A stretch of DNA of 54,584 nt from Heterotrichella gracilis (Eukaryota; Sar; Xanthophyceae; Tribonematales; Xanthonemataceae). The position numbers were made by a program, and so were the translations under genes. The stretch is taken from positions 1 to 54,584 of the forward strand of contig JAULBX010025919.1 of assembly GCA_032358255.1 (NCBI GenBank), given 5' to 3'. Numbering within the stretch: position 1 is the first letter of the stretch; the number at the start of each line of letters is the position of its first letter. Shown one piece after another: positions 1 through 54,584 of this stretch. A model generated the notes under the pieces. That model was not told the DNA's origin and did no database searches. It saw only the letters and a list, made by a program, of their open reading frames with translations.

Positions 1-134
1 GCAGGACCTCAAGTCGCGTGGGATCAATAGATGGTTCAAACAGTGCCAGGAAAGAGCTGCGTGGCGCCGCATGTGCAGGACTGACTGCTAATCTGACTAT
101 TTTGCTGGAATGCATGTAACTAACTAACTAACCA
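1..134 (+). mobile_element. 3' end of a non-LTR retrotransposon (LINE)
   Basis: Reads in frame as the C-terminal end of a LINE-type ORF2: DLKSRGINRWFKQC, then QERAAWRRMC, and a stop at 89-91. The W...C..R..WR pattern is the usual extreme C-terminus of LINE reverse-transcriptase proteins. The stop is followed by a short UTR and a tail of TAAC units (119-132). A second copy with nearly the same peptide, UTR and tail lies near 46529-46660, which supports a dispersed family. The 5' part lies outside the window or was never inserted (5' truncation is typical of LINEs). Confidence 0.75.
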
Positions 135-317
135 CAGGATGGGTGCTACAAGCATTAGTGGCGGCTGTGATGGCTTTACACATCACCCATGGGGACGCAT
201 TGACCCGCGGCGCTCCCCCTCACTCCACCATCCCCCCTCCACCACACACCTTTTCCAGGTCACCACCACGGCAACTGTGACCCCCTCCCCAACCCCAACC
301 CCACCCTCCCGTTGCAG

Positions 318-3300
318 GCCACCACCACCACCACAACTGGGTCAGGCCGGGGCCCCAGGCCCGCTGAATGCGATCCCCGGGACCCCCCTCGGCCCGACGT
401 CAAGGAAGAGGAAGATGCGCGCATAGGGATCCCCAACAACCCTCGAAATTCCCCCGTAGCCCCCGGGACCAGCGGAGCCCCCGCGCCACCCCCCGGCGCC
501 CCGACCAACCACGGTCAGGGCGCATCGGGGGGGGCATCATCCATGCCCTTGAGCACTGCTGAGCTGGCGAGCATGAGTGAAGGGGACCTGGTGGCCCTGT
601 GGAAGGAGTACACCAATCGCCTGGCAGACATTTTGGCGGACACCAAACATGAGATGGGCAGTGCTGCTGAGGCCAAGATGCATGACCTCCTCTCCCAACT
701 GGTGCGCGTAGTGTGGTAGCTTTAGCATCAATGGGTTGATTAATCGACTAATTAGGCTTAATAGGCGTAGCTAGTATGCCTTGCCGCCAATGTGCATCAG
801 TTACACAAGCGCATGTGCCAATAGTACCAACGATGGCGCTGGTGGACTGGGGAGGCTGTGCTTAGGATGGTGAGGATGATTACTATGGTAGGGGAGGCTT
901 ATTCGTTGAGTATGGTAGCGCTAGCGCAGGCGTGATTTGGGTAGGCTGGGCTACGTTGGGTGTGTTGGCTTGACGAAGGAAGCCTCGTGCCAAGTTGTGC
1001 ACTGTGGCGGAGGGACTAGGTAGACTGAAGCAACTGTAGTAGCTACCTTAGCTGCACCACCTGTGGTACCTGCATGAACAAGCACCACCCTTCGCCTGGC
1101 AGGCATACTGGCGGGTACGGGCAGGACATGGGCGGAGCTTCATGGCTTCGGTTTCTGGTCCATACGCGTGGCTGCGGCAGCCAGGCTACATGAACTGCTA
1201 ACCCTGTAGATTTGAACCCCGACATGTACAACATATACCCTTGGCGGGAGCTGTAGATCTCCTTCTTGTGTATCTCAATGCCGTCTCCTGTGCAAAGACG
1301 GCACAAGAGTCCCTTTGGAAACCCACTGCACTCCAGGGTGCTGACCATGTGTGGCTTTTCTGTGGCCTCCAGGGTGCGGTGCTTCAGAAGGTGTTTCTGC
1401 TCAACCCGGCCACCATTCGCGTTGTGGCAGCAGCGAGGCAGCATGAATCCCCGGAGCATGAGAGCTACGACAGCTGGCTGCGACGGGTGGTAAGTGGCCA
1501 CTAAATACTCCATTGATTGCAAAGCATATTAATAAAGCATAGACTGTTTTTAAAGCGTGAGAATTATGCATGAGACTGGCACGCTGTGTTCACTGATTGT
1601 TGATTGCTAATCTGGCTGTTCTGCGGGAATGCCCTCGTGACTAAATAATGTAAAGCATGAGGCCTACAATAGCTGGTGTTATGGTCATGCATGCCAATCA
1701 TTGCCATATGGGCAGTTTACAGGTGCACATCTGTTTCAGCCTCTTTTTCTTGTGTGGCTGTTCCATTTATTTTCTTCTCACACAGGAAGCATAGCCTTTC
1801 ATTTTCTTTTATTTGCCTATGAATGAAAATATCAGAATTTGAATTTGTATCATTTATCAAACAATTTTGGAGTGGTATATTGCTTTGTGAGTGTATTAAT
1901 TTAGTTCTCCATCCACACAGCTCCCACACATGAGCAATGCATTAAACAGGCCCAGCACTCCTAGCTGGAGCAGCTGAACGTAAACAATATTCCATTTCAA
2001 TTTGTAATATACGAATATACTTTTTCAATTATCCTTGATACTTGAAGCCCACAGGAAAGCAGTCATTTCGTTCATGACATCCTGTGAAATACAAGTCTAC
2101 CTGGTTATAGCCCCCTGCGAGTCACCTTTTATGCTATCCAAGCAGCGACTAATACATTACTTCTAATTTTCTTTTTTGTTCCTTTTTCTGCAGGCCTCCC
2201 TCCACATCACTCCCCCCCAGCGGTCCAAACTGGCTCAGCTGCGCATGCTGTTCCTGGTGCAGCTGGCGGGGCAAGTGGAGCGGCGCCAGGGGCTGTGTCA
2301 ATCGCTAGCGGTAAGGACATTCATGTGTCAGCACCCCTGCCCACATGGGTGCTGACACATGCTAGGCAGAACATTTTGGTCGCTGCTTTTTTGCATTATT
2401 AGGATTACTAGAAGCAAATCTCCCGCAAGCAGTGCGGTTCCATGCGAGCACATTTGTGCAGCTGGAGCGGCGGCAAGGGCTGTGCCAGGCTTTGGTACGT
2501 TTACTTGCCTGCCAACAAGCGCGCTGACATATCCTAGTGAGGATTATTCTTCTTGCTTTTATTCTTTGTTAGCAGTACTAGCAGCAATTTAGTAGTATTG
2601 CAGGCCGTGTGGCTGTTGGTGCTGTTCATGCAAGCACTTGTGCGATGGCGGGGCAGGTGGAGCGGCAAGATGGTGTAGGTGATGTTCTAGCAGTGGATGG
2701 ACTAAATGACATTGGTTTTATTGCGGATGGTGTAGCAGCAGTGGATGGGTGCATAGAGATGCTGCGCCAGCATTGGATGGTGTAGATGGCGATGACAACA
2801 TTGAGTGGATGGGGTGGCAGCTGTGGATGGTGTACCAGCATTGGATAGCATAGATGGCGTACCAGCAGTGATGGGGGTAGATGTAAATGAAGGTGCTGCG
2901 CCAGCATAGCTACAGCTAGCAGTGGATGGTGTAGCTGGCGATGAGAACATTGAGTAGATGGGGTGGCAGCAGTGGATGGTGTGCAAGCAGTGGATGGTGT
3001 AGCAGCGATGGATGGGTGGATAGAGGTGCTGCGCCAGCAGTTGATGGGGTGGATGGCGTTGACAACATCGAGTGCATAGGGTCGAGCAGTGGATGCTGTA
3101 GATGGTGACCAACGGTGATGGTGTGGCAGCGATGGATGGGGTGGATAGAGGTGCTGTGGCAGCAGTGGATGGGGAGGTGGTGGCGATACCAGCAGTGGAT
3201 GGTGGAGATGGTGTACTAGCAGTGGTTGGATTAGGTGGCGTTGCTAACATTGAGTAGATGGGGTGGCAGCAGTGGATGGTGTGCAAGCAGTGGATGGCGT

Positions 3301-5723
3301 GGAATGTGTAGTCAGCGAGGGCGTGGAGTGACACATGGTTCATGTGTGGAACAGATGGTCACCTGGCATGGGAGGGGTGGTCTGTATGCCAGGGGGGTTA
3401 TAATAGGACTATTATATTCCCCCTGTGTATGTACTGTGTACCTCCCCAGTAGCTTTTTATTGGCCATGGATTGTGTCCCCCTTGCAGGCCGCTATCGCTA
3501 ACGTGGTGTCCATTAAGAATGATGCGACATAATTGACCATAAACTACAATGTAATATATTGACCGTAATTTGTATCCCCACGCACAGGCCGCTATCCCTG
3601 ATGTGGTTTCCATCAAGAAGACAGCCAGCGACCACCTACAGGTAACCCTAAACCCTTAAAAAACCCTAAAACCCCTAAATCCCTATCCCTGAGGTTCTCC
3701 ATCAAGAAGACAGCCAGCGACCACCTACAGGTGACCCTAAACCCTAAACCTAAAATCTAAACACCTTCAGGTAGCACCCACACCCAGCCATCTCCCATGC
3801 ATGCCACCGCAGCAAGCACATGCTTCAAGAACCCACCAGGATGCCTACGTTGCCACACAATCCCGCATGGTACACACAGCACACCTTGAACTGTGTTGCA
3901 CAACACCAACCGTCACATGCACACTACTGTGCAGCACCGGCACCTGTAGTAGTGTAGGCACTGCAGCGGCGTGCAGCATGTTCCACACCGCGTGCTGATC
4001 AGTCACTGCAATGCTCCCCTTGGTGTGATCCTGACGCGTGCGCGTTGGCCACACAGGCCATCCAGGCTATCTTTATATGTAGATATCTCTTCATTTATTA
4101 ATTTGTATATTTTGTGCAGGCCCTAGACAGCCTTGAGGCCCTTCGGTTGGCATCACAAGATGAGCGCCAGCTGGTGGCAGAGTTCATCTCATCCATCTTC
4201 TCCCTGGTACGTGGTCAACATAGACAGCTATGTTTTATCTGCCTACTTAGGCCACCATATGACGTGCTCGGTGCTTGGTTGCAGGTGCTGACGCCTGTGC
4301 AGCAGGCGTGCTTTGTGGTGGGCAGCTACCCCCACCTCCCAGACCCCTTCATGCTCTGTACAGTGGTGGCCGCACAGGAGGGCATGCCTGATGCCCTGGC
4401 GCTGATTGGGGGGGCCATGCCGACGGTACCCCCGCCCCCATTGGGATCTGACAGGCACTCGGCGCCCTCCCCATCCATGGAAGCAGGTGAGGATGAGGGT
4501 TTGCCTCACAACCCATAAACCCTGACCTCACACACTAATCCCCAAGCCCTTCTTACGAATTGTGGCAGGCACACACACACACTAACGCAACAGCGCCCAT
4601 ATGCTCACTACCCTACCACCCACCCTACCTTGGACACACAACCCCACGCCACCGCAATAATACCCACACAGACTTGGAGAGCTCCTACCCACCCTCCTGC
4701 CCACCCTCCTGCCCACCCTCCTGCACAGGCCCGCCCATCAGCCGACCGCACCCAGTGCGACCCGATTACCCCGTCCACCTGCCCTAAACCCTCCCATCCA
4801 CCCCTTGGCAGGGTCTTCACTCGCAGCCATTGCAACACTGGGACGGTCCTGCTGTGCAAATACCCTAAAACCCTTTATGGACGCACCCACCCACATACTG
4901 AGCCACCCTCCCACCCACCCTCCCGCACAGGCCCGCCCATCAGCCGACCCCACCCAGTGCGCCCCGAACACCCTGTCCACCTCCCCTCCTATCCCCCCCC
5001 TGGGGGCCACCATGGGGGCTTTGGCAGCAGCCACACTTATGGCCACCACCCGCTGCCCCCGGCCTCGGTTGCTGCCTCCATGTCTAGCCTCGCTGCGATG
5101 CTGGCCATGGAGCGGGGCGCCGGTGGGCACTTCCCCCCATCCCTCGCAAGTAAGTCAACTAGAGAATGGCTCTTACAAAGAATAATTGACGTAAATGTAA
5201 GGAATTTAATGAAAGTAATGGGTATCATTTGCTACCCGGGATTCGGTTGCTGCCTCCATGTGGAGCCTTGCTGCTATGCTGGCCATGGAGCGGGGCGCCG
5301 GTGGGCACTTCCCCCCTTCGCTAGCAAGTGAGTACCTATGCAAAAAATATGGACTCCTAAAAGCATGAACGGCATAAATGGGTGAATTTGTTTATAATTG
5401 GCAAGAGGTTGTGATTCGTCATGACCATCATCCGCTACCTCCATGTAGTGCCCAAAGACCATCATGGATTCAGCTTTCTCAACCTTTATTTTCCCCCTTT
5501 CACAGGAGGTCCGGGCCCAGTGCCGCCCCCCTATCACAACACCCGCCTGTCCCCACCCCATCATGCGCCCCTGCTCCCTCCATCCTGGAACCACCCAGCC
5601 CCACGCCACCACCGCAGCGGCCACCCCCACCCCCCACCAAGCGCAGAATACTCAGAGGCAGAGCCGCTCTACCCCCACCTGCCCCCACTCAGTCCCAGGC
5701 ACCACATGCCACCCCCGCAATGA
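318..5723 (+). CDS. C-terminal part of a bZIP-type algal regulator (5' incomplete)
   Basis: Eight exons join in phase: 318-701, 1373-1489, 2194-2310, 3588-3641, 4120-4206, 4285-4486, 4931-5149, 5506-5723 (about 465 residues, stop 5721-5723). No convincing start or basic region is visible, so the 5' end is probably upstream. The middle holds helical blocks: a LWKEYTNRLADIL segment, FLLNPATIRVVAA, then ITPPQRSKLAQLR with a following LVQLAGQVERRQG, and finally LTPVQQACFVVGSYPHLPD. From memory this order resembles the region C-terminal to the zipper in many chlorophyte bZIP proteins (TGA/DOG1-like), but that is recollection, not a search. The last two exons are His/Pro/Gly-rich and look disordered. 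Several exon ends are repeated in the introns. It could instead be another family with a similar helical repeat. Confidence 0.55.
1575..1650 (+). repeat. Degenerate LINE 3'-UTR copy
   Basis: The stretch GCTAATCTGGCTGTTCTGC followed by GGGAATGCC..GTGACTAA matches the UTR and tail of the LINE ends at 80-132 and 46612-46660 with scattered changes. No coding part is left. It lies in an intron of the bZIP-like gene. Confidence 0.4.
2455..2690 (+). repeat. Echoes of the exon ending at 2310
   Basis: Two diverged copies of the 3' part of exon 2194-2310 (peptide QLAGQVERRQGLCQ) occur downstream in the same intron. One at about 2459-2500 keeps a GTACGT donor-like end, and one lies at about 2640-2685. 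Neither is needed by the phased model. Confidence 0.6.
2680..3310 (+). repeat. Intronic GTGGATGG minisatellite
   Basis: About 630 bases built from imperfect repeats around GCAGCAGTGGATGG and GATGGTGTAG, with longer higher-order blocks (a unit containing ACATTGAGTAGATGGGGTGG recurs near 2950 and 3248). It lies wholly inside the intron between exons 2194-2310 and 3588-3641. The opposite strand gives long low-complexity Ser/Thr/Ala/Pro frames, which I treat as artefacts. Confidence 0.8.
3484..3731 (+). repeat. Echoes flanking exon 3588-3641
   Basis: The 54-base exon has a diverged upstream copy with its own acceptor (3484-3525) and a downstream copy of its 3' half with an intact-looking donor (about 3688-3731). 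CCCTAAA-type motifs start directly after both donors (3642 on and 3731 on). Confidence 0.75.
4729..5331 (+). repeat. Echoes of exon 4931-5149 (both ends)
   Basis: The first 60 or so bases of the exon, including the CACAG acceptor and the GPPISRPHPVRP peptide, also occur at about 4727-4790, where the frame soon stops. The last 85 or so bases (peptide SLAAMLAMERGAGGHFPP) recur at about 5244-5331 with a donor-like AAGTGAGT. The phased model uses 4931-5149. Confidence 0.75.
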
Positions 5724-6050
5724 CACATTCCAAGGGGGGGGAAACAGGCTTCTGGTGGTGCAGGGGCGCAGCCACTCTTATCCCCACTCAGCGCCAGGCA
5801 CCACATGCGCCCCGCAATAACACGTTCCGGGGGGAACAGGCATCTGGTGGTGCAGAGGCGCAGCGCCCATCCCCCCACCTGCCCCCACTCAGCCCCAGGC
5901 ACCACATGCCGCCTCCACAATGACATATTCCGGAGGGGGATAAGCATGTGGTGGTGCAGAGGCGCAGCCCCTCTACCCACTCTACCCCAACTCAGCCCCC
6001 ACTCAGCCCCAGGCACCACATGCCACCCCCACACTGACATCATTCCAGGG
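5686..6050 (+). repeat. 100-bp tandem repeat containing the stop codon
   Basis: Four copies of a 99-114 base unit begin with CTCAG(T/C)(C/G)CCAGGCACCACAT at 5688, 5787, 5888 and 6002. The first copy encodes the last residues and stop codon of the bZIP-like gene; the other three run into its 3' region. Confidence 0.85.
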
Positions 6051-8009
6051 TGGGGGGGGGGGGTTGGGATGACACCAAAGGCGGCGCCGAGACCCCAGCC
6101 ATGCGGAAGGGGGAGCTAGCTCAAATAGGGGGAGGGGAGCTGATGTGTGGCCCGCTCTCAAGTGGGGAGTCCCCGGCAGGGGTTCCGATGCCAGCTGCAG
6201 CGTTGGAGGTGTGTACGGAGCTCGGGTCTACAGCATATGCAAATTTGCTTGGCCGTTGTCAATTATGATCATCGAAGGTGCAATGAGGACATACATACCA
6301 GCATTGCAGCCAGGTTAGCATGCCTGGGTATTGCCTCACCCTGGCCCAGCCTTGCGGAAAAATCCTAGCCTAGGGTCAAGGGCAGGTGCAATGCCGCATG
6401 ATGTGCTTCTCAAAAGGGAGCTTGGAGCTTGAGTGGTCAGTGTCACTTTACCAACCCAACAGTGTCAATTTTACCAATCCCAACAGTATCAGTTTACCAA
6501 CCCCAACAGTGTCAGTTTTCATATCCCATCAGTGTCAACGTACCAACCCCCAAGGCTTGGTTGCTTTTCCTTTGCTTCTTCAGGACTTTTACGCTCATGG
6601 CCGTTGCCCAATTTTACCCCTTTTCCACTTTTCCAAAGCAATGAGGAACGAGGGAGCCACCAAAACAGCTGCATGTCTACCGTTGTGCGCATACACCATG
6701 ACCATGTGCACACCTTTCCAGCCAGTCGTGAGCCGTGCCACACTGAGTAGCCCACCCCAAACCCTAAACCCTAGACACACAGGTGGTCGTGTGCGTACGG
6801 TTCGTTATGGTTGTGCCTGCAGCTGTTTTTGGTTCCGTGCTCCCAGCAATTGTTTCGAGGCTCGAGCCCTTTTCCCGGGGTCCCCGCTCCCCTTTTTCCC
6901 CCCCACCAGAAGTATACATTCTATTTGGACTCCAGGATTGCCCGGCTAGGGGTAAATGTCATCAATTTAGTGTGCAGTTAAGTGTGGCTGGCGCACTGGG
7001 GGCACACAAAGCCATGGCAGCCACGCCTACTTACAAGTTGTTGAACACAGTGTGGCATTGCCTGCTGCAGATGTTTTCGGATCCTGCTCCCAGCAAGTTT
7101 CAATAGGCACATCCCGTACAATTTGTTCTGAAGCTCCCACACATTCTGTTCAGAATCTGAGGCGCCGTCACGGTTTTCCTTCCATATTTTACCACTAAAA
7201 TCTTACAGGGCCTGGCACTGAATCAGCTGGAGCCCCTTTGGGCAACGGGGCCTGTGGGCCGCAGGCCCTTAGGTGCAATTTGAGGTGCCGCATTCAGTAG
7301 TCATCATAGTATTCCCTCGGTGCCTCAATCCTTCGGAGGTCGCAGCGAGCCAGTTCTGGCCAGGTGCACCGGCTCCCACATGCATCCTGGTGCCGTTGAG
7401 AGCCAGAAAACACAATACGTGAATAAATCTGAATCCTTACCCTGCCAGGCTGTTTGCCATGTGGCTCAATTGATTCAGGAGCCCGGCTGAATCCAGTTAA
7501 GTTGAGTAACTATTGGTCATTTGAGTCATAGACTACTGTAAATCTACTTCTATAGTTCTCGCCGGCGCTTCTTGAGTGAATCACTGAAGCACCGTGACGG
7601 TCGGACTCCGACAGCAGTGCGAAGGCAGTGCCCCACAAGCAACATGCATGGTTCCCAAAACATTCAACAAAGTCTTACTGATCAGTCGACGTCAGATATT
7701 CATAAAAAATACTGATGTTCCCACATCACATTATCAATGATAATCATTCAATGTCGGCAAGCTGGCCCAAAGTCACCTCAAGGTTTGCGTAATTGTTTGC
7801 AACGAATGCTGGCATTGGCCAGACTGAATGAGTAGTCAGAGACACGTAAACCCTGCCGGCGGCCTGTACGGCTGCCCCAGCGCATTTGCAGCAGGCGTAT
7901 ACGCAGGAGGAAATGATACAAAGTACGCCCAACACGTCATTTGCTTAAAGCCAGATTAAAAGTTCTGATTAAATCCCTTCCCCTGATGGGCTACCTTGCC
8001 ATTTTGAGC
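5724..8009. other. Intergenic region between convergent genes
   Basis: Apart from the 100-bp tandem repeat and a short repeat at 6444-6552, I see no supported gene. The open frames here are short, lack family motifs and do not chain through splice sites. A CCCTAAACCCTAG motif lies at about 6760-6775. It probably holds the 3' UTR of the bZIP-like gene and the transcript end of the opposing RBR ligase gene. Confidence 0.5.
6444..6552 (+). repeat. Short tandem repeat, about 25-bp unit
   Basis: Four imperfect copies of a unit like ACCAACCCCAACAGTGTCAG follow one another. No coding meaning is evident. Confidence 0.75.
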
Positions 8010-8544
8010 TGCCACCGTAATGACCCGCGAATGGTGCATGAATCCCCAAAGTTGTTGCTCCCTGGGATTGGCGCTGCACTGCCACCCACAATAAAAAAGC
8101 TGGCACCGATGGCGTCAACCGGGGGAGTGCTGCCTGCACGCGGGGGGCGCCGGCCCAAAGTGGCGCCCAGGCTTGTATGGCAGCGCCTTGCGGCAGGTGT
8201 AGCAAAAGTGGGTGGTGCATGCCCAGCAGGTCATGTGGTTGCTGGTCCCTAGGATTGGCGCTGCCGTGCCCCCCACACATGCACCATGCCAAGCCCCGCA
8301 CATATGCTGCGCCTGGCACCGATGGCGTCAGTCGGGGGAGTGCTGCTTGCACGCGGAGGGCGCCGGCCCAAAGCGGCGGCCGGGCTTCCAGGGCAGCGCC
8401 TCGCGACAGCCGGCGGCAGGTGTAGCAAAAGTGGGTGGTGCAGGCCCAACAAGCCATGTGGTTGTTGGCCCCTGGGATTGGCGCTGCCCTGCCACCCACA
8501 CATGAATCATACCAAGCCGAGGGCATGCTGCCACCTGGCATCAG
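8010..8544 (-). repeat. Tandem echoes of the last RBR ligase exon
   Basis: Directly past the stop codon, the terminal exon and its 3' flank are repeated at a spacing of about 212-217 bases (8328-8541 and 8116-8327, with a partial unit near 8015-8115). The copies retain recognisable stretches for CWACTTHFCYTC and for the GPAP..C end, but carry frame breaks and have lost the CPMCGQFNPKEG part. They are decayed duplicates, not extra domains. Confidence 0.85.
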
Positions 8545-11500
8545 TTAGTCCGGCGTGTGCTGCTTGCAGGCGGGGGGCGCCGGCCCAAAGTGGCGCCCAG
8601 GCTTGTAGGGCAGCGCCTTGCGGCAGGTGTAGCAGAAGTGGGTGGTGCACGCCCAGCAGGTCATGTGGTTGTTGCCCCCCTCCTTAGGGTTGAACTGGCC
8701 GCACATGGGGCACGCCAGGCCCCGCGCATGCTGCCGCTGGTAGGCGGGGGCAAGGCCCCTGCCGGGGGCCTGCTCCTCTTGATATTGCCTGCAGGGGGGC
8801 AATTGAATTTCTTACAGATTGTTCAGTTGCTCCAAGTGTTTTAGGGTTTAGGGTTTAGGGTTTAGGGTGTAGTGTTTACAGGTTGTTTGTTAGTGCTTGT
8901 TTGCGGACATGCCACGCGCCTCTGGTACCGCTGGGTACTGGAGGCCTGGGTTGGGGTGTAGGGTTCAGGGTTCAGGGTTTAATTGCATCCCCAGACTGGG
9001 GCTGGTAGGGGGTGCGGGCCCCTGCCACGGGCGTGGTCCTCCTGGAATTGCCCGCAGCGAAATACAGGGGCCTGCTGAAATTGCCTACACCACAGATTCC
9101 ATCATAGATTCCACCATACACTACATGCACCTCCATGTGACCTGCATAGACTGGTTCCACGCAACACTGCCCGCCACGCCGTCACATGCACCACACCAAG
9201 CGAGACGAGTTGCAGAGTTTAGGGTGTACGGACGTTTCCATCTAGTTTGCCCATCGTAAGAGCTTCGCCTCGTTGAGGATTTAGGATTCAGAATTCAGGG
9301 TACCATGGTTTAGGGTTTAGGGTTTAGAGCGTATGCACATCTCCATCTGGTTTGCCCATCGCAGGATCTCCGCTTCATCAACAAGCACACAGTTTAGGGT
9401 TTAGAGTCTGGGGTTTCAGGTTAAGGGTTTGGGACTATAGGGTTTAGGGTGTACGCACATTTCCATCTGGTTTGCCCATCGTAGGATCTCCGCTTCATCA
9501 AAGAGCACGCAGTTCCCCTCCCGGAAATGCGCGTAGGGGTCCGTCTTCTTCAGCTGCTTGCTGCACCTACAGGCATGCAAAGTACTGGTGAGGAACCGCC
9601 TAGGGTTTAGGGTTTAGGGTTTGCCACCTTGGAAATGCGCGTAGGGGTGTTCCTCCCCTAGCTGCTTGCTGCACCTACAGGTAGGGGGGATACTGTGGGG
9701 AATACTGGTCAGGGTTTAGGGTTTAAGGCTGCGCTGTTGAATGGTTGTTGCATCAAGGTGCCAATGCACTCCACATTTTTCAAAAGCACTGGGGAACTGG
9801 CTAGGGTTTAGGGTTTAGGGTTTGAGGCTGTGGTGTCAAACAAGCTACTTGTTGCATCAAAGTGCCAATGCACAACACCCCATTCAACAGCACTGGCGAA
9901 CTGGCTAGGGTTTAGGGTTTAGGGTTTAGGGTTTGAGGCTGTGGTGTCAAACAAGCTACTTGTTGCATCAAGGTGCCAATGCACAACACCCCGTCAGATT
10001 AGGATTTATGGCAAGGAAATCCAGGATGTTGGGCAAGTTTGCTTGGGGTGTAGGGTTTATTACTGGGTAGTTTAGGTTTAAGCACGCGCACTTGTAGCAG
10101 ATGTAGGCCCCCCGGTTTAGGGTTTTGGGACAGTTTAGGGCTCAGCGCCGCGCTGTTGTAGCAGGAGTTACGGTTTTAGCATTCAACGCCGCGCACTTGT
10201 AGCAGGAGCAGGCCCCCCAGTTGCCGCACACAACCTTAACTAGGGTCCAAGGACAGTCGATTTAGGGTTTAGGGTGCAGCGCCGCGTATTGTAGTAGAAG
10301 GAGGAGCCCCGGTTCCCCCACACCACCTTAACTAGGGTCCAAAAAACAGTCGATTTAGGGTTTAGGGTTCAGCGCCGCGTATTGTAGTAGAAGTAGGAGC
10401 CCCAGTGCCCCCACACCACCTCGATCAGGGTTTATAGACAGTCGATTTAGGGTTTGGGGTTTAGGGATCAGCGTTTAGGGCTGCGCACTTGTAACAGAAG
10501 TAGGCCCCGCAGTTGCCGCACACCATCTTGTTGCACCCCTCGGACCGCTCGATCGCCATGTGGCAGCTTGGGCACTGCCGCGCACTTTCTTTGATGTGCT
10601 TCATGGAGAGCACCTCCTGGCGCAGGTCCTGGGCCTTGCGGGAGAGGGCGTCCGCCTGGTTGCGGTCTCCACGCATGCGCCGCTCCAAAATCTGCAGAGT
10701 CACGTATTGCCTTAATGATTTCAACAACAGAAACTGCAATTGCGGTGTAATGTACTGCCGCGCGCTTTCCCTAATGTGCTGAATTGAGAGCACCTCCTGG
10801 CGCAGGTCCTGCGCCTTGCGGGAGAGGGTGTCAGCCTGGTTGCGGTCCCCGCGCAGGCGCCGCTCCAAAATCTGCACAGTGGCACAGACCATCGTCGCTT
10901 TCGCCACAACAGGGGCTGCAGCTGCGGTTTCAAATACTGCTGCGCGCAATGCCAGGTGATTCTTGTGAAGAACCTCCCGCCTTGAGCGGGGCATGCACGG
11001 CGACCATAAACTTTGAATCCTAAACAGGTGGACGAGCTCTCCTCCCACCACCACCACCACCACTACCACCACCACCACCCACCGCTAGTTGCTCCTCAGG
11101 TGACATGCATGTCTCGCCCGGGTGCCACCCCCGGTTGCACAGCGTGCAGTAGGCAAGGAAGCAGTGCGCGCACTGGGCGCAGTGGTCGCTATCCTCTATG
11201 CACACGCGCGCGCAGCGGGGGCAGTAGACCACGTCCGGCATGCGGTCCAGGGACCGCTGCAGGGTGAGTGATTCCCAGCGGGTGTAGTCCTCGGGGGAGA
11301 GCAGGGAGGAAAGGACCTGGGGAGGGCGTGGGTGGTGGTTTTGGATGTGATAGTGTGTGGGTTGGTTGGGATTGGGATGGGTCAAAGCTCGGGTAAGGGG
11401 TGCACACCCGCGCGCTGCGGGGGCAGTACACTACTCAGGGAGGAAAGCATCTGGGGAGAAGATGCGGGGAGCAAAACGTCAGCAGAAACTGGAAAAACTG

Positions 11501-13481
11501 GTCATGGATGCGTGTGATGGTAGGATGGATGAGGGGGATATGTGCAGCACGTCTGGCAAGCAGTGGAATGAAGACGCCATTTTACTTTACTTCAGGTCAC
11601 CTAAAGTAGGGTATCGGGTGGACCTACATGAGGCGGGAAGGGCGCTCTGCAGCTGGGATCAGGGCAGGACAGCGCGGTCAGATTGCCATCCGCCACGTTC
11701 ACCCTGCACTGCTCAGCGATGCAGCTCCGACAAAAGTGGTGGCTGCACTGCGGCAGCCGCACGCACTGCACCCCCGGCTGCTCCTCAAAACAGATGCTGC
11801 ACTGCCAGATGCCCTGCAGGGGAAGGATGAGACGTTGAATGCTGCATCCAAGGCTTTAAAAAAAAGACTGCATCGCCGCATTGTATGCATACCGAACTAA
11901 CCACTTCAAGAAACTCTGCAATTTAAAACATATTCCAGTGAATGACGCCAATTTTACCCCCTCCGTCAAAAAAAATCAATACATGGTCATCAATACATGG
12001 GGTTGATGTAGTGTGAATGTCCACCTCCTGGAATAGCTGCTGGCTCCTGGAGGCATTGTAGCGCAGCAGCTGCATGGCCACCTGCTCAGCATGACCCGCA
12101 GAACCCCCCCCCATTCCCCCCCCGTTGCTGCTGCTGGCCGCGCTGCCCTCCCCCCCTTGGTCGGCCTCGGGCCTCCGGTGTGCGGGCACCACTAGGGTTT
12201 CCATAAACCCTAGGTGCTCCAAACTGCTGTGCTGCAGCCAGTCAACCCAGGTGTAGATGATGGGGAAGCCGGGGCCTTGCTCCCGCCACAGCTGCAGGAG
12301 ACATTTTCCGAGTTTTGGAGTTGCGTTCCCAACACGAAATGACTGGGGGTAGAATGGGCAAGAATGTGGCGCTGAGGGTAATGGGTCCAGGGTTTAGGGT
12401 TTTGCAAGCGTGGTGGTAATCCGAACCCATCTCTATCAGGTGCATGGTGAGCACCTGCGCTTGCTGGGGTGCCAGCCACAGGGGCGACGCGCCTCCCAGG
12501 ATCTAGGGTTTAGGGTTTTGCAGCCTCAAAGCTGGTCAGCACCTGCCCCCCTGCTCGCTTAGGGTAAACAGTTCGGGGTTCAGGGTTTAGGGTTTTTGCA
12601 CCCAGCACCCACCTCTGCCAGGTGCGTGGCGAGTGCCTGCGCCTGCTCCGGTGCCAACCACAGGGCCGATACCTGCGCTAGAGGCGGTGCGGAGGATGGG
12701 TACTCTGGCACTAATTGCACCATGAGGCGTAGCGGGGGTAGGTGTCGCACGCTCAAGCTGGATGCGCTGCTGCTGGTGCTGGGTTTGCTGCCCTGATGTA
12801 CCTGTTGCATGGCGCATGCTAGTGGGTGCGGTGAACCATGGGTGAACCACGCCCATTGTGTGGGTGGTTGTGGTGGTGGTGGTGGTGGCGCTGGCACCAC
12901 TGCTGCTGGTGTTGGTGTGATGATGCTAAGGCTGGGGATGGGGTTTTTGCCCTGCTCCCGGTGCAGCTGTTGCACGATGGGGGAAGGTTCGCGGACCCAC
13001 CTGGGCATGTGCTGAACACGGCTCATACAAGCATACATGCTGTCAGCGCGGATGCAGTTCAAAGAACGGCCTTTCCACACCTCTGTCGCCTCAAAAGGCG
13101 GTTTATATGAGCTAGGGGAGGGGAGTAGACGTGACCCAGAGGTGAACCTTGCCCCAGGCTGCGGTGTGCAGAGATGCCATGTGATTAATTGTTAACTCTC
13201 TGCAAGTACGATACATGATAAATTTGTAAGTTTATATTTTCTCCCACCTGTATCCTGATCAGCTCCCCGGGAAGCGCCACGTGCACCGCCACCTGCACGT
13301 CAATGGCGCCAGGCACAGGCGAAACCTCCATCTCCATCAGCCCCTCCACCCCCACCCCCCCAGGCAACTCCTCGCCCCCCAGCAGGGCGAAGTCCTCCCC
13401 GCAAATCGCCTCCAGGGCCACGATTTCCTCCACGTGCTGCTGCCAGTTGGCCTCATACTCGTGGGGTTCGGGCGCGTCCAT
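8545..13481 (-). CDS. RNF14-type RBR E3 ubiquitin-protein ligase
   Basis: Eight exons join in phase (sense order 13481-13248, 12801-12613, 12291-12025, 11813-11628, 11316-11083, 10691-10489, 9566-9459, 8788-8545), giving about 554 residues. Residues 1-140 form an RWD domain (EEIVALEAICGEDF; LRLMVQLVPEYPSSAPP). RING1 follows (CSICFEE, CSHHFCRSC), then an IBR domain (YCPRCARVC, HCAQCAHCFLAYC), a charged helix, and RING2 (CPSCHMAIERSEGCNKM). The Cys of GCNKM, about residue 423, is the expected ubiquitin-accepting catalytic Cys. The end (HFREGNCVLFDEAEI, then NNHMTCWACTTHFCYTC and ACKQHTPD) matches the RNF14 branch rather than parkin or ariadne. RBR ligases pass ubiquitin from E2 through a Cys thioester. 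ATG 13481 is taken as start because the RWD begins there; a 5'-UTR acceptor may lie just upstream. The introns are full of exon echoes. Confidence 0.93.
8839..8867 (-). repeat. Telomere-like run (TTTAGGG)4
   Basis: Four uninterrupted TTTAGGG units, just inside the last intron of the RBR ligase gene. On the gene strand this reads CCCTAAA, about 50 bases before the acceptor of the last exon. Confidence 0.95.
9225..9690 (-). repeat. Echoes of the RBR ligase exon 9459-9566
   Basis: Partial copies of this 108-base exon lie on both sides. Donor-end copies occur at about 9226-9275 and 9333-9395 (stretch CCATCTGGTTTGCCCATCG). An acceptor-end copy occurs at about 9630-9682 (stretch AGCTGCTTGCTGCACCTACA). 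TTTAGGG runs separate them (9308-9328, 9601-9622). Confidence 0.8.
9716..9990 (-). repeat. Tandem blocks divided by telomere-like runs
   Basis: Three successive blocks carry GTTGCATCAAGGTGCCAATG-like sequence, each preceded by a TTTAGGG run; the longest is 9906-9934 with four units. The unit has no coding signal and lies in the intron between exons 10691-10489 and 9566-9459. Confidence 0.8.
10075..10480 (-). repeat. Echoes of the RING2 exon end
   Basis: At least four diverged copies of the 3' end of exon 10489-10691 (the part for CGNCGAYFCYKC plus the GTGCGC donor) lie downstream in the intron, near 10085-10125, 10185-10240, 10280-10330 and 10370-10425. Nearly every copy has a TTTAGGG motif beside it. 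Confidence 0.75.
10740..10871 (-). repeat. Upstream full echo of the helix-coding exon start
   Basis: A close copy of the first 120 or so bases of exon 10489-10691 (peptide LERRLRGDRNQADTLSRKAQ) sits upstream with its own CTGCACAG-like acceptor. It is not used in my model: a splice at its only donor-like site (GTACAT) would put the next exon out of phase. Sequence further upstream to about 10980 may be another, more diverged copy. Confidence 0.75.
11041..11082. repeat. (CCA)n microsatellite at a splice donor
   Basis: A near-perfect CCA/CCACTA run. On the minus strand it becomes GTGGTGGTGG and begins exactly at the predicted donor of RBR ligase exon 11316-11083, so many alternative GT sites are available there. 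Confidence 0.8.
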
Positions 13482-18577
<5,096 letters not shown>

Positions 18578-19597
18578 CTTCAATAGAAGTTTTGGGAGTC
18601 TTATCTACAAGCTTTGTGAAAGGGGGCTGTGGAGCTTATCAAACCGGCAGTGGGTTGGTGCATGCTGGCTGCCGTGCCTAGCGCAGCGATCACTTGACAT
18701 GAAAAATGATGAGAAGTGGGTGATGGGGCATGGGAGGTGCAGTGGAGGGTGGGAAGGGGATGTGCAGAGGGGACGGGCTGGTGGAGCTGTACAGTGGGGA
18801 TGCGGGGGAGGGTGCATTGCACTCGGGATCTGGGTGTGGGCGAGGGGGCAGCTGGTGCATATCTGCGTGGTGTACCTGGCAGTGGTTGGGAGCAGGTGTT
18901 GGGTATTCGCCTGCTTTGCAGTTGTTGAACCATGGCTGTGGGCTGTGCATTTGGTGGGGTAGCTGTGTGACCTCCAGCGCCAACCAGCCTGGGATTAACC
19001 ACTATGGCAAGATGCAACAAAGCGCAAAACTTGACTCGACTTGATGTTGTATTTGGGCTTCTTTTATATTGAGTTGGCTTCAATTGACTTGTGCTCGGCA
19101 ACTGTAACTTTTGCCAACCTCTGGCGCCTTGGGCACTGCAAGCATATGCGGCCTGTTGCCGCTGCAATAGGCACCATGCATGATCATCAGCGGGTACCCA
19201 TGGCATGAGCATCAGGCACATGTGGAAAGCTAGCACACGACAAACAGCCATCGCGTCAGGCTGTTGAAAGCATTAGTACCCAAATGTAACTGTGTATGTT
19301 TGAAGGGAACTCGAGGCGTTCAAGTACCACCCAAAAGCTTGATCTTGGGCCCATGTGAGGTCGCCAGGTGGCGCCTGTACAATGTAGGGACCGGCCGGTG
19401 CAGTAAGTTCTCTAGAAATTTACCGTACTTGTTCTCGAACCCCGACATATGTCGTTATAAACGTTATAAGCGCAATGGCCACATATTTGTTTACTGTTTA
19501 CACGCAGTGTCCACACAACTGTTTGCTATTTACGGTTTACAATCGGTGGACGGCGAAAGCCCAAATAAGACCCGTGGTTCTGTCGGTCAGCTGCAGC
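18578..19597 (+). other. SQD1 3' region and spacer
   Basis: Holds the SQD1 3' UTR. About 18627-18660 is an echo of the last exon (MELIKPAVDW part becomes VELIKPAVGW). No further gene is supported; open frames on both strands in 18600-19250 are low-complexity or lack splice context. Confidence 0.55.
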
Positions 19598-20494
19598 ATG
19601 GAGGATATCAACGAAGGGCAACTGGTTGATGGGAAGTCGTTGTTCGCCTTCCAAAACCCGTTGGACAGGTGTGTGCTGCTTTCGGCAACAGTTACAGTAA
19701 CATTGAACGGTCACTTTTTGGGTACAGTAGTGCTTGCTGTTTGTTTTCACAAGCAAGCCATATGCATGCATGCATTGCCGTCGCTACATTCTCTTCTCAG
19801 TGACACCACTTGCTCCCCTGCACAAGCCTCATCAGATAGAAGATGCTGCTTGTTGGGTATCCCACAAACCTTGCTACCTTATTGTGGTTTCGTTCTTGCT
19901 GCAGCCTCGTGCCAAACCCTGAAATTGCCAGACTAGTCAAGGAAGCTACTGCAGCAGCATTTGCAGAGTGGGAGAAGAAGTTCAAGGCGGACCAAGCAGT
20001 GTTCCAAAGCAACCTGGACGCAGAGTTTGGCGAGGTGAAACAATCACTATGCTACTTGCATGCGGAAAGAATCCAGATTGCAGCAGCTCGGCTCCTCGAC
20101 AGCTGTGCCTTCGGCAGCGAGCAGGACACCAACCCATGCAGCAGCTTCACTGACCCAAACATAGTACCTTTCGAAGTGGTCTAGGAGCTTGCGGAGGCAG
20201 TTGCCGCCGGCAGCGGGCGCACGGTGGACCCGCACCAATTTGCCCTTGATGCAGACAAGCTAGTGGACTCGGTCAACTCAGCCAGCTGGGAGGGCCTCAG
20301 AAGGGAGGCTGGTGAGGCTGCAGCGGGTGCTGGAGGATCTCTCAAACATCAAAGAGCAGGTGCGAGTGGATTGCAGCCTCATCGATGCTGGCCTCACCAT
20401 GATCGATATTGGGATGCGGCAGGAGAAGGAGCGGGTGGAAAGGGAGCGAGGCGTGCGCAAACCACGCGCTGACAGCGTGCTAGCTGGACGGTAG
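19598..20494 (+). CDS. Small unknown helical protein, apparently frameshifted
   Basis: I do not recognise the family. Exons 19598-19668, 19905-20034 and 20185-20494 splice in phase from ATG 19598 (MEDINEGQLVDGKSLFAF; EIARLVKEATAAAFAEWEKK; then FALDADKLVDSVNSASWEGL). The last exon then needs a one-base shift near 20301-20312, at AAGGGAGG, to continue as VLEDLSNIKEQVRVDCSLID and reach the stop at 20492-20494. Both sides look coding and amphipathic-helical, so this is either a sequencing error or a gene recently broken. The intact product would be about 170 residues, with no signal peptide or membrane segment. The last exon is echoed twice downstream, once inverted. A pseudogene reading is possible. 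Confidence 0.5.
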
Positions 20495-20946
20495 AGAGCC
20501 AGCACAGCCGCCACTGCTGGAGGCAGCAACGAGGGTGGTGAAAAACACAGAGTTGAGACACAAGGTGGACCGATCATTGTGATGCCCATTGACCCCACGC
20601 TCCAACCGCCCCTTCTTCAGCCGCGTTACGATGTCAACCAAGGTGGGACCAACGTCGATGACACTGCAGGACACTGGTTCTTGTTGTCTGTTGCTTGGGT
20701 AGCCTTGAAGCAACCCCTGTAGCCTTACCCATCTCCTTTTCGAGCTCAGCTGGGGGGACCACAGGGGGTGCTTGAAAACCACCCAAGCATCAGGAATCAG
20801 GAACCAGGCGCTTGCAGTGTCATCCACGCTGGCCTCACCTTGGCTGACATCGGGCAACGGCTGGGGAAGGAGCGGTTGGACTTTGAGCAGCTGGAGAATG
20901 CGCAGCCAGGCAAACCAAGCCACTTCAGTGCACCAGCTGGACGATG
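20370..20946. repeat. Direct and inverted echoes of a terminal exon
   Basis: The end of the small gene (DCSLIDAGLTMIDIGMRQEK) recurs inverted at about 20556-20680 (CSVIDVGPTLVDI on the minus strand) and again direct at about 20815-20946 (CSVIHAGLTLADIGQRLGKE, running to a stop). The three copies differ by substitutions and small shifts. Neighbouring inverted copies could form a hairpin in RNA. Confidence 0.8.
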
Positions 20947-23352
20947 AAGAACGGGCGAGGTGGAGGCAGCGGTGGTAGGGGCCGCAAGGCAGAAGCAGGG
21001 TGGAAAACAGCAGATACAGGCGCTCTCCGTGATGGCCAGCAGCAGCAGCAGACAACAGTACTGTATTGTATAATCTATGATGAAACAGTGCATACTTTGA
21101 CGGTTAGGTTTAGAGTAGAAGCAAGGGCTGAGCGGACTGGCTCTGTCCAGTAGATGTAGATGTGAATATAGATGTAGGCAATCTGGGTGGCTTGCCTTGG
21201 ACATGCAAACACCAGTCTGCTTGTGTCAATAAATGGTTTTGTGTATGAGCGTGTGCGTAGAGGTTCACATTGAAAGGATGGGCTGAGTACTTCATAGACT
21301 TTGGCCTGCTTGCCATTCAGTGTGATGTTTTGTGGTCCCCGCAGCACGTGTGCAACGGATTTCTGGCTCTAACCACCTGTAGTACAACGGTACCGCTCCT
21401 TTCAGAATCTATATTTACTCCATAACAAATGAATTGTCTGTGCATGCCGCTGTCTTGAAGCTGTATGGCAGCGGCAGCCAGGTCGCACAGCTTCAACTGA
21501 CAGTGGCAATGGCGATATAAAGCTGCTGAACACTGGTAACCACTGGCAGAGCTGTTCAAACCGTTCTCTCGCAATTACTAATGATACACAATCTGTAATA
21601 TCACATGGTATCTGGCAAGCAGATCTACAGATTATAAATTGTTGCAACTTGCTTTTGGGCACAGGATATGCCTTTGCTGCAAATTGCTGGTCTGCAATTT
21701 GACATGTGTCGACAACAATTCTTAGAATAGACTAGGGCCAGAGCACGGTGACTGATACGAGCTGCAGTTGTGGTTACAATTTACAACGCATACAGTGCTG
21801 ACAACGAGATCCTACACAGAACAATGTTTTGAAGCTATTAGCTACCAAGGCACTCACTGCAGGGAGTGCGCAGTATCAACTTGAAGTAAGGGCAGGGAAA
21901 TTTTGGGAATGCCTGCCTGTGCAGCGCACAGTAACTTACTACACTTAGTAAGTGTGCAAGCCAATGCAAGCCCTCGGCTGATGGCTTTTAAAGTCTATAT
22001 TAGGCCAGCGGGCAAAAATGTATATGTCATCGCAAATGGGGACAAACGACCCTTGGCATGTGTCAAAGAATGCAAGGAGTCCGTGCATAATGCACTGGTT
22101 TCCGAAAAGAGGGGGAGCGGCAGTGCCAGTCGGTAGAAAAAACTTGACAAGTGCAACGAATGGCCAACGCACATGCCGCTTACTGCAATATATCACCACA
22201 CCACCAGTACCAATTTGTCATTCTGACAACGTCACCCCTAGTGCCAATGGGTGGGCCAGGCACCAAAGCAGCCGATCAAAACCCTAAACCCTAGTACTGT
22301 CTCCAAAAAACTCTCAGCCAAGTAGTTAAATCACCATCTTGTGGACCCATGTAGCCACCAGTCAAAAATAAACTCATGTGATATGTACTATGATTGTGTG
22401 CATCCGCAATCACACAGCAATCCACGCTAGAAAACGGTTCAGACTGTCCTAATGCTCGACACACTTTTTCACCCCATCTTCCTGAAAACAGGCACAACTG
22501 AGTGCTTCAAGCTTTAGTTAGACTCTGCACCAGCAACAGCACAATGACCCCCACAATGCACAGCAACGCAAGCAGCTTTGATACCCAAACAATGCACCTT
22601 CAAGCATAAGTTCACAAGAAACGAAGAACCAGCCCCAGTCTCAAATGCTGATGCAATGTTCAGAATCTCTGCACGCCAATAAACTGCAGTCACCGCCAAC
22701 AACCGCTGCAAAGGTAAATCCAATCCTTGCCACGTGCATACAACAAAAGGCCTTCAATACAAACAAGTCAGTTCAGCACAAGCAACAGCGCCTGGCATAA
22801 AGCCTGGCTGCCACGGCACCACCTCTCAAGTTTTATCCAGGTTGGCATCCAAACAAGCCAGCACCACCACCTGCTCCCTCGCAAATATTATTATCGCCAC
22901 ACCATCAGGTCTCTCAGTGCACAGTGCCAACTGTCAACCGCCAAACGCAGCGTGGCGCCACAATCAGAACCCCTAGCCTACCCCTTAACTGGTGCCCCGC
23001 ACGTGCGTGCACACCTATCTGCAAATGCTGCCCCTGGATCGGCACCCACAACATTCCAAGCAGCTGCATTCCGCTAAGAGAAACCATGCCGTTTAAGCAG
23101 AGGACTACCACAATTTTATTGTTACTTGCAAAACCCTAAACCCCAAGCTTGAGACCCCGCCAGAAACCCGCAAAATACCCTACTCCCCAAACCATAGACC
23201 CTAACACCACCCCATACCCCGTACCCACCACCCTGTAACCCTCAGCTTAGGCCATGGCTGCCCACAAGCATACCCTTGAGGAGGGTGTACAGCAGGGTGC
23301 TACAGTAGGCCAAACCTCCTCACCGCTCCCTTGCCGATCTGACCACGCCAGC
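20495..23352. other. Long intergenic region between convergent genes
   Basis: Besides the exon echoes up to 20946, no gene is supported over about 2.4 kb. Base composition is less GC-rich than the exons. Short CCCTAAACCC motifs occur near 22280 and 23130-23150. The short open frames have no recognisable motifs and do not chain through splice sites. Confidence 0.5.
23250..23345 (-). repeat. Echo of the last exon of the K-Y-D repeat gene
   Basis: Just past the stop codon (23353-23355), a decayed copy of TTAGGCCATGGC and of the AGGAGGGTGTACAG part of the terminal exon appears. Confidence 0.65.
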
Positions 23353-26300
23353 TTAGGCCATGGCGGCCCCAAAGCGCACAGCGCTGTCGTCCTCATCCCT
23401 GGAAGACCCCGCTGGGAACCACGACACCAGGTCATAGAGCGCACACAGCACCGTCACCACCTCCTGGTAGTTGAGACCCTTGAGGAGGGTGTACAGGGGG
23501 GTGTAGGCGGAGCGCGCATCTTGGAGGAACTTGTCCACTGCCCCCTTGATGGTGCGATCCGAGGAGGTGGTTGCGTGGGTGGGCTCGGTGACTGTGGAGA
23601 GGAGGGAGTTGTGGCGGCGCACGAATGACTGGTCCCGCACCATGCGCCTGGGGAGGAAATATAGGAGGTGTTCAGTTCCTCTGCTCTTTCAGAGTAGTTT
23701 GTTCTGTTTCTTTGTTCCAGTAAAACAGCAACCTCCTCCCACCCCGCACAAGCTTCCCACCAGGCCCCCAGGCCCCTGCACTGCATTCTACCCACCTGCC
23801 AACACCCCTACCACCCCACCCCACCACACCCCGCACCTAAACGCCCCCACCGCCACCAGCACCGCGTCGCCTTGCACAGGGTTGACATCGTCCATTCCCC
23901 CGTGATAACCTCCTCCACCCCCAAACACCCACAACCACCTTGATAATTTTCCACCAGCACCACCACCACCACGCACCTGAATGCGCCCACCGCCACCTGC
24001 ACCGCGTCGCCCCCCCTGCGCTCCACAACCTGCACAGGGTTGACATCCTCCATGCCCCCATGGCGCAGCAGGCTCTGCAGGCGCAGTATGTCATGCACAG
24101 CATCATAATCGCCCTCTACCACCCCTTGCTGGATCTGCTGGGCGGCATACACAGGGGACAGCGCTGGGGATTCCGGCTGGGATTGGGGCGGGGATGAGGG
24201 CTGGGCGGCAGGGCGGGAGGTGCCGTTCCCCAATGCGCCGAAGAGGCCGCGCTCGCGCTGGGTGGCTTCCGAGGGTGTGGCCGCCTGCAAAGGGGGTGGG
24301 AGGTGGGTATGTTAATGAGAAGGGGAGAGCTTGCAGGCCAACGCAAGGGGTCTGCAACACAAGATGGGAGGGGGCTAGAATGTAGCGGACAAAGGCAAAC
24401 AGTGGCATAATCCAGCATTGTAGGTCAGCAAGGAAACCCCCGCGTCAAAAGGTTGCAGAACACCCCCTGGGCTCATTTATAATCGCCAATCCCAAGCATC
24501 ACCTACCGGCAACTTTTTCGCCATGGCTGCCCTGAAAAGAGCTGGAAGCGGATCCCATTTGAACACTCCCTGGGGTGCCTCGGCAGCCAGCACTCCAGGC
24601 AGCGGGTCATACTTGCTGTCCTCCCCTGTGAGTGCAAGGGGATTAGGATCAGGTTTAAAGTTTTGGTCACAGGTTTTAGGGTCAAGCTCGCTGTCCTCTG
24701 CTGCACAGCAGCAGGTTGCGAGTTCAGGGTTGTGATTTGATCATGGATGTTGCAACTCTCACCAGCGCAAATGCAATCCCCAACAGCGCAATCCCAACCC
24801 CCACCTGTGAAGTTGCGCGCCGCCTCAAACACCGCCTGCACGGGGCAGAAAGGCGAGGGGGCCCAGCCGCTGGGGTCCACAGATTTGACGGCCTCCCAGG
24901 GGTCCCAGGCACTTTCACCCCAGTCCGCCGTCACCTTGGCGGATTCCAGGAGGCTGAATACCATGTCGTACTTGCTGTTCACCTGCAGGTGGGGTTTAGG
25001 GTTTAGGGTTTAGGATCTTTGGAGTTAGGGTACAGGGGGGTTGATTGACGTCAGCAGGCTGCACACCATGTCGTGCTTGCTGTTCACCTGCGGATGGAGT
25101 TTAGGGTTTAAGGGTTTAAAGATATAGGGCTTTAGCTGGTTCCAGCAGGCTAAATACCATGTCGACGATCATACTTGCTGTTCACCTGCAGGCGGGGTTT
25201 GGGGTTTTAGGGTTAAGGGTCTTTCCAATTTAGGGTTTTGGAGTTTAGGGCTTTTAGCTGGTTCCAGCAGGTTGAACACCATGTCGTACTTGCTGTTGAC
25301 GTGCGGGTGAGGTTTAGGGTTTGCAGGGTTTTTTGGCTTCCCCCTACGGATACGGCATTCTCACCACTGCCATTCCTTCCCCATCAACATCATCCCCTTC
25401 CATTTGGCTTTCAACACCAAAACCTCTCACCCTAAATAAGTTTTTACTTCAAATTTCAACACAACACCCACCTTGGTCCCCTCCTCCAAGCCCGCCAGCA
25501 GGCTCCCATTGCCATTCCCGTTCGCCGACGCGCCGTTCCCACCCCCGCCCCCACTGCCATTCCCCCCCTCGTCATCATCATCTTTCCTCTCCTTTCGCTC
25601 GGCTTCCCTCCTCTTGGCCTCTTGCAGCAATGACCACACTATGCTGTATTTCGTGTCCTCGCTGGGAGGGGGCGCAACCATGCCGCGCACTAAATTGCGC
25701 AGGAAATCATATTTCTCCACCCCCTGGGGGGGCATGGTGTTGACGAGGTCCTTCAGGGGGTCGAATTTGGAGTCCTGAAGAGGGGGAGAAATGGCTTTTT
25801 AAGACACCCTTGTTGGCGGCAATGGGATGGAGGTTTTGGGAGTCGGTTATCTCATTTTTTGGGCAGACGCAAGTACATGTGGCAACCAGGGGGCGTATTC
25901 CTCCACCCCCTGGGGGGGCATGGTGTTGACCAGGTCCTTCAGGGGGTCGAATTTGGAGACCTGGGAGGGAGGGGATTGTGTTTGTCAAGAGTAGGTAACC
26001 GGGATAATGGGCGACTTTTGGGGCGGAATGTGCAGGACGCAACTCAATGGAAATATGCATTGTGGGTATACAACCCAGGGGTCGTATTTCTCCACCCCCT
26101 GGGGGGACATGGTGTTGACCAGGTCCTTCAAGGGGCCGACTTCGGAGTCCTTGAGAAGGGGGCCGGGGTGAGGTGCGAAGTTTGCGAGCAGAGTTGGGAC
26201 AAAGGTGGTATGCACCACTTTATCTCACCCTGGTCAATCCTAAACCCTAAAATACCCCACCTTTGGGGCCTGGCCCGCAGCATAGATGCATCCCACCCCA

Positions 26301-29300
26301 CCCCACACCCACCACCCCTCCCAGCACTTCCCTACAGCTTGCCACCATGCTACCACTCCTAAACCTAAAACCCTGAAATCCCACCTTTGGGGCCTGGTCC
26401 ACAGCATCCTTGAGCACATCACCAAGCGCATCATACTTGTCGCTACCAGGCACCACCACCCCAGGGGCGCCATTCAGCTTGGACTGTGCGCTAGCCTTGG
26501 GCATCTTGTAACTGGGCGAGGGGTTGCGCAGAAGGGGTGCAAAGGGGAGGAGAAGCACGCCGATCAAGCCAATGCCGCCTGCAGGGGAGGGTAAGAAGTG
26601 AGAAATGCAAGTAAAGCAGCGGTGATGCACTGGCGTGATGCTGACAGAAGTGTCCCAGGGTGCAAGGGTGAAGTGTGGGGTTTACTTGGGGTTTGTGGCT
26701 CGGGGAGGGGTTGCGCACAAGGGTGCAAAGGGGAGGAGAAGCACGCCGATCAAGCCAATGCCGCCTGCAGGGGAGGGTAAGAAGTGAGAAATGCAAGNNN
26801 NNNNNNNNNNNNNNNNNNNNNNNNNNNNNNNNNNNNNNNNNNNNNNNNNNNNNNNNNNNNNNNNNNNNNNNNNNNNNNNNNNNNNNNNNNNNNNNNNTAA
26901 AGCAGCGGTGATGCACTGGCGTGATGCTGACAGAAGTGTCCCAGGGTGGAAAGGTGAAGTGTGGGGTTTACTTGGGGTTTGTGGCTCGGGGAGGGGTTGC
27001 GCACAAGGGGTGCAAAGGGGAGGAGGAACACGCCGATCAGCGCAATGCCGCCCTGCAGGGGAGGGTGGGTGTGAGGGGGAGACGTGAGAACGACAGCGGT
27101 GATGCACCAGACTGGAGCTGATATCCAGTGTGCCAGGGTGCAAAGGTGTAGGGTAGGTTTGATTGGGGTTTGTAGCTCGGCGAGGGGATGTGCAGAAGGC
27201 AGGGAGCAAGCGCACCATGCAGCATGTGGTTGCATGCAGGTGGGGTTGAAGTATGGCGGTGAATACGACGAGAGGGTTCGAGAGGGTTATAGGGTGCAGA
27301 CACGTACTTGTGCCCACACGCTCATAACTTAGGAATCAAGAGTTTTATGGCACAGCCACAGACTTGAGCTCACACATTTAGGGTCTAGGGTTAGGGTATT
27401 AGGGTGCAGCCACGTACGTGTGCTCACAAGCCTGCTCCTGCCATCCGCCCCAGGCGCCACCACAGCCACCCCATCCACAGCCACCGCATCCCCCTCCACC
27501 TCCACCACCTCCACCCCCCCGCCGCTGGTCCCCACCGCCTCCACACGCGCCGCCACAACGCCACCTTGCACAACGCCACCTGGCACGGCGCCACCTGGCA
27601 GCGCCGCAGGCTCTGGCCTTGGCACCTCTATGGCCGCAACTGGGGAGGGAAGGGGTTCGGGGGCCGGGGGGGGTGCAGGGGGGGCATTTGCAAGGGATGA
27701 TCGCCAGGTGTCAATCCATGAGCGCGCCTCGACTGCTGAGTCGCTCTTGGGCAGGGGTTCAGGCTCGGCTGGCGGTGGCTGCTCTACCACAGGCGCTGGC
27801 GCTTCTACCACTGCAACACGCATTTATTTATTTGTTATTATTATTATTACTATTTATGTTAAAAGCATCGCGCAACAGGGGTTTTCTAAGCAGGGATAAT
27901 GGGCAGGTAGGTGGTAAGGAGGGGAAGTGTAGGGTTTGCTAGGGTTTTCAAGGAGCCAAGATCTAGGGTTGGCTGGGGTTTGGCTGGTGGCTGCTGCTGC
28001 CCTGGTGCTTATACCACTGCAACACACAATTGTGGGTTCCTGCTTTTTGAGCCCAGACACATAATGGTAGCTGAGCGTAATTCCCCAGGCAGAATTTAGG
28101 ATTTCCCTAGGTTCAGCAAAAGTTGAAGGCTCACATCCAGCCAGGCATACGCACGCAGGATATTTGGTCCAGCTAAGACCCTTAGGGTATTGCAGGGTTT
28201 TCAAGCGCACCTTCTGCCACTGGAGCTGGCGCCTCCTCCACAGGGGCAGCAACGACCTCCTCAATTGCCGCCACAATCTCCTCCAAAGGCTGTTCTACCA
28301 CTTCAACAACGCCCTCCTCCACAACCACCTCCAATTTCTCAGGTTCCTCAGCCACTGAAGATGCCTCAGCCGCTGGCTCTGCAGGGCAAATTTGAAATTT
28401 TCTTATATATGCATCTGAAAATAATATTGTTCATCTCCACAACAAGACATAGATGGATCTTCATACCTGATGGATGCATCTCCACAGGTGAAGCTGATAA
28501 TCTCCACAACTAATGGATCAATAAAACATTTAAAAGGGAATAGCCTGTGTACTCACCAGCAGGCTCTGCGGGGGATTGTGTCTCCTCCACATGGGGCACA
28601 GCGCGCGCCACAAACCCATCCCACATGTTCATGATCTGCACACCGATGGTGGGCTCCTCCTCTTTTCCCCCCTGCTGGCCCCTGCTAGCTGAACCCTGGG
28701 TTGGGGTTTTGGTGCTGGCTGAACCCTGGGTTGGGGTCTCCTCGCTGGATGCACCCTGTGTTGGGGTTTCGGTGCTGGCTGAACCCTGCGTTAGGGATTT
28801 GCTGGCTGAAGGCTCCGCCACCTCTTGGGGAGCAGCCACCACCGCCACCGCTGGGGTAGGTACGGGTGTGGGTGGTGGTGGTGGTGGGGACTCCACCACC
28901 GCCGCTGCAGGAATCGCCGCCTCCGCCACCTCCGCCGCCGGATCGGCAAGGGGGTTGAAGGAGGATGCCGCGCCTACTGCGGGGCGCTTGTAGGCGATGT
29001 TCTCAGCCAGGCGGGCGGTGCGAGCCTTGCGCAGCGCATCCTGCCTCGAAGCCTTGCGCTCGACCGCTGCTGAGCTGGCGACTGTCTGGGGATCCCCAGC
29101 TGGGGCGCTGGGGAGGGACGGGGAGGAGGTGGATCCCCATGCCGCGGCGCTGGCGGCTGTGCCCACGCCGGCGACTGCGCCTGCGGCGGTGATGGTTGCC
29201 TTCTGCTGCTTCACTCGCTCAAACATCTGCTGCTCCTGCAGGGACAAGGGTTTAGGGTTTCAGGGGTTTAGGGTTTCGAGGTTCTGCTGTTTCAGAACAA

Positions 29301-32300
29301 CAGGGGAGGGTTAATGGGGTTCAGATTTGGCACATGGCGCATCATCACATGCACTTGGCATGGGATACAATTATACTTTTAAAACAATATGTACCAAAGT
29401 GTTTTCATTTTGACAAGCACTAAGAACCAAGATTAGTCACCATGCCAATGGCATGGCGTTGCCCATGTCGCCGCCCCACGTACCGCCAGCGCGCACCCCC
29501 TGGTCAGGATCTCCTCGCAGAACAGCGTCGACACAGGGCTAAATTCATGAAATAATTAAGATAATTTAATTTTCCAACCAACATGTACCAAAGTGTGTTG
29601 TCAATATTTTCATTATGACAAAGAATTATGACAAAGATCTCTGACCATGCCAGTATACATATAGGCATGGCGTTGACGCAACATACCGCCAGTGCGCGCC
29701 CCCTTGTCAGGATCTCCTCGCGGGACAATGTCGACATGTTGGAGGTGCCCACTGTTGGGGTGGGGTCATCCATGGTGTCGTAGGAATCCACGTCGCTCTC
29801 GTAGCCCTCCAGAGACTGCTGCTCGTCCAGCGCCCGCCTCAGCAGCAGGATGGCCGCCACCATGGCCGTCACAAGCACTGCACCCACCATTGAGCCGTTA
29901 GTTTACTGGAAAATGCCTAATTTATAATATTTTATTAAAAACAGGCTTTCATTGATGTAGAAATAGTATGAAATGCACACTTTGGATCGTTTTCGTTCTG
30001 TAGCCCTCCAAGAACTGCTGCTACTCCAGCGCCCGCCTCAGCACCAAAAATGGCCGTCACCACTGCACTTGTAAGCTGCGTGACTGGAACTCAAGTAGCC
30101 TGAGCCACACCATGCCGGCCAATACATTGGAGTACCCTACCTACCACCTGCGCCGCGCTGTACTGCCCAGACTCAGCCAGCTCCAGGAGCTTGCGGTCCA
30201 CAGGCAGCCCCCACACCGCTGCAGTTTGTAGGGTTTAGGGTTTAGGGTTAAGGATGAGTACCCTACCTGCCACCTGCGCCGCGTTGTACTGCCCTGACTC
30301 AGCCAGCTCCAGGAGCTCGGGGTCCCAGGGCAGCCGCCCGCACCGTTCTAGGGTTCAGGGTTTAGGGTAGGCGCCACCAGCGCAACACTGTGCCGCTGAT
30401 CTGGTTGCATGACTAAAATGTAGGTAGCTAACTAGCCCACCATGCTGGCCAAATAGCGTGCATTGACTTATCCTACCTGCCACCTGTGCCACGTTGTACT
30501 GCCCAGACTCAGCCAGCTCCAGGAGCTCGGGGTCCACAGGCAGCCCCCACACCGCTGCATTTTTTAGGGTTTAGGGTTTACAGTTTAGGGTCTAGGGTAG
30601 GTGCCCTACCTGCCACCTGTGCCGCGTTGTACTGCCCAGACTCAGCCAGCTCCAGGAGCTCGGGGTCCACAGGCAGCCCCCGCACCCGCGCCACCGCAAC
30701 CTGAACCTGCAATACCAAGAAATAAATGTAAAGCAACATCAGAATGAGCATTCTATATGAAGCAAGTATGATTACAATTATACTTGATCGAAATAGAGCA
30801 AGGTTAATAATTAGTAAACACACATCGAAATTTGAAATTCAAAACCGCCGCCTGTACCTGTGCGGAGGTCTTGGCAGAGGCCCCCTTGAGCTCCACCAGC
30901 CCCTGGCTACCCAGCACCCTCCCCTCAGTCACAACATGGGTGGCAAACCCCTTGACAGCCACCACCGAGCCCGCGGCTTTCTCCTCGAGGGTAGCGCCAT
31001 GCGCCCTGCCCTCGGTCGCCGCGTAGGCAGCAAACTCCTTGGCGGATACAGCCGACCCCGCGGCCCTCTCCTTGAGGATGGCACCCAGCGCCTGGCTCTT
31101 CTCCGATGCCTGGTCGACGTAGGGCTTGGCTGTGGCGGGGAACTCTGCGGCGGCTCCCTTGAGCTCCCCCCCTGTGGTGCGCATGGAAACCCCATTCAGA
31201 AACCCTAAACCCTCTGTTGGTTACTGAGTTTGCAGACACGGGGAGCTCCGCAGCGGCTCCATTCAGCTCCCCTCCTGTGGCACCCATAAAATACCCTTTC
31301 AAAACCCTAATCTGGAATCGATGCCTTATATTTTGCATTACCAACTGCAAATTGCGATTTTGGTGTTATCTGGGTCGCACATTTGTGGGCAGTATTCGCC
31401 ATAACGCGCCTCCTAACCCTACACCGTAACCCCCACCTTTTTCGCCCAGCCAGTCCACCGCGTGCCCAGCCTTGACCCTCGCCTCCTGGGCCAAGTCTCG
31501 GGCCGCTGGGGCGATGGAGGTCTCAAAGGTGGTTTTCACCTCACCTGCCGTGTTAGTGGCAAAACCCTGTGCGCTTGTGGCTACTGCTTGAGCCCGAGAG
31601 GACACCGAGCCTGCTGTGGCTTCGATCCAGGCCAGGAGCCCCGGCTTTGGTGCTGCCACCGATTCAGCCTGTGGGCGCGGGAGGGTTGGTGGGGGAACGG
31701 GGTTTAGGTTTATGGGGTAGCCAGGCCAGGAGCCCTGGCTTTGGTGCAGCCACCAATTCAGCCTGCAGCACAAGAGGTACTGGAGCTAACAGGGTGCGCT
31801 AACTGGGGCAATAGGATACAAGGGTTTAAGGGTGGGGTCCGCAGGCAAGGAACCCTGGCTTCGGTGCTGAACAGAGCAGAGGTGCGAAGTTGCTCAGCGC
31901 CACATGCGCAAGGAACAGTTCTCACCCGCCAATGCTGCTGTATTATCTGTCAGGGAATGGAGTGTGGGAACGTACCACAGTGTATGAAGGTGGTATCGCC
32001 CTTGCGACCTGGGGGTTGGCGAGTGCTGCGGCTAGCAATCCCGGGGACAGCTGCAGAACCTGCAAAAAGCAAGAATCCCCAGTAAGGCCCCAGCTGTCAG
32101 GGTCCGCCTCTGGGTCCAATAGCAGAGGGACTACTAGGCAGGGAGGTGCTACCAAGGGCTACCAAGAGAAGTGGTACTATCAGGCAGGGAGGTACAACCA
32201 AGGGGGGGCAAGCAAAAGGTGCCAATTTATGCCAGGAGGAGTTGAGAGCCAAAGCAAAGGACTCACTACCGAGAGCTGTCTACTCACCGTTACAAAGGGT

Positions 32301-32836
32301 CTAAGAAGTGGCTTCCTTGGCTCGCTGCCTGGTGGGTTTGGCTCAAAACCCTCGGAGGGGTCATCCTGCCATTCCACACGACATGTCAGGCAGAGTAAAC
32401 GCATTTCACGGGATGTAAGCGTATGCATGGTTTGCTGAGACAGCGTAAAGCTTCCTTGCGACCCCTGGCGCAGCTTGTTGCGGCAATGCAGGCACGCATG
32501 TCTTGCAAAGCGCATGGTCCACAACCCACTTCGTATCTTGGATGCACCGAAGTGGGCGCCCTCTACAACGTGACATGCGGCCCATGCATTGCACCATTGG
32601 TTGCTTTGGAAGCGCATGCAAATCCCAGAGAAGTCCCCACCCGCACCCACCGGCTGTCCAGCGTTGCGGTTGGCCAAGCATGCAATCCTTGTGCGCTGGA
32701 GGTGGGTCCTATTCCCTGCCCGCCTGGCCCGTGGTGGCAGAGGTGCAAAGGCTTTGGCCCCGTCCGACGTCGACCAGTTTCGCAACGTGCCCTGCCCGCT
32801 TGCAGCTGCTTCCAGCACCATTGGAGCAAGCTGCAA
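23353..32836 (-). CDS. Large unknown membrane protein with K-Y/F-D repeats
   Basis: Not recognised. Fifteen exons join in phase (sense): 32836-32288, 32059-31976, 31668-31437, 31171-30858, 30706-30610, 29877-29687, 29235-28557, 28378-28211, 27810-27418, 26578-26385, 25774-25472, 24982-24805, 24625-24507, 24284-23977, 23647-23353; about 1367 residues. The N-terminus is basic and Ser/Ala-rich, perhaps a targeting leader; exon 1 is the weakest part, and a later Met could be the start. Residues 212-393 are Ala/Glu/Lys amphipathic helix. A hydrophobic segment (VLVTAMVAAILLL) lies near 420-438 and a weaker one (GIGLIGVLLLPFAPLL) near 904-920. Between them is a Pro/Ala/Glu-rich linker. Residues 940-1170 carry six copies of a 13-residue motif such as SKYDMVFSLLESA or DKYDALGDVLKDA. 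The C-terminus is helical. An assembly gap falls in intron 9. It could be two genes read as one. Confidence 0.65.
23840..23912 (-). repeat. Echo of the exon 24284-23977 end
   Basis: Copy of the last 70 or so bases of the exon (peptide MEDVNPVQ...VAVGAF) with the 27-base VVERRGG part missing and a donor-like site kept. Confidence 0.75.
24937..25310 (-). repeat. Four copies of an exon start plus acceptor
   Basis: The first 45 or so bases of exon 24982-24805 (peptide VNSKYDMVFSLLE) and the CACCTGCAG acceptor appear at about 24937-24990, 25053-25096, 25143-25197 and 25259-25310. Each is followed on the plus strand by (GG)GGTTTAGGG, i.e. CCCTAAACCC just before the acceptor on the gene strand. Only the first continues the phased frame for the whole exon. 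Confidence 0.9.
24993..25014 (-). repeat. Telomere-like run next to an acceptor
   Basis: GGGTTTAGGGTTTAGGGTTTAGG on the plus strand. On the gene strand it is a CCCTAAA run ending a few bases before the CACCTGCAG acceptor at 24983. Confidence 0.95.
25715..26155 (-). repeat. Three 180-bp copies of an exon start
   Basis: The start of exon 25774-25472 (peptide DPLKDLVNTMPPQGVEKYD) is repeated at about 25890-25965 and 26075-26150, spacing close to 180 bases, with very high identity. The intron parts between the copies are also alike in part. Confidence 0.9.
26262..26282 (-). repeat. Echo of the exon 26578-26385 end
   Basis: CCCACCTTTGGGGCCTGG, the donor and last codons of the exon, recurs here just downstream. 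A CCTAAACCCTAAA motif precedes it on the plus strand, opposite to the usual strand bias. Confidence 0.7.
26514..27205 (-). repeat. Tandem copies of a membrane-segment exon start, with gap
   Basis: A unit of about 180-190 bases holding GGIGLIGVLLLPFAPL plus its acceptor and intron flank occurs at about 26514-26610, 26611-26797 and 26898-27075, with a decayed copy near 27095-27200. The first matches the phased exon 26578-26385. The copy at 27052 differs by one G at the acceptor, which changes its phase. The copies are so alike that the N gap between them probably reflects assembly collapse. Confidence 0.88.
26798..26897. other. Assembly gap of 100 N
   Basis: A run of exactly 100 N inside the tandem duplication, a placeholder length rather than a measured one. 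The true number of repeat units is unknown. Confidence 0.98.
28680..28800 (-). repeat. Coding minisatellite, T-P-T-Q-G-S repeat
   Basis: Inside exon 29235-28557 a 30-33 base unit is present about four times and encodes SASTETPTQG-like blocks. The frame is kept throughout. The repeat sits in the disordered linker of the unknown membrane protein. Confidence 0.85.
29385..29700 (-). repeat. Duplicated exon end and intron segment
   Basis: The donor end of exon 29877-29687 and following intron sequence (TGTACCAAAGTGT, CATTTTGACAA, CATGCCA..GGCATGGCGTTG) occur twice, with the downstream copy at about 29385-29530. Another decayed copy of the 5' part of the same exon lies upstream at about 30003-30060. 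Confidence 0.8.
30140..30690 (-). repeat. Four copies of a short exon with donor
   Basis: Exon 30706-30610 (peptide PELLELAESGQYNAAQVA) has diverged copies at about 30143-30222, 30265-30345 and 30476-30555, each with a GTAGG-type donor. TTTAGGG runs separate the units (30231-30249, 30355-30367, 30565-30580). Only the most upstream copy joins the preceding and following exons in phase with a complete start. Confidence 0.92.
31220..31290 (-). repeat. Echo of the exon 31171-30858 start
   Basis: A copy of the GGELKGAAAEFPA part with an upstream acceptor-like CCACAGG lies just before the true exon on the gene strand. Confidence 0.75.
31716..31875 (-). repeat. Echoes of the exon 31668-31437 start
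   Basis: Two copies of the AESVAAPKPGLLAW part, one close (about 31716-31770) and one decayed (about 31845-31870), lie upstream on the gene strand. Confidence 0.75.
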
Positions 32837-33363
32837 CCCGGATTTTGGATGTCAGGGGCGACGCTAGCGCTCGAGTCAGGGTGCCGTGCCCCAAGCTGCC
32901 ATTCGCGGGTGGTTCACCAGAGAGCTTGCGAGGTGGCTGAAGCTAGCCACCAAGACGCTCAGGGTGTGAAGGGCAAACCCAAATTGGTTCCCAGACGTTG
33001 GGCTGTGTTCGAAGGAACCCTACTATGTTTCGAAAGAAGGGCGACGAGGGTTCGCCTGCATGCATGCACCTACTACAGGTTTTCCCCAGTGGTTCAGGCA
33101 CAGAGCAACTTAGCGCCAGCGCAGCATAGAGAGGTTCATCCCTTCCAAAGCAGCTGAAAACCCAAGTCGCGAAGCTGGGCAAACAACGCGTAAATTTTCG
33201 AAACCTGGTTGGAAACCGACCTGTCCCCCTCGTGCCTCGTTCAAACCCCACTTGCCGGTATCTTCGATTGGATAAGGTTAGTCACTCCAGTGACCGTCTG
33301 GTACAATTTGGCCCACCTTTGTACGGCAGACTCAGTTTGTATCTTTTCAAAAAGTAGATATAC
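32837..33363. promoter_or_regulatory. Divergent region, K-Y-D gene and VOC gene
   Basis: Just over 500 bases between two head-to-head starts, presumably both promoters and 5' UTRs. I see no recognisable core element. If the unknown gene starts further downstream than 32836, the true spacer is longer. Confidence 0.45.
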
Positions 33364-34848
33364 ATGTGTTCCGACAGCAATGGGCCAAAAACCACCAGCA
33401 AACCTCCTGTCCAGCCCCTCCCGATGCAGCTTGCATGCGCTGGCAACCCAGTGGCCCTAGCCACAGGCGCTGGGCTGTCTCGCTCGGTGCCGAGGACTGT
33501 GCAAACCAGCAGGTACCTGCTGGGTAATTACCCCAATCCTACCACCATCCTACCACCGACGCCACCTCATGCTGACACGCAGCCCTCGTCTGCAGGTCTC
33601 GGCGTGGCCTGGTTCACTCATCTCCAACTTTGGTGTCTGAAGTGGGCCGTCAGAATGGCAGTGGGTTGAACGGCAAGGGAACCCTCAAACAGAGCAGGGA
33701 GAGCGACAAGTATGGTGAGTAGGGCCGTAGGTTGCAACCTCGGCAGTGCAGTGTCCTCGCCGCGCCTGGTTTCAAGGAGGCACACCCCGTGCGCTCTTCC
33801 TGTGTACGTGTGTTGCACTGGGGGCCAAGGTGTGGATGAAAGCGGTATTTGGTCTCCTCGGCATGCATGGTGCATGGGGTGTTTGGGCGTGTGCTGTGCA
33901 TTCCTTTCGTGTGGGCTACTCCAGTCCTGTCTACGTGTGAAAGAAATAAGGGGTGTTTCCTGCTTTTCCCAGGGCGCATCACCTTCCAAGGCGTGCACCA
34001 TGTGGCATTGCTGGTCGAAAACCTGGAGAGGAGCATGCAGTTCTACCAGGGCGTCCTGGGTACGTGTGGGCGCTGTGTGCCGTCGAACCCTGCCACTGAT
34101 TAAACGACGCCAAACCCAGTGGCACCCTGCCTGACCTTGCAGCTTGCCTTTTGCACGTGCACCTTGTGTCAGTGACCTTTGACAACAAGAGTGTTGGGCA
34201 CATGGTGTGGGCTTTCTCTTTCACCATGGCATGCCAGCCACCCTGTTGGGTTCTCTAAGCAGCGTCGCGAGATATAGAGGCTGGGAATAGGTGTCCACCT
34301 CCTCCACCTGGAACCACCAACACCATGGTCCCAAAGACCGTGAGACATGCCATGCACCTGCCCCAAAACCCATGTTCCCCATTTTGCACTAGAACACAAG
34401 GGTTTTGAACAAGGCATTGTTTTCAACCTTCTTAGGCAACACCGTCAATTGAGCCTGTACAGAACCCCTTCAACAGGACTGTATAGCGTGCTGCCAACAC
34501 CTTGGTGCACCCCTGGCTCATGTCCTTGCACCTCCTACCACAGGCCTCGAGATAAACCCCGACAGGCCGCACAACAAGCTGCCATACCGCGGGGCCTGGC
34601 TGTGGATTGGCCCTGAGATGATTCACCTCATGGAGCTCCCAGATCCCGACCCCAAGGATGGGCGCCCCGAGCACGGCGGCAGGGACCGCCACTTCTGCGT
34701 GGCGGTGGAGAGCATCGACCCAATCCAGACCCGCTTGGAGGAGGCGGGGGTGGCTGTCACCCGCAGCATGTCGGGCCGCCCCGCTGTGTTTTTCAGGGAT
34801 CCGGACATGAACTGCCTGGAGTGCGTGGAGGTGGAGCCGTGGAGGTGA
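33364..34848 (+). CDS. Plastid glyoxalase-I-like VOC protein
   Basis: Four phased exons: 33364-33512, 33596-33714, 33973-34059, 34544-34848, giving 219 residues. The first 80 or so are Ser/Thr/Arg/Gln-rich and look like a transit peptide; the in-frame ATG at 33424 is an equally good start. A single vicinal-oxygen-chelate domain follows: FQGVHHVALLVENLERSMQF, then NKLPYRGAWLWIG, MIHLMELPDPDP, GRPEHGGRDRHFCVAVE and FFRDPDMNCLECVEVEP. The metal-ligand pattern H (HHV), E (LMEL), H (DRH), E (LECVEV) is complete. It matches, from memory, the plant plastid clade annotated as lactoylglutathione lyase family (Arabidopsis At5g57040-like). The true substrate of that clade is not firmly known, so I do not claim methylglyoxal detoxification. 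The end of the last exon is echoed in the 3' region. Confidence 0.92.
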
Positions 34849-36170
34849 AAGGGCACGGGTTTGGAGGTCAAATTGCACGTTTGTTGCAGATGACGAGAGC
34901 CCTGTTTGAGGAGCATTGAATTGGGTATGGTGGTTTTGAGACGTCAGGAGACATGAACTGCTGGGGGTGCGTTTGAGTTGAAGCTGTGGAGGTGAACAGC
35001 TGTTTAGGGTTTAGGGTAATGAGGTGAACCGGCAAGGTGGTGTTGAGGTGTGCACTTGACAAAGTCACGGAATTTTTGCAGCTGATTGAGCACACGATTT
35101 GAGAGAAAGTGGGGAAGAAAATTTACATAGGGATGTTGGTTTTCCGATGCTCGCTATCGTCAGTGTTTGACCAAGCACCAACAGCTTTTCCATATCGATG
35201 CCCAATGTACACTTCTATTTTGCCTTAAATGGACATTCCAGGCAATAAGCAGTAAGCCTTAGGGATAAGCGAGTGATATAGGTGTACCTTGTATACGTTT
35301 TGACAGGATTTTTATGATGAATGAAGGGTGGTGCGTCCTTCCATTAGTTTTGACAACTGCCATCATGGCACAACGGTTGCTGTATATGTACAATAGGTCT
35401 GATTTGAGCACTGCATCGCACCATCTATAGACGATCTGGGCGCAGCCATTCACAGCTTTACTGCGTGTTGCAGCTCCGCCGCTTCAGGGTGTGATTGCAC
35501 CTTGTTTTGTTGCGATTGATTCTCTTGCGATTTGCAACTCTGGTTCTCAGTCTGTGCTCTGTTTTCCTGCTGCGCACCTTGCATGCCTTCATGTGAGCGC
35601 CGTAGGCAGCCTGTAATATAAACATGTACCACCCCTTTCAATACTGCTGAGAAGAAAGCCGGTTGCCTGCGTGATGCACTGCGCCCTGCATGCTTTGCCA
35701 CTGCATGCTGCTGGCCTTAGCAGCCCTAACGGGCATACTGCACTGGGGTAGACTAGCCTGCAAACTTCCACAGGACAGGCACACGTCCTGTCTACTGCGT
35801 CTTCAACCACTGTGACTTTGATACACCTCTTGCTGCAAGGACACATGGCAATGGAAATTCTGGGCCCATGGCCGGCCATGTGGATCCCTCTTGAGAAAAT
35901 CTCAGAGGCTGGCTGGTTGTTTAAGCAGTAAGAAAGGGATTTAGCGGCACGATTCGCTCCCTCATACGTCTTTGCGCTGCGACTGGGCTTCTTGCTTCCC
36001 AAAAGCTCCATTTGGCGTGGGTTCTGTACTTTCCGTTTGTGGCATCGTTCTGTAGCAGGGGTGGCACCCCTCGCAGCATTGCCGGTTTTGAACCAGTGAC
36101 AACTGCCACACGGGCTTGATAGGCGTCCACACGCAAAGTTCTGTGGAACCCTCGTTTGGCTTAAACAGCC
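34849..36170 (+). other. VOC gene 3' region and spacer
   Basis: About 34940-34998 is a decayed echo of the last VOC exon (stretch GACATGAACTGC), followed at 35004-35019 by a GTTTAGGGTTTAGGG run, which is the opposite sense to most plus-strand genes here. No gene is supported in the rest; it should include the promoter of the ARID-PHD gene. Confidence 0.55.
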
Positions 36171-39100
36171 ATGGCTACACCAGTGGTGAAGTGGCGAGTG
36201 TTGGCCGTCTACAGCTGCGCAAGCGCCGAGTCTGTGCTAGGCTCCGATGAGAAGGGGCTGGGGGCGATCGAGGAGTTTTCTGACATGTCAGGCTCTGATG
36301 CGGAGGTGCGTTTTGGCCTGGTGAACAAACGTCAGCTAAGCTTCCTGTACGAAGCTGCAACAACCTTATGAGCTTGTGCAGTGGCAATGGACCCAACCAG
36401 TGCATGCCAAACTGGGACCAACTGCAACACAGTGGTAGCAGCCCCCTTCAACTGGCACAAAATCCAACAGCCTATGTGGCTTCATATAGGAACGTGCGTT
36501 CGCCCGACGGGTTGTTGTTAGACACATCTTGCATCATTTCTGACCCAACTTGTGAAGAGTGGATGAGCAATGAGGGGGGGTGCAGAAGCCCCAAGGTTGG
36601 ATGTGGTCACCACTACTTTTGCTGAAACGTCTAGTGTGTTGCAGATCCACGTGTTGAAGCAACCAAGCCTTGTGGACGTTCGACAAGAGCTGCAAGACTG
36701 GAAGCCCAACCTTGTGTACCTTTACAGCAGAGACCAGCCAGAGACAGAAGGAGCCAAACACATCAACCTTGCTCCTTTCATGATAAAGGAAACAAACTTT
36801 GACACAGGTAGGACTCCTCTTGGCCAGCCCAGCTAGAGCTAGCTGTCGTTCTTTGCATGCTAACCATACCTCGACCTGCAACATGACCGTTGCACAGGAT
36901 CACCTGCGAGCTTGCAGGCAGACAACCTGACCTGGCTCTTTGACGGCGTTGATGGTGTGGACACTGTGTACCTGGACTTTGCACGCAGTGAAGAACAAGG
37001 TATGCTGCCCGGCCTGTAGAAACAAGCTGCTTGCTACTGTCTGTCATTCCAGTCACTCCTAACGTTGCTAACCTGTGTATGGGCGGTTGCCATTCATGGC
37101 AGCGGTCGCTTGCTATCCAACTGTCATCTTGCTCACTGCTAACTCCCTTTGCTGTGTGCAGCCAATGCCGTTCGCGCCAAGGGGGTTCCCAGCGTGATCT
37201 ACTGGGCCGCAGCGGTGCCAGCCGATGCCAAGGTAGCAGCCCTGTTCAGCAGGGTGGTGTTTGCCTTCCTGCGCAACCCAACAGTGTCAGCAACAGAGGT
37301 GCGTAGCAGGGCCTTCGGAGTCACGGCTTGGTACCTGTTTTCACCAGCCATGCAGTTTCACTAGTGGTGTGGTTAGTCACTTCGTTGAGCCCCTCCAGTG
37401 TTAGCTCTGGCGTTGACCTACCACTACTGCTGTCTCTGGCTTATCACTAACACTGCCACAGGCGTATCATGAGCGCTGGCATAAACTGTCAACCCCATGC
37501 GCTGCAGGCCTATGCGCTGGCGAACCACGCGGTGCAAGTGCACTGCACCGCCCTCGCGGCAGGCAAGCAGCAGGCCCCGGCACTGCCCAGCATGGCCTCC
37601 CGCACGCCTCCCAACCTGCCCAACAATTCCTCGGTGCCGCTGCCAGTGCTGGAGGTGCGGTAATGGAGTGCTCCCACTTTTGTCACAGTCGCAAGCACGT
37701 CAGCAGTGCGGCCATTTTGGCAGGCGCCCTGTGCACAGCTTATACCCCATCTGCTAGAATCAAGATCATTGGTACTCAGTGCGGCGGTGCCCCTATACCA
37801 TGAAAGTGGTGAAATCTGGCGTGCATGGGTCCATTCAGGGGGCAGACCTCACCCTGGCGGATGTTGCTGATGCACGCCTGCTTGGAATTGGGAGGCGCTT
37901 TCTGCCAGGAACTCCCATGTGGACCTTTACCATGGTATGTTGACAACAGGCATTCTTGGGCCCTTGCAGGGGGTGGATTTGAGCAGGGGAGTGGCTGCTG
38001 CCATCCCTGGGTGGGAGGATGTGAGGCTGCTTGCGCCACATGCAGAGCTGCGCCTGCTGGTGTGCGGCCAGGCCTCGCTCATTGATGCACACCGGCTCAG
38101 GTAAGCCTTGGGGTGGGGCCAGGCCTGAATGGTTGATGCACACAGCGTCAGGTACGCAATGGCAACACAGGCATGCAGGTGGTTGCCTAATGAATGCATT
38201 CCAGCCATTTAGCTGCCAGCCTTGCACAGTTTTGCGCCATTCAGGGTTGCGGGCGTTGCCCCCTCCTCCTCCCCATTTCAGATACGCAGCCAGGCTGACA
38301 TGCTGCAGTTGGCACATGCAGCTTCTTCGAAGAGGTGCTGCATGCCATGCTGGTCAAGGAATATTTAGGTGTAGAGATTTCCATCCCCTGGCTTGTAATT
38401 AGGTTTCTCCCCTTAGCCAAGCTAGGTGTAATATCATCTTTGGCAATGTCAGCACAACATGAGGTCATGCTGGTCAGGGAATTGTGCATCTGTTCAGTCA
38501 GGGGCATCCATTAGGAGTAGAGATTTCATCCCTTGGCCAATGATTTAGGTTTCTCCCCTTAGCCTCAGAAAGAAGGGTGGAATAGGGGACCATGGCTCGC
38601 ACCATGGCACCGTGACCAACCAGATCCTCCCAGGTGTTGTTTTATACTCTGGACATGTCAGTTCAGCATGGTGCCATTTGCGTCTGCAGCTTTCTGGGAG
38701 AGGCGCTGCGGGCCATGCTGGTGATGGAGATGCGCCCTTGTCCAGTCATGGGTGTATGTACACAGGGACATGAGTGGGGTTTACCTCCCTGGCTGTTTTT
38801 ACGTAAGGTTCCACCCCTCCTCTAACATAGGGTTTGGTGTCACACCCTTACATGTGTCACTTGTGGCAAGGTGATAGGCTGACATACTGGTTTTGGCACA
38901 CGCAGCTTCCTGGGAGAGGCGCTGCGGGCCATGCTGGTGATGGAGATGCGCAGCCTGAGCGTGAGCCACATCATGCCATGCGACAAGACGCCGGCGCACC
39001 TGCCCCCAGGCTCGCATGCTGTGCGGTGCGACATTCGCAGCGTGGGCGGCGCGTCAGCCACCGTGGTGTTGGGCGGGCCCAGCAATGGTAAGCCTAAACA

Positions 39101-41760
39101 CAGGGGGTACAGCTGGTTGCACCTAATGGGTTTCTTGTGGCCATCTTTGCATGCTGCGCGGCGTGGGTGGGGCGTCGGCCACAGTGGTGTTGGGCGGGCC
39201 CAGCAATGGTAAGCCTAACCAAAGCATGCGGTTGTGTATCCGGTAACCATGTTCTGCTGGAGCTTTTTTCATGGTGGTGGGTTGGAACAGCAGATGTCTG
39301 GACATGGTCGCGATCGCAGCCAGCATGCATGCACCCCATCCGCTGCATGCACCCAGCGCCCACCGCCCTCCGCAGCTAAAAAATTAACCACTTAACTATA
39401 GTTAGTTAACAATTGCTCGCACGTAAAATATAGTTTTATAATTTCATATTTGATTAATTAGGGGTTAGGGTTTTATCTTTGCTGCGTGACCCCCACATTG
39501 CTGTGCATTACAGTGGTGAGCAACCACGCGCTGGTGGAGCACGCCCTGCGCCAAACCCTCGTGGCCGACGCGCTCAGCCTGCAGTTCAAGCTCCCACCCC
39601 CAGGCTTCCCCGCCCCCGTGGCGCGCACCTCCACCGCGGTGGCCTGCGGCACCTCGGTGGTTGATGCGCTGGTTGTCACCTCCGTGTGGGCGGTGCACAC
39701 GCTGCGGACCCTATGCCAGGACTCGGGCTACAGGGGCCTGGTGGCGCTGGGCATCGGCGCCGTGGGCGGCACGTCGGTGGCGGGCTTTGGGGCGAAGGAC
39801 GCGGCACGGTGAGTTAGCGGTTAATTACCAGCAATTCCGGCAAATTACACGCTGGTGTCAGATGGGCAGCCAGCCTTGCACATGTGTCGCTTGGCGGTTG
39901 GTATTGGCATTAAGTATACCAGTTGGTCTTGCGCGATCTGAAATCCTGGAGGATCAGGTAAGCCCATGTGAACGTTGGCTTACCTACCTCATATCTCTTG
40001 CCCCATGTACTGCATATGGTCATAGACAGGTCAAATACACGCATTTTTTATTTTTTTAAAATCACAGTGTATTTATTTATCTGTCCCACCAGGTACAAGG
40101 CCGTCATCGAGGCAAACCCGTCGCCAAAACCTGCGCCGCTCCCGCACCCCTCCTTCCCCGTCCCCTCGGGCCCCGCGTCCTACAACACCTCCCTTGCGCC
40201 CTCACGCCCCGGAGGCCCTGGCCCTGGCGCGCCCAGGCAGCTGAGCGGCACCCTCAACGGGGCGGGACCCAGTGAGCCCTCGGAGGTGTTTGTGCGGGGC
40301 GCTGAGCAGGTGGAGGTGCAGGCCCCTGGCCCAAGCAGGGAGCGCAGCGTCTGGGTCACTGGCAGGTACATTCCCCTGTATGGTTTTGACCCTAAACCCT
40401 AAAGCAAGGAGACGCAGTGTCTCCAATACTGGCGGGTCCATCGCCTAACCCCTAAACCCTGGAGCAGAGAGCGCATTGCTTGGAATACTGATGGATACAG
40501 TCCCTGGTACCCAACGCTTTTCTTCCCATTGTATGCTGTGGCAATGCAGCCCTACAACCCAGCCAATCTGGTGCATTGTGCAGTTGTACTTGCCCTCGCA
40601 TCCCCCCACCCCTCTTCACTCATTCTATCAATTCAACATGCTGTGGCGGTGCAGGCCAAACACCCTGAACCCTTAACCCTACATGCTGTGGCGGTGCAGG
40701 CCGCCGATCCGGGAGTGCTCACGCACCGAGTTCATGAAGGACCTGTGCGCCTTTTTGGCCGCTAAGAACCCCGGCAAGGTGTACAACCCCGCCACCTTCC
40801 CCGATGCGGTGCTGAACGGGGCCCAGCTTGATCTGTACAACCTGTACCGGGAGGTGGTCACGCGTGGCGGCTACAACGTGGGCAATGGTATTAACTGGAA
40901 GGGCCAGGTGTTCTCCAAGATGAAGAACTTCACGGTCACGTGCGTGCGCTGCTGGCTCTGGTTCTCTCGCAAAATTACAAAAATACAAAATTACAAATGG
41001 TGAATTTAACATATTGGCATTTCTATGGGGGATCATGCGTGTGTGCTTGCTCTATGAAATTAAGTAATTAAATATGTAGTGCAATGTATAGTGAACAAAA
41101 AGTATCAAACATACTGTGCAAAGGTGGCTGCCGTTCTGGTTGCCGTTCAGGAAAGCCCTTCCTCTGTAATCATACTAAAACTCGTTCCCCCTGCAGGAAC
41201 AAGATGACGGGCGTGGGCAACGCGCTGAAGAAGCACTACATGAACTTCCTGTTTGACTACGAGCAGGCGCACCCGCATGACATCATCAGCGACACATGCA
41301 CAATCTGCAAAGGTGGGGATCGGAGGTTACAATTCACTATGCCCATATGATTGACACTTACATAGGTATATCATTTACACCTCTTTTTTGTTGACCCTGA
41401 GTAAATTAATAATAGGAAAACATAGAGCACAGGCGGATTTGTCAATCCTATTGATTTTGGCGGTCTCACGCCATCTGCTGCATCTTGCATTTGCCTCTGT
41501 TACCGTTCTTTGTGCTGAATTGATGTATATGCTTAATTATCAACTAACTCTTAATAATCATTTGTTATCGCGCCTGTCTGGCTGCAGGTGGTGACGAGAT
41601 GGCCAACGACTGGATTAGCTGCGACGTGTGCGACGCATGGGTGCACTTCAGCTGCGACAAGCGCTCCTACCTGGGCAACTTCAAGGACTTTGCCAAGGGG
41701 TCGGGCAAGTCGTACACATGCCCCACATGCCATGAGGCCAAGAAGCAGCGGATGGCATAA
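36171..41760 (+). CDS. ARID-PHD chromatin protein (plant ARID4-like)
   Basis: Thirteen phased exons (36171-36305, 36645-36807, 36898-36999, 37162-37298, 37508-37654, 37839-37934, 37970-38100, 38906-39087, 39514-39808, 40093-40365, 40700-40939, 41197-41312, 41588-41760) give 729 residues. The N-terminal half (HVLKQPSLVDVRQELQDWKP; AKGVPSVIYW) and GTSVVDALVVTSVWAVHTLR resemble, from memory, the conserved region of Arabidopsis At3g43240. An ARID/BRIGHT DNA-binding domain spans about 555-670 (RTEFMKDLCAFLAAKNPGKV; LYNLYREVVTRGGYN; ALKKHYMNFLFDYEQ). A C-terminal PHD finger follows with full C4HC3 spacing (CTIC, CDVC, HFSC, CPTC). Such proteins bind DNA and histone H3 tails within nuclear chromatin complexes. 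The Pro-rich linker 470-550 is disordered. Echoes of exons 8 and 10 lie in the introns. Exon 6 is the least certain. Confidence 0.93.
38300..38740 (+). repeat. Upstream echoes of ARID-PHD exon 8
   Basis: The start of exon 38906-39087 (SFLGEALRAMLVMEMR) has an almost perfect copy with its acceptor at about 38680-38735 and a decayed copy at about 38300-38350. The flanking intron text (GGTTTCTCCCCTTAGCC) is also repeated near 38401 and 38548. Confidence 0.88.
39150..39216 (+). repeat. Downstream echo of ARID-PHD exon 8
   Basis: The last 60 or so bases of exon 38906-39087 (GGASATVVLGGPSN) and the GTAAGCC donor are repeated almost unchanged. Use of this second donor would need a new acceptor, and none is obvious. 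Confidence 0.88.
40400..40700 (+). repeat. Echoes of exon 10 end and exon 11 acceptor
   Basis: Two copies of the end of exon 40093-40365 (SRERSVWVTG part) lie at about 40402-40442 and 40459-40500. Two or three copies of the ATGCTGTGGCGGTGCAGGCC acceptor region lie at about 40532, 40639 and 40684. CCCTAAACCC and CCCTTAACCC motifs occur between them. Confidence 0.82.
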
Positions 41761-42754
41761 GGGTTTCCCTAAACCTTGGACAGGGAGGCAATGTATGGGT
41801 GGTGGGGCATTGTACAGGGGTGGGGCGATCGCCTGTGGATGTTGAGTGATGGTTTGTTTGTAATTGGGTTTGCATGTGAGTGAATGGGGGCATTTGGGGT
41901 GTGTTTGGCTGCTGCAAAGCAAATTGCATGACGGTGCATTTGGCATATGATTCTGACAGTTTACAACGCAATGGTGCGCAAGCCATTTGACAGGGGTTGT
42001 GCATACCCCAAATGTGTTTGTTGTTGGCAATGCCCCGACGGGGCGCAACGCGCACCATTATGAGTGCAATTGGACAGCTTCATGCTTTTGTTTCAACACG
42101 TTGCCTAATCTATGATAGTATGCTGATACGCCTTTTGTTTGTATGGGTATGCTGGTAGACTGGTCAAACAAATTGGACTTGATGTCCAGACAGCCCGGTG
42201 GACCACATGAGGTTCCAGGTATTTACAGTGTATGGTACCTGGAATTGACTCCAGTGCGTGGTACACCTTCCCCTCGGCAATCAATCTGACGCAGCGATTG
42301 CAGTGTTGGTTTATGTTCTTTATATCTGTCCTGATAATGTTTTGTTCAACGTGCACTGGGTGACGGATATATGGATAGCCAAGCCATTGGGAATTGACAT
42401 GAAGGTTCACCATTGGATACCAGTGCGTTGACATGACAGTCCCCATGAGCATCATGGAGATGCTGCATTGAGGCTGAACCAGGCGGCAGTTCAGAATCTG
42501 GTGCACCCTGATGTGTAACGTACACAAAACACAAGACCGGTTGCCGGCGGGCTCTTATTGGCAAACAGCACGGTGGGCTGCAACTCTGAGCCTGGCCCAT
42601 TGGCCCACAACTTTATCATCCTGGCAAGCCCATATCAAGCCTGGGACAACGCCGCAGAACGCCTAGGTTTTCCATGGGTCAATGATATACCAATTGCTAC
42701 GGTAAACAATTCCTGTTTGGTTCAAGTGGGTACCCCATGAATTTTTTGCTGCCC
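41761..42754. other. 3' region between convergent ARID-PHD and Erv1 genes
   Basis: No gene supported. It should hold the 3' UTRs of both genes; a chlorophyte-type TGTAA poly(A) signal candidate is at 41859-41863. Confidence 0.5.
41859..41863 (+). terminator. Candidate TGTAA polyadenylation signal
   Basis: TGTAA is the usual poly(A) signal of Chlorophyceae and lies about 100 bases after the ARID-PHD stop. The match is only five bases, so chance is likely enough to keep confidence low. Confidence 0.4.
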
Positions 42755-43924
42755 CTAGTCGCACGACCCATCCGGCGGACCCTCCCCCCACCGCACCCCC
42801 ACCGCCCCGCAGTCAAACGCAGGCTTGCCCAGCATGCGGTTCACATCATTGTGGTACATGCACAGCCACCGCTCCAGCGCCATCCTGCTGCCCACAGCCG
42901 GAGGGTGCTCCCGCACATACACCTCGCCATGCTCCCGACAGCTCTCGCAGGGGTAGAGCTGCGTTAGGGACGCCACCAGGTTGCTTGCAGCTGTCTGTTG
43001 GGGTTCCGAGGGTTTGGTAGGGTAATAGGCTGCCACGCTGTGAAGAAAGGCCCATGTTGAGGACCCTAGCTCGTGGTAATCGGGGGGGCAGGGGGTGGAG
43101 GAGGAGGAGAGCCGGTGGAGGCGGATGCTGGAGGCGGAGGGATCGATGATGCCGCCGGCCTCGTACCTGCATGTTGATCATCAGTTTAAATGCATTCCAG
43201 CAGTACAGTCAGGATAGGTGGACAGGTACAGGCATTGCAGGCAGATGACTAGTCAGCCAGGATTTAGGGTTTAGGTATGGATGCGGCGCCAAGCAGTCCT
43301 TTTCATGCAGCTGCTGATCTCGCACATGTTTCAGGTCTAGCTGCATGTGGGGCGGCGCATCTGGGATTGATGGCGGTAAGGGGGCAGGGTGGTGCCTTTG
43401 GGTGGGTGAGGCGGGTGGTGGGTGGCATGCGGTGGCATGCGGGTGCCACATGCCATGCTGTGCATGCTCAGCCCACAGCAATTCCAACCTCGGGACTAAT
43501 GAAAATCATGCATCTACACAAATTTGTGCATTGCTACGCTAAACCGTATCTTGCAACCATGCTTCGATAAGCGACATGGTTTGCAGGTTCTGTAACCAGC
43601 GGGCACCTACCGTAGTTTCCCTTCACTCTCTGCCTGACCCTCCGCTTGTGAAGCAACTTGACTAGGTGTCCCCCCCCTATCACCTGATGTCGTTTCTGTA
43701 GCGGAATTGTCCACCTGGGATTTGATATTGCTTGTGCCAGCTTTACCCGAGGGCGCAGCGCTGGGTAGGGCCTTGCTGGATGCAAATAGCAGGCCACGCA
43801 CGTTGTTGCACACCCTGCACGCCTTGTCCTTCAGTCCCTCGGAGCTGGATGGTGCAGATCCAGAAGCGGATGGTGCCTCGCCTGCAGTGGGGCAAAGTAG
43901 CTGCTTGGCTTTGTTGCTGTCCAA
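42755..43924 (-). CDS. ERV1: Erv1/ALR FAD-linked sulfhydryl oxidase
   Basis: Two phased exons (sense 43924-43611 and 43166-42755) give 241 residues. In mitochondria this flavoenzyme reoxidises Mia40 in the intermembrane-space disulfide relay and passes electrons to cytochrome c or oxygen. The Erv/ALR domain is complete: ELGSSTWAFLHSVAAYYP (FAD contacts W, H), the redox pair C178/C181 in LYPCESCREH, and LCMYHNDVNRMLGKPAFDC. An upstream pair C36/C39 (ACRVC) lies in the flexible N-terminus. The C-terminus ends RWGEGPPDGSCD like animal ALR; as I recall, plant Erv1 has a Cys-x4-Cys pair in this place. The long first exon beyond C39 is Ser/Thr/Gly-rich and disordered. The 5' flank is shared with the divergent TPR gene. 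Confidence 0.95.
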
Positions 43925-44760
43925 GGTTGACTAGTAAAATTCAAGGTGACGTTCCCGCACGGTGCAGCACTGAAATATGGCATTGGACGAGAGCAGTTAC
44001 TTACTCATGTCGTCGATATATGCTTGGGCTGCCGGAATCTGCTCACGAGCTGGGCTGCTCACAAGCTGCGCTGCCTAGGTGGGTGCCTCAGTGCGCCATA
44101 TGCATGCATATTATAAAAGCGACATAACATAGGACTTTAGTGGTTTAAAGTGCACTAACAAGGGAGACTGTCAGACGTGAGGCCCTTGGAGCTTGTATAC
44201 AACAACCCGCCGGTTGTTCATACGTTGTACACAATAGTCAACAATGGCCAATGCCAGATGCGAAGCGCCACACAAAGGAGACCCAAGGTACACTTGGAAG
44301 TAGCCTACGTAAGGATAAGACTGTGCCCAAGTTGGAATACGAGGGTCGACGTTATTTGTGTCGAGCCAAAATAGCATTTTCGTGGTCAAAAAGCCCGCCG
44401 AGGTGGCCGTCGAGTGGCCGCCGAGTCCGCCGTTGTAGACGCAGGTGAATGTTTAAATCCTACAACCCAGAAAGTCGCTCCATCTTACCCTGTACTGAAC
44501 CCAACAACTCCGCAGCTGGCTAGTGCATCTGGGCTCCACGCTTCAAGTGTGTCCTGCTGCTGCTCTGCCTACCTGCTTTGCCTGTCATTTGCTGCTCAGA
44601 CCGACATTTGCGTTTAAAACCACCCTTTAAAGATCTTGCAACAGTCCCTCTGCAAGGGTTCTTTCAGCCTTTTAAATCACCGTGACGCTCTATTTCTGCC
44701 CCATTGTTGGTGTTTGTTCTTAAAACTGTGGGACCGGACGTTGCACCCTACTTTCCAGCA
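43925..44760. promoter_or_regulatory. Divergent region, Erv1 and TPR genes
   Basis: About 840 bases between two head-to-head starts. No core promoter motif or gene is identified with confidence. An in-frame upstream ATG for the TPR gene lies at 44704. Confidence 0.45.
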
Positions 44761-47298
44761 ATGCTTGCCGGTCCCATGCAATGTGTGCCAGCCTGCAGCG
44801 TGGTGGCTAGTGACTCAGCACTGCGCAAAGCCTCGTCATTGGTCCCTGGCTCAGCTATTGCCCTGAGAAGGTTGCAGCGAAGTAGGCAGGTCAATAGCCC
44901 TTCCACCCTCGTTGCCAGCTATTCCAAGGAGCCACGAGATGGGTTCCTGCTTGACAAAGCGGCGTCCAGCTTCGCAAAAGGTGGGGCAGGTTGCCTTCTG
45001 TACACGCCCACTGACGAGGAAAAAGTGTCTCTCCTTGCACTGTTCTCGCAGTGCAGTGGGTTGCAAACCTCGCATGGTTGTGGGTACACGTCAGCTTGTC
45101 CGTGCTGGACCACAGCTTCCCATATGCATGCTGTGCACAGAGCTGGTCCTAAATACATAGAAAATGGCAGCTGTAGATCATCCAGGCGGTGCCAATCTCT
45201 GGTCCCAACTGCGGGTATTGTAACGTAATACCCTCTCGATGAGCGGTGCTTGTCCCTCCTACCATAAGCTAGCCAGTGTGGCACCAACCTGACATGTCAG
45301 ACACCACCCCACTGGTTCACCTCCTTATATGCATGCATACAGTCCAGCCCAGAACGTTCCTGCTGTGCTTGCACAGGGGTGGAGGCTGGCATCGATGACG
45401 ATGATATAGTGGCCCAGCAATTGGGTGCAGCGTCAGCAAACGACCTGAACAACACGCACCTTGAGTACCTGGACAAGATCAAGTCCAAGCTTGCAGAGGT
45501 GCGTTTGCCTCCCAACCTCACTGCCCAGGTTCCCTTTTGCCCTGTCAGGAAAGTGATAGCAGTGGCAGACCATTTGAATACAATACGAAAGTGGGCTGTT
45601 GCTTGCATTATCCAGTTCTAGGTGGGCTGCAATTGCCGGCCAGAGGTTGTCACACAGGGTCGCCAGGACAGGGCTGACTAACTATGCAATGCTGGATGCA
45701 AGTGCTGATCATCCATGTGGGTGCTTTCCAACGGGCACTGCAGCTGGGGAAGGAGCTCCAACTCTGGCTGTGTTTAGTAAATTGCCTTTTATGGAATCGT
45801 GTATTGTCATAATATATTACAAAACGTTAAATGCTGCCGTGCATGTGTGTGCAGCGGGCCGAGCAGCTGAGGAAGGAGCAGGAGGCAAGGGCGGTCAAGT
45901 TCCAGCAGGGCAAGCGCGCGTACGAGGGAGGCCAGTACACCGCATCTGTGCAGTTCTTTGAGAGGGCGCTGGATGAAGAAGGGCCCTTCAGCCAGTTTGG
46001 TGGGGAGATACAGCTGTGGCTGGCGCTGGCATACCAGGTGCGGGGTACATACAGCACTCATGGAGACACACATCACACATGGTGGGAGTTGGAGTGTGTC
46101 AAGCGGGTGCAGCACATTGGTCACCTGCTTTCAATTCAGATTTACTCTTATAGCGGTGTTCCCGAGAAGATGAGCAAAATCTTGATGGCTGGAGTTTAGG
46201 CGATTTGCGATGTAATTTTGGTTGTGGTGTGTGTGACAGGCGTGTGGTAGGGAAGAAGACTGCCTGGACCTGTACCGGGACATGGAGAAGACGCACCCGA
46301 TACCCTCGATTCGGAGACAGGCAACGAGCCTGAGGTTCATCTTGGAGGCCCCCAAGCTTGAGATAAACCCAGATGAGCGGGTGCAGATCCCAGTGCTGTA
46401 CAACGCAGAGAAGAACAGGTACTGAAATTAGAAGTTCGTTATTTATCAGTTACATGTATGGTGTTTGGTAGGGTAGAGGGGGCAAAGGGGGTAGGTAAGC
46501 CAAGGGCCACATGGGCTGACTTACTCCAGCAGGACCTCAAGTCGCGTGGGATCAATAAGTGGTTCAAACAGTGCCAGGAAAGAGCTGCGTGGCGCCGCAT
46601 ATGCAAGACCGACTGCTAATCTGACTGTATTGCTGGAATGCATGTAACTAACTAACTAACATGCTTTCCAGCAATGCAGTCAGATTAACAGTCAGTCTTG
46701 CACATGTGGCGCCAAGCAGCTATCTCCCGGCATTATGCATACCATCTATTGATCGCACCCAATCTGAGGTCATGCTGCGTTAGGTCAGCCCATGGGGCCC
46801 TTGCCAGGTATTGTGGTGCACTCCAGCAATCCCTGTGTCTCCAGTGCTTCCTTGTCCTGGTGGGACGCACTGGTGGGAAACAACGTTTCAAGCACGGCAT
46901 ATCATGGGCTGGCCTTGGCAGTACGTCAGCAAATTGTGTGCACAAATCGCCAGTACCTGAATAAACAAAACAGAGTAAAGTCAATAAGTAAATAATGTAA
47001 TGAAGGCTTGAACGAAGATGGAGATCTTTTTCTGAAAGTACCTAATCAGTAGTGTCGCACTCAATTCTACCCAATGGCACCTGCTTACCACCCTTTCCTG
47101 TTGTGCAGCAATGACAGGCTGACCATGAACCGGGCCAGGGCACCCCCGCGCAAGGTGGTTGAGAAGAGCTGGGAGGACGAGTTCCTTGAGAACTACAAGC
47201 CACCCGTGTGGATCCCCAACAAATACGTGCTCATTGCCACAATGATCACCGCCACGGGGCTGGCTGTGTACTCGGCTTGCCTTGCAAACGCCAGTTGA
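44761..47298 (+). CDS. Plastid-type TPR protein with C-terminal membrane anchor
   Basis: Five phased exons: 44761-44980, 45377-45498, 45855-46037, 46240-46418, 47109-47298, giving 297 residues. The first 60 or so residues (MLAGPMQCVPACSVV onward) are Ser/Ala/Arg/Val-rich, consistent with a plastid leader; ATG 44704 is an alternative start. A TPR-like unit follows: GKRAYEGGQYTASVQFFERA, then FGGEIQLWLALAYQ and CLDLYRDMEKTHPIPSIRRQ, then LRFILEAPKLEINPDE. That order matches, from memory, a conserved plant and algal plastid family annotated only as TPR-like. The C-terminus has WIPNKYVLIATM followed by a hydrophobic stretch to residue 295, a probable membrane anchor. Role unknown; TPRs usually hold protein partners. 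Intron 4 carries a tail-to-tail pair of LINE ends. Confidence 0.82.
46480..46660 (+). mobile_element. LINE 3' end, plus-strand copy in an intron
   Basis: Encodes TWADLLQQDLKSRGINKWFK then QCQERAAWRRICKTDC and a stop (46617-46619), followed by the UTR and an AACTAACTAACTAAC tail (46646-46660). It is nearly identical to the copy at 1-134. It lies in intron 4 of the TPR gene, in the sense orientation. Confidence 0.78.
46659..46816 (-). mobile_element. LINE 3' end, inverted diverged copy
   Basis: On the minus strand it reads APWADLTQHDLRLGAINRWY, then (after an in-frame stop) CREIAAWRHMCKTDC and stop, i.e. the same LINE terminus with more changes. An open frame continues further out to 46984 and may be more of the element. 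Its tail abuts that of the plus copy, so the last 55 bases (46591-46645 and 46659-46713) form a near-perfect hairpin around the TAAC tail. Confidence 0.75.
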
Positions 47299-48524
47299 GC
47301 GATGGGTGAAATAAAAGAATTGATCATGTACCGAGATAAGTATGTGTACGCTGATCTGGCAGCTGTATCAGGGGATCGTTAGGATTTGTGAGGACTGTGA
47401 TTATATGCATGGGGTAGGGTGCACCCTTTGAGCGGTGCTGTGGTAGATGTAGGGGTTGTGACCCGTGCAGTGCTTGTTTGTGATTGGCGAGTGTTTGAAT
47501 TGCCCATTGTTCTGGGTACTGCCTGTTTCTTGTGAAATGCTGCAGGTGGTTCGTGCGGCTAAGCATTGCACGTGGTCGCCAAAACTTTTCTTCCCTAGCA
47601 TAGTGTTCACGCAGCGTGCTGTATTTGTCTGAATCAACTGGCGGTTGCCTGTATATGTATGTGATGTACCATAGCTGATGCGCTGCCAACCATTTTACCA
47701 ATGCCGTTTGCTTCAGTTAGGGGGAAAGTATTGAATGTGGCTGTCCTGATGTAGAATTGCAGCAGTTTTCTTGCTTTCGCTAGCTTTATGCGGTATCAAC
47801 CTTGGCCACTGAAACTTGATTACTTCCATCCCTTTGATCCTGAGCACCTACAACAACGGGTCTGGCTGGAAGCTGCACTGCGCTATTTACTTGATTTCAC
47901 CTAGTTGTGGCTGTATGTTCGTGTACTGTCTGTAAAGATGTTGTCTTGCGGGTTCTCGATTGTGCGCACTTGTGGTGTTTACATCTGGGCATCTGATTCA
48001 GCTGCTGCCTAATATCCATGTTGTACCCTGGCCTCCAATCTAGGGCCAGTGGCCCAGTGACGTCTGCCAGAAAGAGTTTTGGGAATCCCTGCTAGTATCA
48101 TTGCCGATGACACCCGGGGTATCACTGAAGCAGCACGACTCATCCGATGTGATATGACATTGTCGTACCCTAAGGGTTTATGGCCCACTACCCTCTACCG
48201 GCACTGGAGAAAGTCCTGCCGAGTCTTAGCTTTTGCCAAAAGCTTTGAACACAGTTCTGTGTCCACAAAACTGCGTGAACTTCAACTGGGTCCAGTCACT
48301 TTCTCCGGGTAGGTCAGGGGCCATCACTTGCACTTGCATGCCAACTCCGTTTCCTCTCAGCTCTGTCAACTCGGTTGGTGGGCACACGGTGGTGTGTTGC
48401 GCAGTTGACATACGGTTTGCAGAACCACCGGTTTTTTCTGCAAGAATTCAGTGACCACCTTTAAAGTGTGTGATAGATCCACCCGTGAACCCCAAGAAAA
48501 CCAGCTTTCTACAGAAATGCTTGC
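47299..48524 (+). other. Spacer between TPR and kinase genes
   Basis: No gene supported. Expected to contain the TPR 3' UTR and the kinase promoter. Short open frames (e.g. 48079-48312) end in donor-like sites and could be 5' exons, but nothing decides this. Confidence 0.45.
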
Positions 48525-50862
48525 ATGACAGCCCATATGGCAATGTTGTCAAGCACTGCTGCCAGGGGCGGTTTGTTAGCGCCAATCCAGTGTGAGAGGT
48601 CAAATAACTCCACATACCAGGCGTTTCGGTGGCAATTGCACTCGGTAAAGGGTAGTTCGCTTCCAAGTGCCATATGCATGCATTGGCGGAGGCACTGGCG
48701 GAGGCATGCGGCATCCTGGAGATGCCAGCGGAGTTTATCAGTGCAAGCCCTGGCCTCGGTAAGGTTAATTGCTAGAGAGTCTCTTCATGCTGCGTTTGGT
48801 ATTATTTGTAAACGGGTTGCTGCGCTTGGTATGGAAGACTTGAGCAGCATCGACAGGACAGAGTTGAGTGCACTGTGGAATGCGAGAGAATGCGTGCAAA
48901 ATATGTATTGACTAGAGCAGCTGAGTCCATACTAAATGTCTAGCTGTGATGAATAGGAAAATCACCCGGCTGAGCTTGCAGACTGCGCCACCTTTGAGCA
49001 AGCTGTTGATGTCCTGGCCCACAAGGCAATCAGACTGAGCGCTATTACCCAAGGCCACAGGTAACACCAAACTGCCCGTAGTGTGATTTGCCTTGACAAA
49101 TCTACAGAATGAACAAGGTGTCTATATGCCTGGACTTCTATCAAGCATGTGGAAAGTGCACAGTCAGAGTTGCGTCCCGTTCCGAGGTTTTGTGTATTGT
49201 GACAGGTGTGTGATTGGCATCGCGGGCTCTCCAGGGTCTGGCAAGACCACAACATCGCAGCTAGTGAGCGCACGCATCAATGAGTTGGCTAATGCGGATA
49301 TTGCAGTGGTTGTGCCCATGGATGGTGCGAACCGTGAGACCTTGCTCCTTACCCTTATTAAGGGTATCTTATACTCCTCTGCCCTTATTCCTGCTGCTCC
49401 AAACTTGGCTCCTCTGTCCTGTACTTGATTGGATGGGATTTGACCTTGTTTTCTTACCTCAAGGCCCTTGCCTTACCAATGAATTATGCTGGGGCGCTAT
49501 ACCGCCCGGGGCATCTGTTCGCCCTAAATCCTAAACTACAAAACCTTGGTTGTTGCTCTTGGCTAAGGTTTAACCTGTATATTCGGTACTTGCAACCCAT
49601 GAATTGTATGTCTCTCAAAAGAGGCTGTATCGACATTCTCACCTTTGATTATGATTTTGCTTTCTTATATATAACACCTTTTTTAATTTTTTGCCCTTGG
49701 CTAGGGTTCCACCTGTACAAGCACCAGCTGGATGCCATGCCCGACCCTCTTGAGGCTTACGCCAGACGGGGTGCGCACTGGACGTTTGATGGGCAGGCGT
49801 TTGTGGAGTGCGTACAGGGGGTCAAAACACAAGGCGAGTGCTTCTTCATAAATTTAACTGTCATCTCAAGCGAGAGCACGCTCATGAAGCATTTGAAGCA
49901 ACACGTGGCATGTTCAGAAAATTGATTAAATGTCAAGTCATCGAGGAGGTTGTCGAACGAACAAGGCACCGCTGCTTTACAATATCTGCATGCATGGGCG
50001 TGGCGGCGCCTTTCCTTGACCATACTTTCTCTCCTGCCATGCCCTGTAAATGACATGTTTATGCCTTACATTTGCGAATGCCTCTATTAGGCACTGCCCC
50101 GACTCTTGCTCCTGCCCTGTAGACGATGTGCATGTGCCTTCCTTTGACCATGGCCTGGGAGACCCTATCGAGGGTGACATCCACGTGAAGCCGCACCACA
50201 AGATTGCCCTAGTGGAGGGTAATTACCTGCTGCTTGGTAGGTGCCCAGCTACCCAAAAGCTGCAGTTGCGGGGCAGTCGCCAATCCCTATGACTTGCATG
50301 CAAAGGATTGGAACTAGCACTTATTTATTTGTGCACTATGTATTTATCTTGCTGGAATTATGTTGTTGCGATAAGGGCCGCCATAGAAAGGCTTTGATAG
50401 CCTCTTCAAGACCCCAACCCTACACCCTTACAGCTGTCCACATAATACACTGACCTTCTGCCATCAGAGGGTAGTGCAAGTTGCCGGGAGGACTACAATG
50501 TATCACAGTGACATCACACGTGTTCACGTAGTGAAGTATCATGTCCGTAAGTAGTGGGGAAATAATAATAATATAACAACAGTAAGATATACAACGATAA
50601 TCTAACACCCAATTTGCCATTTTTGCCAGACGTCCCTCCCTGGATCGCCCTCCACGCCCTCTTTGATGAGACCTGGTTCATCGAGTGCTGCATCGACCAG
50701 GCCATGGCGCGCGTGTTTGCACGCCAGACCGCCATCGGGCTGGTCCCAGAGGAGTCCCAGCAGCGCATTGCCGGCAATGACAGACTCAATGCGCAGCAGG
50801 TGAACGCAACCAAGGAGAGGGCAGACGTGGTGGTCCCCTCCCTCCCCTTTGCAAAACCCTGA
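48525..50862 (+). CDS. P-loop kinase, uridine/pantothenate kinase-like
   Basis: Six phased exons: 48525-48758, 48957-49060, 49206-49324, 49705-49833, 50123-50236, 50630-50862; 310 residues. Exon 1 is Arg/Ser/Ala-rich and may be an organelle leader; it is the weakest part. The Walker A loop GSPGSGKTT is at about 120-128. Then come VVVPMDGFHLYKHQLDAMPD (the metal/substrate Asp region), YARRGAHWTFDG, VHVPSFDHGLGDPIEGDI, ALVEGNYLLL and LFDETWFIECCIDQAMARVF, and an Arg/Asn-rich lid ending NDRLNAQQV. This is the phosphoribulokinase/uridine kinase superfamily, close to the plant proteins annotated as P-loop NTPase (At1g03030-like, from memory). The natural substrate is not established. Intron 4 needs a GC donor (AAG/GCGAGT at 49834). 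The last exon has two echoes downstream. Confidence 0.87.
49834..49839 (+). promoter_or_regulatory. Non-canonical GC splice donor
   Basis: AAG/GCGAGT, otherwise an ideal donor context. It joins GVKTQ to DVHVPSFDHG in phase with the CTGTAG acceptor at 50122; no GT donor nearby does so without loss of conserved residues. Confidence 0.6.
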
Positions 50863-51300
50863 CTTTGAGGACAGTGGAAGAGGGTGGGACTGTGGGACTG
50901 TGTGCGGATTGAAATTGTGGATGAATCAAGGAATTTGCTCAACTGCAGCTTGCTGTTGGGCTGGGACCGGAGGAGTGCCAACAGCGCATTGCCGGCCACG
51001 ACAGACCCAATGCGCAGCAGGTTAACGCAACCAAGGAGAGGGCAGGCGTGGTAGTGCCCTCCCTCCCCTGTGCAAATTCTTGAAGTCGGTACGAGTCTAA
51101 GAGGGCAGTGGAGTTGGGCGGGCACTGTGGGACAGTGCGCGGGTTCAAATTGTGAATACCCTAAAGTAAGGGATCTGCTCAGCTTCAAATTGCTGTTGAG
51201 CTACAGCCAGAGGAATCCCAGCAGCACACGAACGTTGCCAGCAACGATGGGCCCAACGCGCAGCAAGTGAACGCAGGCATGGCAAGGGCTCACGTTGTGC
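50863..51300 (+). repeat. Two tandem echoes of the last kinase exon
   Basis: Copies of the terminal exon from GLVPEESQQRIAGNDRLNAQ onward lie at about 50946-51085 (close) and 51180-51290 (decayed). Spacing is about 217 and 240 bases. Both begin with a CAGCTT acceptor-like site but lack the upstream catalytic part. Confidence 0.9.
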
Positions 51301-51910
51301 TGACTGCGAAAGAGGTGAAGCATGGCTGTCGTGTCTGTGCGCTTGTAAACTCTATGGTAGGGCTTTTGACCCCTACCCTACTCACCTATTCCCAACAACT
51401 GTTGCCAACAGTGTTGGGTCCAACTTTGTGACAAAAGCCCTAAAGTAGGGTTTACGAGCAATACACAGCCTGGCCACTCCGGCGACTCGGGCGCCTGCAG
51501 GGACAGCTTGGCCCCAGTCGATTGAAGTCTCGCCAGGCATGCACTGCAGGCTGCAGTAAGCTTGGCTTCATCAACGGCTGCCAAATTTCTCCCTCTTCAC
51601 AAGGGACAGCCAGGCACCGGTGCTGCAGCTCTCCCCCCCTGCGACGGGTCCGGGGCGTGACGCTTACATCATGCGTTGGATAGCACGATAGTCTCAACCG
51701 GTGGCAAGCTCTCTATTCAAAACCCGCTGCTGCTTGCGCGCTGGTGTAGGGCTTCAGAAGCGCCTATTGCACAGGCGTTGACGCCCCGCATGGCTGTTGA
51801 GCGCCGCTATCGGCTTTTCGAACCCACTACAGCCGGCGCATAGTGGCCAGACTGCACCGCTGGCACACACACACACCCCTCTGCTCACTCGTTGGGCGAC
51901 AGGGGCCGCC
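51301..51910. other. Spacer before the glycoprotein gene
   Basis: No gene supported. It contains CCTACCCTA and CCCTAAAGTAGGG motifs near 51370-51450, weak relatives of the telomere-like motif, and should include the promoter of the wall-glycoprotein gene. Confidence 0.45.
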
Positions 51911-53789
51911 ATGCATGTGCAACCGGCCGCAACTGTGTGGTGCCTGCTGCTATTGGCGGGTGCTTGGGCTGGTGAATGGGGCCTTGTGGGGGCTGATGGG
52001 TTTGCAAGCAGCACAGGTAAGGTCGCTGCTTAAAGGCACAACCAATCACAGGTAGGACCATGTTTGCAATTGCTTGCAGTAACAAGGGTACAAGGGTATG
52101 ATAGGAGTACTTCCGTGTTGTTACGCTTGGCTCTTGTTGTTAGGTTGCACCACCTGTTGGCAGCAGTACACACTGCCTAGGGTTCGCTCCTTGCCAAGTC
52201 GCACATGCATGTAGCTGTCATGACAAGGCAGTGGGGGGGGGGTGATGTCCCGTAGGCCCTAGCCCCCCACGGTGCCCACTTTACTATGCTCTGTTTGGTC
52301 CTGGGTACACATGGTTGCCCACACCCGCTGTGCATGGTTGGTCCTGGTGGTTGCTGGGAGGCTGTGGCTGGTGTTGGCTGGTGGTGTGAGTGCTAGGTGC
52401 TGTGCAGTGGCGGCGGTGGTGGGGGGTGGTGAGGTTAGGGCCTCTGTTTCCCGGGAAGGTTGATCGTGCGCACCCACCCATTGAACTAATGCAGCGCAGG
52501 CACGTGTGGGCAAGCACTCGCATGCTCACTGAGCATACCATGCGCACTGCAGCCAAGCACCACACCCCATCACACTGCACTGCGCCGCAGTGACTGGCAC
52601 CCCACTGCACGTCCACGCAGGTATAGGAGGCAGGGAGGCCAGGCAGTACGGGGACTCACCAGAAGCTGCCCTGTCTGCGGTTGGAAGGGCGCTGCTGAGG
52701 GTCAAGAAGCCACCACCTTCATCAAAGCATCGCCCATCCCCCAAGCGCCGGCCACCGGCCAAGAAGAGCCCCCTTGCCTCCCGCAAACCGCCATCCCCCA
52801 AACCGCCAAAACCGCCATCCCCCAAGCCACCAAAACCGCCGTCCCCCAAACCGCCAAAACCGCCATCCCCAAAACTGCCAAAACCGCCAAAACCGCCATC
52901 CCCAAAACCGCCAAAACCGCCATCCCCAAAACCACCAAAGCCGCCATCACCAAAACCGCCAAAACCACCATCACCAAGACCGCCCTTCCCCAAGCCACCA
53001 CCAAAACCGCCACCGGCGCCTCCCCCACCATCCCCATCCCCTCCCCCGCCTTCACCCCCCCCACCTTCCCCGTCACCCCCACCGCCGCAACCCCCACCGC
53101 CCTCCCCCAATCCTCCTCCGCCACCGCAACCACCACCATCGCCAGTGCTGTCCCCACCTCCTTCACCAGAGCTGTCCCCACCGCCATCGCCAGTGGTGTC
53201 CCCACCTCCCTCGCCAATGTTGTCCCCACCGCCAACACCGGCGTTGTCCCCACCGCCATCGCCAGTGCTGTCCCCCCCGCCATCACCGGTGCTATCCCCC
53301 CCGCCATCACCGGTGCTATCCCCAACCCCATCCCCAATGTTGTCCCCACCTCCATCGCCAGTGCTATCCCCACCTCCTTCGCCAGCGCTGTCCCCCCCTC
53401 CGTCGCCAGTGCTATCCCCACCACCTCCTTCATCATCGCCCCCACCTCCACCATCCCCCTTGCCACGGCCGCCCCCCTCCCCGTCGCCCCCACCTCCACC
53501 ATCCCCTTCTGAAGGAGGTGGTGACGGGGGTGGTGAGTCACCATCGCCGCCGCTCCCTTCCCCATCGCCCCCACCCCAACCATCCCCTTCGCCACCGCCG
53601 CCCCCTTCCCCATCGCCCCCACCTCCACCGTCCCCTTCACCACCGCCGCCCCCTTCCCCATCGCCACCGCCGCCCCCTTCCCCATCGCCCCCACCTCCAC
53701 CATCCCCTTCACCACCGCCCCCAACCCCATTACTCCCCATCGGCACAGCCACAGCCTCAGGGTGCGTGGCAATGAGCCCTAAACCCTAA
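51911..53789 (+). CDS. Hydroxyproline-rich wall glycoprotein (pherophorin/extensin-like)
   Basis: Exon 1 (51911-52016) encodes a signal peptide, MHVQPAATVWCLLLLAGAWA, for secretion. Exon 2 joins in phase from 52591 or 52621 and runs into a Pro-rich rod of more than 330 residues. The rod starts with basic PSPKPPKPPSPK units, then VLSPPPSPVLSPPP units, then SPSPPPPPSPSPPPP blocks. Such Ser-Pro motifs are hydroxylated and O-glycosylated in the ER/Golgi and build the chlorophyte cell wall or extracellular matrix. The frame reaches a stop at 53787-53789 inside a CCCTAAA run, which is suspicious. A GTGCGT donor at 53762, in phase 2, suggests the true exon ends there and that a globular C-terminal domain lies in a later exon beyond the window. 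So the 3' end is uncertain and the gene may be partial. Confidence 0.78.
52017..52590 (+). other. First intron of the glycoprotein gene
   Basis: GTAAGG donor at 52017. Two acceptors in the same phase (GCCGCAG at 52590 and CACGCAG at 52620) would add or drop ten residues. No other feature seen; the short open frames here are not supported. Confidence 0.5.
52795..53740 (+). repeat. Coding Pro-rich minisatellites
   Basis: Three nested repeat classes: CCATCCCCCAAACCGCCAAA-type (52790-52980), a 27-30 base unit around CCACC(G/T)CCATCGCCAGTG (53130-53430), and a CCACCGCCGCCCCCTTCCCC-type unit (53570-53720). The reverse strand gives an uninterrupted Gly-rich 408-codon frame that is only a shadow. 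Confidence 0.92.
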
Positions 53790-53798
53790 ACCCTAAAC
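53777..53798 (+). repeat. Telomere-like run at the 3' end of the glycoprotein frame
   Basis: Three CCCTAAA units in the gene sense. The apparent stop codon is formed by this run. Confidence 0.95.
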
Positions 53799-54584
53799 AG
53801 CCCCAAGGTGCGGGGAGTGACAACGAGCCCTCAACCCTCTAAACCAAAACCTTGCGTCAATTAGGCATGATGTGATTTGAGGATGCAAGGGGGAAACAGG
53901 TACATGGATAGGCAAGCATTGACCACCATCGTAAAGCCTGCAACCCCCCCACACATTGTCCGACACATTACAACCATTTGAACCCACGCCCCATGTGATA
54001 CAGCCTCTACAAAGCTTTCATTGTCCCATCATGCTTTGGCTGAGACGTGACAAACACCCGCCGTGCACATTTCCACCGACTACACACTTTACCACTCCCG
54101 CACAAGCGCACTCGACCCATTTTCTATGCTGTTAAAAGCAGGATTTGGGTGTTTGCTTGGTTATCTGATGCATAGATGAATAATTGAATAGCAAGTGTAG
54201 GTATTATCAAAATGAAGGGGTGATATCATTTTGATATTTTAACCCCACCACACACAGGCAGCCGCTCTCATCGAGCCTCCAGACCTGCATTTCCTCTCAA
54301 TGCCAACCCCCAAACATTTCTTGCGAAGCGTACCAAAATCATCGACATCAAAACAAAGCGTGACAAAAGCCCCCACACGCACAGGTTCTTCTCTGGCCTC
54401 CAGGTCTGCGCCTCCTCCTCCCTCGCCAACACGAACATCAAAACAAAGCGTGATGTAATTACAGAAAAAATAACTCATTTACATTTTGTATAGAATACTT
54501 GAAGAAATTGTGGCATAACAGGCGCATTAGTCTGCGCACAAAATGCCGGGTTTTTAGTGCAGTGGTGCTGACAACCCTTTTATA
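53799..54584. other. Terminal stretch of the window
   Basis: No gene supported. About 54265-54450 holds a roughly 100-base segment present twice (GCCTCCAG(A/G)(C/T)CTGC and CATCAAAACAAAGCGTGA repeated). It may be an intron of the glycoprotein gene or its 3' flank. Confidence 0.45.

What the first reader, a model, noticed from the sequence alone, without database searches (positions are those of the whole stretch)
2455..51300. Exon echoes: genes flanked by partial copies of their own exon ends
In at least eight of the eleven genes, exon ends are duplicated in the neighbouring intron or just past the stop codon. Clear cases: SQD1 (17359-17640, 16846-16914), RBR ligase (8010-8544, 10075-10480), unknown protein (24937-25310, 25715-26155, 30140-30690), ARID-PHD (38300-39216), kinase (50863-51300), VOC (34940-34998). 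Copies usually include the splice donor or acceptor, range from near-identical to decayed, and lie next to the parent exon. Ordinary transposition would not give such local, splice-site-spanning copies. This suggests continuing short-range duplication, perhaps by break repair or replication slippage, and a steady supply of pseudo-exons and alternative splice sites.
Basis: seen in the sequence. Interest (0 to 1): 0.78.

Follow-up and report, generated by a model that had tools for sequence, protein, structure and literature searches.

The report
Local copies of exon ends
In this green alga many genes carry, inside the neighbouring intron, decaying copies of the ends of their own exons together with the splice signal; the copies are real, very local and over-represented at exon borders, which points to a short-range DNA-repair habit that leaves its mark where coding and non-coding DNA meet.

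Summary
In the window and 21 other loci (240,388 bp) there are 187 direct repeat pairs 30-1000 bp apart, against 14 inverted, none 3000-3970 bp apart and none in three shuffles. Offsets peak near 105 and 195 bp; 120 of 128 primary pairs lie within 230 bp. Of those 120, 66 span a predicted splice site and 18 are intron-only, or 0.27 per spanning pair; even placement, selection and neutral decay predict 0.93 (tandem) to 3.6 (gapped). By circular shifts donors are in excess (52 of 348, null 32.2) but acceptors are not (31 of 347, null 31.5). Loci chosen by gene family lean the same way on small counts. Echoes decay neutrally and echo GT is kept in 34 of 48. Tested pieces are single-copy; TTTAGGG-like motifs crowd the edges. 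Best reading: break repair making local direct duplications, filtered by selection, with a hot spot at exon-intron borders. Mechanism and hot-spot cause are inferred; no empty site or RNA was available, and gene models are mostly ab initio. New variant of a known kind.

The parts
14485..18577 (+). SQD1 gene (UDP-sulfoquinovose synthase), 7 exons: 14485-14924, 15172-15244, 15594-15899, 16401-16697, 17307-17408, 18099-18200, 18437-18577
   Evidence: spliced frame open end to end; PDB 1i24 match of most of it; homologues
15815..15906 (+). end of SQD1 exon 3 with donor, parent of echo
16034..16125 (+). echo of exon 3 end, offset 219, 78%
16250..16320 (+). echo of the interior of exon 4 (16455-16525), offset 205, 82%
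16632..16718 (+). end of SQD1 exon 4 with donor, parent
16847..16936 (+). echo of exon 4 end, offset 215; two exonic differences, both synonymous
17357..17647 (+). 111-bp tandem array of exon 5 end + donor + intron start (2.6 copies)
8051..8679 (-). three copies, spacing about 207-223, near the 3' part of the RBR ligase region; exon assignment here is not certain
10085..10529 (-). 93-bp tandem copies of the end of the RBR exon whose donor is at 10488/10489
10574..10947 (-). 180-bp duplication in the RBR ligase spanning the predicted acceptor at 10691
24936..25331 (-). four copies of an acceptor-side exon start (acceptor at 24982), spacing 98-115, with CCCTAAA-rich spacers
25707..26161 (-). three copies of an acceptor-side exon start (acceptor at 25774), spacing 186 and 189
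30103..30686 (-). exon end (predicted exon 30610-30706) and three echoes in the following intron
31627..31765 (-). acceptor-side echo pair, 93%, offset 94
34804..34996 (+). end of the VOC (glyoxalase) coding region and a copy past the stop codon, 83%, offset 146
38686..38951 (+). ARID-PHD gene: start of exon 38906 and its echo 216 bp upstream, 98%, homology beginning at GCAG
39036..39224 (+). ARID-PHD gene: donor-side echo, 90%, offset 121
50737..51299 (+). kinase-like gene: copies at offset 221 across the predicted donor at 50829

Best explanation
Exon echoes are the neutral leavings of a repair process that makes short direct duplications at an offset of about 105 or about 195 bp, in 34 of 120 cases as complete tandem copies and in 86 of 120 as a copy separated by unrelated spacer. 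Most likely a break or pair of nicks in the intron close to an exon border is filled in and rejoined, so that the exon end with its splice signal is copied into the intron. Events that land in coding sequence are removed by selection; those whose new junction lies in the intron (or past the stop codon) are harmless, because the outer splice site still works, and then drift. Shown here: copies that are real, direct and local, a two-peaked offset, neutral decay, more splice-spanning pairs than two simulated nulls give, and a tie to telomere-like motifs. Inferred: that breaks are the cause, that end fill-in of the kind done by CST-Pol alpha-primase is involved, and that chromatin at exon borders sets the hot spot and the size.
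For: 187 direct against 14 inverted local pairs and zero in shuffles. 120 of 128 primary offsets within 230 bp, 42 at 90-119, 9 at 140-169, 31 at 180-209. Intron-side block edges: donors 20 in the first 10 intron bases (null 2.6, sd 1.7) and none in the last 10 exon bases; acceptors 9 in the first 10 (null 2.7, sd 1.7) and 2 in the last 10 exon bases. Intron-only to spanning 18:66 against 0.93 or 3.6 expected. 12 spanning against 4 intron-only pairs in SQD1, 11 TCP1 and 4 tubulin loci. 570 differences by codon position 162/128/280, as for a neutral copy beside a constrained exon. Two spacers single-copy. Telomere-like heptamer 189 against mean 33.7 (max 77) of 133 permutations, 89 of 186 within 30 bp of a duplication against 36 (sd 9); 76 of 291 intronic block edges against 5.6% of intronic positions elsewhere, all rotations counted. 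In mouse and human cells small tandem duplications at breaks with 3' overhangs depend on CST-Pol alpha-primase fill-in (PMC8355091, passages); telomeric repeats are inserted at repaired breaks in mammals (PMC7215372, abstract).
Against: No allele or relative without the copy was found, so no event was seen before and after. Gapped copies are not explained by simple fill-in: their flanks show no similarity in the tandem register (mean z 0.18, standard error 0.20, 39 pairs), yet complete and gapped pairs share the same offset peaks. The hot spot has no demonstrated cause. The coverage shift test shows no excess at acceptors (31 against 31.5). Gene models are ab initio except SQD1 and those anchored by TCP1 or tubulin hits, and some counted 'donors' are themselves echoes called as exons (for example 16315 in SQD1; four of 52 have the partner upstream). 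Part of the motif excess may be the motif copied along. Very similar copies are few.
Confidence: 0.5

Rival explanations
1. No hot spot: tandem duplications fall evenly; selection removes those in exons, and exon copies stay recognisable longer because the parent exon is constrained. Exon echoes are then a by-product.
For: No donor-side block edges in the last 10 exon bases and a copy past the VOC stop codon fit selection; acceptors inside copies equal the shift null (31 against 31.5); in the pure-tandem simulation spanning pairs are already 37% of detected pairs.
Against: Observed 18 intron-only to 66 spanning against 0.83:1 in the most favourable (unweighted pure-tandem) simulation (binomial p 8e-6) and 3.4-3.6:1 for gapped copies, which are the majority; donors exceed all 500 shifts.
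Confidence: 0.2
2. Old tandem duplications whose exonic part is refreshed by gene conversion from the parent exon while intron parts drift apart.
For: In several complete tandem pairs the exonic part is far more alike than the intron flank (0.95 against 0.57 and 0.96 against 0.57); complete and gapped pairs share offset peaks; differences are codon-blind apart from the third-position excess.
Against: Blocks of 30-100 bp are short for conversion (general knowledge); three pairs show intron parts as alike as exon parts (0.97 against 0.90, 0.94 against 0.91, 0.93 against 0.94); gapped pairs keep no detectable flank similarity.
Confidence: 0.15
3. Functional echoes: alternative exons, decoy or backup splice sites kept by selection.
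For: Many echoes carry donor or acceptor signals and some have only synonymous differences (SQD1 16847, L025, ARID-PHD 38686).
Against: Over 88 echoes 294 of 570 differences are non-synonymous and codon positions 1:2:3 are 162:128:280; echo GT in 34 of 48 and AG in 18 of 27, no better kept than their surroundings.
Confidence: 0.05
4. RNA-templated copying of exon ends from nascent transcripts into nearby intron breaks.
For: Direct orientation, strict locality and homology mostly bounded near the exon border.
Against: 34 of 48 donor echoes are followed by GT and blocks run 0-50 bases into the intron, so the copied strand was not spliced; complete tandem copies with intron exist; the offset peaks are unexplained.
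Confidence: 0.05
5. Assembly artefact of short reads.
For: One repeat cluster holds a 100-N gap (26798-26897).
Against: 178 of 187 pairs are under 95% identical, with a codon-structured pattern of differences, and they are spread over many loci.
Confidence: 0.03

Closest known systems
Small tandem duplications at DNA breaks (CST-guided Pol alpha-primase fill-in, PMC8355091; paired-nick duplications in plants, seen only as a cited reference there)
   Same: direct, local, small, no mobile element; fill-in machinery shared with telomeres
   Different: here 86 of 120 pairs have an unrelated spacer, offsets cluster near 105 and 195 bp, and exon borders are over-represented
Intron gain by tandem genomic duplication (Drosophila, PMC2891723, abstract and outline; potato RdRp, PMC4974935, listing and start of abstract)
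   Same: local duplication touching splice signals
   Different: there a duplicated coding segment becomes an intron; here the intron exists already and receives a dead exon copy, in 41 of 44 donor cases at least 38 nt before the next predicted exon
Filler DNA at plant break joins (recalled, not read)
   Same: short copies of nearby sequence at a join
   Different: recalled fillers are usually shorter and of either orientation; these are nearly all direct
Interstitial telomeric sequences inserted at repaired breaks (PMC7215372, abstract)
   Same: telomere-like motifs at presumed repair sites
   Different: here single or few heptamers beside duplications; insertion not shown
Introner elements (recalled, not read)
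   Same: small insertions tied to introns and nucleosome spacing in algae
   Different: no dispersed family seen: the two spacers searched are single-copy

Membership tests
Small tandem duplication at breaks | two copies in direct orientation side by side | tested here: inconclusive
   34 of 120 pairs within 230 bp are complete tandem (aligned length at least 0.85 of offset), 86 gapped
Small tandem duplication at breaks | no dispersed source element | tested here: met
   two spacers and one parent exon gave only themselves in the genome; only these three pieces and the SQD1 array were searched
Small tandem duplication at breaks | arises at a break and needs CST-Pol alpha or Ku | not testable with these tools
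   needs mutants or induced breaks
Intron gain by tandem duplication | upstream exon end repeated directly before the acceptor of the new intron | tested here: not met
   of 44 donor echoes with a following predicted exon, 3 abut it (distance 0) and 41 lie 38-827 nt before it, median 273.5; 4 more reach no exon
Tandem exon duplication / mutually exclusive exons | whole exon with both splice sites copied | tested here: not met
   2 of 120 pairs hold more than one splice site in the parent block, after echo-exons had been relabelled as intron
Introner elements | many similar introns dispersed over the genome | tested here: not met
   the two spacers searched are single-copy; other introns were not searched
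Interstitial telomeric sequence | telomere-type repeats absent from the empty site | not testable with these tools
   no relative or allele; motif excess only

The most novel reading that the evidence does not exclude
Exon-intron borders are a genome-wide hot spot of break repair in this alga, with a chromatin-like quantum (about 105 and 195 bp) and telomere-type end processing, so that introns are steadily written over with copies of the neighbouring exon; the sizes would report nucleosome or linker geometry at exon borders.
Probability: 0.25. Interest if true: 0.85.

Novelty: new variant of a known kind. Interest (0 to 1): 0.6.

Why it matters
It gives a countable footprint of a small-duplication process in an ordinary genome, shows how introns can be filled from their own exons, and makes a testable link between exon borders, duplication size and telomere-type end repair. 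It also warns that gene finders may call such echoes as exons: of 437 predicted exons in my larger models, 46 were relabelled as echoes.

Tried and rejected
Even placement with selection and decay was simulated in two forms (2600 trials each) and did not reproduce the shortage of intron-only pairs, also after reweighting to the observed ages. A first flank test against other introns suggested residual similarity (10 of 41 at p 0.05) and one search gave many flanks above random; the first lacked a control for local composition and the second included the block edge, and a shuffled control left no clear signal (5 of 39 at p 0.05, control register 2 of 39), so I dropped the claim that all gapped copies are decayed tandems. 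A middle copy in the 195-bp class was sought: 9 of 38 at p 0.05, so a minority only. Three similar tubulin paralogues (and a fourth tubulin locus) were fetched to find an empty site: similarity between paralogues covers little beyond the exons, and no local copies were found in any of the four. Literature: among the rows listed by searches I saw no paper on this pattern; lists were capped, only titles and abstract starts were seen for most, and most subscription papers are not held. Rows left out: window beyond 52700 (low-complexity repeat) in most counts; pairs with an intermediate copy (183 to 128); pairs over 230 bp from the category counts; gene models under 450 coding bases; 8 of 96 echoes without a clear open coding frame or with under 18 sites. 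The 88 echoes left share parents (about 77 distinct parent places), so they are not independent. L003 and L004 (contig C1, GC 0.36) were left out as not nuclear-looking. Of the 14 contigs with TCP1 hits I fetched 11; of the tubulin places four loci.

Full report
What the window is. The window is the whole contig C341 (54,584 bp) of a 68.5-Mb genome in 903 contigs. The SQD1 protein spliced from 14485-18577 groups with Parachlorella kessleri, support 100/97, in a tree of 39 rows picked from the hits, so it is most likely a chlorellalean green alga (order recalled); no tool gives a name. The assembly has one 100-N gap here, at 26798-26897.

Observation. Self-comparison gives 73 direct local pairs (under 2.5 kb) in the window against 5 inverted. 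I wrote a small gene finder, seeded with SQD1 and TCP1 exons and then self-trained; it places SQD1 exons 2 to 7 and the donor of exon 1 exactly, misses the SQD1 start, and adds false exons in SQD1 introns, most of them echoes. SQD1 was in its training set, so this is not an independent test. Of 437 exons in models of at least 450 coding bases, 46 were relabelled as echoes; the false exon 16173-16315 escaped that filter. Nine of 11 such models in the window have an echo spanning a predicted splice site, three of them weak.

Beyond the window. With 17 nuclear-looking 10-kb loci that I picked across contigs and four TCP1 loci added (240,388 bp in all), there are 187 direct pairs at 30-1000 bp, 14 inverted, 0 direct at 3000-3970 bp, and 0, 0, 0 in 400-bp block dinucleotide shuffles. 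In the first look four of the 17 loci had none and others up to 27% of bases in copies. After leaving out the window's low-complexity end and pairs with an intermediate copy, 128 remain; 120 have offsets within 230 bp, with 42 at 90-119, 9 at 140-169 and 31 at 180-209. Of the 120, 34 are complete tandem copies and 86 gapped; both kinds show the two peaks.

Position. The 120 pairs divide into 42 spanning a donor, 24 spanning an acceptor, 2 with more than one splice site, 17 with an exonic parent but no splice site, 3 exon to exon, 18 intron-only and 14 outside genes. 52 of 348 donors and 31 of 347 acceptors lie inside a copy; circular shifts give 32.2 (sd 4.8, maximum 47 of 500) and 31.5 (sd 4.7). 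So by this test the excess is at donors only. The other copy lies on the intron side for 48 of 52 donors and 27 of 31 acceptors. For donors, the intron-side edge of the block falls 20 times in the first 10 intron bases (null 2.6, sd 1.7), 14 times in the next 10 (null 2.5), never in the last 10 exon bases and 9 times further inside the exon; for acceptors 9 times (null 2.7, sd 1.7), 7 (2.6), 2 and 12. For 14 gapped donor pairs of at least 86% identity, identity is 0.97 just inside the exon, 0.89 at +1 to +5, 0.41 at +11 to +15 and about chance beyond +25. Clear cases: L025, a TCP1 gene, where 54 exon bases plus GTGG recur 113 bp downstream with one synonymous change, and the ARID-PHD gene, where GCAG plus 46 exon bases recur 216 bp upstream with one synonymous change.

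Is this only geometry and selection? I simulated duplications placed evenly on these annotated loci, rejected those whose junctions broke exons or splice cores, and let copies decay neutrally beside constrained exons. Intron-only pairs per spanning pair: 0.83 for complete tandem and 3.4 for gapped, or 0.93 and 3.6 after matching the observed ages. Observed: 18 to 66, or 0.27. Against the unweighted pure-tandem null the binomial p is 8e-6. In loci chosen by gene family plus SQD1 there are 12 spanning pairs, 4 exonic but not spanning, 4 intron-only and 3 outside; 9 of 103 donors and 3 of 101 acceptors are hit. Without SQD1 this is 9 spanning to 2 intron-only, small numbers. All four tubulin loci and four of the 11 TCP1 loci had no pair at all in that tally. 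The simulation depends on the gene models, on assumed copy lengths and on an assumed indel rate.

What happens to echoes. In 88 echoes (of 96; 8 dropped), 570 differences over 4701 codon sites fall 162, 128 and 280 on codon positions; 276 are synonymous and 294 not. By my reckoning a neutral copy beside an exon that changes almost only at third positions should give about 1:1:1.7-2, which fits; a translated copy should not. Echo GT is seen in 34 of 48 and AG in 18 of 27. I find no sign that echoes are kept for splicing or coding.

Mechanism. Two spacers and a parent exon gave only themselves in the genome, which speaks against a dispersed element for those pieces. In gapped pairs the sequences that follow the two copies are not alike in the tandem register (mean z 0.18, standard error 0.20; control 0.12, 0.21; 39 pairs), although several complete tandem pairs keep such similarity. 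Telomere-like heptamers are in excess in introns (1.3 per kb against 0.04 in exons) and 89 of 186 lie within 30 bp of a duplication against 36 (sd 9) by shifts; at intronic block edges 76 of 291 against 5.6% away from duplications. Part of this excess may come from the motif being copied along. In mouse and human cells small tandem duplications at breaks are made by CST-guided Pol alpha-primase, the complex that also fills in telomeres (PMC8355091, passages), and telomeric repeats are inserted at breaks in mammals (PMC7215372, abstract). I therefore favour break repair with end fill-in. That exon borders are hot because of nucleosome and linker placement is a guess that would also account for the sizes. 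The gapped form remains the weakest point.

Literature. PMC2891723 (abstract and outline) and PMC4974935 (listing and start of abstract) describe intron gain from tandem duplication, a different outcome: here 41 of 44 donor echoes with a following exon lie at least 38 nt before it. PMC3446292 (passages) on the trebouxiophyte Coccomyxa gives 7.0 introns per gene and 7.2% repeats; the passages shown mention no exon echoes. The rows listed by searches showed none either. Work on paired nicks in plants was seen only in a reference list; filler DNA and introners are recalled.

Verdict.

Noticed in passing
window 46501-46803, 1-132 and 39932-39988: A dispersed repeat of about 160 bp, here as a head-to-head inverted dimer and in single or partial copies; many copies at 93-99% identity across the genome (78 matches listed; 776 first-look candidates, 40 scored).
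   Followed up: partly
contig C1 (L003, L004): An 894-kb contig of GC 0.36 with a tubulin/FtsZ-family match in one open frame of 534 aa; probably a bacterial contig in the assembly.
   Followed up: partly
window 52737-53719: Long low-complexity stretch of 24-base repeats, proline-rich in one frame and open on both strands.
   Followed up: no
window 26506-27199: Near-identical copies around a 100-N gap; copy number may be an assembly effect.
   Followed up: no
window 20601-20880: A 280-bp stretch that matches its own reverse complement at 72%.
   Followed up: no
L033-L036: Four tubulin loci have no local copies, although 6 of 11 TCP1 loci have splice-spanning or other exonic ones; expression level may matter.
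   Followed up: no
introns of the sampled loci: TTTAGGG/CCCTAAA heptamers are 5.6 times as common as permutations of the same letters, and 95 of 137 intronic ones read C-rich on the sense strand.
   Followed up: partly
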